64,000 bases of DNA from Sipunculus nudus (taxonomy: Eukaryota; Annelida; Sipuncula; Golfingiida; Sipunculidae). The stretch's first letter is position 1. Every line of letters starts with the position of its first letter. Positions 1 through 64,000 of this stretch are shown piece after piece. The DNA is taken from positions 68,554,926 to 68,618,925 of the forward strand of contig CM049309.1 in NCBI GenBank assembly GCA_026874595.1. Direction: 5' to 3'. Both the position numbers and the translations under genes were made by a program. The notes below the pieces were generated by a model. It worked only from the letters and a program-made list of their open reading frames with translations. It made no database searches and was not told the origin of the DNA.

Positions 1-907
1 TTTCCTGACATGTGGTTTGGTTTGCCTGTTTAAGTAATACAGTAATCATAAAGTCTGTGTTACTTTAAATGAAGAAATATTAAGCGAATGTCACAAGTAC
101 ATGTATCTGACATTCTCCTCACGTTTGTTTCTGTTAAAGCTATATGACAGTGGACCTTGAACCACTTTAAAACTATACAAAATAGTCTGACCCATGTTCT
201 GCTCCTCCAACCTGTGTCCACCTGTTTTTTTAGGGATTATTTTCTTAAAAAATTATATTTTTTTCAGTAGTTTCCCAGAAATCAGCATGTGAAAGTGACG
301 AACTAATGGGACAATCAAGAATTTCTTTAATTTTTTTTATTAATTCCTTTATTTTTTTTTACTTTAAAAATAAATCTCGAGTTTATGTTTCACTGCGTTT
401 TGCATGCTTTCAGTGATCTGAGGGACCAGATGTGTCCCTGTATGAGTAGCAATCATCGTTACAACTTTTCATATTTACTAAATGTGTTTAGATGACATTA
501 TTCAATCAGCAGCTGTTAACTGAGTCTGTTTTTCATGTGGCAAGTGACTGTGATATACATAAACGGCCTCATGAATATGTTGTTAAATGTAGACTGATTT
601 CTATTATTTAGAAAAGTCTATTAGATATTTTGAAAGGTAAATGTTTATTTCCCCTGTTTTAGATATGTTCTTTCCACATGTTTGCCTTGGAACATGCTTT
701 TATTTAATAGTGTCTTACTTATTACACTTCTTTAGCTTTGGGACGAGAAATAAATGAACGTAATTTAGAATTCAGGTAGGGGTGGTCGCAGTTCTGAGTA
801 ATTCATCATTGAAATAATACTTTAAAATTTTCAGGACCAAGAAAAGTGGTCATAAATTGGGGTTTTTTGCAACTGTTGGGTGGTCGCAAGGCGGGGATCC
901 ACTGTAC
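1..907. other. AT-rich noncoding stretch
   Basis: No open frame with splice signals or recognisable repeat family was seen. The stretch lies downstream (minus sense) of the exon at 908-1166, so it should be intron or further 3' exons of that gene; I could not identify the next acceptor by eye. Confidence 0.4.
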
Positions 908-1166
908 CTGTATACTGCTGACTTGAACAGCACTGATAGCCTCCAGTTCTAGTAGTTTGTCCCAGAGCAGTGTATGTGCTATATCCACGTGCTCGCACAG
1001 GTAGGTCCGCCTCATGTTCAGTGCCTGTCTCTTGGCTGTGTCCTCCTTGCTCTCCTCGTGCGTCCACTCCATGAGGGAGACAGTGACATTCTGCCGGTCA
1101 CCCGGACTCGGCGCCCGCACCCTTGCCGGCTTATCCCGTACCTTTCTGCCCACCACAGGTCGCGGG
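908..1166 (-). CDS. Internal exon of a minus-strand gene, possible CARD-like death fold
   Basis: The minus strand has a pyrimidine-rich acceptor ending TATTTTCAG just above 1166 and a donor ACAG|GTACAG below 908. The 259 bases between stay open in one frame: the last base of a split codon, then 86 whole codons, so the 5' intron is phase 2 and the 3' intron phase 0. The exon is much richer in GC than its surroundings. It begins with a basic Pro/Arg segment (PRPVVGRKVRDK), then a helical region from about MRRTYLCEHVDIAHTLLWDK to SAVQVSSIQ. The spacing of leucines and the order arginine-rich helix, LL helix, short loop, third helix resembles the first three helices of CARD domains; this is a resemblance seen by eye, not a proven hit. 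If right, the product would be an adaptor or receptor in innate immune or apoptotic signalling. Other exons are not identified. That it is an exon is fairly sure; the family is not. Confidence 0.55.
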
Positions 1167-1361
1167 CTGAAAATATAAGTAATAATACATGTAAATAAAC
1201 TTAAGGTTCCCTTAGCGGTATGCGAGTGATTGGACGCGACAGAGATCACCTTCACAAGACACGCGATATTCATGCGTTTTCAATGTGGTCCGCGTTCTTT
1301 TATGTTTTCACGATTTTTCGTGTGCGATATTACGCCTCTTTTAGGCACAATATAACTGAAA

Positions 1362-1486
1362 ACGCGGCAAAAAAACAAGGGAAACGCAGCTAGAGCACAG
1401 GGGAAAAGCAGCCAAAAAAAGGGGAAACGCAGCCAAACACAGCCAAAACACAGTGGAAACGCAGCCAATACACAGGGAAAACGCGA
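1362..1486. repeat. Short tandem repeat, about 21-25 bp unit
   Basis: About five imperfect copies of a unit like GGGGAAACGCAGCCAAACACA run from 1362 to 1486. The open frame over it on the minus strand is rich in Phe/Leu/Ala only because of the repeat and is not taken as a gene. Confidence 0.7.
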
Positions 1487-1862
1487 TAGTGGTCGCCTGC
1501 TGTGTTCGGGTCAAATTAAACTACTTAGGCATTCGTCTCATTGCATTTTTTCAACTGAATGATAAAAATAAGAAGGAATGGATAAGACCACAGCGTAAGA
1601 AATGTTTGGTCAAGTGAACCAACATAACGGTCAATTGTCAAGTTAAATTAAATACAAGCCGGGAGCCCAGACAGGAGCGCCCGTGTTCCATATTTATAAT
1701 ATTTATTATGCTTTTTGATTTTATGAATACTCAGTGTCAGTCACTGTCGACAGATGTCTCTAGTTCTTTGGGGAAGTTTCTGTTCTGTTTAACGGGACTA
1801 GCTGTCCTTACCTCAGGCCATACCTTCATTTTATGACCATATTAGAATCGCAGCTCAACACA

Positions 1863-1931
<69 letters not shown>
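1863..1931. repeat. (TA)n microsatellite
   Basis: Uninterrupted TA dinucleotides for about 69 bases. The YIYIYI frames on both strands are translations of this repeat. Confidence 0.98.
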
Positions 1932-1934
<3 letters not shown>

Positions 1935-2965
1935 GCTCAAGACATTTGCTCGCAATCGTATCAAGGCGAAAAGTTGTGCTTTGTAATAGCTTACTCGCCT
2001 GTTTGTGCGTCAGGACGTTATAACTTAAAACGCTGGAACAATGGTCCATTCAAACTGAACATTGAAAGTCTGTACTTAACTGAATTTTGAAAGGTTGGAG
2101 AAAACCCATGCGTATCGATTCTTCTCCCAACACATTACCACATTTTAAATACATAGCATAAGCCATTTGTGACAAAAGCTACATATTCTAACGAGTAACA
2201 TGTCTAAAAAAAACTATTAAGTTCCCACAGCTCGTTAAAATTAATGTACAGTATTCATCTTGGGATTCACAAACGCGCCGCGATTTCTTCTGCTATTTGT
2301 GTCCAGATGACGCCGCTCCGGGGCCTACGTCCTTACTATCTCTCTTGACACATTTATTTTCTTCCCAAAGTAGAACTTCTGGAGGAGAGATAATTGCATT
2401 TAAAACCCAGTTCTGTAGGACAGTAGATTAAAACTTTATCATTATAACAAAAACCTAAACTTCCTCATTAATCGTGCGTGTTTATCAGTGACTGATTATT
2501 TCAAAATAAATGTCCAAGCTACCCGATCAACAACATTTAATTGATCATCACCTATATTTTCCCGCATATACATTATACAATAGCCCGTGTTGTAATGAAA
2601 GTGCAGACACCAGGAACACCTCTGGGCCTCAGCTGAGGGAATAACTCATTCAATTATATAATAATGGGCTTTGAACATACAGAAAAAAATGAGCTCCGAG
2701 TTAACTAACTTATCCCACCCCCACCCCCCCAACAAAAAAATAGTTTCTTGGTGGACAGATTTTTGTTTCTCTTCAGATATCTTCACCAAAATAGACCTAA
2801 AAGGATATCCTGTGGCATTCTGTCAAAATATGTTCTTATGGCAAATGGGCCTGGTTCACACAGTGTACCTTTCAGGTATATACACCTGGCCACAGAGGGT
2901 CCATGTTTTTAACGTAAAACACTAGCGAGTAAATTTGCCAGATATGTTAAAGTTGGTAATTTATA
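1932..2965. other. Noncoding stretch
   Basis: AT-rich sequence with a few short GC-richer patches (around 2280-2340). I see no exon with convincing splice sites. Confidence 0.35.
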
Positions 2966-3036
2966 ATGGAATTATTATTATTATTATCGTTGTCCTTATT
3001 AATATTAAAAATAATAATAAATTATTATTATTATTA

Positions 3037-3086
<50 letters not shown>

Positions 3087-3092
3087 TATATT
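2966..3092. repeat. (ATT)n trinucleotide microsatellite
   Basis: Interrupted ATT/TTA units followed by a pure block from about 3038 to 3081. The Ile/Leu-rich frame across it is an artefact. Confidence 0.95.
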
Positions 3093-3217
3093 TATTATTA
3101 TTTTTGTGGTAACTTTATATTATATAAAGTCATGATTTATTATGACTGCTAATTACACATGAACCATCTTTTAATAATTAGACCCCGACATGACTATTTA
3201 AACTGTGATAAAAAGGC

Positions 3218-3219
<2 letters not shown>

Positions 3220-3313
<94 letters not shown>
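3220..3313. repeat. (TA)n microsatellite
   Basis: About 90 bases of pure TA, among the longest of the many TA tracts in the window. Confidence 0.98.
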
Positions 3314-3314
<1 letters not shown>

Positions 3315-3464
3315 CCCGGCTGCTGAAGCGTTATTGAGAAAGGACTTCCTCTCATTCAAATGTGTGTGTACTGCTCCTTGATCCGTTAGTGGAGTACTCT
3401 CACACAGGAAGCGGGTTGACAAGAAGGTAAACACGCCTGGCTGGTGATAAGGGTGTGGGAACAC

Positions 3465-3605
3465 AGTGCGACCTCCCCGGCTCGCCGTAACATAGCTGAA
3501 CCGAGCACCCGGCTGGTCCGGACCGCGGGCTCACAAGTCAAGATGTCCCACCCAGGATAAATTAGCTCTGGGTTTTCCGCCACGGCGAGGGCGGCCGGGA
3601 CCGAG
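3465..3605. promoter_or_regulatory. CpG-rich patch
   Basis: A sharply delimited GC- and CpG-rich block (with the palindrome GGTCCGGACC near 3515) directly follows the TA tract in otherwise AT-rich DNA. It could be a promoter-proximal island or an undetected exon. A minus-strand frame is open through it, but no start codon or clear splice pair defines a gene. Confidence 0.3.
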
Positions 3606-3798
3606 GGATGACCATTGATTAGTTTTAGGTTTTGCGCAAAGGCCTACGCACATAAGCTTTAAGGTACTAAGATATAAAAGGGAATCCTATAAAAAATAAA
3701 GGATTTTCGTGAGCCGATGATAATTACAAAGTTGTTTAAAAAGAGCTGAAAACTGAAGGTACTCATTTTAATTCTTATCAGTTTACAATGGGGTGCAA

Positions 3799-3829
3799 TG
3801 TGTGTGTGTGTGGGGGGGGGGGGGGGGGG
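3799..3829. repeat. (GT)n followed by a G homopolymer
   Basis: A GT run passes straight into about 18 consecutive G. Such G runs recur through the window (for example 4727, 31723, 52700, 62991). Confidence 0.95.
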
Positions 3830-4277
3830 TTGCAACAAAAAAGGGGAAATTCAACGGAAGCTCATAAACCTTCTCTAAGCGGTTCTCCGTCGGCTGTTCT
3901 CATTTATCTACCCTACAGAAATGGAATTTAGAATGCAATAATAATTTCCTTCTTCATTCTCTAGTTTCCTTTATCATTGTTCGTAGGCCTAAATGATCAT
4001 ACATCGATACGATCATCGATGGCTCTGGCAGGAAACCAATCGAGTTTCGAGTTTATACGAAATGTAAAAACTTAGGTTGCTTTTTCTTTAAATTCTGACT
4101 GAAAAAAATAATACAATATGCTGCTATGTTTTCAGTTACCAATGGTTACCTTTAAGCCCATGCAGTGCATTTGATAAATTTCTCCGTTCAACGAAAGGGT
4201 AAAGATCAAACGACCAAATTTCCCATGTTGAATACACAGATTATATGTTTTTTTAAATTATTCTTCCTCAAAGTGGG

Positions 4278-4547
4278 ATGCCAAATTGCCAGTCAGTCAG
4301 TTTTTCAAGCAGCGCTTATTCCGAAAAACGGGGATATAACAACCGCTCATTGCTCCCACATCAATGCCGCACAGCCCCAGCTAAAAGGATCAGCGTCACG
4401 GCGGTGACTAACGGTTCAAATTGCTTTGATAACCACCGTGTGTATGACACAATGGTGCAATCATTGGAATTTGACCGTTTATCTGAGCTAGTTTATGTGC
4501 AATGTGTTGAAGCTGTTCCATATTGTAACACTACACTGCTGCCATGA
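4278..4547 (+). CDS. Possible terminal exon of a plus-strand gene
   Basis: An open frame ends at a TGA at 4545-4547. Its last 45 residues (from about NGSNCFDNHRVYDTM to YCNTTLLP) have the mixed composition of real protein, unlike most frames nearby. A canonical AATAAA at 4603-4608 follows the stop by about 55 bases. A possible acceptor (CAGTTTTTCAAG) lies near 4313, so the true exon start is uncertain and the frame start at 4278 should not be trusted. No domain is recognised. It could instead be part of an old transposable element. Confidence 0.33.
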   Translation: MPNCQSVSFSSSAYSEKRGYNNRSLLPHQCRTAPAKRISVTAVTNGSNCFDNHRVYDTMVQSLEFDRLSELVYVQCVEAVPYCNTTLLP

Positions 4548-4602
4548 CATGTGAACATGTAAACTATATATCATGTAGATTCAGAACTGTTTAAACGGGA
4601 CA

Positions 4603-4608
4603 AATAAA
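4603..4608 (+). terminator. Poly(A) signal AATAAA
   Basis: Exact hexamer about 55 bases after the stop codon of the candidate exon at 4278-4547, with GT-rich flanks only weakly developed. Confidence 0.35.
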
Positions 4609-5540
4609 GTCATGCATGCACAAAATGTATATACTGCAGCTTAAAGAAAAGTCGTTACAAGACCGACCAATCGAATTAACTTTGGTAATTTTTACACACA
4701 CACAAACACACAGAGAGAGAGAGAGAGGGGGGGGGGGGGAAGATTTATATGTAAATTAAAACGGACCTTTTCCATGTATTGAAGGGTTCATGCAAGTGTA
4801 TTACACAAATTGGTAGTCTCCAGAGACTACAAATTATCTTAGGCGATAAATGCGATGAGATAACACAAATTTTATATTAGTACTTCGATCGTCTCTTCTT
4901 GTGATCCAAAAATACTGCTAATTTCCAAACATTATTTTGAAATATATTTAATAAAACAAATAATGCAAACTATGAAATATTATATAATTTAAAACAATTT
5001 GCTCTATTTGAACTCAACTAATAGTGTGTGTTTTCCAACAAGATTTCGTGCATTTTCAAATTAAAAAACCGGTAGACTATTAAGCATACCCTTATGAAAA
5101 AGTAGGATAAATGTAGGAAAATAGAAAAGTGGGAAAACTACACATGTAACAACATAATTTATACTAACTATTGAAAAACGAATGTGAACTAAAAAATACG
5201 ATAACATTAGAACATATTTAATGTTTTTATGTATAGTGCTCAGTAAGTACCAACAGTTTTCAGATCACAAAGTTCTCCAACCTGTTTACTTATAATACCA
5301 CATGGACAATTTCACAGCAATTCACAACAGTTTAAACTGCATTTAACAAAGCAAAAGTAGAACAAATAGGAATTTTCAAGTAGATACTATGCCATGGGTA
5401 AATATAGGACTGAGACTTAGGAAAAATAAGTAGGAACAAGCACGATATGCATGATCGCTCAACTGCCGGAACCAGAAGTACTTATATCCAATGCCACTCA
5501 GTTGCTCTGTGAACCTATAGTGTATCATTATATATATTAG
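4609..5540. other. Noncoding stretch with a short GA/G tract
   Basis: AT-rich DNA. The only structured feature is a CA/GA tract passing into a G run at about 4697-4739. No exon evidence. Confidence 0.4.
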
Positions 5541-5690
5541 TAGCGGATCAAGAGGGGGTCCCTTTTTCAGCCGCTATACCCTTTTTAAGGGATTCATACC
5601 AATGTTTGCGGTCCTGAACCCCCCCCCCCATTTTTATCAGAACTTTTTTAAGGGAGTCTTCCTGGGTTGGACCCCCCCCCCCCTTTGTTT
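5541..5690. repeat. Half or decayed copy of the GGATCC/poly-G element
   Basis: Starts with AGTAGCGGATCAAGAGGGGG and carries two C9-C13 tracts and CCTGGGTTGGACC-type text like the better copies near 20284, 31678 and 52671. The opposite terminus is missing or too diverged to place. Confidence 0.5.
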
Positions 5691-5899
5691 CTAAACTGTC
5701 GAACTTGTATTTATTTCATTTAAAGGAAAATGGCCTACAGGCCTAATGCGAACCTGTGCAATGGGATATACATCAGGTATAGTGCTTCCCTGCTGGACCG
5801 TTACTTTTCACGTACAAGTAAGACATGTATATGTTCAATGCAAGCACTTAACATTTTGAACCCGAGTATATGCACCAATTACACAAATGTCACTGCTGA

Positions 5900-7640
5900 A
5901 ATACTGGCATGGGTGCATACAACATAAAAATGATTGTAGGTGGCACCACCAGTCTTGTGTAGGGGAAAGCTATCAAAGATGTATGGACATGCAAAATTTC
6001 AGGCAGATACTTAAAACCACTCTTCGGCTATGTGCACAGATGTATGAAACAATTGTGGGTGGCGCCTGTGTTGCATACGTCGAAGCTGTCTGAGATGTAT
6101 ACATATGCCCAATTTGAGGCTGATATGTCAAATCCATCCTGAAAAATAAGCAGGGACATACACTTGACCTGTTGCATAATCTGATACAGTTGGCAGTTTG
6201 TAAAAGCTATAAACAGATCCAGACTGACCTTTGGCCTGTTGCCAAATCTGAAATAGCTGGCAGTTCCGACAGATACAGACACAATTTTGGCCTGTTGGTT
6301 AATCTGTTTACACATACTGAAAGACTTTGGCTACAATACTTTTTTTTCAAGCTGACAAATTCATAAGATTTTTTTTTTCAAAATGTTTAGAATAATAATA
6401 GGTGCAGTTCTTTCAATCGTTTCAGTAAGCTTGAACAAAGGCCTCCTAAGAATAATTTTTGTGCAATGTTACAAAGTTGAAACAACAGTTTTGCCGAAGA
6501 AGACTATTGCAGTTTGAAATAGGCTTATTAATGGCCACAAGACCAACTTCAGCTTTTCTTTGACTATACCAAAATTAATGAACCCACCTTTTCTTATACA
6601 ATTGTAAAAACACAACCCTAGGATAATTCTTGTGAAAAATTAAACAATTAAGCTTGACAGTTTCATCATAAAACATTTATAAGTTGAAAGAGGCTAACAT
6701 TATGAGGTTTTTGCCCGTAAGAAAAAAAAACAGATCTCTGTAGGTTGTGCTACAAAAACTGCAATTTCAAATATGAATCAGGTGACCAACATTTGCACAA
6801 AACTTGGTGATGCTATCTCCTGTCCTTTCTGAGATTGTTATGTTAGTATGCTAACTTGGCCAAATGACTAAGTTCAAATTCTTGTAACTAAACTCAGCCA
6901 AAATTCTTCAAACCAAAACCATTTGAACTAATTTGAGAGAACTCGTCTCTAGGATTATTTCTGTGAAATATTAAACAATTTGGCTGAATGATTTCAGAGA
7001 AAAAGATTTTCTAAGTTTTTTTTTTTTTAAGATTTTCCCCCGTTTATATAGTTAATGCAGGTGGCGCCACAAAAAGCTCAATCCCACAACATTTGATATG
7101 TGACAGAATTTGGCAAAAAATTTGGGGATGCTAGCTCCCGCTATTCCTGAGAAATTATGGGTTAATGTATTGATGAACGTCGTTCAAAAAAAGGTTGATG
7201 CAGGTGGCGCCACCAATACCTCAATTTTAAATAGGAGTCGTATGACCAACATTCTCATAAAATTTGGTGATGACAGCTCCAGCGGTTTCTGATATTATCA
7301 TTTTAGTATCCTTTTTTGGCAAATTTGGTAAAATGACTAAGTTCAGCTTCCTGTGACTCGGCCAAAATTCACCGAACATGAACCATTCGAACAAATTTGA
7401 GAGAGATGGTATCAGAGATTATTTCTTTGAAACATTCATCAATTTGGCAGGATAGTTACGGAGAAGATTTTAAAACTTTATTTAGCTTTTCCCTCTAAAA
7501 AATTTAAAGTGAATGCAGATAGCAAAAAATCAAAATCCGATAGATTTTTTAAGATGACTGATATTTTGCATAAAATTTGATGATGCTAGCTCCAACGGTT
7601 TTTAGATGGCATATGTTAACGTACGACGGCGCACGGACGA
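5900..7640. repeat. Degenerate dispersed repeat with internal tandem structure
   Basis: Phrases recur at wide spacing: GGTGGCGCC near 6059, 7061 and 7204; AAATGACTAAGTTCA near 6864 and 7333; TTTGGTGATGCTAGCTCC-like text near 6803, 7127 and 7265. It ends in a GC-rich tail (GACGGCGCACGGACGACG) near 7625. The units are about 120-330 bp and strongly diverged. It resembles dispersed repeats I associate with bivalve genomes. No transposase frame is present. Confidence 0.6.
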
Positions 7641-8712
7641 CGCTGCGCCATCGCATAAGTTCACAGGTTCGCTAAAAAACTACCTGTTTGCATTTCACAT
7701 GCTTACAAAATATTACTTACTCCAAGAAGTCTTTACCACAAAAACACCCAATCTTTTTGTAATTTGCTTGAAAAAAAAATCTTATTCAACATATTTGAAA
7801 GGACTACATTACCGTTTTCACCACATTTATACCTATATACGCCGCTGGTGTATTGTTGGCCTTGGATTTCAATGCCAAAAAACCTTAAACTGCAGAGTCG
7901 GACTCAGATTCTGCGCAGTGCGTCCAAAATCCTTGACCCGCCTTTATATATACCGTTGTTCCCAACAAAAAGAGCCTAAACATTGACTTTAACTGAAGCA
8001 TGGGTGGTTTCCATTCGGCTACAAGTGTTGTGCAAACACTCTGCCGTATATTGGTATCACCATTGTCGAGCGACAGTTTTTTTTCCCTAAGTATAGTGTA
8101 TAAACCTGCAGTCCCTACAGGCCAACAAGCAGAATTATAAAATAAACACCAATAAATAATGGAAGAGATTTATATTGGTCAACACATTAATAAGTGATTT
8201 ATTTTTAAGTAGGGCATCACATAAATTAATAGACTTGTTTAGTGTATGAAAAGATAATTAAACCCCAATAAATAGTAATTGATTTTAACAACATATCAGA
8301 TCTATGATATTATCCATGTAACTGTATAACTTAATGATAAAACAACGTGGTCAGTTAATCTCATGCATGAATGCAGTGCTTGTTTTCAGTGATTTCCGGG
8401 TATATTGTTACTTGTGTCCTATAACTCAGAGGACATCCCTTCGTTTAAAATATATTCAGCACACAGTCTGGTTTATCTAATCAGCTACATCATACTCGGC
8501 AGTTTAATATAGAACACCTCTTTACGGTGTTAATTGCAATAAGCACTTTGTAATATCATTAATACATATTTACATATATACATTCCAAATTTGTATGAAA
8601 TACTGTATTTTCTACGCACCTTCCTATCATATTAAACGAACGGATGGTTTCCCAAACTGCAAAAGAAAAGTTTGAAAAAAGTCAGAACTCAATGTCGTGG
8701 GATTCCCACCAG
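7641..8712. other. Noncoding stretch
   Basis: AT-rich sequence after the dispersed repeat. A 126-codon frame (from 7606) crosses the repeat tail but shows no splice, domain or codon signal, so I do not call it a gene. Confidence 0.4.
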
Positions 8713-10527
8713 TCAGGGAGGATACGGGAGTGGTCCGGGGTCAACAGGTACAAATCTCGCAGGGTCGTCCACATCCGGTGTCTGAGTAAACTCGGTTCTC
8801 CTGCTAAAAAGATTTCCTGCTAATACGGCTGGCTTATAGCAATGAGAGCAGATGCTCCAACTCCTCTCATAATCCTCGCGCGCTCATGTGAAAAATCATG
8901 TTTTTCCTATTTTTGTGATAAGATAAATAAGGCACAAGAGGTCTTTGTGCGAGTTATTAGATTTTGCTCGTGTAATCTACCGATCAAAACCATGGTAGGC
9001 GGGTGATGCGGGATAAACCATAACGCTGGGCCGCTTAAGGAAGTATTTAAACAGTGCGGGTATTGTTTGTTCTACACCAGTTTTTTATCTCTCTATATTA
9101 TCTATTACTGTTGGGTGTAAATAACCGCGTATATTACATCCTATTTGTTGTCAAGAGTTTGAATAACTAAGCTAAAACGAGCAATGGGTGAATGGCATGC
9201 ATGGTCACCTCCAGGACCCCTTCAATTTGTTCACAGTAATGCTTCAAACAATGCAAATAATTATAGTACTACACAGCCTCCGGGCGTTGTGACAATATGT
9301 TATGCTTATAATCGGTGATAATTATTGATAAAAATGCGTGCACTCATATTATTCCTGGCAACAACCTTAATTGGATACGCCCCACTGATAGACATGGGGG
9401 GGGGGGGGACGTCCCCCTCCCCCCCCTTAAGCTCCCAAAATATTTTGGAAATAGAATGATATAATCCAAATACCGAAAAGCAGCGCAAAATATTGCATCT
9501 CGCACCGTTATCTTCCCTACTACTTTATGTTAACGTCTATGAGCACTCTCGGCACACTCCTGTAAAGGTCTGAGCCCCGACTGCCCCTTTTTAAGATATT
9601 GTATCAGCCCCACGCGTGACATGGCAAGTTATATTTATCCATGGCAGTTTTTGAACTTCGTTGTAGGTACATCTGAACACGAAGCACTATCAAAACGCCT
9701 GTACAATATTAAAAGATAGTCGATTAAATCTGTTTTCGATTACAGCCTTTCATATTTTGACAAACGCACACACATATATATAAATATATATCTATATTGA
9801 TGCATATTGTCACGTATTGATTATATTTATGGTTATTGCTATGGCCATCGATGACTATACTGACTCTATATACTGATTCAGTGGTATGACACGCGGGTCC
9901 TAACAAATTGGACTCATTTGGCACATGGTGTCATTTCCACAATATATTGCATGCATTAGCAATATACCGAGGACGGATGCCGATTCAACCACCAAGTCCG
10001 GTTAAGTCCATTTATTTATCAAAACCTCTTAATTAAACACTTAATTAAAACAGATCAAAACCATATTATAAGAACATATACTTACGTATTCATATTTCTA
10101 AACATTGTTGCTACAACTTGCTTTTTGAACAAAGGTGCTGTATATAAAACATCTGCTTATACTGATGTAAAACCACGTGTGCAGAGAACGAGTCTAATTA
10201 TTAATTTGAAACCACACAAACTCAGAAAGTCAATCTATCTTCTCTGAACAAACAATACAAAATCCCTCAAGGTTAAAAAAGTGTGATTAAGTGGTTAATC
10301 CTCGTGGATGACGTTAAAAATCCATCTTTTTGGGAGGGGAAACGGCCCATTACTTAGGCCTGTGAGGTGAACATTGGACCCTCCCCGAAGACGCATGATC
10401 TAACCACAATGTATGGCAAACCCCACCCCGGGTTTAGGTTTCGGTAATACTCACCGTTTGCGGCGCACCGAAGAACGTCCGGGACAGGACGATGAGCGAA
10501 CCACTCCGGTCATCTCCATCATGTCAT
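8713..10527 (-). CDS. Last two exons of a minus-strand gene
   Basis: Penultimate exon 10527-10455 (73 bases): acceptor TTTTACATTACAG and donor AAACG|GTGAGT on the minus strand, with only one frame open (GAC ATG ATG GAG ..., ending RSSVRRK). It leaves two bases of a codon. Terminal exon 8800-8713: acceptor CTTTTTAGCAG, then one base completing that codon and 28 codons, roughly RTEFTQTPDVDD to PGPLPYPP, then TGA. Splice strength and phase agree across the 1.65-kb intron. A second frame in the last exon is also open (EPSLLRHRMW to SHDIEF, stop at about 8686) and looks protein-like; it would need an extra exon to restore phase. The product is unrecognised: a basic stretch followed by an acidic/proline-rich C-terminus. 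Upstream exons are not identified. Confidence 0.5.
8801..10454. other. Putative intron of the minus-strand gene
   Basis: Lies between the two exons above. It contains a G11/C-rich imperfect palindrome at about 9397-9427 and short TA tracts near 9775, but no further exon that I can support. Confidence 0.4.
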
Positions 10528-10546
10528 CTGTAATGTAAAACCACAT

Positions 10547-10547
10547 A

Positions 10548-10606
<59 letters not shown>
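10547..10606. repeat. (TA)n microsatellite
   Basis: About 58 bases of TA immediately upstream (minus sense) of the exon at 10455-10527, so it sits in the preceding intron about 20 bases from the acceptor. Confidence 0.97.
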
Positions 10607-10610
<4 letters not shown>

Positions 10611-11094
10611 GCTTCCTGGTCTGATCACTAAAGGTTGACTTTTTTACTGTTCTGAAACACTTTGCAACAGAGTATTGCACACAAAACCTAAAATTCGTTG
10701 GTTTTCTGGTCGCAAGGGTTAAAATTTCGCGACATTCTCGAAAGGATGCACACCGTAAAACTGACCAGCTTCAAAATTGGACAGGCACATTATTATAAAT
10801 AACATATTTCATATTAAATAAAATAGTATATATTATTCATATTAATTATATATTATACATTGAATGTTGCTACTACGAATAATAACAGACATTTTATATT
10901 GTCTGCCAAAAATGAACAGGAATTTCCAGTTGTTCGACGTTCCCTTTAGTCAAATGATTAAGATTTTCTAATCCGCACATTAAATAATAGAATAAGTAGA
11001 CATTTCTAGCATCGGAGATGCCCTATAAAGTATCCCAAGACATTGGCAATACACCCTTTAAAATTGCCCCCCCCCCCTTCACATGAAGCACATA

Positions 11095-12140
11095 TTGACA
11101 CTTAACAGGCTCAAGGTCACCAAGGTGAAGCTAAAAAAAATTTCAACCTGTCCTACAACTAGGTTGAAACAATATGTGTATCAAAATTGATTAAAAGTAT
11201 ACACTATACTCCAAAAGTTATGGGTGTACAACTATGTTGAACTATCATGTTTTCGCTGATTTCACCCTAAAGTCCCAGGTCAAGGTCGTCAGTTTTCAAA
11301 CATGTCCAAGATTTTGGTTGAAACTGGTGTATCAAATTTGAGAATAAAATATGTGGTAATTAAAAGTTTATAAGGTTCACAAAAGACCTAATTCAAGGTC
11401 ACTAGTTTTGTATCCAGTCCAAGACTGTACTGGAAAAATGTATGTGTCGAATTAAATGAAAAAAATATAAGGAATTCATAAGATATGGGGTCATAAAACT
11501 ATCTATATTTCTGCAAATTTGACCTTAAAGTTCAAGTTCAAGGTCCTCAACTGAAAACTTACAATCTGACATCTTTCATTTAGATTTTTTCATTTAGATT
11601 AATACATAAAACGACTTGAGAAATTTAATTTTACCACATATGGAAATATTGAGATATTGGGTTAATGGATTGAGGCCACTCTCATGGTGAAGGTCATAAC
11701 CCGAATTTAAATAGGCTTCATCAAATAATCCATATCTATGCACATGCATAATATGAAAGAAATCTGTCAATTAGTTGTTTACTTATACAGCTCGCACTGC
11801 TCTAAAGTGGCAATCATGGGGTATTTACAGGCACGCAAGCAAGAAAAGGATAATCGGTGGCGTAAAAGACAACACTATATCCAAGATCTTCGGTCAAACT
11901 GAATTTTTAGGCCAATCCATGCAATCTGTGTTGAGACTTTTAAGATTTTGTGTGATTTTCACCAACAATGGACCTATTCAAGATCAAGGTCACTCTCCAA
12001 TTAAAGGCCAGGTTCTTATTTTAAATAGGCTTCGTCCTCTTCACCCATACATAAAAAGTTTGATAAAGATCCGTGAATTATCTGGGTTGTCTCGCATACA
12101 TGTCGAGATTTTTTTGCGGCGGCGGGACTGCATACAATGA
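11095..12140. repeat. Degenerate tandem repeat containing CAAGGTC phrases
   Basis: Phrases such as CAAGGTCACCAAGG, TCAAGGTCGTCAG, TCAAGGTCACTAG and TCAAGGTCCTCAA recur every 120-200 bases, and AAATAGGCTTCATC/AAATAGGCTTCGTC near 11710 and 12025. It is a diverged dispersed repeat without a coding frame; similar phrases occur near 44525. Confidence 0.55.
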
Positions 12141-13084
12141 ATTTACTCTAGGTTAATCCATGATGACATTGCACGCGAAATGGTACCCTTGCGAAACAAT
12201 GAACATTTGAAAATCGTTAAAATTTAACCCAACGAAATGAAACAACTAAGATTAATATCAGTAAATGATACATGCATGATTAAAATATGAAAGACATGAA
12301 CTGGGTCTTGAATGAGACTGAATTTTTATCATTTTCTCTGTAAGAATTAAGATGCTTAAACGTTATATGTACGGAAATTACAACACTGTAATTAAGGCTT
12401 GGCTGTTGTATATATTCGCAGTTTAGCATTAGCCCACATCCATGTATTAGAGTGAACATGCGTGTCTGTGAACTCCCCGTGTGTTTACAGGTACGCTGAA
12501 TAAACTACATGTAAACTGAAGCTGTATATATAGATGGTTTACATGCCAAGGAAATCCGCAGGCGTCGTCGGCCTGTTCGTCTAAACTTACACCCCGATTT
12601 TAAGTCAACTACGTGTTTCATCATAGCAACCTGTGATACAGGTAACTTTGCAAGTCTCACAACGTAATATTTGTATCAATTATTGCATCATATTACTCGT
12701 TATTCTGTTAATTATATGACACAGACGGATGCACAGGCGCCGCAAATGCAGTAGTAGTTAATGTCTTCACCGTGACATAGCTCGCTGATAGATAATCCAT
12801 AAACACCACGCACTTAACGCCGCAATAACGATGATATTATACACGTATACGCACATACGCACCGCGTAGTAAAATAAATTGTGATGCTGAACTACAATGG
12901 AGACGCTGACCTCATGCAGTTCACAGACGGCAGTTCCGCTGCAGTTCAGATGTTACGTCAAAATCATGCCCCCAAATTATTGATGGAGACACTTTTAAGA
13001 TCTCACGTCTAATAAAGTGATGTCTCGCAAGAGAGGTTATAGGTCAATGCAAATTAGGCGGTTTGTAACTGATGGAGACATTGA
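12141..13084. other. Noncoding stretch
   Basis: Nothing firm. A 28-codon plus-strand frame starting at an ATG near 12897 reads plausibly (METLTSCSSQ...) but has no supporting signals. Confidence 0.3.
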
Positions 13085-13890
13085 CCAGATCTGTTTGTAA
13101 ACCATGGATATCCATAATAAAAACAGACACTGACCGGATCTAAATTCTCATTCCGCGTCAATGTAAACCTGGATGTCCATAATTAAAACAGACACTGACC
13201 GGATCTAAATTGTCATTCCGTGTCAATGTAAACCTGGATGTCCATAATTAAAACAGACACTGACCAGATCTAAATTCTCATTCCGTGTCAATGTAAACCT
13301 GGATGTCCATAATTAAAACAGACACTGACCGGATCTGAATTCTCATTCCGTGTCAATGTAAACCTGGATGTCCATAATTAAAACAGACACTGACCAGATC
13401 TGAATTCTCATTCCGTGTCAATGTAAACCTGGATGTCCATAATTAAAACAGACACTGACCGGATCTGAATTCTCATTCCGCGTCAATGTAAACCTGGATG
13501 TCCATAATTAAAACAGACACTGACCGGATCTGAATTCTCATTCCGTGTCAATGTAAACCTGGATGTCCGTAATTAAAACAGACACTGACCGGATCTAAAT
13601 TCTCATTCCGTGTCAATGTAAACCTGGATGTCCAATTGTCCATTATTAAAACAGACACTGACCGGATCTAAATTCTCATTCCGTGTCAATGTAAACCTGG
13701 ATGTCCGTCATTAAAACAGACATGGAGAGGATCTAAAGTCTCAGCCTGCGTGAATGTAAACTTGTGAGGTCCATAAGTAAAGCACACACTGACTGGATCT
13801 TAAGCCTCACACCGCGTCAATGTAAACCTGGATGTCCATAATTAAAACAGACACTGGCCGGATCTCAAGTCTCATGGTGTGTGTAGAGGT
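13085..13890. repeat. Tandem array, 65-bp unit, about 12 copies
   Basis: Unit contains CCTGGATGTCCATAATTAAA and ACAGACACTGACCGGATCT. Unit starts fall at about 13103, 13168, 13233, 13298, 13363, 13428, 13493, 13558 and 13623, exactly 65 apart. The ninth unit has an 8-base insertion. Outer units (before 13103 and after 13697) are progressively diverged while central ones are almost identical. Confidence 0.95.
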
Positions 13891-14461
13891 TATATGTCAA
13901 TATCAACTCAGATATCCATTATCAACCGACGGAGACAATGGCCCATTAAAAAAGCCACATAAGTCGTGTGTTCTTGTTCATACGGCATATGTATTGTTTA
14001 AATTTTGTTCGTTGGATTTCATTGTCATTTTTATTTCGGCCCGTATTAACAAGGCTTGCTAATTATTCATGAAATACACACCAGAACGGCTCGCTGAATC
14101 AAGGCCTGCGAAAGCGCTGCTACCGCAGACTTGATAGTACGAAGATGATCACGAATAAATAACACGCGGTCAGAAATACTGGACAATTCATGCATGTCAA
14201 TATATATCACAGCCTTCTTTCAGTCCGGACACATACGACAGACGGTGTAAGGGATCTTCTTATAGTTATAATCACATCCGCCAAATTGTGTTGTGCACGG
14301 CAAAGGTCGACAAGTGCGCGCGAAATGGAACGACCGATTAAAGAGAACACCTGTGCACGATGCAGTGAGAGTACAGGCCACCACGCTCCACTGCCCCGGG
14401 CCGCCATCACGCTCTCTGTCAGTTACCCCACGGGGTCACACTCATGTAAACTCTCACTTAT

Positions 14462-14592
14462 ACTCACTTGCGCCTCGAGAAGTTCACAACAGAAGCGTGC
14501 ATCATACAGTCTGTTTTCCAAGATGTCGCAGTTAACTGCTAACGTGGATGGCCTGTCATTGAAAAGGGTTAGCTTGACATTTTCAAGCTAAT
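14462..14592 (-). CDS. Possible minus-strand exon
   Basis: On the minus strand about 43 codons are open from just after a TAG at about 14590 to a good donor, GCGCAA|GTGAGT, below about 14474. The reading passes through NDRPSTLAVNCDILENRLYD and ends CCELLEAQ. The composition is protein-like and the region has raised GC. The 5' boundary is unclear because no strong pyrimidine tract precedes the available AG sites. It ends in phase 0, which does not match the next identified exon at 10455-10527 (needs phase 1), so it belongs to another gene or an exon is missing between them. Confidence 0.33.
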
Positions 14593-14945
14593 GATTTGTA
14601 TCTGTCGTCCTTTTAAACTCCTCAAAGCAACTATAAGTATAAAACATTAATTCAGCTGGATTTTGATACAGATTATACATAAATAGCCAGAAATACACGA
14701 AATCTGGGTTTCAAAAGAAGCGCCAGGCTGTGATTTTTTCTAGAATTATTAGGATATTATAGCAGTTATACAGTATTGGAAAACTACCCCGGTGTCATAT
14801 ATTTATAAGTTTATTCTTATTCCATCGTAGCTAGATCATTATTATAATTAAGTCTTTCCTGTTCAAACAAGAAACGGCCGAGCCATATATTTAAGCTTGT
14901 TAATACCGTGGCTATGTGAGTATACACATATTTCCTGCATTCCAG

Positions 14946-15216
14946 GTCTCACAAAGCCAAAACCAAACCGAACATCGGCATGGACATGTGGCACGCACAT
15001 GTACCGTGTATGATGTTCGGTCGTCTGCTCCGATTTGGCGTGGACCCCTGCTCCCGCCAGGCAGAAAGGCTGAGACAGTTCATGGGAGGGCAAAGGTCAC
15101 TCGTAGACCCTCACGTGGGGATGCCAAGTCTGGGGCCCATTAGACTAAGAATTATTTTGGATTTACTTAACGGCCGCGGAATCTGTGACGCATGGATAAG
15201 GTTTATTGATGGATAG
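14946..15216 (+). CDS. Weak candidate plus-strand exon
   Basis: An acceptor-like TTTCCTGCATTCCAG ends at 14945 and a frame is open to a TAG at 15214-15216 (NIGMDMWHAHVPCMMFGRLL ... RQFMGGQRSLVDPH). The block is GC-richer than its surroundings. No start, domain or downstream signal confirms it, and another plus frame is open over part of it. Confidence 0.22.
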
Positions 15217-15435
15217 AAGTGCGCTGTCTGATAAATTCACAGATTACTTTTGCCACTAGGCTTCCTTTTGTTAGCTTACCCCCCGCGGAGCATCCGGATT
15301 GGGAGGTGCTTTTCTAGGTCGTATTCTGTACGCCTAAACATCCCGCGGTCTTTGATGAGAGGCTATATGCTAGCATATAAACCGATCTAACAAAACACGT
15401 TTATACCGCCATCCTAAACATACCTGACCCTTGAT

Positions 15436-15482
15436 CTCTCTCTCTCATTATATTTATATATATATATATATATATAAATATT

Positions 15483-15517
<35 letters not shown>

Positions 15518-15551
15518 AATCAAACATATACACATACAAGAATGAATATAT

Positions 15552-15586
<35 letters not shown>

Positions 15587-15590
15587 TACC
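15436..15590. repeat. Compound CT/TA/GT microsatellite
   Basis: TCTCTC, two TA blocks (about 15451-15503 and 15553-15583) and a GT block (about 15503-15517). Confidence 0.95.
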
Positions 15591-16265
15591 TATGTATATT
15601 CAGAATTATATGCATGCATGGAGTCCCTTTCCGTCAAATTTCCTACTTTCGACTACACCTGTAGCGCGAAAAACCTGTTCTAAACCCAGGAGATGAAACC
15701 AAATGCGACGAAACCCACAGGACGCAAACCAACTCGACGTAACCCATATGTAATAATAGAGTCACTGCGAGCCGGGAGAAATCTGATCAGCTTCCGGTAG
15801 ATGCTATCAGCCCGGGCAGACGGGTGTAAACAAAGCCCATTGTGTACTCTCAACTCACGTTCCTTGGCAACCGGTATCTCCAGCATGCATCCAGGGGAGC
15901 GGACGCATGCCGTCGGACTGGTAGATATATTATATCCCATAATACTTCAAGATTTATAGGAACATCTTTTCTCAGAGTTAAACCTTTTATACTATGACAG
16001 TATATTGTTGAGTCACAGGTAGATGTTTTAGGAGGTACTAACTTGATTTTAAACTCCAAATCCAGCGCAAAGTGACAAGTGAAAATAATATCGAACTTAT
16101 TGAAAACGAAATACCTTTAGGGGCATATTTTTGTGTTTGCGTGTATATGTATGTGAAAAGATATACAATTAAAACATTGATTTGAAACAAGAAAATAAAG
16201 TCACTGGAAGTTGGGCCATCTAGGATTTGCGATTTTACATATATAAATATTAAAATTAGTTGCTC
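15591..16265. other. Noncoding stretch
   Basis: Contains a moderately GC-rich part (15680-15920), open on the minus strand for 86 codons, but without a usable splice pair or domain. I leave it uncalled. Confidence 0.3.
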
Positions 16266-16280
16266 TCTCTCCCTCCCCCT

Positions 16281-16335
<55 letters not shown>
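16266..16335. repeat. (CT)n microsatellite with C runs
   Basis: CCCTCCCCCTCCCCCCC followed by about 45 bases of TC. The Arg-Glu frame on the minus strand is its translation. Confidence 0.97.
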
Positions 16336-16338
<3 letters not shown>

Positions 16339-16459
16339 ACATTTAAATCATGGATTCAAAATAAAAGAGAGTGATAAAAAACCCACTTTGGGGGAAAAAA
16401 TCTATCTTATAAATAAGAATATGAAATACTAAATAGAGAAAAAAATGAGTTTATATATA

Positions 16460-16893
16460 CTGTGGTTGGCTTCATATTCGCGAGGCTGAAATTTCGCGAT
16501 TTTTTTTTTTAATGTTTTGCGAGGGTTTCATTTTCGCGATCTCACAAGAACCTACTAGTATATCAAATCTTTGGCAAAACCATATACCTTTGTGTTTTAT
16601 AAAATGAGAATAGGTCATGCGTTTGTGACATTTTCTTATATAATGATGGGCCAGTACACACAGCATAGGTGGTTTAGTTCAAATTTAAGGTTTAAATTTC
16701 CTTATACCTGCAAGGATGTAATTTATTAAAAAATTCTCTCTGTTCTAACCTATTACCATACAAGTATTGATTACACTAAATATGAAGAACATTCTCAATT
16801 GGCCGATTATTCCCGAGGGTTTCATTTTCGCGATTATTTCCCATTCGCGAATATCGCGATATTAAAACCCTCGCGAACAAAAAGGCAACCACA

Positions 16894-16894
<1 letters not shown>
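16460..16894. mobile_element. TTCGCGA-type TIR element, copy 1
   Basis: Left end CTGTGGTTGGCTTC followed by TTCGCGAGG; right end, read as reverse complement, CTGTGGTTGCCTTT followed by TTCGCGAGGG. Both ends abut TA (16458-16459 and 16895-16896), as expected of Tc1/mariner-type integration. Internal TTCGCGA/TCGCGAT motifs recur. 435 bp, non-autonomous. The right flank is a TA microsatellite, so the TA duplication is only weak evidence. Confidence 0.7.

Positions 16895-16951
<57 letters not shown>
16895..16951. repeat. (TA)n microsatellite
   Basis: Abuts the right end of the TIR element. Confidence 0.97.
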
Positions 16952-16953
<2 letters not shown>

Positions 16954-17201
16954 GTGTGCGTACTATATATATAGTGTGCATATACATGTATATATCTCCC
17001 TAATCAAGCCAGACAAGCATAAACACGTGTACGTATACGTTCCTTTATAAATGAATAACGTTTCTTGGTCTTCATTTTTGACGACGATAACATGATGGAT
17101 CCATCATTTCATGCAGAGCTCAACCCATTTTTTGTTGTTACTTTATCAAAACCAACACCTTCGGCTTGATAAAAGGAACAACCGCTGAGGACACATGCTA
17201 C

Positions 17202-17211
17202 GGGGCGGGGC
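17202..17211. promoter_or_regulatory. GC-box sequence
   Basis: GGGGCGGGGC, a perfect Sp/KLF-type GC box, in a G-rich patch (17195-17320) that also contains an imperfect duplication of about 60 bases (GGGTTAAGCCATATTGCCGATC and GGGTAAAACCGTATTGCGATC). No gene start was found beside it. Confidence 0.3.
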
Positions 17212-17514
17212 TGTGGCTCGCGTGCCTGTGTGGATGGGGCTTAGAGTGGGCAGGGTTAAGCCATATTGCCGATCTCAGACAGGATAATGGGGGCTGGGTA
17301 AAACCGTATTGCGATCCTCCCACTGAATAGAAACAGTCTGTAGCTCATGACTATTAAACCTAGGTATGCGCTCAGGGAGAGATAACCATCCCAATTTAGA
17401 TCTGGAAGGAGTAAGTCACAGCTAGGCCATCAGGCCTAATAATGCCCGTGGAAATGGTATAATTTTTTTATGCATTATTTTGTACAAGAGATAAATTGCC
17501 GCTTTATTGTGCTG

Positions 17515-18665
17515 GACCTAACCGTCAGGTCGTTTTTCATTACACTGACATGTTCCGATCTTTAGGTTGTTTTTCTGGAAACTGACATGTTCCAATCGTG
17601 AGGTAGTTTTTAATGACACCGACATGTTCCAATCGTCAGGTCGTTTTTCATGACCCTGGCAGATTCCTTTTTTAATGAAAATGACATTTTCCAATCGTCA
17701 GGTCGTTTTTCATGACACAGACATGTTTCTATAGTCGAGTCGTCTTTCTTGACAATGACATGTTCTAATCATCAGGTCTTTTTTCATGGCACTGACATGT
17801 TCCTATCGTGAGGTAGTTTTTAATGACACCGACATGTTCCAATCGTCAGGTCGTTTTTCATGACCTTGGCAGATTCCTTTTTTAATGAAAATGACATTTT
17901 CCAATCGTCAGGTCGTTTTTCATGACACAGACATGTTACTATAGTCGAGTCGTCTTTCTTGTCAATGACATGTTCCAATCGTCAGGTCCTTTTTCATGGC
18001 ACTGACATGTTCCTATCGTTAGGTCGTTTTTCATATGACTCTGACATGTTCCAACCGTCAGGTCGTGTTTTGTCGAGACACTGACTTGTTCCAATCGTCA
18101 GGTCGTGTTTGTCGTGACAATGACATGTTCCAATCGTCAGGTAGTGGTTTTTTTCATGACACTGACATGTTCCAATCGTCAGGTCTTGCCATAACAGTAA
18201 CATGCATGATCCAATCGTCAGGTGGTTTTTCATGACAATGACATGTTCCAATCGCCAGGTCGTTTTTCATGACACTGACATGTAGCAATCGTAAGGTCTT
18301 TTTTCGTGACACTGACATGTTCCAATCGTCAGGTCCTTTTTCATGACACTGACATGTTCCTATAGTCGAGTCGTTTTTCTTGACAATGACATGTTCTAAT
18401 CGTCTGGTCGTGTTTTTTTCGTGACACTGACATGTTCCAATTGTCAGGCCGTTTTTCATGACACTGACATGTTCCAATCGTCAGGTCGTTTTCATGACAC
18501 TGACATGTCCCAATCATCAGGTCGTGTTATTTCGTGACACAGACATGTTCCAATCGTCAGGTGGTTTTTCATGACACTGACATGAAGCAATCGCCAGGTC
18601 GTTATTCATGACACTGACATGTTCCAATCGTCAGGTATTTTGTCGTAACACTGACATGTTCTTAA
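17515..18665. repeat. Tandem array, 37-bp unit, about 30 copies, with 210-bp higher-order unit
   Basis: Basic unit approximates GACACTGACATGTTCCAATC plus GTCAGGTCGTTTTTCAT. Within it 17591-17800 and 17801-18010 are near-identical 210-bp blocks, sharing rare variants such as TGGCAGATTCC and CTATAGTCGAGTCGTC. Frames here give IGTCQCHEK-like peptides on the minus strand, but 37 is not a multiple of three and the frames rotate, so they are not genes. Confidence 0.95.
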
Positions 18666-19070
18666 AACTTTTAACTGAAACGAGGCAAGTAAAAATATTT
18701 TTCTTAATTTTTTCAGTTTTCAATTTAAAGATTTCTGAGGTCGGAAGGTTCGAAAAAAAAATATTAAAAATCTGGTCTAAAGATATGAATGCTTTCCGAT
18801 GGCCTTTGCATGCATGCGTAAAGTACAAGTTTTGTTTTTATTCAGGAGTATAAGTGATATCACGATTTGTATATATATATACATGTACATAACGTAGCTT
18901 TACTTGTTAGTATATATGACTTAAATTAACCGGAGCAGAGAATTAACAGAGTGACTATAAGTACGCTCAGTACATGAAATGTTATATTTATTATCTGTAA
19001 CAATAATGACTATATATGTGTTAATCTCTGCACACATTTTAAAAAGCTGTGTGCAAATATAAGCATGTTC

Positions 19071-19448
19071 TATGGTTGGCATCATATTCGCGAGGTTAAT
19101 CAGTTACGTTATATCACGTAAAATCTAAACAATTGTATGAGGGGCAAAGAGAACATCGAATAGATGAAAATTCTTCATTTAATATGGTTAAATATAAAAA
19201 AAGAATTGATATTATTTTAATTTCCAATCTCTGAATTTTGAGTAACATAAAATGTATGCTAACATTGAAAATAAAATGTATGCTAAAATGTATGCTCCCG
19301 GCACAATATATGTGAGATGCCACTGAGGCTATAGAATATATCATTGTTCAACTGTTCGGATGCTGATTCTTTTTCACGAAGGTTTTATTTTCGCGATAAT
19401 TTCGTCTTCGCGAAGTTAAAACCCTCGCGGACATAAAGCCAACAACAG
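19071..19448. mobile_element. TTCGCGA-type TIR element, copy 2
   Basis: Left end TATGGTTGGCATCATATTCG then CGAGG; right end, reverse complemented, CTGTTGTTGGCTTTATGTCC then GCGAGGG. Same terminal text and internal TTTTCGCGAT motif as the copy at 16460-16894. The centre is unrelated AT-rich sequence. The first bases of the left terminus are eroded. Confidence 0.6.
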
Positions 19449-19784
19449 TACATGTCGTTACTAGCGCAGTGCTGAGATGTTAATCCTTGAGATTTGCAGC
19501 AATATTAAGTACACTGCCGACCCTTTAATATGCAACAATATTAATATTACCCGCACCATGACATGCACGTGAAGTAATACCGGCATTACGTAAGCATTAA
19601 ACAAATAATAAACATACAAAATTAAACTATCTCTTTGAAATTTTTATCATCGCAGTGACAAGCAGGCTTGTTTTATGAATATATATGCATGAGAGAATAG
19701 TTACTATATATATATAGTACAGAACAATCACATATAGAAGAAGTTCATTATGATAGGCTTGATAGCTCATTTCCTATGAAACAT

Positions 19785-20755
19785 GCAGGAGCTCTGACGC
19801 TGAATATGATAGTTGACATGATAAAGATTCGTGCTGAATATGACAGGACACTTCCCATAATAAAGGATCTTAGACGCTGAATATGACAGAATATGAAAAG
19901 TAGAACAAATGATATAATAAAGATTAAAGCCCGTAAACGCTGAAAATTATAGAATATTTGCTATATATTAAAGGACCGTATACACTGAACATAACAACAT
20001 TAGACGCTGAATATGACGAAATATTTTCTATGATAAGGGAGCTAAACTGACAAACATGACAAAATTATTTGCCATTAAAATGACCCAAGAAGCTAAATGT
20101 GACAGAATATTTAATATATAATAAAGAATTTAAGACGCTCAGAATGACAGAAAATTTGCTAAAATAAAGGACCTTTGACGTTGCCTATGACAGATGAAAC
20201 TTTCTATAATAAAGGACCTGTAAACAGAGGCTGCATATGACAGAAAACTTTCTATAATCAAGAACTCAGAAGCTTTGACGTTAAGGAGCGGATACAGGAC
20301 CTAGGAAAAGGAGGGATCCAGAGCAAAGAAGACTAATGGCATAACTTCAAAAAAGCCCCCAGGTCCAGAAAAAGGGGGGCTAGGTCGCAAAAAAATGGCT
20401 TAAAACACTTCAAAAAGTTGCAGCGGCTGAGAAAAGGGGGGTACGTACACCCTGGACCCCCCCCCCCCCCCAACAACCCCCGGATCCGCTTCTGACGTTT
20501 CATATCTGATGGAATATTTTTTTAATAGGCCTTAAATACCTTAAATACGTTTAATATATATAATTGAGAACCTAACATATATAATAGAATATTTGCTAAA
20601 ATAAAGGATCTTCAACAGTGCATATGACAGAAAACTTTCCATAATGGACATCAGACGCTGCATATGAATGTACACGTTCTATACTATAGACTAATAAAGG
20701 ACCTTTAGAAATGTGACGAGACGCTGAATGTGACAGAACATTTGCTATATGATGT
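19785..20755. repeat. Degenerate tandem array, about 48-bp unit
   Basis: Roughly fifteen to twenty diverged copies of a unit like GACGCTGAATATGACAGAA plus TATTTGCTATAATAAAGGACCT. It is interrupted at 20284-20497 by a GGATCC-type element. The many AATAAA hexamers here belong to the repeat and are not poly(A) evidence. Confidence 0.75.
20284..20497. mobile_element. GGATCC/poly-G TIR element inserted in a tandem array
   Basis: Ends AGGAGCGGATAC and GGATCCGCTTCT are inverted repeats. The interior is a G-rich/C-rich non-coding core with CCTAGGAAAAGGAGGGATCC and a C15 tract. GACGTT occurs on both sides, consistent with a short target duplication inside the array unit. About 214 bp, non-autonomous. 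Confidence 0.65.
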
Positions 20756-21451
20756 ATGACAACAAGTCTGTGACCTGGTCCTGACGGAGGAGGATATGGT
20801 CGGTGAACTAACAGTCTGTAACGTTAACGTCACATGATTTCTGCACTCCATAACTTTATATAAACCACCGGGGTGTGGCAAACAGGCAGTCCCACAAACC
20901 AGGATCCCTTCTATAGAGCTTGAACGTACGCCATGTGTATACAAACACAGGCCAATAATACATTACTTATATACACGTGGTAGCCTACATTCACAAGTCT
21001 AGGTACTCAATCAGTCAATATACTCACGGATACAAGTACTTCTTACATACATACATTCATTCATTGACGGGGTTTTACTCGGGTACACATTCATGAAGAT
21101 GAACACGCTAAATTGGCACACACACACATACACATTCAGCCGAAGTTACTGACATACCGCTGACATAAGGTCATAGCAGATATATATTCATGCGTTCATG
21201 TATATATACAGATTACACGCGTTCATGGTGATAGCGCACTTGTTATCAATATAATGGTTAAGTTTGAAACATGCTCCAACCTTATATATTGTCCAGCTGA
21301 CAATATCAGAGGTCTGGTACTGCTGGGAATGCCGATGGGCCGTTGTCCCGTACTGACCTTACTGCGGTGTCAATGAACGTCAAAAGCATGCGAAGTCTGT
21401 CTTCGTTCGTGTGTGTGTGTCGTCTGCTTTCACCACAAGCCCGGCTAGCTA
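20756..21451. other. Stretch without a firm gene
   Basis: A 25-codon plus frame ending in TGA near 20833 (QQVCDLVLTEEDMVGELTVC) reads like protein but has no clear acceptor. Short CA and TA repeats follow near 21118 and 21180. Confidence 0.25.
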
Positions 21452-21647
21452 TCCGCAAGTGCATACAACTTTATCATTCACAATGCTTCGGCTGTACAGT
21501 ATGCTGAAAGCGCATGGAGATGCGGTCCAGAGCATGTGAATAAGTCTGTCGGCCCGCTCGCCGGAAATGGGATGGGCCGTATTATAAACGCTCCTGCCTC
21601 TATGATCACCAGCAAGTCGTCGCGAATTGTACGGCGGGAAGTCATGG
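21452..21647 (-). CDS. Candidate minus-strand exon
   Basis: On the minus strand a good acceptor (TTTTATCTGTATACACAG) precedes 21647. Two frames stay open far into the GC-richer block. One ends at TAG near 21452 (SRRLAGDHRGRSVYNTAHPI ... VVCTCG). The other begins at an ATG just inside the exon (MTSRRTIRDDLLVIIEAGAF) and stops at a TGA near 21477. I cannot decide between them. No domain is recognised. The acceptor plus the local GC rise is the evidence; no downstream donor or poly(A) signal was found. Confidence 0.38.
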
Positions 21648-22165
21648 CTGTGTATACAGATAAAACATAAATATATACCCTGGCTAATGTTGTTACCGCT
21701 TGTTTTGATCACGTGTCCTATACAAAGCCACATGTACCACATTTGAACACGTCTGGGGCTGTATATTGCCATGTAAACTTACAAGAATAAAATAAGTATA
21801 TTGTTTTAATATGAATGTGTTTTGTTTTACAGTATATGTGGTAAAATTTAAATAAATTTATTAAGTAAAAAGTAACGTTGATATTAAATGTTGCTTCAAA
21901 ATACACACATAGGCCTACATACATTTGTGTGCACTTTGTATATATCTGTATATAAAAATGTATGTGTTTGTTTGTGTGTCTCACTCTGGGCTAAAGAAAA
22001 GGAACAAAAGGACGATTTTTATAGTCAAATAATAATAGAAACAAAATTGCGACAGTTCTTGAAACTTATGTGCACATGATCAACACAAAGTTTAATTCAA
22101 TTTCAATGGTTCCTTTAGGCATAAAAAAATGTATTATTTTGTTTCAATTACGATTTCTTTTGCAG

Positions 22166-22260
22166 GGATCCAGACAAGAGCAGCAAATAAAAGAAAGGTT
22201 GTGGTGCTCGTGCATTGAAAATATGATCCATAAAAAAGAAACGACGAATCCGAAGAAAAG
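22166..22260 (+). CDS. Candidate internal exon, plus strand
   Basis: A strong acceptor (ACGATTTCTTTTGCAG) ends at 22165 and a donor GAAAAG|GTATTT follows 22260. The 95 bases are open in a frame reading GSRQEQQIKERLWCSCIENM then IHKKETTNPKK. The composition is charged and helix-like with no recognised family. Neighbouring exons were not identified. An AATAAA at about 22186 lies inside it and argues some caution. Confidence 0.35.
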
Positions 22261-22261
22261 G

Positions 22262-23709
22262 TATTTTTTCTGGTGTGCTCTACAGAAATATGCACCTATA
22301 TAATTAATTAAAAGTAGTATTATAGTCATATTAGTATATCCGATCTACAATGTCAGCTTGGAATAGGCCCATCTCCCAATGTTCATTTAATGATATCGAT
22401 AATAATTTATACACTTTTATATCTAAAAAACACAGACACAAAATTAAATTTATTCAAACAAATAATTAAATCAATGTACATGGTACAGAACCTTCGTAGG
22501 TGTTTAACTTTTCACTTACCAGGTACTTTCTACAAAGAATATACATCTTACCATATGAAGATTAGCTTCAACACCGAACGAAATAAATTAACACGCTAGT
22601 CATGCTTGTCAAAATTGTGACTTATACACGTGGATTTAAGAAAAGATCAAAACAATGAATTAAGAGAAAGGTGCCAGTCGGGATGCCTTGTGATAAGATA
22701 ATAATTCATACAGTTATAGGTACCTCAACCCACCACTCAGACAACACATCTATAACTGCAAAATAAAAAAAAATCGCCTTTTTCCTCCCTCCCCACGCTC
22801 TCCCCCTCAATAATATCCGCCCTTTAAATTTCATTATTATTTATATTTTTTTCTTCTTTTCTTTTATAAAAACCTGTTTCGAATTAAAATATGTATAGAC
22901 CGGGGAATATGTACACTATACAAAATAAAATACTCTGGGATTGAACATTTATTTCATCTATTTATTTTTTTTAATTCAAAGCTGTCAGCATGCATGCATT
23001 GGAAGATCATGATCGGATATTAAATTGCATTGTCTGACCCATCTATAGATAGGCGGCACAGTTTCCGTTGGTTATTGGGTCAGATCGGAATGATTGCGTT
23101 CGACATATGTATATATATATATGCATATATAATATTAAGAATTATAATAAAATAATAAAAATAAATAGTCACACAATATGCATATGCTATATTAATCTAG
23201 ATGCCTTATACATGCTATGCAGTTTACAAATTGTGACTAATATAGGCCAGGAGCGATATATGAATATGAATCTATAATGAAATAATCATCTCGATTATCG
23301 GTGGCTTTTACAAAAATCAATAAAATAAACAATAGCTCTGACAATAATAAATTTCTATCACAGATACTTTTTTATAAACTGTTCATAACAAGTTCTCATG
23401 AGATTAAATTTTATCCGTATCTCACAGATACTGGAACAAAGATTTTATACAGTTAAGATATTTCAAAGATATACAAGTTGAGACATATAGCCCTTTTTGT
23501 TTACTTATCATGACAGTGTGGTGCTACTATTTTCATTTTAATCTTGCCCGCGGGAATTAAAAATATATATTAGAATGTAGCTCTTTTACTAAGAAATATC
23601 GCTATTTTATTCTTAAATTCACGAGGATAATCAGTTTCAGTATCAATAGGGCCATCAGCCCCACAAATAAAGCTACGGTTTCTAATACTCGAAGGCGACA
23701 AGGTTACGG
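22262..23709. other. AT-rich noncoding stretch
   Basis: No repeats with clear ends and no exons seen. A short TA tract near 23110 only. Confidence 0.4.
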
Positions 23710-23717
23710 ATAGCTAT

Positions 23718-24617
23718 TAGTGGTGGGAGTCGGTTCCTTTTTCATAATCGATTTGGGCAAACCGATCGATGATGGATTATTAATCGGTTCAGACCAATAT
23801 AAAGAAATGTGCAATTATCTGTGAAACTGTACTCTCTTAACCCAGCCCGAATGTCTTAGTAATTCTAACTGAGGAAAAGAAGTTTTTTGCCTTTTTTATA
23901 TTTTCCTTTTATCAATTAGATATGCTATTCAAAGTTTCATTTTGATTAATTATAGTAATCAAGAATTAAACCACAGTCCAGGACATCTACTTGTTGGCCC
24001 TCATGAATACTCCCACGTATCATTTTTACTTCACTACCAGGACTTTCATTTTATAACAATTATGATGACTGCCGACATGCATACTGGTTTCACAGGCCTG
24101 CCAATAAACTACAGGCCCATATAATTTTTGGTAAAAATTAAAAAATAAATAATTGAAAGCTAAAAATATAATTACTCATGCCGCATCGGCACCTGCATGA
24201 CATCAGTTGACGAGATTATTTCTAAGAGAATCTTGCAAAATTGGCATAGACCTGGAGCATTATGAAACATTTAACGCAATACCGCCCATATTTTGTAATG
24301 AACATCTCGTTAGAAAACTCTCCGCTAATTCTGCAGCTCCCTGCCAGTTCACAGAGGTTTAATACGTCCTCCGTTCTCTCATCTACCGTGTCATACTCAG
24401 TTATACACGAAGGTAATTTGGGAACACAGACACATTATTTGAAGCGCGGAATGTTGTAAAAATGAAAGAGTAATTTTTGCCTATAACTTAAAGACATTCT
24501 GGTAAAAACAATCATGAGTATGATGTAATCGATAGTTGCATTTCGTAATCGAGCGCTTGAAAGTTGCAGCAAACCAACTGACTTTCGAAAAAAAAATCGA
24601 TGATCGGCCCACCACTA
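23718..24617. mobile_element. hAT-like MITE, copy 1
   Basis: Begins TAGTGGTGGGAGTCGGTTCC and ends GATCGGCCCACCACTA, so the terminal ten bases are perfect inverted repeats. Flanks are ATAGCTAT and ATAGCTTA, an imperfect 8-bp target duplication. Interior matches the copy at 49478-50396 (for example TTAAACCACAGTCCAGGACA and the text encoding FHFITIMMTADMHTGF). 900 bp, with no intact transposase. Confidence 0.85.
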
Positions 24618-25284
24618 ATAGCTTAATCATCACACGACCTATATAACAGGCATTTATATTCGATTTAGAGGGTTATTAGTTGTAATACAAGTCAAATGGA
24701 AAACTAAACATCTAAAAATTCTTTTTTTTCAATCAACGTTCCTTATATTTCATTATTTAGTTTTGTAGGAACCATAAATGGCTGAGATACAGCCAAACCA
24801 CCCATGCCATATGTTTCATAATATTATTTTCATTAGATAACAGTGTATACGATTTGGATTCCCGGATGTATTAATTTCAACAATTATAGTACCCTCAATC
24901 TTAGTAATATATCATGGAACAAGAACAATGAAATAAAGGAACAAATGCCTAAGTGATAACCTGTGAATATTTCGCAAATGACCAAGGCTATAGCCTAAGT
25001 AAAACGTCCTGCACGTATAATTTAAATTGCAGAGCAGTATTTGTTAAATTATGTTTGATAACAGACCCAAAATTAGTATAATATAAAAATAAGTCCTTAG
25101 AAAAAGGGCACTATAGTTTTGAGAGAGTCTTGTGTATCTAAATATATATAAAAATTAAGGTGCTGCCACTAATCTTTTATCTAAATTATACAGATATCTA
25201 TATGAAACAAACACTTATAAAAATGGAAAGCCATGCAGTTCGACCCCCTGCACATATTTTCACGCAGAGCAGAACATGCATACG

Positions 25285-25306
25285 GTCACGTGACACTGCA
25301 CGTGAC
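25285..25306. promoter_or_regulatory. Paired CACGTGAC E-boxes
   Basis: GTCACGTGAC, a palindrome of the type bound by MITF/TFE/USF factors, is followed by CACGTGAC with 12 bases between equivalent positions. Function is inferred from motif knowledge only. The possible exon at 25551 lies about 250 bases downstream. Confidence 0.3.
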
Positions 25307-25550
25307 AGATCTGCAGATGATCCTAAATGGCGTAAGTTCTATATAAATACAAAATATTTCATAATTAAATATCGCCATAGAAATTCACGCTCATATTCAG
25401 TTATTTGACGTTAATGGCTATTGTATAATGCAAATATAAGAATGAACACCCACAAAATAACATCACAAGCGAATATGTCATCAGAAAAGCTTGAATATAA
25501 ACTCGCCAAAACGCGACCGTGGGGATGTAATACATCTTGTTTGCTTGCAG

Positions 25551-25649
25551 AAAAGCGCGAAGAAAAGTGTACATGGGAAACGTCAAAATGACGGCCAGAC
25601 GGGGCACCTTGATAAAATGCATACACCAAATTGTTTCTCCGGATTACAC
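25551..25649 (+). CDS. Candidate plus-strand exon
   Basis: Acceptor CTTGTTTGCTTGCAG ends at 25550. The frame KSAKKSVHGKRQNDGQTGHL ... CFSGLH runs 33 codons to a possible donor ACAC|GTAATT, or continues to a stop at 25796 if that donor is not used. Lys-rich start, no recognised domain. Confidence 0.3.
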
Positions 25650-26211
25650 GTAATTACCAGTATTTCCCAATCGGAAAAATCGGATTTGGTCGACAGGAAT
25701 GAAAATATGCTTTTAATATATTTCCTAGCTCATTCACTATATTGCTTGACACATTTATACTCATGCGCTTTTTTTTCTGAAAAAAAAACCCTATAGGACA
25801 ATTTAATTATATTTTTATGTGCCCATTTAATTCTAGGTCAAATGAAGGGGGCGCCACTGTAATACCGTTCCACAAAAGAGTGAAAGCGGGAAATATTGTG
25901 ATCATGATCTACATTAAACAGTCATTTGAACCGAGTGTCTGAATATTTTTATCAAAATGTTTGTAGTCCTATATTTATTATTTAAACCCACGTCAGAATT
26001 TTCAATAGACAAACCGAGTTAGATATATCTTATGAAGCCGAATGCAGTCTTGGTCGGATGCTGTAAAATGATGTATAACAGGCAGCTTCTACTTACATGT
26101 TTCTTATCTAACTATGGTAATAAAGATTTAAAAAATCTGTAAATTATCAACGTTTTTATGTAATGAATTGCAAGTCAACAACAAATTCCTGGAACTGAAG
26201 GCTAATAAATG

Positions 26212-26244
26212 TTATCTTATCTTATCTTATCTTATCTTATCTTA
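26212..26244. repeat. (TTATC)n pentanucleotide tail
   Basis: Six to seven TTATC units preceded by GGCTAATAAATG. This form is typical of the 3' end of a truncated LINE or SINE, but no coding part is recognisable upstream. Confidence 0.8.
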
Positions 26245-26307
26245 AACCAATACAGAGTGCAATTCAGAGCAGGTGGTCCACTGAGCAAGGCGACATCTGG
26301 GAGCAGA

Positions 26308-26727
26308 CTAAGGAATTAGATACAGCAGATATGCCAGCCTTCGCCGTAGTCTCTTTTGCGCAGACTCAGACTCAGAAGAGTACGACTCTACTGTTTCGGG
26401 ATTGTTGGAGTCAAAATCTGACCCCCACAATGCACCGGGGCTTCTAAATATACCAGCGGCGTAGGTATGAATGTAGTGAAGAGGACAATGTAGTCCTTTC
26501 AACCGTGTTGGATCAGAACTGTTAATAAGGCAAATAACGTTGACTTTGGTTTTTTGTGATAAGTTCTTTACGGAATATATAATATTTTATAAGCATGCGC
26601 ACGTGGAATGTAAAAAGAAGGGGTTTCCTTGAAATGTAACAAATTTTACCCACCACCCGATCCGGCGGGATCGGGTCGCATGCGCAGTGCGCGTCTACCT
26701 TATATGGTAATAGAGGCGGAGTGACAT
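26308..26727 (-). CDS. Small two-exon gene, unrecognised 79-residue protein
   Basis: Exon 1 (26727-26699, minus) has ATG and 29 coding bases (MSLRLYYHI plus AG) before a donor ATAAG|GTAGAC. After a 180-base intron, exon 2 (26518-26308) follows the acceptor TTTGCCTTATTAACAG. Its first base completes the split codon, and 69 further codons run to TAG. Total 240 bases, exactly 80 codons. The protein has a Tyr/His/Leu-rich N-terminus, an acidic Ser/Glu stretch (about residues 51-62, ETVESYSSESES), a basic KRLRRR and a hydrophobic end (LAYLLYLIP), suggesting a tail associated with a membrane or a partner protein. I do not recognise the family. The phase match across good splice sites is the main evidence; the donor is not ideal. 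Confidence 0.45.
26655..26676. promoter_or_regulatory. Perfect 9-bp inverted repeat beside an NRF-1-like motif
   Basis: ACCCGATCC, spacer GGCG, GGATCGGGT. Immediately downstream GCATGCGCAGTGCGCG (about 26677-26693) resembles the NRF-1 site. Both lie in the intron just after exon 1 of the small gene, a usual position for promoter-proximal elements of CpG-type promoters. Confidence 0.4.
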
Positions 26728-26917
26728 GGTGTTTGGCAACAATATCTAGCACGTGTACACGTACTTGCGTGAGCTCGGCAGATTACTGCTGTGCAGGATT
26801 ATATAACCAGCGAATGACCAGAAATGTATTCCATTAAATGTAAAAAAAGCATCAATTTTGGTTCCTCAGCGCTACTCCACAAGTCCAAGAAATTTAATGT
26901 CCCTTTGGATTGTGGGA

Positions 26918-26925
26918 TTACGTCA
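26918..26925. promoter_or_regulatory. CRE-like TTACGTCA
   Basis: Perfect ATF/CREB half-variant about 190 bases upstream of the ATG of the minus-strand small gene, in a locally CpG-enriched stretch (26905-27005). Role is inferred. Confidence 0.3.
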
Positions 26926-27005
26926 GCCTTCCGGTTTGACATGACCTCGAAACGCGAACTCGCACATGTTGACACTGGCGGGCGCATGGCCGATCGAGTG
27001 ATGTA

Positions 27006-30000
27006 CGCAGTAATTCTTTGACACGTTTGATTGTAGGAATTTATAAAATGACACATCGAGTGAACAAGGTAGGCGTATTAGTGGCCATTACATAAAATTC
27101 TTTTGAATATGAGTCCTTTATATATTGTAATAACAGTCCACGCACGACAGTAGAAAAACGAACATGCATGGCCGGCGGCAGTGGAAAAAAAATGGAAATG
27201 ACCGGCACGTATGATTACCGCGCATTATATGCAGTTTTGTAGACGCAGGCCTATTGAAATAATTTTTAACGTTTTGCATCATTTTGGTATACCGGCATGA
27301 GGGTATAAAATTATTTTTATTGTCAGACAGATTTTTTTTTTATTGCACTTGCGGAGTTTGCTCAAACAAGACTTCGTTTGACTTCGAAGATTCTGAAAGT
27401 TTTGTCGTCAAGAATTATTTTGAAAGAAAATATGTAATATGACACTATAACTTCAATTTACACATTTTCTCCATAGAGAATATTATTAGCCTGATTTGGT
27501 TTTTCTGATTATCGACCACATGTCAGCCAACTTTTTCTTTTACGAAATATCCCCATTTTTACCAGATACATACACTGGACTTTTATTGTTGTTACTTTAC
27601 ATGAGCAGAAATGAATATAAATTCACGGAATGTGTATTTTTATTTTCAGCTCTCTTGTATGCCTCTTGAACTTGTAACATTGCGGTTTTGATATGCAACA
27701 ATGTAACTAACATAAGTTCAACGCGTGCATGCACATACAAATGAAAGTTTGTTATGACGAGCAGTAGGCCTATATGTAAAAAATACAGTAGTGTCATCCC
27801 ATGAGGCAATATAATATTGGATGACACTTGGAGGAGGTTTGTTATGGGTTCATATCTGAAATAAGATGGCTTGGAGTCCCAGGTGTGTGATTCTCTGCAA
27901 AGAAAAATAAAAACTCCCCCTGCCAAAAAAAAAAAGTTTGGGTATACTTGATGTATACGTATATTTACACACAAGCATACCTACATGAATGTATCGATCA
28001 GTGTGTGCTTTGAAATATGATGAACAAATATCTATAGAACCAAGAGCAGTGAAGAAGACGTGCAAGAAGAATCCTACATTCGCAAGTGAAAACCAAACCA
28101 AATCCTTGTCACAAGACTTCTCTTTCCTCAAGGTTTCCATGAAGTTATACAAGACAAACAGAAAAAGGGGTAATAAAATAACCTTATTGAAAACGTACAT
28201 ATTTTTCAAAGTGCTTTATCCCGGTGAGGGAAACCTGCATGAACAAACCTGATGTTTTTATTGCTGTAAACGTGAACATCTATGCTTTTAATGACACCTC
28301 GCTAGAGAATGTTAAAAAAATGAAGCCGATCGTTAAACAAGCATTGTTGCATAAAAAGATTATACATCTTTTAGCAATGCAGAACAAATCAAGTGGGTAA
28401 TTTAGGCAAAACTTTTTTTTTATAAAAAATATTTTAAAGTGATATAAGTTATACATGTTATTTACATTATTGCTACAATATTCGGCACAAACACATAGTT
28501 ACCGGTACATGTACAGGACCCATTCCTTATCTAACATACCGGATTAACACTTAAAAAAACAACAACATAAATTTGAGTAATAAACTTCTTCTTTAAGTTA
28601 ATATTTGTATAACATGGTTATGTTTTGTGATGATGAAAATCATTTTGGGTTTCTATGAGACACATGTTAAAATATTCTTCTGCCTCTACCAACTGACGAC
28701 TAATCCTTTGTGTTTGCTATTTCTCAACGCAAAAGATCCCGCGAACACTACAATAGTTAGGTGACCTGATCCTGACAGTTGGAAATTAAACCAATAGCAT
28801 TCTTCGTATGAATTTTTTTTTTTAATTAGGCGAAGGACCAAACCCAGAATGGCTATTCGCTGAATATGTTTACTGACCATGCAGACTTCATTCACCAACA
28901 CAGAGAAAAGTTCAAATAATTAATCAGAATAAGTGGTCTAAGTGATTTTAAAATATGAATAATACTTAATTTACAGTGGCAGCGCAAAATTTCCAATATT
29001 TTGCTATATGCACGAAATTATGGTATTTATGTTTCAAAATATTTCATGAATGTCTTTGTTAAATTTCATAGTAAAAACAATCCCATTCTACCAACTTTTG
29101 ATGTTCTTAAAATCAGTAGTCAACAATCAGTTGAACAATAATTAAACAGATATATGTGCCGATGAGGTGCTTCATGAGCAGAAATATAAGTAATATTAGT
29201 TCAGTGGACGTAGAGGTTCATTACAACGACTCTCATTCCACTGTGTTTTGAGAAGGCACATTATCAGACAACGCCCACTAAAACACGTGCAGTCTGTTAT
29301 TGTTTACACCTCCCGTGACCTCCCAACTGCCATTTCAAACCTATGCAATCTGACAGTCCGCCTCGGCACTAGAACTAGGGAAATCTACAAAAATACTTGA
29401 TTTTATCACTTTTAAAATAAGAATAATAATATTTGATGCGTAAATAATGTGTACGTTATGTCTGGGAGAAAAACTCGCTCGATAAAACTAAAATTATCCA
29501 GTCTTTCCAAGCTGGGGGTGCCGAGTGATCGGCAATGACAGCTGACCGGCTGGTGAGCAACATCGTCAGATATTGAAGAAAATATATAACGTATGATAAT
29601 TTTAATGGTCACATTTGATTTCTTGAGTTAAAATGCGTATGTCAGACAAATATTAGACTGGAAAATGGGCTAGAATTCAAGTATGATGGCTTTTTTCATG
29701 ATTTTGGGCGATGTGTCTTGACAGGTATTTAAATGTCCATGACTGACAGCTACGCCATCTTGCGGGCCCTTTTTATACTCCTGGTGGGTCTTTAAAGTTT
29801 GACAGTTTTATAGACAATGATTCCCGAACATACCAGTGCCCAAAGTAAAGAGACCCGAATTTTCTGATATTTGACGCGATTTTTTTTTCAGGAAACTTTA
29901 CAAAACCGAGGTCCTGTTTGACTTTTTTTTGCAAGGAATTCCCTCCAGCAAGGTCACCCAAGCAAACGGCAGGTGCCCATTCATTTGAAATATGCAGGCT

Positions 30001-30092
30001 CTTAGGCTTTCGTCATCAACATACAACGTGCACTGAATTGTATCTGTTTGTAACATTTTTACAACAAGCTTCGTGCACGCATCCCATTGGGT
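27006..30092. other. Long stretch without a supported gene
   Basis: AT-rich. Opposing open frames at 27597-28252 (the minus one hydrophobic, the plus one Lys-rich) overlap and have no splice or start support. A minus frame near 29412-29560 (PVSCHCRSLGTPSLERLDNF) follows a CAG but lacks further signals. I see no mobile element with definable ends. Confidence 0.35.
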
Positions 30093-30101
30093 GACCATGT
30101 T

Positions 30102-30648
30102 TAGACTGGTACTCCGCTCTATTATGGCACCGCTGCTCTAGGCCAATCATAGAGACAGGCGTACACGCCATCTTCAGGACTCCCGGCAGACTGGTTCCAA
30201 CTCAAGTATGATTTATATATGATAAAAATAAGCATTTCGTTTGCTAAGAGAAGTTGTTAAAAGTTGGCTGTACATTTCGTGTGACATTTATGATTAGATT
30301 AATAGGTATTGATAATAAACCAATGCCACGTACAGTAGAATATCAAGTATTCAGTTTATCGTATGATTCGTATCATCTATACATCCATCAGTCAATTTTT
30401 GTGCAAAAACTCATTTTTCAATATTTGGAAACATTAAATAACTGAAGAAAGTAATTTTATAAGTAATCTTCACGGATAATCAGCCAGGATCGCGAGAACT
30501 TCCATGACAATCGGTGTGAGCATACAGACTTGAGTTGGAACCAGTCTACAGGTAGGTCAGGAGTTGCAACTGGGAGTACTTAAGATGGCGTTGTACGCCT
30601 GTCTCTATGCTTGGCTTGAGGGCCTTAATAGAGCAGGGTACCGGTCTA
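30102..30648. mobile_element. Mutator-like MITE with 9-bp target duplication
   Basis: Terminal inverted repeats of about 105-120 bases (30102-30207 and 30528-30648), starting TAGACTGGTAC and ending GTACCGGTCTA, with long shared text such as ACTTGAGTTGGAACCAGTCT. Flanked on both sides by the exact 9-mer GACCATGTT (30093-30101 and 30649-30657). Long TIRs plus a 9-bp duplication are the hallmark of Mutator (MULE) elements. The 547-bp copy has no transposase. Confidence 0.85.
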
Positions 30649-31248
30649 GACCATGTTGTTCATATATGTAACATAAGCAGGTCAATGCACAGTTACCGGG
30701 CCAAGTGACACCATAGATACAAACTGCATGATTAACACCACACAGAACAGACTTCACTTTACCTTGTGACATTCAATCCTGCTTTACGACTTTTGTATTT
30801 TCCACCAGATGCCGCTGTGGTTCAAGTTTACATCAGAGGAACGAAAGTCCAGAAATTATCTCCCGATTTGTGATGGACGGCAATGACCCTGCTTCCTATC
30901 AAAATAGGAATGTTCTCAAAATTCGAGCATCGGAATTTCAAGTTAATGATATTATACTCTACCAAAGGAAAATTAATTTAATGATATTATAAGCAAATTT
31001 TCAATTGAGAAAACTGGGAAATATTTAACTTTTTTAAAACATATGAAATTAGCAAATTTCAATAAACTTTGCTACCACTTATACTATTCGTTTCATTGAT
31101 GGGTTCCTGGTGTTTGATTTTAGGATAATTTTTCTATTTATAATGCGTTCTTATTCGCAACCAGTCGCTGAAAAGATTGAAACTGACACTGACTAAAGAT
31201 GGCGCCACCTAATCTCAGTTTCCTTGCCGTGCTTCCTCTCATGCTCTA

Positions 31249-31653
31249 TAAAGCTGTGTTTCCATTCATCCGTAAATCTCGTACGTCTCGTACGCAAAAA
31301 ATCGGATCCCTCTTTGTAAGATGAACTGTTTCCATATGTACGTTTTAACGTGCTTCGCAAACGTATCCGCAAAAACGGACAGCATCGAATCGGATCGGTG
31401 AGCGATTCATCCGTTTTACGGATGGCAAAAATGCTTACATTTCCCAACAGTGCCCCGGAGCCAGGTGTGATGAGACATATTGACCTTCTTCCTGCCTGTC
31501 GTCCTTGCAGTTAAAAAAGGGGCACGTGAAAGGGTATCCGCAAGAAAAACGTACGTACTTATGGAAACAGTTTTTGCGGACTGCGCACTATGGAACGTAC
31601 GTACGTCTTTAACGGATAAGTTTTTTGCGGATACATGGAAACACAGCTTTAAG
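31249..31653. mobile_element. Fold-back TIR element
   Basis: Left end AAAGCTGTGTTTCCAT and right end ATGGAAACACAGCTTT are perfect inverted repeats, with further inward inverted matches (CTGTTTCCATATGTACG against CGTACTTATGGAAACAG; CGCAAAAA tracts). Multiple CGTACG motifs. About 400 bp. A target duplication could not be defined. Confidence 0.7.
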
Positions 31654-31677
31654 CGGACATCATATCCTCGGAGTCTA

Positions 31678-31845
31678 GAGGCGGATCCACGATTCCGGAA
31701 AAGGAGATCCAGAAAAGTGTGGGGGGGGGGGGGGGGGACTAATTTGGCCTGAAACCCTTGAAAAAGGTTTCGACGTCTGAAAGGGGAGGGGGGATCTGGA
31801 CCCCCTCGACCCTCCCCCCCCCCCCTCCCCCCAGGATCCGCTTCC
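31678..31845. mobile_element. GGATCC/poly-G TIR element
   Basis: GAGGCGGATCC at the left and GGATCCGCTTCC at the right, enclosing G18 and C13 tracts and CTAATTTGGCCTGAAACCC. Same family as 20284-20497 and 52671-52820. It lies about 25 bases from the fold-back element. Confidence 0.65.
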
Positions 31846-32054
31846 TGATTCTCGTAAGGCTCGTCCACATAAGCTTTATCAAATTTTCATATGTGAATGA
31901 AACTCATCGGCTACGTTAGCTGGCTTATTTGTTATCAACACTTCGCAAAAAGTAATGAACGAATTTTAAGGAAACTTTAGGGAGGGTTGGGGAAAAAGAA
32001 CAATTAATTAAATCTACCAATCTGGTTAACCAAAATATATTTTTAATCCAAACA

Positions 32055-32222
32055 GGATTTAAGGAAAGCAGGGGTCCAACCCAGGAGGACTAACGACAAA
32101 ACATAAAAAAAGGTCCCTAGGTCCGGAAGGGGGGTGGGTTGGAGGGGGGGGGGGGGGGTCCAGGCCAAAAAATTGCCTTAAAAACAGGTTTCTCCGGCTG
32201 TTAAAAAGGGGTGGGGGTCTAC
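32055..32222. mobile_element. Decayed GGATCC/poly-G element
   Basis: Contains the family core (GGGGTCCAACCCAGGAGGAC, AGGTCCCTAGGTCCGGAAG, a G run and CCGGCTGTTAAAAAGGGG), but its GGATCC termini are degraded. Confidence 0.55.
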
Positions 32223-32362
32223 AACGACTATTACTACTGCTTCTGCTACTACTTTACTACTACTACTACTTCTACTTCTATACGACTACTACTACTACTA
32301 CGAATACTATACGACAACTACTTTTACTTCTTTTACAAGTGCTACTACTACTACTAGATTGC
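32222..32362. repeat. (ACT)n trinucleotide microsatellite
   Basis: Interrupted ACT/ACG/TCT triplets over about 140 bases directly after the decayed element. Confidence 0.9.
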
Positions 32363-32448
32363 AATTCTATTACCGGTTACTACTCTGAATAAAATAAGAA
32401 TAATAAGAATAAGAATAACAAAATGAAAAATGGGATAAAATCATTTAA

Positions 32449-32700
32449 CTAGAAATTTGCATTCTAAGGTATGTGGGGGTCCCTATTGTTGGATGCTCCC
32501 AAAACCATGTTTGCAATTCATTTATTCCACCATCTCCCTGGTTTATTCATGCATAAGTTACTGTACATTTGTAAATATGATTACAATCCTGAATCTGGAT
32601 CATGTGCCGAGTCCACACCAAATCTAACTGATACTTTATGGGTCCAGTCCAAAATGCCCTGAAATTTCATGAGATTCTGTTCATGATTTATGAGTTATGT
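32449..32700. repeat. Dispersed repeat, matches the right edge of the window
   Basis: Text from GAAATTTGCATTCTAAGG through TTGGATGCTCCCAAAACC recurs at 63907-64000. In both places it follows a trinucleotide microsatellite. The full length is unknown because the second copy runs off the window. Confidence 0.55.
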
Positions 32701-34411
32701 ATTATATACAAACACACGAACGGGGATGAACGCATGCATGTATATATACACTCCTGGCGGCAATGAATGCGCACAAAAGCCCGTTTCAATATTGTGCAGG
32801 GATACCAAGTGTCGAAATTTTGCTGTTATTTGCAGAAGGCTCTATGTAGAAGTCATACTGGTATTAATGAAGGAATCCCCTCAATATAAATGCCATTTCG
32901 ATTAATATACGGATTTGTGGCCACGACATATAGTTCTGGCTATAATTTTAAGGTACGCCATTTCCACGCTGAGGGCGATCTTCTCGTTCCCTAGCGGTAT
33001 GAATGACGCCATTGTTGTTTTTCAAGGACGGAGACGACATAATATGTCTTGCTCTTAACCTCTCAACCATAGATCAAACACTGTCCAAAATTTATTACCT
33101 GTCCTAACAGGTGCATAAGAGGCAAGATTAAACATATATTGACAATAACTTAACCTTGTGAAACGAGCAAGTGTCTAAATTTCGGCCGTTACCTTGACTT
33201 TTCAGCGTAGTTTACAAATCAGACTTAATTTACAATATGTAAGGTGACTCTACACAGAAGATTTCACGGTAATATAGATTACTATATTAAGATAATCGAT
33301 CATCGGTCGTTTTCTCTCTTTCAGTCGTGGAATATGATTTTACGACCAATGCTTAACACTAATACACCTTCTGGATCACCAAATATAATCAATATTCAGA
33401 TGAAAATATGGGTATTAAATGTGTTAGAAATGTATTTCATGGTTCCACAACTCGATTGTTGCATCAAAGCTCAACTCTGATCGCTAGATTAAGGACAGGT
33501 CTTGAATAACGTCGAATAACGTTTGCCCTATTGGCACGAATAAATAAAGTGCTCTTCCTCGTTATGCTTGAGAATCCTTAAAAAATATGGGGATCCAAGT
33601 TACCTCGAATATATGACCAATAGTTTCTCGGGTGTAAGCCAAAATCTCCACAAAATTAATTGATACAGATGTACAGTTTCCCCAATTTCAATTAATCTAT
33701 GTTAGCTTCTGAACCATTCTGTTACAAACTAAGTATCCATCATCCATGGGTGCCCGCGATGAGACGTCACAGTGACTTAATTTGGACCTAATTCAGGAAT
33801 AGATAATTATGAAAAGTGAGTGATTATGTTTTCTCGCTTGAATATGAAGAAGTTAGGGGGTAAAAATCGTGTGTGTCAATAAAATTTATATTCATCAATT
33901 CTCATTCAATTTCCTTAGTCTGCACGGAGGAATACCAACCACGATTAACATATAGGCGGTGCCATTCTGGCACACATGCACTTACCATTTTTCTCGTGAA
34001 ATAAATGCAGATAGCTGCAGCCATTTTTGGTATAATTAACTGTAATCCTACATTTGGGCCGAAGTATAATAGAGTTTTCCAGTTGCTTAATTCTCAAGGA
34101 TCTTAGATTCATTAGCGCAATGGTTTGGACAGTTCTTCAGACAATGTACACTAAAGGAGATTTTGCATCCCTGACTGTCGGCCATAATGGATTTTAAACA
34201 TTTTTGAATTTGTCAGCACTCATTCTCCTATAAGGGAGGGGATTATCTTATAATGGCCCGACCGGTTCTTGGATTATTGAGTTCTAAAAAATTTATAGGA
34301 TTGCTGACATAACGAATTTCTAGTGAGTTTGAAATTAGATAGACAGTCATACCATCCACTGATAGACACGAGTTACCATATAAAAATTTACGGAAAATGC
34401 TTGAATCGTTC
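32701..34411. other. Noncoding stretch
   Basis: AT-rich; short open frames only, none with splice or domain support, and no recognisable repeat ends. Confidence 0.4.
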
Positions 34412-34415
34412 TTAA

Positions 34416-36495
34416 GGTGGCAGGACTGGTCCCCTCACCTGACCTGGCTTTGTTTCAGTTTTTCCTTTGCATGGAACAATCTGATGCTTTAATACCCCCT
34501 AAAGTATACATTTTCTGAAACCTAAGAAAATTCTCTATAGTTTGGTGATAATAAACTTTGTTTCCGAGGAACCGATTTGAATTTGTAAGAATTTTAATTT
34601 AATTTTAATTATTTACAAAAAATCGTTAATTCCAGCACAACTAAAGCAGATACAGAAAATCTTCTTAAATAAATTGAGAATTTAGATAATAATCCCCAGG
34701 CGTTTGTTTTTGTTTAGTGAGTTAAGTTTAAAAATTACGATTTTACAGAGTATCTAATTTTGAAATCTTCACAAATCATTTCATTTTTACTTTTACCTTA
34801 ATAAAATCCTTCAAATTAAGTACAGGCGTAAAATAAAAACACGCTTTTTAGAAGACATATTAACAATTATATATCTCAAAGATGGTATTTTTCGAACAAG
34901 TGATTACTGAGAAATAACGCTCTAAAGATAAGGTGTTCAGGTGAAATGATGTTTCGAGAAAATGGCCAAAAACTATATTCGTAGAGATCATTCGTCCGAC
35001 ACACGTAACTAACCACAACTACATGCTGACAGTCACATGAATTTGGTCAAGACGGTGGTTCTTTTCAAACCATGCTATAATAACATGGATTAATTGACTA
35101 TTTTGCTTTAAAAACATATTAAAACGATAAAAGTTTGTCCTGTCACACCAACGATTTGTCAAACACCACGTGCATGGACTTCAGTAGGCGGAGCTTACAG
35201 TTTTGGCCGAGTGCCAAGGCGCGCTGAGCACTCGAAAACCGGGACCCGCGGCTGAACAGGTGCATAGCCGGGCCTAATAGGTAACCACGTGTTTACATAG
35301 GAACAAGGGGAGCGGGATCTATGGCCATTCAAGGAGAACGAAGATTGATTTACTTATCACGGTTTACATACATTATAGGTATTTGGGAGTTGACAATAGA
35401 GACGAGTTTATAACGATCATACAAATCTTGTATAAAATAATTTATATATTTACTGACTACCGAGCGTCAACATCCGTGTCATGGAGAGTGCCTCGTATTA
35501 GTTATTATAAATAGTTGTACAATCCATGTAAAATAAATAAAGTGTATATTTAAATCTCGCTTACACACACAAGCCATATGTGAAATCTGGACTTATTGTT
35601 CATTGGAGGAAAGTACAACAGCTGCTGACAATAGCGCGTTTAGTTGATAACACTGCCAAAGTCGATAGGTGTCGACCTCCGGTTTTCCTTCATCATAAAC
35701 GTAGAGATACCGTCATCTGACAATTCATCGTCGCTGGCCATCAGTTTGATCACGGAAGTAGGTTCGGCCCGCTGAGACTTCTTGATATCATTCAACTGCT
35801 GCAGTTTTTAAGTGGCATTCGGGATTCGCGTCGTCGGCCCCTCATAGTTTCGTTTGGTATTGGCGTAATATTTATTTGTTGCGGTGTTGACAGTATGAAT
35901 ATCATAGACGTTATGGTTGGGATATGAAGCAGCTTATTATAAAGTAATTTTACGTATCTGTCGATAGGCTCAGGATATAGCAGAAATAACATGATGTCAA
36001 GTGAAAATTTGTGTTCGGCGTTACATACCCGACAAAAGACAGAAAGGCCAATGACACTAACAGATCATTCACAAGGACGGGTTTGATTGCACACTAATTA
36101 GCTAGAGTTAGGGTTGCTCTCCAACGCTTATCAGTTGTATGCTCAGCTAATTAGATTGGGCAAACAAACGTCGACCGTCAGTACTTGCCACCTCCTGTAC
36201 GGAGGTACTTGGCCCATGCATTAATTAAACTCTTGCACCCCGCGATTGGCTGAATGACCCAGGTGAGGGCTTGGGGCAGACTGATTGACAGGTCTGTGGC
36301 AGGGCTGGAGTTAGTTTACAAACACCCTGTCAACACATCTTGGTGTTTACTGAATAGAAATCACCCTTTTTCACAAAATGCAACCGGCGACCCAAAATGT
36401 GCTTAGATGCATTAGATCCGCCCAGTATTCAATATTACGTATACCTTTTATTGAAAAAAACACCAATTTTCAGGATTTTGACCAGTCCTGCTACC
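34416..36495. mobile_element. TIR element flanked by TTAA
   Basis: TTAA (34412-34415) then GGTGGCAGGACTGGTC at the left; GACCAGTCCTGCTACC then TTAA (36496-36499) at the right. The ends are inverted repeats with one mismatch. A TTAA target is characteristic of piggyBac and Kolobok superfamilies. The 2.08-kb interior has no recognised transposase but includes a CpG-rich, CACGTG-containing block (35150-35300), a CCAAT box in minus orientation (GCGATTGGCTG, about 36242) and the coding-looking segment at 35640-35798. Confidence 0.6.
35640..35798 (-). CDS. Coding-looking C-terminal segment inside the TTAA element
   Basis: On the minus strand about 52 codons are open from a possible acceptor (AAAAACTGCAG) near 35799 to TAA at 35640-35642. 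The reading has clear protein character: QQLNDIKKSQRAEPTSVIKL, then an acidic SDDELSDD, then MMKENRRSTPIDF near the end. The overlapping upstream frame (through about 35835, MRGRRRESRMPLKN) looks as if it could continue it with a one-base shift, so this is either a terminal exon or a frameshifted gene. It may be transposase-derived, a captured host exon, or a host gene sitting between fortuitous repeats. No family recognised. Confidence 0.4.
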   Translation of the reverse strand, partial: QLNDIKKSQRAEPTSVIKLMASDDELSDDGISTFMMKENRRSTPIDFGSVIN

Positions 36496-36804
36496 TTAAG
36501 ATGGTGTGTGAAAGGAAATCTTAGTCCGCAACCTGGCGTCCATATCAGATTTTTTCTTAAATTTTAGCGCACAATCCTCTTATGAGGAACAATCATCAGA
36601 TAAAATTTCACAGCAATAGCGGGAACAGACAATGGAGAGACAACATGACGGATGGATCAAAGGAAAAAAAAGGACAATCAGAACCTGTCAGGTATCCACC
36701 ATTACACAGTGCCTTAATTACACAATATAACAATAAAGCTGAAGGGTTCATACTTTCCGACTTATGTTTGAAAGGTGAAACGGTCGTTCAGGATTGAAAG
36801 AAGA

Positions 36805-36805
<1 letters not shown>

Positions 36806-36858
<53 letters not shown>
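36806..36858. repeat. (GA)n microsatellite
   Basis: About 50 bases of AGAGAG; frames on both strands over it are artefacts. Confidence 0.97.
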
Positions 36859-37378
36859 CAGAAACAGAATCCAACCGTTCACCTTGAATCAGGTACGTTT
36901 TGATTGTTGTATTTGTATAAATTGTTACGAAGGCAAATTGTTGAGGGGAAATCCCGGTCGATCCCGGTTTCGAAACCAGGTCGGTGGCGCACAAGTCCGG
37001 CGAACCAACCGCTTCGCTAGTAAAAGCAGGCTTCACTATAGTGCAGCGGTTAACGGCAAAATACAGAAGAATTGTTCAGATTGTGATAAAAGTACCAAAT
37101 TTTGTGGAGATGAAGTTTGGATAATACATTAAAATTTTTTTATTAGTTCCACCAAATCTTCTCAGTGTAACGGGGGTGGATCCTATGTTAAATTTGGGAT
37201 ACTCAAATTTATATGAAAAATACACGGAAGATCATCATAGTTACATTACATCTTATACATTCCTTATAGATAGGGTAATATTTTAGATTATTTGGTTCTA
37301 TTTAATTAACATCATCATGAGAAATGTAAAATTACCTTTGTAATCTCATTAATGTAAACATTTATAATTAAAAGATGA

Positions 37379-37759
37379 CTATTTGCCATTCAACGACATG
37401 TAGTTAACTGAAGTTAATTTATTGTTAAATATGACATAAATCCATAAATCTTCTGTTTTAAAGTAAGGTTTAATCACTATTCTCAATTCACATCTCGTCG
37501 ATGTCTCCTTTGATGAATATAGGAGACGGTGGGGGAGGGCAATGAGAAGGGGGGGGGGGGGGTTACTACTTACGTAGTATGGGTTCACTGTATAAACATT
37601 ACTTATTTCATCATACAATGTGTATGTTGCTTCGTGCTTAAAAATCATGTACAGTTTTATTGTTCTTAGTGCAAAATATCTGTTGTTAGTATTAATGAGC
37701 TTATGGACATTTCCATATGAGCACTGAAATAAACCCCTGAATTTCCAGGGGCGGATCAT
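37379..37759 (-). CDS. Unrecognised frame shared by both composite copies
   Basis: A 126-codon frame starting near MIRPWKFRGLFQCSYG includes NVHKLINTNNRYFALRTIKL and YDEISNVYTVNPYY. The right copy keeps the same frame with conservative changes (60753-61043). It then diverges at a C/G homopolymer, where the two copies fall into different frames. It lies between the LINE 3' end and the outer TIR. It may be a decayed gene of the TIR element or mere nucleotide conservation between young copies. Confidence 0.3.
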   Translation of the reverse strand: MIRPWKFRGLFQCSYGNVHKLINTNNRYFALRTIKLYMIFKHEATYTLYDEISNVYTVNPYYVSSNPPPPLLIALPHRLLYSSKETSTRCELRIVIKPYFKTEDLWIYVIFNNKLTSVNYMSLNGK

Positions 37760-37826
37760 ATTTAATTATGAGGGGCGGATCATATTTAATTATCGTGGTA
37801 CATTCTTTTAAAATGTTATGTACAAC

Positions 37827-38507
37827 TTAACAGCGTTTTAAAGTTTTATTTCTACAAACAAATCTTGAAAACCAACAAACTCTATCCATTCGCGTATACC
37901 TTCCCTTTTCAATTATCAAATCATGACATAAACATCTCAATCTGGCTAGCGCTTGTTTATGCTTGGTATTAGTCACACACAGATATTTCTCCATTAATTG
38001 ATAGCATGGATTTAAAAGTACCATATAAATTTAATTTAGTATTTACTTCTACATCACAAGACCAGTTTTGTTCTACCATATCAATAATTGTTTCCTTAAT
38101 TTTAGCCAAAAATATTCTAATGTCTCATACTTCTTGAGTCATCCACACATACCCAATACCTGCGCTGCATATTTTGCTTCTTATATGAGTAACCCATGTT
38201 TGTTTTCCATCCATATCTAGAGTAAACAGCATGTTATATATACGCTTTGGATATCTATTATTACCATAATGTACTGGTTTTGTCCAGTATTTTACACATC
38301 TGAATAACTGACCGACATACATGGGTGCCTTCCAAACTCTCTCAATGATGCTGCGTTCGGACCTGAAGAGCTAATTTTTAGAGTGTACTTGCAAAGTTTA
38401 TATTGCACCTTTTCATTTATTTTACATCTTTTATAGCCCCACAGTTCTGAACCATATAATAATACCGGATTAACCATACAATTAAATAGATAAAATAGCT
38501 GGCTCAC
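37827..38507 (-). pseudogene. LINE reverse transcriptase C-terminal region, left copy
   Basis: Three consecutive minus frames (38507-38292, 38322-38125, 38024-37827) together match the single longer frame at 60026-60564. They include LLYGSELWGYKRCKI, a motif of the region after the RT domain in jockey/CR1-like LINEs. Stops and frame shifts separate the pieces. Confidence 0.8.
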
Positions 38508-38745
38508 TTATAAACAACTATATTTCCTATAAAAGTTTTTTTATGAGAGTCACTGCTCTTTCAGCCTGCATTGCTTGCAGTTTCTTTGTTTTATACCATG
38601 ACAATGTACTTGTAAATATTACTCCTAAGTGTCTATTGTCTTTTACCGTTTCAATTTGAGTATTTTTGATAGTGCCATTTCTGTAATCTTTTTAATGAAC
38701 CATGAGTCTAAAAAAACATAATTTTTGTCTTTCCTAAATTAACTT

Positions 38746-39330
38746 TTAAGCCATAATTGAAAGAAAAAAGAGTTTCCCTGTTATCCCAGTTTTAACTGAA
38801 ACATACCACAATAAATCATGTTGTAAACTATCAAAAGCAGTTGAAAAATCAATAAAAGTGTAATAAACCCTTCTTTTTTTTTTTGTTAAATATTTCTGCA
38901 CACACCCCATTAAAGAAAATGTATGGTCTACTGTTGAATAACCTTTACTATAGCCAGCTTGTGCTTCACATAAGAATCCAGCTTGATCAACATAATTTTG
39001 AATTTCTGTTTGCCAATATTTTTGTAAATAGTTTACCCACGGTATTAAGCAGTGAAATACCTCTATATAATTTTTTAGCATCTATGGTGGAAGCCTTTTT
39101 GTGAATTGGTACAATAAATGCTTCACTTCAAGAGGCTGGGAAAATCCATTTCCTAATACACTATTATATAATTGTAATATATGAGAACATATGTGACATA
39201 TGTATCTTTCAATATATCTATACCGTTATCCCGTAAGGCCATGTGGCCTTTCCTCTTTTCATTTCATTTATGGCTTTCTGTACTTCACAAGGTGTTATGA
39301 GTCCATCAAGCACTGTATCATTTTTTTAAA
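38746..39330 (-). pseudogene. LINE reverse transcriptase fingers/palm fragment, left copy
   Basis: Shows YIEVFHCLIPWVNYLQKYW, GYSKGYSTVDHTFSL and YYTFIDFSTAFDSLQHDLLW, the RT blocks up to the first catalytic aspartate. The text then jumps from FFLSIMA directly to LKVNLGKTK, skipping the block that should hold the YxDD catalytic pair. Non-functional. Confidence 0.85.
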
Positions 39331-39353
39331 TAGTCCAGAGTATGATTCTTAAA

Positions 39354-39810
39354 CTATTGATTAATTTCATGTGTTGATGAATTCAAAAGTTCTTTAAAAT
39401 GTTTGTACCAACGTACCAGTTCTACTGTTGTAACAATTTTCTTTTTATTTAAAAATCTCATGTTTTTCCACATGGAATCAGTGTCTTTCGCACCTATCAC
39501 CTTTTGCATCCCCGGGGCTTGGATGATTGCCTTCTTTTCTTCACATAATTTTTTCAACATCTGTTTTGTTTGTTAATAATTAAGCTAGTCGCCATCTGAT
39601 ATTGTACATCTGCACTTATTCAAGCTATAATGTTTTATTTTTACAAAATTCACATTCTATGTCCCACCATTTTGGTTGCTTTAGTTTCATGTTGTCTAGG
39701 CAGTTTGGTTTATTTTTGTAGGATATATTTTGATAAATACTAACCAATGCCTCACTTGCTTTGTCCGGATATGTTTCTAAGGTTTCATTAAATGTGTTGA
39801 AAAGTAACAC
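39354..39810 (-). pseudogene. LINE linker region, left copy
   Basis: Minus-strand fragments such as NKPNCLDNMKLKQPKWWDIE and KDTDSMWKNMRFLNKK match the region between endonuclease and RT in the right copy (58790-59210). Interrupted by stops. Confidence 0.7.
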
Positions 39811-39852
39811 ACATTCTATTTGTTCTAATGATTTTGAAATATTTGTTTTATC

Positions 39853-40560
39853 TTAATCAGTCTGATAAAATTTTACCCATTTTGTCAGTTCGCATATATG
39901 TTCTTTCGAAAGCGTTTTCCTTGGTCTGATAATATTAAATGAACAGCTTAAAGGAAAGAGATCGGACGGATCATCTGATGATACACAGGATCCATCTACC
40001 TTATGAAGTAGACAACTTATGACAATTACATAATCAACTACACTGCTACCAAAAGGAGTTAAACACGTAATTAAGTCTCCTGGTATATCTGGTATATCTG
40101 TTATATTTACACTAATAGCATTAAAATCACCAAGGAGAATTAAATTAAATTCATCAAACTCTGCCAAAGTATCTACCAATAAATTTTTTTCAGCCTGTTG
40201 ATACCATTTATTTCATCTTCATCCACATAGAATGATGAACCTGCTGGTGCAATATAGCAGCAAATTATGGCCAAATCTTTATCTTCATTAATTAAGGTAC
40301 CATCATACCCATTAATTTCTGTTGCACGTAAACTAACACCCCTCCTATCCCTGTACTCTTCCTGACTATTCCATAACCATAGGATACGTGGAATGCATCA
40401 GAAAATTCATCAACCTTGGTTGTCCATGTCTCATTGATACATACTATACTGTGATTATTTATCAACTCTTTAACTTCTAATGATTTAATTTTGTTCTTAA
40501 GTCCATGTGCATTCCATATTGCTATTTCTGCATTAGCATTTCTGCTAGTGCTGGACTAGT
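39853..40560 (-). pseudogene. LINE APE-type endonuclease, left copy
   Basis: Minus-strand reading begins near AEIAIWNAHGLKN (Asn site), has CINETW (catalytic Glu), LLGDFNA (Asp/Asn) and SVVDYVIVISCLL, and reaches DDPSDLFPLS, where the histidine of the SDH motif is replaced by Leu. This copy lacks a roughly 40-base deletion present in the right copy but has frame shifts near 40200 and 40350. It is dead through the His loss, the frame shifts and the missing RT core. Confidence 0.85.
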
Positions 40561-40699
40561 TTACATAGGGGGAAATATTAAGTTTAAGTTGAAAAATATG
40601 ACAAACAGAAACAGGTTTTTATCCATATGCATGACGGAAAAAATCCTACTGATTCAAATAATATTAAATAAGATATATCTGAAATAATGTGTGCAATAG

Positions 40700-41340
40700 A
40701 AAATCACGGACTGTAGTCTGTTGGCCATATTTAATTTTGAGCAAGTCTGTATTTCAATAGGTCAGAAGCCCTCATAGGCACCAATGATCCCTGTGAATTT
40801 GAGAAAGATCAAGCATATTGTTGCAAAAGAAAATCAACGATAGTGCTCTGGTGGCCATATTGGAATTCAGACAGGTCTGCAATTCGATAGAGATGGAGCC
40901 CTTATAGGTACCCACACTCTGTGTAAATGAGACAGATCAAGCTTGTTCTTGTCGAGATATCGTGCTTAAAAGAATATCGCCAATTGTGCTCTGGGAGCCA
41001 TATTGGAATTCTGACAGGTCTGTTTTTGGAAAGGGGTTGTGTCCGTATAGGCACCAATGATCCCTGAGAAAAGATAAAGACCAAGCATGTTCTTGTTGAG
41101 ATATCCGGTGCGAAAGAAAATCACCCATTATGATCTGGTGGCCATATTGGAATTCCGACAAGTCTGTAATTCAAAAGGACTGAAGCCCTCTTATGTATCG
41201 ATCATCCCTGTGAATTTGGGAAAGCTGAAGTATGTTGTTGTTGTTGAGTTATCACGTGGGAAAGAAAATCAGCGATTGGGCTGTGGTGGCCATATTGGAA
41301 TTCTGACAGGTCTGTAATTCAATAGGTCTAGAGCCCTCGT
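40700..41340 (-). repeat. About 145-bp tandem monomers upstream of the LINE, left copy
   Basis: GCCATATTGGAATTC-like phrases recur at about 40724, 40854, 40997, 41141 and 41289 (spacings 130, 143, 144, 148), with TTGAGATATC and CCTATAGGCACCAATGATCC-type text between. The frames giving LSEFQYG and DHWCLYGHNPF repeats are products of the array. Confidence 0.85.
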
Positions 41341-42731
41341 ATGAACAGGAAAAGTAGATAGGCAGAGAAACATTTTACTGAATAAATAACTTGCTCTTTA
41401 GTAAGCTGATGGACAAACATAAATAGTTATAATTATATCCATGTAATAATTCATGCTGTCACCATACCCTTTATTAAGTGAATTATTCAATAAATGGTAA
41501 GCCTAAAGTTTGTTATAATTAACATGAAACATGTTTGCGATATATACATGTTAACAAAATTTAAAAGGCGTGCTAAATCGTGTTAGCTCTGCATAATACT
41601 TGATAAATAAATCCTGCTCCATTAATCTGGTCGTTTGTTAAACTGAATTAACTTCACTTGAAAGTAAAGTTTTAGCATCAGCAGACTTCTGTATTCCATG
41701 TACTGCAAAATAAAGGCCTTGATCGAACACTTTTAGATTAGACATTATTTATCAATTATTTAATTTATTCATCAATACCCCCAAAGTAATTGCAGGATCC
41801 ACCCCTGAAATACCATGAATATATCGTGGAACTATTTCTTAAACGAAAGCCAGTGTACAATACTACAACTGTACCAAATTTGGTACTTTTATCACAATTT
41901 GCACAATTTTTCCATTAGCCGCCACACTATACTAGCGAGACAGTTCAGTCCGCTTCTATGTGCACCCCGTAACAAAATATATTCTGTTTTTATAGCCCGG
42001 TTATATGTAAGTTGAACGTGTGTAACTTTTTACACGGGAAGACCTGTTACAATACACGTGGGCGCGGTATGGCCCGATGGTCTTTTGTAGCCTGCAATAA
42101 AACCCTTTTGGAAGTATTTGTTATGCTTTAGAATTAAACATATATGTTATAAAATACGTTATAATAAATGCACACCCTTCTTAAGAATATATACACTACA
42201 TGGCCATAATATGTCCTGGAGACGCACACACGCATACATACATATATACACACATTTATGTAAATAAAGTTGCTATAATGTGAGTTGCATAGAGAATGCA
42301 TTGGAGTGTTTTACAGACAAGGGCTCCAATTTGCTATTAAAATGAGACGCGAGTGCAAAAATAGTATTGAAATTAAAAAAAAAATTATGTTTATTCATGG
42401 TGATTTTCAGCAGGACAGAGGTTAAGTCAGGTAACTTACTGTTATTGTAAATATTGTAATAAGTAAAGACGTCCATGTTATTTTGTATTTATATTGAGGT
42501 TCTGGTCAGTTTAACTCACTGCTCATTCATATGATAAAAAGCACTTTCAAATAGGAGTTTGGTTAAGCTAGTTAATTTCATATAAAAAATTTACCATATT
42601 GTTTCGTACTAGAGAAGGTCTTAAATTTTCATCTCGTGCAGTAAAGTGTTATCAACATCAATATCTATTTAATTTTGTATAAATAATGTACATGATTAAA
42701 CGAGTGTATGTCTCTACATCTTGAATTTGAT

Positions 42732-42735
<4 letters not shown>

Positions 42736-42798
<63 letters not shown>
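42736..42798. repeat. (TA)n microsatellite
   Basis: About 62 bases of pure TA. Confidence 0.97.
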
Positions 42799-42801
<3 letters not shown>

Positions 42802-42966
42802 AATTAGTCTGTCTTTCAAGACTTGCAAGGGTACATTTCTTTTGTATCGTTAAATGGATTAAAGATTCAGATTTTAATTGATGAAGAGGGTATTACATGT
42901 ATAAAAAAAAGTCACACAATTAACAGAGAGGAAGGGGCAGACATATGGCACCTAGAAAAGTCTAGA

Positions 42967-42985
42967 ATTTTATATATATATATAC

Positions 42986-43031
<46 letters not shown>
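42967..43031. repeat. (TA)n microsatellite
   Basis: Second TA tract about 170 bases after the previous one, with one short interruption near 42985. Confidence 0.97.
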
Positions 43032-43035
<4 letters not shown>

Positions 43036-43872
43036 ACTACTTCATACAACTGAAAAAAGGTGTTCCTCTATTCCTCTATCGCATTTAGCAATAGGCCTAA
43101 ATGTTAACGCCATATGGAAGATTTAGAGCAAGATTTTCATAACTTGAGGATTATTAATTTGATTTCGTTATTTATTTTACATTTTACCAGTATAATTGAA
43201 TCAAGGTTTTCAGAAAGTCTTTTCCTTTTTTAACAAGTAACCCAGTTCGGCTGAGGCCGGAGAAGTAAGGTTAACCATGAGAGTTAACCGTGCGACCCTT
43301 TCACGATGATATCACACTCTGTTTGTGTTTGCTGACAACTTGTTGTAGTAGCGTGTGAAAATGTCGGCGGCGCACAATACCTCATCACGTAAACATCTCA
43401 TCCCCTCGCTAATGAGGGGTCATGTACCTGACTATACCCATCAGCACTGGATTGCATTACCCACCGGTGTAACGGCTTCAAGCTACACCTCTTTTCAGAC
43501 CTCCCCCCCCCCCGGCATTCTTAGATTATACTACACATGTTACTCCCCGGGGGTAGTTAATAGGCTGAGTTCATGCTACCCCCTTCCTGTTCAGATCAAC
43601 CCCCTCACCCCCTACCTAATACGATTATTTCTGGTATGTATACAATACACCTTTCCCCATTTCACTAGTGCCACCTACCAGCCATAAATGACACTAAGGG
43701 TTCGGGTCTGTTAAAGTAAGAGTCTGTGCGATCGGAATTGTGTTTCCAGGAACTGAGCTAATTGTATATATATTGTACCACAAGTCGGGAGAGAACGTGG
43801 CTAGTCGCAGTTCTGATCACAAGGTCGTACGACCAGAGGTGCCACCAATCGCGAGGTCGCACTAGCGCGGTG

Positions 43873-43896
43873 GCACGACCAATCGACTGGTCGTGC
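43873..43896. promoter_or_regulatory. Inverted repeat GCACGACCA / TGGTCGTGC
   Basis: Perfect 9-bp arms with a six-base spacer, inside a CpG-rich block (43790-43950) holding several GGTCGTACGACC-like palindromes. Function unknown; it could be a binding-site cluster or the remnant of a fold-back element. Confidence 0.45.
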
Positions 43897-43999
43897 GATG
43901 ACCAAAGACTGGTGGTACAACCTTCTTGCGAGCTCCTACGACCTCAAAATTTAAAAATTCGGTCGCAACTGGATTTTGAACATGTTGCGAGATTTTACT

Positions 44000-45420
44000 T
44001 AATTATTTCACTAGAGGCCATAGTTTTGGAGCAGTCGTTTTAAAACTGATTTATTTAATGTTGCAATGATATTTCGAAACCAATCTTTAATTTTTAAATA
44101 GCCACCAGGGGCGCTGCAGCAAAAACTATAAAATGTCATTGTCGTGCCTTACCTTTAAAATTATGAACAGTGTCACTACTTATATATAGCAGCATTTGAA
44201 AGTAGGATCAATAGACGTATTTCCTTATAAATAGACGCCCGGCCTCATTCTGCGGTAATCATTGTTACCAATTTTTTTTAAATCCATGAATTTTTTACGT
44301 TTATTTTTTTAATTCACTTTTAAAACTAGAGGTATAGTTTCGGGAAACATTTCGATAGTTTTAAACGATCTTATTTAAAGTCTCGCAACGTATCACGTCA
44401 AACATGATCTTGCATAAAATTATGGAGATGTTCTATCTCTGACACAACCCCCTTGCTATCTCTTTAAAACTTTAACTACTGGTATATGTTTATTTCACCA
44501 CGATACCTTTTGTTTTTGTCAAGATTGGTGTCCAAGGCCAAGATCAAGGTAAAAAAAACCTCAAGGCGTGTCTTATACTTTCACAACTTGGTCAAGAAAT
44601 GTTGTATTTAAAAAAATGTTACTCATTTTATGCATTTCACCATAATATACATGAATTATCTGGCCTAGAACTAGTTTATTTCTGTACGTCCCTCTGTTTG
44701 TTAGTCCACCCCTTTACAAAATAAGCAAAGCTGCACAAACTTATTGTTTTTTTTCTGCTTCCTCTAGGGTTATTCATTTGACTATGTCTCATTTCAACAT
44801 CTGGCAAGCACTCGACCTATGGTCGTATAGTTTATTTATTCAATAAACTAAAGCGCATGCTCATTTTTTACAAACATGAGGCGTTCAAGGATTATATCAA
44901 TTTGAGAAACTCAGATGGAAAAACATTAAGATATAACAAACAAATATTCATTAAGAATTGGCATTAATAGAAAAATTTAAATCAATAAGATATCATAATT
45001 TAAACCTACATATGTAACAGTTACCAAATATAACAATTTATTTATTATTATTAATAATATTATTGTTATATTATCATTACTTAATTATCACTTTTAAGTA
45101 ATAGTATTTGTGTAAATTAGTAGATACTGTTTTTCACGTTGTTGTTTGTTTTTTGTTGTAAACTTCTATAAGTAAGTATAAAACATCAAAAGGAAACTGT
45201 ATTTTGGGTTTTCCAGTCGTAGGGTGTCGGAGATTATGAAGAGATTGATTTCAACGTACAGGCGAAACCTACACCCAAAAATCTGATTACGATTCAATTT
45301 ATAAAATTAAAACCGGCGGGGGGGGGGGGGGAGGAACTGTGACGGAGGTTATCTGAAACGCTACACCGGCCACACCTTATACATATACGTATACATGTAC
45401 CACGCCTTGTTTACGAAAAT
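44000..45420. other. Noncoding stretch
   Basis: AT-rich, with a short CAAGGTCAAG-type fragment near 44525 related to the 11-12 kb repeat and a G run at about 45319. No exon seen before 45440. Confidence 0.4.
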
Positions 45421-45439
45421 GCTTTGAGGACTATCCCAG

Positions 45440-45607
45440 AAAGCTTTGGAGCGTAAAAAAAAAAGACTCGAGAAAGTTCGGCTTGATCACCTGGACGTGC
45501 CGGGCCCCACTTTGAAGACCTCAGACAGTGCGGGGTGGGACTTCCAAAGTAAACACTGGGTCACTCCGGAGGTTCGTTTCTACAGCGATATATATAGACC
45601 GCCACAG
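45440..45607 (+). CDS. Candidate internal exon, plus strand
   Basis: Acceptor GGACTATCCCAG ends at 45439 and donor CCACAG|GTATTT follows 45607. The 168 bases are exactly 56 codons, phase 0 on both sides. The reading starts basic (KALERKKKRLEKVRL), then DVPGPTLKTSDSAGWDFQSK, and ends VRFYSDIYRPPQ. GC and codon usage stand out from the surrounding AT-rich DNA. The family is not recognised. Other exons of this gene were not found; the region downstream is filled by the LINE/MITE tandem locus. Confidence 0.5.
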
Positions 45608-45750
45608 GTATTTGCTTTTGTATTGCTCTCGTGGAACTCGTGTCTTACTCTCAGTAAAAGAAATACAGGTAGGATGATTTTTAATTCGTTATGAATTTCA
45701 TGATGTATAATGTAATACATTTTAACAGTTGTAACGGAGCATATATATTT

Positions 45751-46817
45751 ATTTATTTATTTCAATATATTTATACAGGGTAGCCTGTTCAGTAATACAG
45801 TCTGTTCTTCCACAGGGCCCTGTAACCTTAAACATGATATAAATACCTGGTACAAAGATTATAAAATATACAGTATGCATATGTAACACAATATATGAAT
45901 CATCAAAGATACATGTACATAAATATTATATACACGACAAATAAGTCAGTCATGATATGCTACAATACATTAAACGCTACAATAGGTAAAATTCACTTTA
46001 TACGTGAACAACATAGTCGTACATAAAATTTCGTAATACATTCAAAGGGTAATGTATGTAAGAAAATGAGTAAAATGCACAATAATCATAAAAACTCGTG
46101 TAGACGCGGTTATAAAAGAATCCGAATAATAAAGACGGGTATTGACGATGCATATTAGGAAATAACATTGTCTTTAGGTTGTAATACTAAGACTTTAAAA
46201 GAAACGCTTTGGTCTTATGTTTAAAAGTATTTAAAGATTTTATAGATCTGATCTCGTATGGTAAGGTATTCCATACCGAAGGGCCTCTGTATAAGAAGCT
46301 ATTTTTGAAGAATTCATTTTTCGGTTTTGGCAATGACAGAAGGCCACTTTCAGCGGATCTGGTAGAATGATCATGCGTATCACTGACCCATATGAACTGT
46401 TTTGGATTATGGATATTCATTTGATTGACATATTTATGCATCAGGATACATATGAAATATTCACAGCGTTTAGAGACTGTTAGCCATTGTAGCTGTTGTA
46501 TCAGAGTGGCACTTGGGATTTCATGATCATAGCAGCTGGTAACAATACGTGCTGCACGATTTTGAATTTTTTGCAGTTTTCTGTGGCAAATTGAGGATTT
46601 CGTTTTGCCCCATACACTTATGGCATAGTCGATATGTGGCTGGATCTTGGTATTATAGACTGTTATTAATGTATTTATGGATAGTACTTTACTAAGGCGG
46701 TGTAACAGTGCTAAGTTTGGTGACAACTTTTTACATAGGGTAGTTTCATGTGAGAACCTTGATAAATTAGAATCAATAGTTACACCTAATAGTTTGGTTT
46801 CCGATGATTCTTGGAAA
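45751..46817 (-). mobile_element. 5'-truncated jockey/CR1-like LINE
   Basis: The minus strand is open from about 46815 to a stop at 46187, beginning near ETKLLGVTIDSNLS and including QPHIDYAISVWGKT and KLQKIQNRAARIV, the conserved post-RT region of jockey/CR1-type LINEs. The 3' untranslated part ends with ATAAATATATTGAAATAAAT and an AAAT repeat tail at about 45751. The frame of about 205 codons is uninterrupted, so this insertion looks younger than the LINE in the composite element. The RT core and endonuclease are missing through 5' truncation. Confidence 0.85.
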
Positions 46818-46910
46818 TATATATATATGCCCTAAAAAAGTGTATTTTGAACAATTGTTACAGCTTTTTAAACGTAATTCAAGGTATTACATGTTAACAG
46901 TTGTAACTGA

Positions 46911-46954
<44 letters not shown>

Positions 46955-46957
<3 letters not shown>

Positions 46958-47795
46958 TGGTGGGAGTCGGTTCCTTTTTCATAGTCGATCATCGGTTTGA
47001 GCAAACCGACTGATGATCGATTATTCATCGATCCTGTGTTTCCCCGGCAGGTATTCTCCTCTCGCGCACGAGTGTAACGATCCTTCCACGTATAAAGACA
47101 ATCAGACTAATTTAAAGATCAAATTTAACGACGGGTAATATCTTTCATTGTGGAAATTAAGAGCGTCTAAGAATGTTAGGCCTATAGATGGGCTGTTTTT
47201 CTATCACATGAAGTCAGATTTTACGGGCCCAGGTGCGCTTGGGGCAGATCATCCAAAAAAAATTGCAGACTAGTCCAAAATAAAATTCCAGCTGAAATCC
47301 AAATATTCGACCGGCCGGGTTAGCCCCAACAAAGATTTTTTTTAAGGACGGCCTAAACAACGGCACCTGACATCCGTTGAATAGAATGTTTCTAAGAGAA
47401 TCTCGCAAAATTGGCATAGACCTTGAGAATTTATGGAGCATTTCAACGCCTTCCCGCCCAATTTTGCAGTCTACATCTCGTAAGAAAACTCTCCGCTAAT
47501 TCTGCAGCTCCCTGCGAGTTCACAAATAATAAGTTTAATAAGTCCTCCGTTCTGGCATCTATATACCGTGTCATACTCAGTTTTATATGGAAGTTATTTG
47601 GAAACCCAGACTCATTATATAAAGCGCGGAATGTGGTAAAAAAATGAAAAATAAATATTGCCTATAACATAAAGGCATTCTGGAAAGAATACAATCATTA
47701 TTATGATGTAATCGATAGTTGCCTTTGGTAATCGAGCGCTTGAAAGTGGCAGGAAACCGACTGACTTTCGATAAAACTGGATGATCGGCCCACCA

Positions 47796-47798
<3 letters not shown>
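46955..47798. mobile_element. hAT-like MITE, copy 2, inside (TA)n
   Basis: Begins TAGTGGTGGGAGTCGGTTCC and ends GATGATCGGCCCACCACTA, flanked on both sides by ATATATAT, a perfect 8-bp duplication although inside a TA repeat. 844 bp; the middle (about 47040-47380) differs from the other two copies. Confidence 0.85.
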
Positions 47799-47853
<55 letters not shown>

Positions 47854-48309
47854 TTGTAAAAGTGAATTTTGAACAATTGTTACAGCTTATTAAACGTCAT
47901 TGAATAATAATATGGGCCTACATATATCTTTTAGATAAACACTTTTCACTATACCACCACACTCAGCAAGCTCGCCCACAAACACGGGAATATCGAATCC
48001 TTCGTGTTTCGTACGCTTGTTCTGTGTTACGAAAGCGTTGAGGGTCTAATGATACTAGTATATAGTAGAACCAAAGAGAAAACAAAATAACATATTTTAA
48101 TTATATACCTGATCAGAAAGTAACAGAAGTAAGAGAAAACAGAAGTAAGCGTTGTAGTGAAAAAGCTCTATGGTAAGGGTGGTAAAGACCTGCTAGTAAA
48201 ACGCACACAGACGCGGATATGTTAGTTCCGACCCTCCCATCGCATGTGGAATTTATCCATTGTTTTACACAATATTTACACTATATACATGTATCTATAT
48301 ATGTGTGTA

Positions 48310-49008
48310 TAGGTTCGAGTACGAGTACTTGACAGTAAACCGAGTACAAATACGAATACAAGTACAGGCATGCTCTCATGTACTCGATACAAGTACAAGT
48401 ACTCATGGTTTGAGTTTATTTCCTTGAAAGTACTTAACAAATCTTTTATTACCGATTACTTTAATTTTTTTTTTGTTCTGTATCAATACAACAATGTACA
48501 CAATGTTTATCATTCATTACATTAAAAAAAACTGTATTTTCTGACCATAAAATCAAAATAAACTCTTGCAGAAGTCCACGATTTTTTAATACATCCATGT
48601 TTTATGTATCATTCTATCATTATTTACAGAATATAGATCTCTGAGAATTTGCTCATATTAAGTGAAACTTTAACCCTGTTAACCGAGTTCTGAGGATTGG
48701 ATCTCAAGTAAATATTTTAAAGTTTAATTTAAGAAGCAGGTTATAATATTTGATAAATATATATAAATTAGGCCTATTATGTTCATACCAGGTGGGAAAT
48801 AAGTAACCGAATTTAATTTCAAATGCATAAATTTGTTTTTTTAGTGCATATGCAAATTAATACTGTATTATAGTTACTTTACTACAAGTAAAATCTGCAA
48901 CAATTTTAGAAAGTACTTAAAATGTACTCATGAGTACTTGAATACGAGTGCAAGTACACAGAAAAATGTATTTAAGTACCAGTACTGAGTACTTGTACTC
49001 GCCCAAAC
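48310..49008. mobile_element. TIR element rich in GTACTTG/GAGTAC motifs
   Basis: The ends are imperfect inverted repeats about 90-100 bases long made of GAGTACAAGTACT-like motifs (48310-48410 and 48915-49008). GGTTCGAGTACGAGTACTTG at the left pairs with GTACTTGTACTCGCCCAAAC at the right. The interior is AT-rich and non-coding. A target duplication is unclear because the right flank is a TA repeat. Probably a non-autonomous DNA transposon. Confidence 0.6.
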
Positions 49009-49011
49009 CCA

Positions 49012-49015
<4 letters not shown>

Positions 49016-49090
<75 letters not shown>
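49016..49090. repeat. (TA)n microsatellite
   Basis: About 75 bases of TA with one interruption near 49042. Confidence 0.97.
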
Positions 49091-49092
<2 letters not shown>

Positions 49093-49477
49093 GGATTTTA
49101 CTGGATTATCCCAGTTAAATATGGAGAATCAACCATTCCACCCTCTTAAGACAAAGTGAAAATACACGGAATATATCGGTATACTTGTCTGCGTAATAAT
49201 AACCGATTCTCTGCAGGCCTGGAACACTTAGAAAATGGAAAGGGTCGAAGTTTTAGATTTGAAAACGCGTTTTGAATTTTATATACTAATTTAAAAATGC
49301 TTATTGTAATTCTTCTTAATTGCAGTTAATACTGTTACACAGTCGTCTTTTGATACTCCTGATTTGGGTCACTTGAGTTTTTAGGCAACTTTAACATCCT
49401 AAATTTCAAGGAGTAATAGTCATTTGCAGCCCTTGATAACCGAGTAAAATATGTTCTGTAGGCCTATGGGCTCTGGC

Positions 49478-50396
49478 TAGTGGTGGGAGTCGGTTTCTTT
49501 TTCATAATCGATCATCGGTTTAGGCAAACCGATCGATGATCGATTATTAATCGGTTCAGACAAATTTAAAGAAATATGCAATTATATTTGAAACTTTACT
49601 CTCTTAACCCAACCCGTATGTCTTAGTAATTCTTCCTTATGAAAAGAAGTCTTTTCCTTTTTATAATAGGAATATTTTCCTATTATTACTAAGCTATGCT
49701 ATTAAAAGTTTCATTTTTATTAATTATAATAATCAAGAATTAAACCACAGTCCAGGACATCTACTTGCTGGCCCTCAAGAATACTTCGGCGAATCATTTA
49801 AACTTTACCACCAGCAAGGACTTTCATTTTATAACAATTATGACGACTGCCGACATGCATACTGGTTTCAAAGGCCCGCCAGGAAAATTACAGACCTCAA
49901 TAATTGTTGGTAAAAATTTAAAAAAATTAATTGAAAGCTTAATATATATAATTACTTATGCGGCAGCGGCACCTGACATCAGTTGAAGTGATTATTTCTA
50001 AGAGAATCTCACAAAATTGGCATAGACCTGGAGAATTATGGAGCATTTTAACGCCATATCGCCCATATTTTGCAATGAACATCTCGTTAGAATACTCTCC
50101 GTTAATTCTGCAGCTCCCTGCCAGCTCATAGAGGTTTAAAAATCCTCCGTTCTCTCATCTACCGTGTCATACTCAGTTAGATACGGAGATTATTTTGGAA
50201 CATAGCCTTATTATATGAAGCGCGGAATGTTGTAAAATATGGAAGAATAATTTTGTCTATAACATAAAGACATTCCGAAAAAAAAAAAACAATCATGAGT
50301 ATGATGTAATTGATAGTTGCCTTTGGTAATCGAGCGCTTGAAAGTGGCAGCAAATCGACTGACTTTCGAAAAAACTCGATGATCTGCCCACCACTA
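49478..50396. mobile_element. hAT-like MITE, copy 3
   Basis: Begins TAGTGGTGGGAGTCGGTTTC, ends GATGATCTGCCCACCACTA and is flanked by the perfect 8-bp target duplication GCTCTGGC (49470-49477 and 50397-50404). A subterminal imperfect hairpin lies at about 49506-49545 (AATCGATCATCGGTTT against its near reverse complement). 919 bp. Short frames such as FHFITIMTTADMHTGF are shared with copy 1, but there is no transposase. It ends 98 bases before the TATA box of the CUB gene. Confidence 0.92.
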
Positions 50397-50493
50397 GCTC
50401 TGGCCTAGCTTCACGAAAAACACCTATCAGTGATGGTTGATGACGCATATTACTGTGCCCTGTCATTTATAATGTTGTCACATGTTATACAGG

Positions 50494-50502
50494 TATAAAA
50501 GC
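50494..50502 (+). promoter_or_regulatory. TATA box of the CUB gene
   Basis: TATAAAAGC. Transcription would start about 30 bases on, near 50524. A 5' untranslated exon ending CCAAAG|GTAGAAG at 50596 fits this. Confidence 0.6.
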
Positions 50503-50524
50503 GTCTCTGTCTATTTTTCGTAGC

Positions 50525-50596
50525 TGGCAGAATTAGCTCCTTTTCTTGGACACGCTTTCTTTGTTATCAGTGACGATTATACCTCTCCAGCCAAAG
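50525..50596 (+). other. Probable 5' untranslated exon of the CUB gene
   Basis: Runs from the predicted start near 50525 to the donor CCAAAG|GTAGAAG. The matching acceptor TTTTAACTTTCAG lies at 51000-51012, nine bases before the ATG. The intron contains a pyrimidine-rich run of CTTTTA-like repeats (50860-51000). Confidence 0.5.
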
Positions 50597-51021
50597 GTAG
50601 AAGGTGAAAATTAATGTTAATTATAGTATTTTTTTGCGGCAATGGTTTCTCTGGTGCGTCATGTGAAATATACATTCAGGCGCAAGCAGACGACACGCGC
50701 GGGTGAAATGTACATGATGACTTCACTCATTCACAGATGACATGTGCCGGTTAAAACTTGCGCCAGTTTTATATATTTTTTTTTATTTCGTCTGTTTTGG
50801 TTTGGCTGTGACTCTGATTTTATTGCCGAACAATGAATCTTATCATAAGTACTTTTTTAGTTATACTTTTTTAACTTTTAGGTTTTAAGCTCCACTTTTA
50901 AAGGTTTACTTTTTAATTTCCACTTTTAAACTTTACTTTACCTTTTTTTAAGTTTTACTATTTATATTTTACTTTTTATATTTTACACTTTGAGTTATAT
51001 TTTAACTTTCAGACTTGGTCC

Positions 51022-51451
51022 ATGATGCATGCATCCCAATATTTTATTGTCTTCCTCCTTGCCGTAGTGTTGAGTCTTGGTGGAACGCAGCTTGTGCCAG
51101 CGAAAACACGTGAGTGTTGTTATTCTATTGAAATTAATTTTATATTAAATAAAATTAATATGTTTAATAAATATATATATATGTGTGTGTGTGCTCATCT
51201 CCAAGACCGCTATCGGTGGTGCATGTATAAAAAAAATATCGATGCAAGTAACAGTATACTTTTAAAACTCCATTCATTGCATCTAATGTTAAGTTTTAAT
51301 ATATAGTTCACGACATTTTCAGAGATATTAGCTTTTTAGTCTCATCGGATTGGTCATACTCTTGGGAATTTTTTTCTTCTGTTATATTATAACACACGTA
51401 CAGTTGCTTCAAACTTTATCTAATCATAAATATCTCAGGATATCATATCAA

Positions 51452-51529
<78 letters not shown>

Positions 51530-53512
51530 CACTTCATTGTGCATGTGACCAATGACCAATGAGTCATTCTAATTATCAAATTTAGCCAATGCTTGTTTCC
51601 TGCATTAAAGCTTCATGAAGCTAACTTTTTTTTAATAAAGCAGTCATATGTGCATGAAACTTTTAATTATGCATGAAAAATTACACCATTATTACAAATA
51701 ACTATTTCGATTGTCTTTTTTTTCAGCAACTCTGTACTTTCCACATATGTGCCAGAGACTGAATTTTTTAGGATTTTACGGTATAAATTTGGTTTCCCAG
51801 TCGACGGATACATACGCAGCCAACTATCAGTGTATTGTCACCGTGACTCTCTCTAGAAATTACTACGCCAACCTGACATTCACGAGATTTGAGCTTGAAC
51901 CTCCATCAAATGGCGTATGTAATGACTACTTGCAAATATACCAGGGCAGGAGTGCCGATGGGCCTCAGATAACGGGTCAAGTCTGCGGTTCCGTTCCTCC
52001 CTTCCACAATTTCATAGCCAATACCTCGGAGATCACAGTCATATTCAAAACAAACCATGTCAATGAACGTCAAGGGTTTCGTCTGGAGATAAGGCGTGCG
52101 CAGAAATTGCACAATAGCGGAGGATCTTCCGGTTTAAGCGGTGGTTCGTCCGGAGGTTCCGGTGTGACCATGCCTTACGGCGGTGGAGGCGTTTATAATA
52201 CTGCAGCCAGCCCACTAGGTGAGTTCATGAAGCATAATTTTCATGATACACTGAACCCTCGAATCACTTTAACTGATCCATGCATCCACGTGCTTTATTT
52301 TTATATATTCTTACATTTTATAAATACAAAATCATTTTTACAAGGATTTTTGTTTATGTTTGAAGAGTACTATAAATATCACATTCTGTAGAACTCATGG
52401 AAACGAGGTGGCGAATCTCGTTAACAGGCCATTCCCCAAAATGGCTAAAAACTTTTTTTGTCTCGCATACGGACAGTCATGTGTGAACAAAACTTTTAAT
52501 CGGCCGGAAAAAAGGAATTATTGACAATTATCAGAACTCTTTGGATAAAAGTGCCTGTCGATGTCATGAATATGCACCAGGTCTACGACATGGACTTGAT
52601 TTAATCGGTTTTCCTTTAATTGTTGCCAATGAAAAATAAGTAGATAATCCCTTGAACGTTTTTTATTGTGCAGGCGCGGATCCAGGATTATTTGCACGTG
52701 GGGGGGGGGGGGGGGGGTAGTGTCAACGCTAGTGTAGATAAACATAGGGCGATTATTATTCCGAGCAGTCTAAATTTGGTCGAGATTCCCCCCCCCCCCC
52801 CCCCCCCGGATCCGCGCCTGTTGTGTCAACCGAAATGAACGCTTTTCTCGAATAGCCTTTGCATATCAAACTCGCATGTGGTTGTTTTCTGTTGGTCCCC
52901 TTTAATTTCACCTATACGGGGTTTAGTCCATTATACATACTAATATATTCAATTGTCCATTTTAATAAAGAAACATCCTATAATGTCCACATAAGAAATG
53001 AAACCAACGAATCATATAATGCCAATATTTTGTGGTAGTAAATTTACAAGCGAGTGGCAATGCTCTGAGCTAATAAACAGTTACCGGTCTGAAAGGTCAA
53101 CTATCGGTAAGCATACCTTATTCATGGCAACGTACACTGAGGAATTCATTTAGCTGTAAACCCCCGACAATTGAAACCATTCACACCTATGACTTTGTAT
53201 GCAATTTAATAAGAAGAAAGAAACAAACACTCAACAAAGTACGCATATATACACAACCACTTAATACACTGTAAAATACCACCTCATAGTGAACATGGGA
53301 TGCACTGTTCGCATGTCCGACGTGTCAAACTGCGACTTAACACAAATGTCACAGTAGGTGTTCAGTAGTAACAGATGAGAGGAGGTACAGGTATTTAATA
53401 TTTACTCAGATTCGAGTGGGCTTTATGTATTTCAGAGGCGACGCCTTGGACAAAGTGGACAACTGTTACTCTTTTATTGGCATCTAGGCTGTCTGACTCT
53501 CTCAGCAGATGA
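51022..53512 (+). CDS. Secreted single-CUB-domain protein (three coding exons, 218 aa)
   Basis: Coding exons are 51022-51109, 51727-52218 and 53436-53512, with donors ACAC|GTGAGT and CTAG|GTGAGT and acceptors TTTTTTTCAG and ATGTATTTCAG. Both introns are phase 1 and the total of 657 bases is exactly 219 codons. Residues 1-23 are a signal peptide (MMHASQYFIVFLLAVVLSLG). A CUB domain spans about 38-152, with the four cysteines C38, C65, C94 and C116 expected to pair 1-2 and 3-4, plus the FxLE...C.DYL core (F84 to L98) and CG at 116-117. D96 of the calcium site is present, but the usual later Asp is Asn (N139). N-glycosylation sites are N78 and N128. Residues 160-184 form a Gly/Ser-rich linker, followed by a short tail to R218. 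CUB proteins act outside the cell in adhesion, protease targeting or matrix. An alternative start is the second ATG at 51025. Confidence 0.85.
51181..51194. repeat. TA/GT microsatellite in intron
   Basis: Short tract in the first coding-region intron of the CUB gene, just after the donor. Confidence 0.7.
51454..51526. repeat. (CT)n(TA)n compound microsatellite in intron
   Basis: About 30 bases of CT followed by about 42 of TA, between coding exons 1 and 2 of the CUB gene. Confidence 0.97.
52671..52820. mobile_element. GGATCC/poly-G TIR element in the last CUB intron
   Basis: CAGGCGCGGATCC at the left and GGATCCGCGCCTG at the right are perfect 13-bp inverted repeats. TTGTG lies on both sides, a probable short target duplication. 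The interior contains G19 and C20 tracts. At 150 bp this is the cleanest member of the family in the window. Confidence 0.8.
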
Positions 53513-53752
53513 AACGGCGACCACTGTTTCCATGGCATTTCGGGTCAAAGGCTTGTGAAGTCATGACACCCTGTTCTAGCTTCTGGTGGCACGGTTGGTA
53601 AGGCCACAAAAATGAATAAATTGTTCCATGAACTCTGGGACCATACATATTTGGAGCCAGTGATTTGTTTTCTTTTATATGTAACTGGCATAGAAAAATA
53701 TAGTTCACATGTTGCAGCTTGTAGGAAGGATAATGTTGGCCAATGTCAAAAT

Positions 53753-53758
53753 AATAAA
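53753..53758 (+). terminator. Poly(A) signal of the CUB gene
   Basis: AATAAA about 240 bases after the stop codon at 53510-53512; the first clear hexamer downstream on this strand. Confidence 0.6.
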
Positions 53759-53779
53759 GTATTGCATATATGAAGAAAA

Positions 53780-55685
53780 CAAATTTATTAAGTTTACAAT
53801 TATATCTTTATAAATGAAAATTTACATGATTGATACTCAGCAATTAGCAATGTTAATACCTAGGACTTATTGCTTATTATTCAAAGTCTCCCTAAATGGA
53901 TATGTAAAAACAGGAGTGACAATTCCGTATAATTTTCTTGGTGTGCCTAAATGATTCATGAGGCACCCAGGGACCGCTTCAGAGAGGAGCTACCAAATCA
54001 TATCTTTACTTGAGCGAAAACGTTTACTTACTTACAACGCCAATGACGAGTACATATTTCCACTCAGTTTATAATTGACAAGAGGCGTTGGTGTTTTGCC
54101 AGTGTTAGCTGGTTTAGATCAAGCGGTGAGTGATTGGATACGTGGCCCCTCCCTGTTGCCATGGAGTCATGTGCATTTATCAATCTTCGGTCAGGAATTC
54201 AGTTTCATGCGTGATTTATGTAACCTTACAACTCCACCCTAACAGTATATGGCTACGCCTGCCTTTTTATAGATTGTTTTTTTATGGAGGTTAACACTTT
54301 CTTTGTGATTTTTCCTTCGTTACTTTGAATATAAACTACTTAATTATTATAGCCCCGTACGAAAACTTTTAATTTTCTTTTTTTAAAGAATTCCTTTGGT
54401 GGAGGTAGCCGCCTCCATTTTTTTATGCTTGATTAAATATAAGTGATATGTACATCTGCAGAATTCTATTGCGGTTTCGGACTACGTGACACGTGGTAAT
54501 TCCGGTGTCAACCACACTCGGTGTATACACTGAATGCGGGTCCTGGGTGTGTGTTATCCACCTAAGAATCTCCTTTATGATTGAGACAGAGCGCTCACCC
54601 TGGGTTGGGACCGACAGTGTGAAGGTTAAGTAAACCTATTCCACGTGCGTTTGTGTGAATGAAGGATTTCATCTAGTCCCAGGCTTTGCCCTGATTTGAT
54701 TGGGTGGTACACATGTGATATCATGGACTGAATTTTATCAACAACTCAGATCTAGTAATGCATATTGTTTTTATTCTCTGCTAAAATTTTGGGACCGACA
54801 CTGGCAGAAACACTGTGTTTTTACTGAGATCTAGAATTTTTGGTCACAGGGGATTTCCCAGTGTGTGACGTCACTGCCGTGATTACATTGCTCATAGATG
54901 TGACAATAGTGAACAAATCACACAACCTCATGTTTTTAGTAGGAAAATATATGCAAAAAATGTTTTCCTCCAGGAATTGGGCTCATTATATGTACTATCT
55001 ATATTAATATTTTTTTTTTATAACCAGTTATGTTATATGATAATATAATGAGATTTGGAATACGTTTGCTAGACCTGAAATCTCACTGCCTCGGCCGAGA
55101 TACGAAATCATGACCTCCTTTGAGCCCGGAGCTCTATCCCAAGACGATGGACGTCGGTCGTTACGCGTGCCTTAAAGAATAAGAAACCGGCACACATTTG
55201 TATTATTCATGAGCAAGTTTTCATTTAAAATCGATATATTATCCCGGTTTTCGTTCCTCATGATTTTACATCTATCTTTCGCTCATGAATTTTCCAGTTA
55301 CTCGTACATAAATAAATAGGACCACTTGCAAAATGCTCTAAATAATGTTATCTGTTCATACTTTGTTTGTATTGAAGAAAGGGATACGAAACAAGTATTG
55401 TGAGATTTTTCTCACTAGTTATTTCTAGACTGCTGTCTTCCGGTGACATGTTTGTCTTTGTATGTGTATGTGTGTGTTTAAATGCTGTTTTTTTATTGCG
55501 TCCTATTCATCAGAAGATTTTGTGGCCATGTGGTTTTACATATCTACTTTAACATTTCATCTGTCAGACACCGCATGATGTCAATTTATACAAATATGGG
55601 TGCATTGTTAATGATTGTATTGATAGGCCAGATTAGTGTAATAACTAACCTAACCGGCAAGTATGGTAACACGAATTCTGTGATA
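53780..55685. other. Noncoding stretch downstream of the CUB gene
   Basis: No exon or element with definable ends. A short GC-rich patch at about 55085-55145 has tRNA/SINE-like text on the minus strand (see findings). Confidence 0.4.
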
Positions 55686-55687
<2 letters not shown>

Positions 55688-55733
<46 letters not shown>

Positions 55734-55746
55734 TCATCATCATCAT
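55688..55746. repeat. (TA)n(TCA)n microsatellite
   Basis: About 42 bases of TA passing into five TCA triplets. Confidence 0.97.
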
Positions 55747-56637
55747 AAATCATGAGTGATATATTAATAATTAAAATATCAATTGCATACTGTATTGATG
55801 TTTTATAATAAAAATGTTAAATGTTACTTGACACCTTGTACACTGTTCTTAATTTGTTGATATTTGATGTAGATTGCTATTATCGGGAACTTAAAACTGC
55901 GTCATTTTTTTTAATTGAACAACGTTAAAATATCATATAAAACATTAAGCTGACAACGTACGCCGAAAGTTCTGATTCAGTAGCAAAGGAATGTGTAAAT
56001 TCAGATCCATCAATCAATACTTGGACAGCACTAATTGCTGTACCGGTAAGTCAAACCAGCAGTCAGCTGCGTGGACATATACAGCTATCTTGTAAACTTA
56101 AACCGTTAGAGAGTTCAGTGTATCAAGTATAAATCTATATATACTTTGTGGGGTGTTTATGAATTTAAAATGACATCACCTCATGATCTACATGCAGCTA
56201 CGCTGTCACTTAAAACCTCACCTCAACCAGACCATTCGTTAGATAGTTTTGTGTACATTCTCTCAACACCTTATACCTGTGCGAGAAAATTCCCTTATAA
56301 CTGATATATTGGTAATCACTCCCCCCCCCCCCCCCTCCACATGTTTGTTGAATTTCTGACCGCATGAATACAAGAACACGATACACGGGTTACTGGGAAA
56401 CTTGAACGCGACACGGGACAAGTAACCATGGAGATGGAATTATACTTTGGTTTGTGAGTTCACATGTTTATTTTGTAGCCTAATGTTAAGATTACCACAA
56501 TATCCATGCAGTACGATGGATGACCAGGGCTGTACATTTCCCAGTATAACTTGTGTCTCGACTCAAGTGGGCATTTAAGTCAAATATGAATGCCTACTGA
56601 GACGTGTATACATGTTTAATTTTGTTACTTAACAAAA
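55747..56637. other. Noncoding stretch before the right composite copy
   Basis: AT-rich with a C run at about 56321-56334; no exon or repeat ends seen. Confidence 0.4.
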
Positions 56638-57239
56638 TAGTGCGGCGGCTAATGGGAAAATTGTGCAAATTGTGATAAAAGTACCAAATTTGGTACAGTT
56701 GTAGTATTGTACACTGGCTTTCGTTTAAGAAATAGTTCCATGAAATATTCATGGTATTTCAGGGGTGAATCTTGCAATTACTTTGGGGGAACCGATAAAT
56801 AAATTAAATAATTGATAAATAATGTCTAATCTAAAAGTGTTCGATCAAGGCCTTTATTTTGCAGTACATGGAATACAGAAGTCTGCTGATGCTAAAACTT
56901 TACGTTCAAGTGAAGTTAATTCAGTTTAACAAGCGACCAGATTAATGGAGCAGGATGTATTTATTTATCAAGTATTGTGCAGAACTAACGCGATTTAACA
57001 CGCCTTTTTAATTTTTTTAACATGTATTTATATCGCAAACATGTTCCATGTTAATTATAACAAACGTAGGCTTACCATTAATTGAATAATTCACTTAATA
57101 AAGGGTATGGTGACAGCATGAATTATTACATGGATATAATTATAACTATTTATTTTTGTCAATCAGCCTACTAGAGCGCAAGTTATTTATTCAGTAAAAT
57201 GTTCGGAACTCTGCCTATCTACTTTTCCTGTTTATATGA

Positions 57240-57880
57240 GGGCTCTAGACCTATTGAATTACAACCCTGTCAGAATTCTAATACGGCCAACACAGCCCAA
57301 TCGCTGATTTTCTTTCGCACGTGATAACTCAGAAACAACAACATCCTTCAGCTTTCCAAAATTCACAGGGATGATCGGTACATACGAGGGCTTCAGACCT
57401 ATTGAATTACAGATTTGTCGAAATTTCAATATGGCCACCAGATCATAATGGGTGATTTTCTTTCGCACCGGATATCTCAACAAGAACATGCTTGATCTTT
57501 ATAATGTTCTCAGGGATCATTGGTGCCTATACGGACATAATCCCTTTCCAAAAACAGACCTTTCAGAATTCCAATATAGCTCCCAGAGCACAATTGGCGA
57601 AATTCTTTTAAGCACGATATCTCGACAAGAACAAGCTTGATCTATCTCATTTACAGAGAGACGATTGGTACCTATAAGGGCTCCATCTCTATCGAATTGT
57701 AGACCTGTCGGAATTTCAATATGGCCACCAGAGCACTATCGTTGATTTTCTTTCGCAACAATATGCTTGATCTTTCTCAAATTCACAGGGATCATTGGTG
57801 CCTATGAGGGCTTCTGACCTATTGAAATAAAGACTTGCTCAAAATCAAATATGGCCAACAGACTACAGTCCGTGATTTTA
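57240..57880 (+). repeat. About 145-bp tandem monomers upstream of the LINE, right copy
   Basis: Same array as 40700-41340 in reverse orientation. Shared phrases include AATATGGCCACCAGA, GATATCTCAACAAGAACATG and ATTGGTGCCTAT. About five units sit 150-200 bases before the endonuclease frame. Confidence 0.85.
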
Positions 57881-58039
57881 TATTGCACGCATTATTTCAG
57901 ACATCTTCTTTAATATTATTTGAACCAGTAGGATTTTTTCCCTCATGCATATGGATAAAAACCTGTTTCTGTTTGACATATTTTTCAACTTAAACTTAAT
58001 TTTACCCGTATGTAAACTAGTCCAGCACTAGCAGAAATG

Positions 58040-58918
58040 CTCATGCAGAAATAGCAACATGGAATGCACATGGACTTAAGAACTAAATTAAATCAGTAGA
58101 AGTTAAAGAGTTGATAAATAATCACAGTATTGTATGTATCACTGAGACATGGGCAACCAAGGATGATGAATTTTCTGATGCATTCCAGGTATACTATGGT
58201 TATGGAATACTCTGGAAGAGTACAGGGAGAGCAGGCGTCTTAGTTTACTCGCAACAGAAATTAAAGGGTATGATGATACCTTAATTAATGAAGATAAAGC
58301 TTTGGACATAGTTTGCTGCTATATTGCACCAGCAGGTTAATTCTAAACAGGCTGAAAAATTTATTGGTAGATACTTCAGCAGAATTTGATGAATTTAATT
58401 TAATTCTCCTTGGTGATTTTAATGCTAGAACTGTCAATATAACAGATATACCAGATATACCAGGAGACTTAATTACGTGTTTAACTCCTTTTGGTTGCAG
58501 TGTAGTTGATTATGTAATTGTCAGTAGTTGTCTACTTCATAAGGTAGATGGATCCTGTGTATTATCAGATGATCCGTCCGATCACTTTCCTTTAAGCTTT
58601 TCACTTATTATTATCAGACCAAGGAAAGAGCTTTCGAAAGAACACATATGCGAACTGACAAAATGGGTAAAATTTTATCAGACTGATGAAGATAAAACAA
58701 ATATTTCAAAATCATTAGAACAAAAAGAATGTGTGTTACTTTTCAACACATTTAATAAAACCTTAGAAACATATCCGGACAAAGCAAGTGAGGCATTGGT
58801 TAGTATTTATCAAAATATATCCTACAAAAATACACAAAACTGCCTTGACAACATGAAACTAAAGCAACCAAAATGGTGGGACATAGAATGTGAACTTTGG
58901 AAAAATGAAAAATTATAG
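58040..58918 (+). pseudogene. LINE APE-type endonuclease and linker, right copy
   Basis: Starts near AEIATWNAHGLKN, with an in-frame TAA soon after. CITETW (catalytic Glu), LLGDFNART (Asp/Asn), VVDYVIVSSCLLHKVDG and DDPSDHFPLS (catalytic Asp-His retained) follow. The frame from 58313 is open for 201 codons to 58918. About 40 bases are missing near 58337 relative to the left copy, breaking the join to the N-terminal part. Jockey/CR1/I-group APE endonuclease. Confidence 0.85.
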
Positions 58919-59219
58919 CTTTGAATAAGTGTAGATGTGCCATATCAGATGGCGACTTACTAAATTATTAACAAACAAAACAAGAGTTTAAAAAATCATG
59001 TGAATGAAAGGAAAACAATCATCCAAGCCTCAGAGGTGCAAAAGGTGATAGGTGTAAAGGACACTGATTCCATGTGGAAAAACATGAGAATTTTTAAATA
59101 AAAAGAAAATTGTTACAACAGTAGAACTGGTACGTTGGTACAAACATTTAGGAACTTTTGAATTCATCAACATATGAAATTAATCAAAAGTTTAAGAATC
59201 ATACTCTGGAATATTTAAA

Positions 59220-59830
59220 AAAAAAATGATACAGTGCTTGATGGACTCATAACACCTTGTGAAGTATAGAAAGCCATAAATGAAATGAAAAGAGGAAAGG
59301 CCAAAGGGCCTGACGGGATAACGGTAGATATATGGAAAGATACATAGTCACATATCGTCTCATATATTACAATTATATAATAGTGTATTAGGAAATGGAT
59401 TTTCCCAGCTTCTTGGAGCGAAGCATTTATTGTACCAATTCACAAAAAGGCTTCCACCATAGATGCTAAAAAAATTATATAGAGGTATTTCACTACTTAA
59501 TACCGTGGGTAAACTATTTACAAAAATATTGGCAAACAGAATTCAAAATTATGTTGATCAAGCTGGATTCCTATGTGAAGCCCAAGTAAAGGTTATTCAA
59601 CAGTAGACCATACATTTTTTTAATGGGGTGTGTGCAGAAATATTTAACAAAAAAGAAAAGAAGGTTTTATTACACTTTTATTAATTTTTCAACTGCTTTT
59701 GATAGTGTACAACATGATTTATTGTGGTATGTTTCAGTTAAAACTGGGATAAAAGGGAAACTTTTTTTTCTGTCAATTATGGCTTAAAAGTTAATTTAGG
59801 AAAGACAAAAGTTATGTTTTTTTAGACACG
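59220..59830 (+). pseudogene. LINE reverse transcriptase fragment, right copy
   Basis: Includes KRGKAKGPDGIT (RT finger motif), ISLLNTVGKLFTKILANRIQ and YYTFINFSTAFDSVQHDLLW. At FFLSIMA the text joins LKVNLGKTK, the same junction as in the left copy, so the YxDD block is absent. Several frame shifts. Confidence 0.85.
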
Positions 59831-60025
59831 TGGGTTCATTAAAAAGATTAGAGAAATGGCACTATCAAAAATACTCAAATTGAAACGGTGAATGACTGTA
59901 GATACTTAGGGGTAATATTTACAGGTACATGGTCATGGTATAAAACAAAGAAAGCATAGCAATGCAGGCTGAAAGAGCAGTGACTCTCATAAAAAAACTT
60001 TTATAAGAAATATAGTTGTTAATCA

Positions 60026-60564
60026 GTGAGCCAGCTATTTTATCTATTTGATTCTATGGTTAAACCGTTATTATTATATGGTTCAGAACTGTGGGTGTAT
60101 GAAAGATGTAAAATAATTGAAAAGGTGCAATATAAACTTTGCAAGTACACTCTAAAAATTAGCTCTTCAGCTCCGAACGCAGCATCATTGAGAGAGTTTG
60201 GAAGGCACCCATGTATGTCGGTCAGTTATTCAGATGTGTAAAATACTGGACAAAACTAGTACATTATGGCAATAATAGATATCCAAAACGTTTATATAAC
60301 ATGCTGTTTACTCTAGATATGAATGGAAAACAAACATGGGTTACTCATATAAGAAGCAAAATATACAGCGCAGGTTTTGGGTATGTGTGGATGAATCAAG
60401 AAGTAGGAGACAGAAGGTTTTTGGCTAACAGTAAGGAAACAATTATTGATATGGTAGAACAAAACTGGTCTTGTGATGAAGAAGTAAATATTAAATTAAA
60501 TGTATATGGTACTTTTAAATCCATGCTATCAATTAATGGAGAAATATTTACTGTGTGTGACTAA
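60026..60564 (+). pseudogene. LINE C-terminal region, right copy
   Basis: Two overlapping frames (60026-60241 and 60211-60564) contain LLYGSELWVYERCKI and continue through GRHPCMSVSYSDV and KYWTKLVHYGNNRYPKRLYN to a stop at 60562-60564. Longer uninterrupted reading than in the left copy. Confidence 0.8.
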
Positions 60565-60752
60565 TACCAAGCATAAACAAGCGCTAGCCAGATTGATATG
60601 TTCATGTCATGAGTTGATAATTGAAAAGGGAAGGTATACGCAAATTGATTGAGTTTGTTGGTTTTCAAGCTTGGTTTAGTTGTACATTTACGATAACATT
60701 TTAAAAGAATGTACCCTGATAATTAAATATGATCCGCCCCTCATAATTAAAT

Positions 60753-61043
60753 ATGATCCGCCCCTTGAAATTCAAGGTTTTATTTCAGTGCTCATATGGA
60801 AATGTCCATAAGCTCATTGATACAAACAACAAATATTTCGCACTAAGAACAATAAAACTGTACATGATTTTTAAGCACGAAGCAACATACACATTGTATG
60901 ATGAAATAAGTAATGTTTATACAGTGAACCCATACTACGTAAGTAGTAACCCCCCCCCCCCCCCTTCTCATTGCCCTCCCCCACCGTCTCCTATATTCAT
61001 CAAAGGAGACATTGACGAGATATTAATTGAGGATAGTGATTAA
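60753..61043 (+). CDS. Unrecognised frame near the composite 3' end, right copy
   Basis: A 96-codon frame beginning MIRPLKFKVLFQCSYGNVHK corresponds to the left-copy frame at 37379-37759. After the poly-C tract it reads PSPIFIKGDIDEILIEDSD to a stop. No family recognised. Confidence 0.3.
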   Translation: MIRPLKFKVLFQCSYGNVHKLIDTNNKYFALRTIKLYMIFKHEATYTLYDEISNVYTVNPYYVSSNPPPPPSHCPPPPSPIFIKGDIDEILIEDSD

Positions 61044-61616
61044 ACCTTACTTTAAAACAGAAGATTTATGGATTTATGTCATATTTAACAATTAAATTAA
61101 TTTCAGTTAACTACATGTCGTTGAATGGCAAATAGTCATCTTTTAATTATAAATGTTCACATTAATGAGATCACAAAGGTAATTTTACATTTTTCATGAT
61201 GATTTTAATTAAATAGAACCAAATATTCCCCTATCTATAAGGAATGTATAAGATGTAATGTAACTATGATGATCTTCCGTGTATTTTTCATATAAATTTG
61301 AGTACCCCAAATTTAACATAGGATCCGCCCCCGTTACACTGAGAAGATTTGGTGGAACTAATAAAAAAAAGTTAATGTATTATCCAAACTTCATCTCCAC
61401 TAAATTTGGTACTTTTATCACAATCTGAACAATTCTTCTGTATTTTGCCGTTAACCGCTGCACTAAAAGGGTGGAAGCCAGATGAATATATAGTACAAAA
61501 AAAGTGAAAGCAGATTGAGTGTTCTGTATATTTTATTGAAACAAACAATTCACATGCACCCTAACTGAACGTCCTGCGTCCCCATTGCATACACTTGGAT
61601 TTATATGCTGGTTGGC

Positions 61617-61713
61617 TTCATTTGTTTTTTTTTTTACATAAATGCTTTTTTGCGATTTTAACCCTTTCATGAATATTCTAAATTTAAAGCCCTTCCGAAT
61701 ACGAAACCAACCA
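61617..61713. mobile_element. Small degenerate relative of the TTCGCGA TIR element
   Basis: GCTGGTTGGCTTCATTTG at the left and CGAAACCAACCATA at the right with GCGATTTTAACCC inside, like compressed ends of 16460-16894. About 97 bp. Confidence 0.4.
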
Positions 61714-62298
61714 TAATATTGTCCACAGGTAGAAAAATATGATATGATAATATATAAACTGACAATGATTCTAACTGCATGCGCGCACCAAGTAAAAAAA
61801 TATTGTTCTTAAAACATGTTCCAATGCAGTATATGGGATAAGAATTATATATGACTACCTCGCAATAAACTTCATAAAGTATACCACAGCTGACAACACA
61901 CGAGGCACTGCTATATATAGAAATCTATTCAAACCAATTTATTCGTCTCACCCAAAATAATTGCCAAACTTTTTATTGTCTAACTTTTTTTAAATTTCTA
62001 TTATCTATATTCGTCCAACTTATTTTAAGAAAACATACTTATGCGATTTGTTACATTCCATTGTAAAGTAATTATCCTCTGTACTTTTTTCTATTTTTTT
62101 TTCTTTATTTATACAAATTATAAATTTTATGCGACATGCTTTTCCCTTGGAAATTAGAACTGATTACCAGAAAAGACAGTTTCAACCTCAGTTCATCTCA
62201 TAGAGCATTACAAGAAACAACAAACACAACAGCAAAACACGCAACAAATATACGAAAGGGCATGATTTAGTCACCCGACTACACCAACAGAATCAGGC

Positions 62299-62302
<4 letters not shown>

Positions 62303-62366
<64 letters not shown>
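62303..62366. repeat. (TA)n microsatellite
   Basis: About 64 bases of TA. Confidence 0.97.
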
Positions 62367-62370
<4 letters not shown>

Positions 62371-62987
62371 TATGCGTATTTCAGCCATTTATAGCATCTT
62401 CTCACATTAGTAAATATTAGTTCGGTTCCAGTTGTACACCTAGTATCTCTATTCTGATCATGGTCACAACGAGACCCATTTTGCCATAATAAAAGCTATA
62501 CCGGATTTACTAAACGTGGCACGAAAGATTGATAAAATCTTTTTTCCTGTGTTGTCTTCCAAATAAGATATATTCAGGAATATTTTGGTAATATACACAG
62601 CCTGGTGAACAGATTAAAAGAACAGGGTCATACACACAAAAAAAAAACAAGTTTTTCTACGGATTTTAGACTACCTAGTTCGGGTCGAGAGGGCAACTAT
62701 TTTATCTTTCGTTTTAAATCAAAATAAAATTTCGCAAGGAGAATACAAATACATATCATGAAAAGTACTAGCAACATTAACGAGGACTGCGAGCCCACCA
62801 GGGTATCGCTTCACGCTAATAGGGGGTGCTGGTGTTCTGCTAACCTGGTCACCCATCCTTTTCATTTTGACGAGGGGCGGGGGGCTTGGGTAAGTTATAT
62901 TTAATTTTATCTATAGTGTTAAAACACCCTGGGTTCTGTTTAAGGCATTAACGCCCTGCAAATTGAGAGGCGCAAGATCCATTGCAA

Positions 62988-63121
62988 ATTGGGGGGGGGG
63001 GGGGGGCGGAGGTGTGACCTCCCCTAACATATGGACCCTTGTAACGGTTTAACACATTTAAACCCCCCCCCTTCCCCCCCCCCCTATTTTCTCAATATAG
63101 TGCCGGGGGAGGGGGGGGGGC
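62988..63121. repeat. Cluster of G and C homopolymers
   Basis: G16 at about 62991, C10/C11 at 63064-63086 and G-runs at 63104-63120 within 130 bases. It resembles the core of the GGATCC/poly-G family without its ends. Confidence 0.8.
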
Positions 63122-63588
63122 CCAAGTGTTTTCAGAGAATCGCCACTGTCGAGTGTGTGTATTTGCTGGGGTGGTTGGGTGTGGGAGGGATGTCAATCAA
63201 CTAGCGTTGTTTGAATCTTTAAATTTATAATCAAAATTTTAGCAATATTGCATTAATTTTAGAAGAAGATGGCAGTGCAAAGTATTGCTTCAGGATTCAA
63301 CAGGAAAACCTGCATGATTTTTTTTACTTGAGCATTAAATGACTGAGAACCACAGTTTCGAGGAAACGGGTAAATCATATCTTCAGCCATTTATTTATTT
63401 CTGAAACACTGCAACCGATTGATATTTGAGGAAATTTGCCACATTGTAACACCTATTTTCCCCCACCTAATTGCGCTCATGCCCTTTTGTTCCAAAATCT
63501 TTCTAGTCTCCAGCATAGCGCAATGGGCCACTTTAATTACTTATAAACGTGTGACCTTGCTTGTATGTAAAAAAATTACAGCAAATAA

Positions 63589-63757
63589 TCACATGGGCAT
63601 TAAGTTACACTTTTTAATTCCTCTCTCACGGTCCGAGTTCTTCTTTGTACCCTTGTTGTCGGTTTCAGCCTCGACCTCGTTTTTGCTTCTCTGATTATGT
63701 AAGAGCATGCGCATCACATCATGCATCTTCTCCACAGTCAGGGAGACATCCTTCAGC
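63589..63757 (-). CDS. Terminal exon of a minus-strand gene continuing beyond the window
   Basis: On the minus strand the acceptor GTGTTTTTCAG precedes 63757. One base completes a split codon, then 55 codons run to TGA at 63589-63591. The reading is LKDVSLTVEKMHDVMRMLLH, NQRSKNEVEAETDNKGTKKN, SDRERGIKKCNLMPM. It starts as a clear amphipathic helix and ends as a charged, probably disordered tail. GC content is above the surroundings. I do not recognise the family; a short cytoplasmic tail or coiled-coil end of a larger protein is likely. Upstream exons would lie right of 64000. Confidence 0.5.
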
Positions 63758-63847
63758 CTGAAAAACACATGCCAGTTATTGTATGGTCAGCAGGTATAGC
63801 TATCGGAGTGATTTACTGACAGGTTTATACATCTATCGAAATAACAA

Positions 63848-63905
63848 AAATAACAACAATAATATTAATAATAATAATAATAATAATAATAATGATAATA
63901 ATAAC
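63848..63905. repeat. (AAT)n trinucleotide microsatellite
   Basis: AATAAT units with few interruptions. Confidence 0.95.
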
Positions 63906-63906
63906 T

Positions 63907-64000
63907 TGAAATCTGCATTCTTAAGAATGCAAGTCTCCCCCTTGCGGGGGGGGGGGGGGGGGCTTATTGTGTGGATGCTCCCCAAACCGTGTTTGCATTC
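63907..64000. repeat. Second copy of the dispersed repeat of 32449, cut by the window end
   Basis: GAAATCTGCATTCTTAAG through GTGGATGCTCCCCAAACCGT matches 32449-32520 apart from a G16 tract and small changes. Confidence 0.55.

Follow-up and report, generated by a model that had tools for sequence, protein, structure and literature searches.

A putative non-autonomous TIR transposon carrying an internal LINE ORF fragment in Sipunculus nudus

The window analysed here, a stretch of 64,000 nucleotides of the Sipunculus nudus genome (contig CM049309.1; all positions are those of the window), contains two copies of a LINE-carrying TIR element, copy 1 at 37039..41930 (minus strand, the strand being that of the LINE; unmatched flanking triplets CTA and TAC) and copy 2 at 56638..61465 (plus strand; flanked by a 3-bp duplication, AAA). 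From GTG to CAC they span 4888 and 4824 bp, respectively, with an extra TA on each side. The copies are separated by 14.7 kb, are oppositely oriented and are 95.0% identical over 4789 aligned columns. As an earlier note on this DNA had described, they share the order of monomers, endonuclease, RT and C-terminal part; the complete order in both is a terminus, the right arm, some five monomers of ~144 bp, the endonuclease, the RT, the C-terminal part, two 24-bp repeats, the left arm and the other terminus. The monomers were found at 40671..41343 in copy 1 and 57234..57908 in copy 2, and the 24-bp repeats (GGGGCGGATC type) at 37740..37787, past the LINE 3' junction, and 60714..60761 (copy 2 positions from repeat comparison). 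The elements end in TAGTGCRGCGG...CCGCYRCACTA, and the TIR arms comprise 37039..37198 (left, plus strand) and 41780..41930 (right, minus strand) in copy 1 and, by inverted-repeat alignment, 56638..56793 (right, plus strand) and 61302..61465 (left, minus strand) in copy 2. With at most 3 mismatches allowed, the terminus pattern occurred at four places in the window, which are the four ends of the two copies (a mean of 0.8 places in shuffled sequence, with four places reached in 1 of 100 shuffles).

The LINE-derived cargo is an internal piece of the LINE ORF. In copy 1 it was delimited on both sides by the limits of similarity to L059, a free LINE of the same genome, at 37880..40524 (minus strand; PF03372 and RVT_1, 24-90 of 205), and it runs from the start of the endonuclease domain into the C-terminal region; in copy 2 it was placed at 58052..60653 (plus strand) by domain search and alignment. 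The cargo represents ~3.15 kb of the free LINE, and both of its ends lie inside the free-LINE ORF, at identical junctions in the copies that retain them (20 aligned rows at each junction); the similarity to the free LINE stops within the ORF and the LINE's own 3' end is not found at the end of the cargo. The endonuclease is interrupted by a deletion of ~165 nt net relative to L059 (junction in copy 1 at 40093..40096, minus strand, where 2 nt face 167 nt in L059), and the packages that span this spot all lack ~165 nt or more. The longest open piece of copy 2 (58298..58915, plus strand) is a fragment of the endonuclease and includes the internal deletion, at 58447-58450. A further deletion of ~290 nt removes the RT catalytic core (38768..38770, minus strand, in copy 1 and, by alignment, 59764..59766, plus strand, in copy 2). 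Six of the 21 copies share it, among them the two window copies, which lack the YxDD motif, and the stretch is kept in most packages outside this RT-deleted subfamily. A search of the PDB with the endonuclease fragment returned weak unrelated matches only (E 0.13 and above), and no relatives of this piece were confirmed in the viral contigs searched.

The element is repeated throughout the genome. A 16-base terminus gave 192 matches (reversed control 0), and we read 22 copies, i.e. the two window copies and 20 further copies, which were picked for two perfect termini and are thus biased towards intact packages. Among the first 100 ends listed, 24 plus/minus pairs were found within 16 kb, one of which is a cross-pair between L015 and L016, leaving 23 elements; every pair unites a left-type and a right-type end, one of them with an end of mixed type. 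For the same 100 ends an endonuclease match within 7.5 kb was found on the expected strand in 73 cases, on the other strand in none, and not at all in 27. The packaged LINE 3' junction was found at 119 places and the free-LINE junction at 37 (11 of these in one 0.4-Mb cluster), with no matches for the controls; as one short pattern was used per junction, diverged copies are missed in both counts.

Comparison of the copies read indicates that the LINE, the arms and the monomers have one common history, the distances between copies in the LINE being correlated with those in the arms (r = 0.64; none of 2000 permutations was as high). The same two boundaries and the missing part of the endonuclease recur in these copies, which implies that the cargo was already incomplete in their ancestor. 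The LINE 3' end may have been absent at entry or may have been lost before amplification, both being compatible with the copies read. All 22 packages contain stops in the L059 frame (1-12 per package), and the divergence between packages is nearly equal at codon positions 1, 2 and 3 (.071,.079 and.066). Divergence between the free LINEs is likewise flat, and stops occur in them too (9 in 909 codons of L061, 1 in 744 of L060 and 0 in 921 of L059), so these tests separate the cargo poorly from the free copies.

A 3-bp target duplication was found in 19 of 21 copies, whereas 20000 re-pairings of the flanks gave 1.8 matches on average and never more than 8; copy 1 and L017 have no matching triplets at their flanks. 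The earlier note had suggested looking for TA duplications at the flanks, but the TA next to the termini is part of the TIR. Of 22 joined flanks, one led to a paralogous empty site, an uninterrupted copy of the repeat that was hit by the related copy L022 (363..609, minus strand; 253 columns spanning the junction). This site is a 73% paralogue and no allele, and a junction-spanning match was absent for the other 21 in the DNA compared. The element agrees with class II in its terminal inverted repeats (seen in 22 copies, of which 20 had been preselected), its 3-bp duplication and one empty site. None of three known superfamilies fits. Tc1/mariner elements duplicate TA, unlike the 3 bp found here. 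PIF/Harbinger elements duplicate a 3-bp TWA, while only 2 of the 19 matching triplets are TAA and none is TTA. CACTA/EnSpm termini read 5'-CACTR...YAGTG-3', unlike the termini found here, 5'-TAGTG...CACTA-3', which have the opposite sense.

Taken together, the element is very probably a non-autonomous TIR (class II) transposon that carries a LINE ORF fragment as cargo, acquired by capture at the DNA level, and that was moved by a transposase acting in trans. A related autonomous element would supply this transposase, the package would be cut and pasted, and the LINE fragment would be passive, dead cargo. An intact LINE was rejected, given the incomplete endonuclease of the packages spanning that spot, the loss of YxDD in the window copies and the missing 3' end. 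The proposal that a TIR transposon acquired a LINE and then spread the package is retained as far as apparent DNA transposition is concerned, but the acquired part is a broken internal ORF fragment and no whole LINE. Neither a transposase nor an autonomous partner was found, and Pfam gave none in the pieces of the unit searched. The internal ends of the fragment suggest that it was taken up as DNA, through a pack-type capture or an aberrant excision, and not through retrotransposition of the LINE. That a LINE retrotransposed into an existing TIR element and lost its 3' end together with some of its endonuclease before the composite was amplified is unlikely, though it is the alternative that deserves most weight. 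The LINE does sit in the element as a single block in a single orientation, and a SINE in a Tc1/mariner MITE, MER6, for which such an entry has been proposed, is a published precedent (PMC6887750). An ordinary LINE insertion is made less likely by the internal nature of the fragment, both ends of which fall within the free-LINE ORF, and by the 3' junction, where no LINE tail was seen in the 20 aligned rows.

The earlier note had further suggested a second, GGATCC-type TIR element inside the outer one. In copy 1 a GGGGTGGATCC block does occur ~130 bp inwards of either end, and this block is similar to the 24-bp repeats close to the 3' side of the LINE (repeat comparison in copy 2). However, not only these blocks but also the stretch between the outer and inner blocks aligns colinearly at both ends of copy 1. 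The arms of copy 1 given above include both blocks, which are parts of a single TIR of ~170 bp, so that a second element nested inside is highly improbable. Past the first 60 nt, the match between the two ends still exceeded that of 190 or more of 200 shuffles in 19 of the 21 copies; past 200 nt it did so in none of the 21, so that a TIR extending to ~400 bp, hinted at by a further inverted repeat, has no support.

Three copies of the free LINE family were read (L059, L060 and L061), the RT of which finds its best match among solved structures in L1 ORF2p (8sxt, E 9.5e-34) and which differs from the package by 8-10% in substitutions. None of the three carries TIR text or the ~144-bp monomers, which answers in the negative the earlier question whether LINE copies always carry the TIRs. 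It is thus extremely improbable that the TIRs belong to the LINE, be it that the LINE family is unusual in having inverted termini or that the free LINE retrotransposes the RNA of packages in trans. The LINE is indeed near 73 of the first 100 ends listed, the free family is better preserved and could work in trans, and that set holds somewhat more ends from the 3' side of the LINE (55 left-type against 40 right-type). This excess is mild, however, and a cluster at 76.9-80.1 Mb on C2 accounts for part of it, while the packages read retain both ends with 3-bp duplications and those spanning the endonuclease spot have an incomplete endonuclease.

Copies 1 and 2 are, judged from their sequences, separate and independent insertions. 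Their proximity, opposite orientation and 95% identity, and the presence of a genuine duplicated pair (L015/L016) among the copies, would fit a segmental (inverted) duplication, but this is refuted by a likeness that is even along the unit and falls at the termini to a gap-rich background, and by L009, L018, L020 and L027, each of which is nearer to either window copy than these are to one another. L015 and L016 are also the only ones among the 22 copies that have both 300-bp flanks in common, and the suspicion that flanking sequence might be shared beyond the TIRs applies to this pair only.

One copy read, L066, has a different interior between the same termini. An exon-like ORF adjoins the terminus in L066 and at three other places, and for the ORF of L066 Pfam gave no match at E 1 or below. 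We tentatively consider it possible that this is an animal pack-type TIR family with TAGTG termini and 3-bp duplications whose ends have come to enclose two or more unrelated cargoes, the LINE ORF fragment present in most of the copies read and, in L066 and perhaps the three other places, an exon-like gene piece. A competing reading is that the ORF could be a remnant of the TIR family's own transposase gene.

A mariner-like element of Bombyx mori reportedly contains a LINE and another retrotransposon in a 'tripartite structure' and would resemble our element as a DNA transposon enclosing a LINE; among the papers listed by literature searches for a LINE inside a mariner, none was relevant by title. 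MER6/MER6A is a Tc1/mariner MITE with an Ac1-like SINE inside, and there too a non-autonomous DNA transposon multiplied part of a retroelement, one that had lost its own mobility (PMC6887750). In contrast to MER6/MER6A, the cargo here is a ~3-kb internal LINE ORF piece devoid of the LINE 3' end, the duplicated target is 3 bp rather than TA, and the donor LINE and the package are found in one genome. The Pack-CACTA and Pack-MULE elements of plants are non-autonomous TIR elements with genomic-fragment cargo that is usually non-functional (PMC13317346). Like these, the package carries an internal fragment of a sequence found elsewhere in the genome (L059-L061 and the 37 free-junction places); unlike them, it resides in an animal and its cargo comes from the ORF of a retrotransposon, present at 119 places by junction. 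KolobokP (PMC9587614), a DNA transposon of composite-like build that abounds in bivalves, encodes its own transposase and carries long direct repeats at its termini, neither of which was seen in the window copies.

These results provide a clean case, within a single genome, of a DNA transposon multiplying retrotransposon coding sequence, with 119 packaged against 37 free junction places. Automatic annotation would probably label the package copies as LINE and misjudge the activity of the LINE family. With the donor and the package in the same genome, at a divergence of 8-10%, the capture of such cargo by an animal TIR element could be dated and tested. If the reading with two cargoes is true, the exchange of cargo would be a habit of this TIR family.

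The two LINE-carrying units in the window (copy 1, 37039-41930; copy 2, 56638-61465) lie in opposite orientation, as the earlier note had described, and share 95.0% identity over 4789 aligned columns, a similarity that is even along their length and stops at the inverted termini. In both, the right arm is followed by about five monomers of ~144 bp and then by the LINE pieces, with two repeats of 24 bp between these and the left arm; the LINE pieces match PF03372, and RVT_1 in copy 1 is limited to positions 24-90 of 205. Because four of 20 other copies compared (L009, L018, L020 and L027) are nearer to copy 1, and to copy 2, than these two are to each other, copies 1 and 2 are separate insertions. 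Elsewhere in the window we observed tandem arrays of a 65-bp unit (13096-13875, ~12 copies) and of 37/74-bp units (17523-18661, the short unit present ~31 times), a ~0.9-kb dispersed repeat (23718-24617 and 49478-50396, at 86% identity, and part of a third copy at 47358-47801), an ORF with a CUB domain (51702-52388, plus strand; PF00431, E 7.6e-13) and a 214-aa ORF (46187-46831, minus strand) that by eye resembles the C-terminal region of a further LINE RT and had no match in a Pfam search to E 1.

The 16-base terminus occurred 192 times in the 1.43-Gb genome (reversed control, 0), and the 100 termini listed comprised 55 left-type (LINE 3' side), 40 right-type (monomer side) and 5 mixed ends. 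These formed 24 plus/minus pairs at most 16 kb apart, in which a left-type end was always paired with a right-type end (one pair has a mixed-type end), and 23 elements remained after removal of the cross-pair of L015 and L016. Of these 23, we read 20 in addition to copy 2; the two that remain are long (14.1 kb on C2, 7.9 kb on C7) and were left out. A true local duplication is seen in L015 and L016 (C3:7342617-7357080), packages that are separated by 8.4 kb and whose 300-bp flanks are identical. Three same-strand left-type ends spaced by ~5.7 kb (C5:33766475, 33772196 and 33777903) are perhaps a tandem duplication, and clustered left-type ends at C2:76.9-80.1 Mb, with right-type partners absent among the matches listed, perhaps a local amplification.

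The package behaves as one unit. When 150 endonuclease places from the genome listing were compared with the 100 terminus places listed, an endonuclease match lay on the expected strand at most 7.5 kb away for 73 ends and on the opposite strand for none; the other 27 were without a match, at least 11 of them belonging to packages with the endonuclease partly or wholly deleted (L009, L013, L020, L021, L024 and L062). Pairwise distances were correlated between LINE and TIR arms (r = 0.64), LINE and monomers (0.57) and arms and monomers (0.59), and none of 2000 permutations reached any of these values.

The inner GGATCC-type termini had been taken as possibly those of a second, nested TIR element, of which we found no sign. 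The outer and inner inverted blocks (repeat pairs I1 and I2) are colinear in copy 1. With the first 60 nt omitted, the next 140 nt of opposite ends matched better than 190 or more of 200 shuffles in every copy but L015 and L028 (19 of 21), and better than all 200 in nine, and the stretch 200-420 nt inward reached the former level in 0 of 21; the inner blocks are thus part of a single TIR of ~170 bp. Nor was a TA target duplication borne out. Of 22 copies, 19 have TA on both sides, and the 3 bp just outside it match in 19 of 21 copies (L016 left out as a duplicate of L015; mean 1.8 and maximum 8 in 20000 re-pairings), for instance AAA in copy 2, the exceptions being copy 1 (CTA/TAC) and L017. 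In L018 and L027 TA is altered on one side and the 3-bp match is still present. TA is part of the TIR and the target duplication is 3 bp. Joined with one triplet, the flanks of L022 gave an uninterrupted 73% match over 253 columns to window 363-609, which is an empty paralogous site, although at 73% it alone cannot fix the duplication length, other lengths aligning about as well; the other 21 of 22 joined flanks had no spanning match within the DNA compared.

That the TIRs belong to the LINE itself is made unlikely by three LINE copies (L059, L060 and L061) without TIR text within the 6 kb read. In L059 the endonuclease domain is complete (PF03372, 1-225 of 225), and RVT_1 reaches position 204 of 205. 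Similarity of the packages to L059 begins at ~1903 and stops at ~5056, both breaks falling within the free LINE's ORF. The LINE start is missing in L021 and its end in L022, both being kept in the other 20 packages; on each side 20 packages break at the identical base or within a few bases, with small deletions in L014 (5' side) and L010 (3' side). With up to 3 mismatches allowed, the genome has 119 places with the packaged form of the LINE 3' junction and 37 with the corresponding free-LINE form, against 0 in the controls; each count rests on one short pattern, misses diverged or deleted copies and includes local duplications. All 11 free junctions on C1-C7 were more than 7.5 kb away from any perfect terminus among the matches listed (coordinates compared by eye). 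Eleven of the 37 free junctions lie within 0.4 Mb on one strand (C17:10458526-10831031) with changes in common; here free LINE copies were amplified locally.

The packaged LINE is broken. Packages spanning the spot lack ~165 nt of endonuclease past L059 position 2375, with larger losses in L012, L026 and L028 and other deletions there in L015, L019, L020 and L021. An RT-core deletion is common to 6 of 21 copies (copy 1, copy 2, L009, L018, L020 and L027), and no YxDD is left in the two window copies; this area is wholly lost in L022, and 180-280 of 280 tested positions are kept in the other 14. All 22 packages have 1-12 stops in the L059 frame in the codons covered, compared with 0 in 921 for L059, 1 in 744 for L060 and 9 in 909 for L061. 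Divergence by codon position is nearly flat among packages (.071,.079,.066), as expected of cargo, though that among free copies is flat too (.026,.033,.024) and adds little to this test; between packages and free LINEs the third position is slightly higher (.078,.084,.099).

Five more places were read, chosen because an endonuclease match was absent nearby among the matches listed. Three (L062, L064 and L065) are packages with partial LINE loss, and L063 is an internal-deletion derivative in which ~200 nt from the start of the LINE are kept. L066 is without the LINE, has ~580 nt and ~650 nt in common with the two arms, and contains a ~2-kb insertion and, in the LINE's place between the same TIRs, a 74-aa exon-like ORF with a CxxC motif (L066 4531-4752). 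This ORF had 12 matches at 10 places, L066 included, three others lying at distances of 0.8-5 kb from perfect termini (C6:50013044, C6:81385045 and C2:71685066); it may be a transposase-gene remnant or else another captured piece.

The definition of Tc1/mariner excludes a 3-bp target duplication, which disfavours assignment of the package to that group. Target-primed reverse transcription preserves the 3' end of a LINE, and entry of the LINE by this route is argued against by both fragment ends being internal, unless the loss of the 3' end preceded the burst. A non-autonomous TIR transposon moved by transposase supplied in trans is consistent with the evidence; it would have acquired the LINE fragment by capture. 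A mariner of Bombyx reportedly has a LINE inside. In plant Pack-CACTA elements, capture is attributed to aberrant excision of neighbouring copies in a review (PMC13317346), and the nearest published animal case found in an open-access library is MER6, a Tc1/mariner MITE carrying an Ac1-like SINE (PMC6887750). The observation in the earlier note holds, and its main inference, that a TIR transposon took up a LINE and spread the whole package, is correct in outline, with one TIR in place of a nested element and 3 bp in place of TA. The LINE-carrying package of S. nudus is a variant of an already known kind of element.
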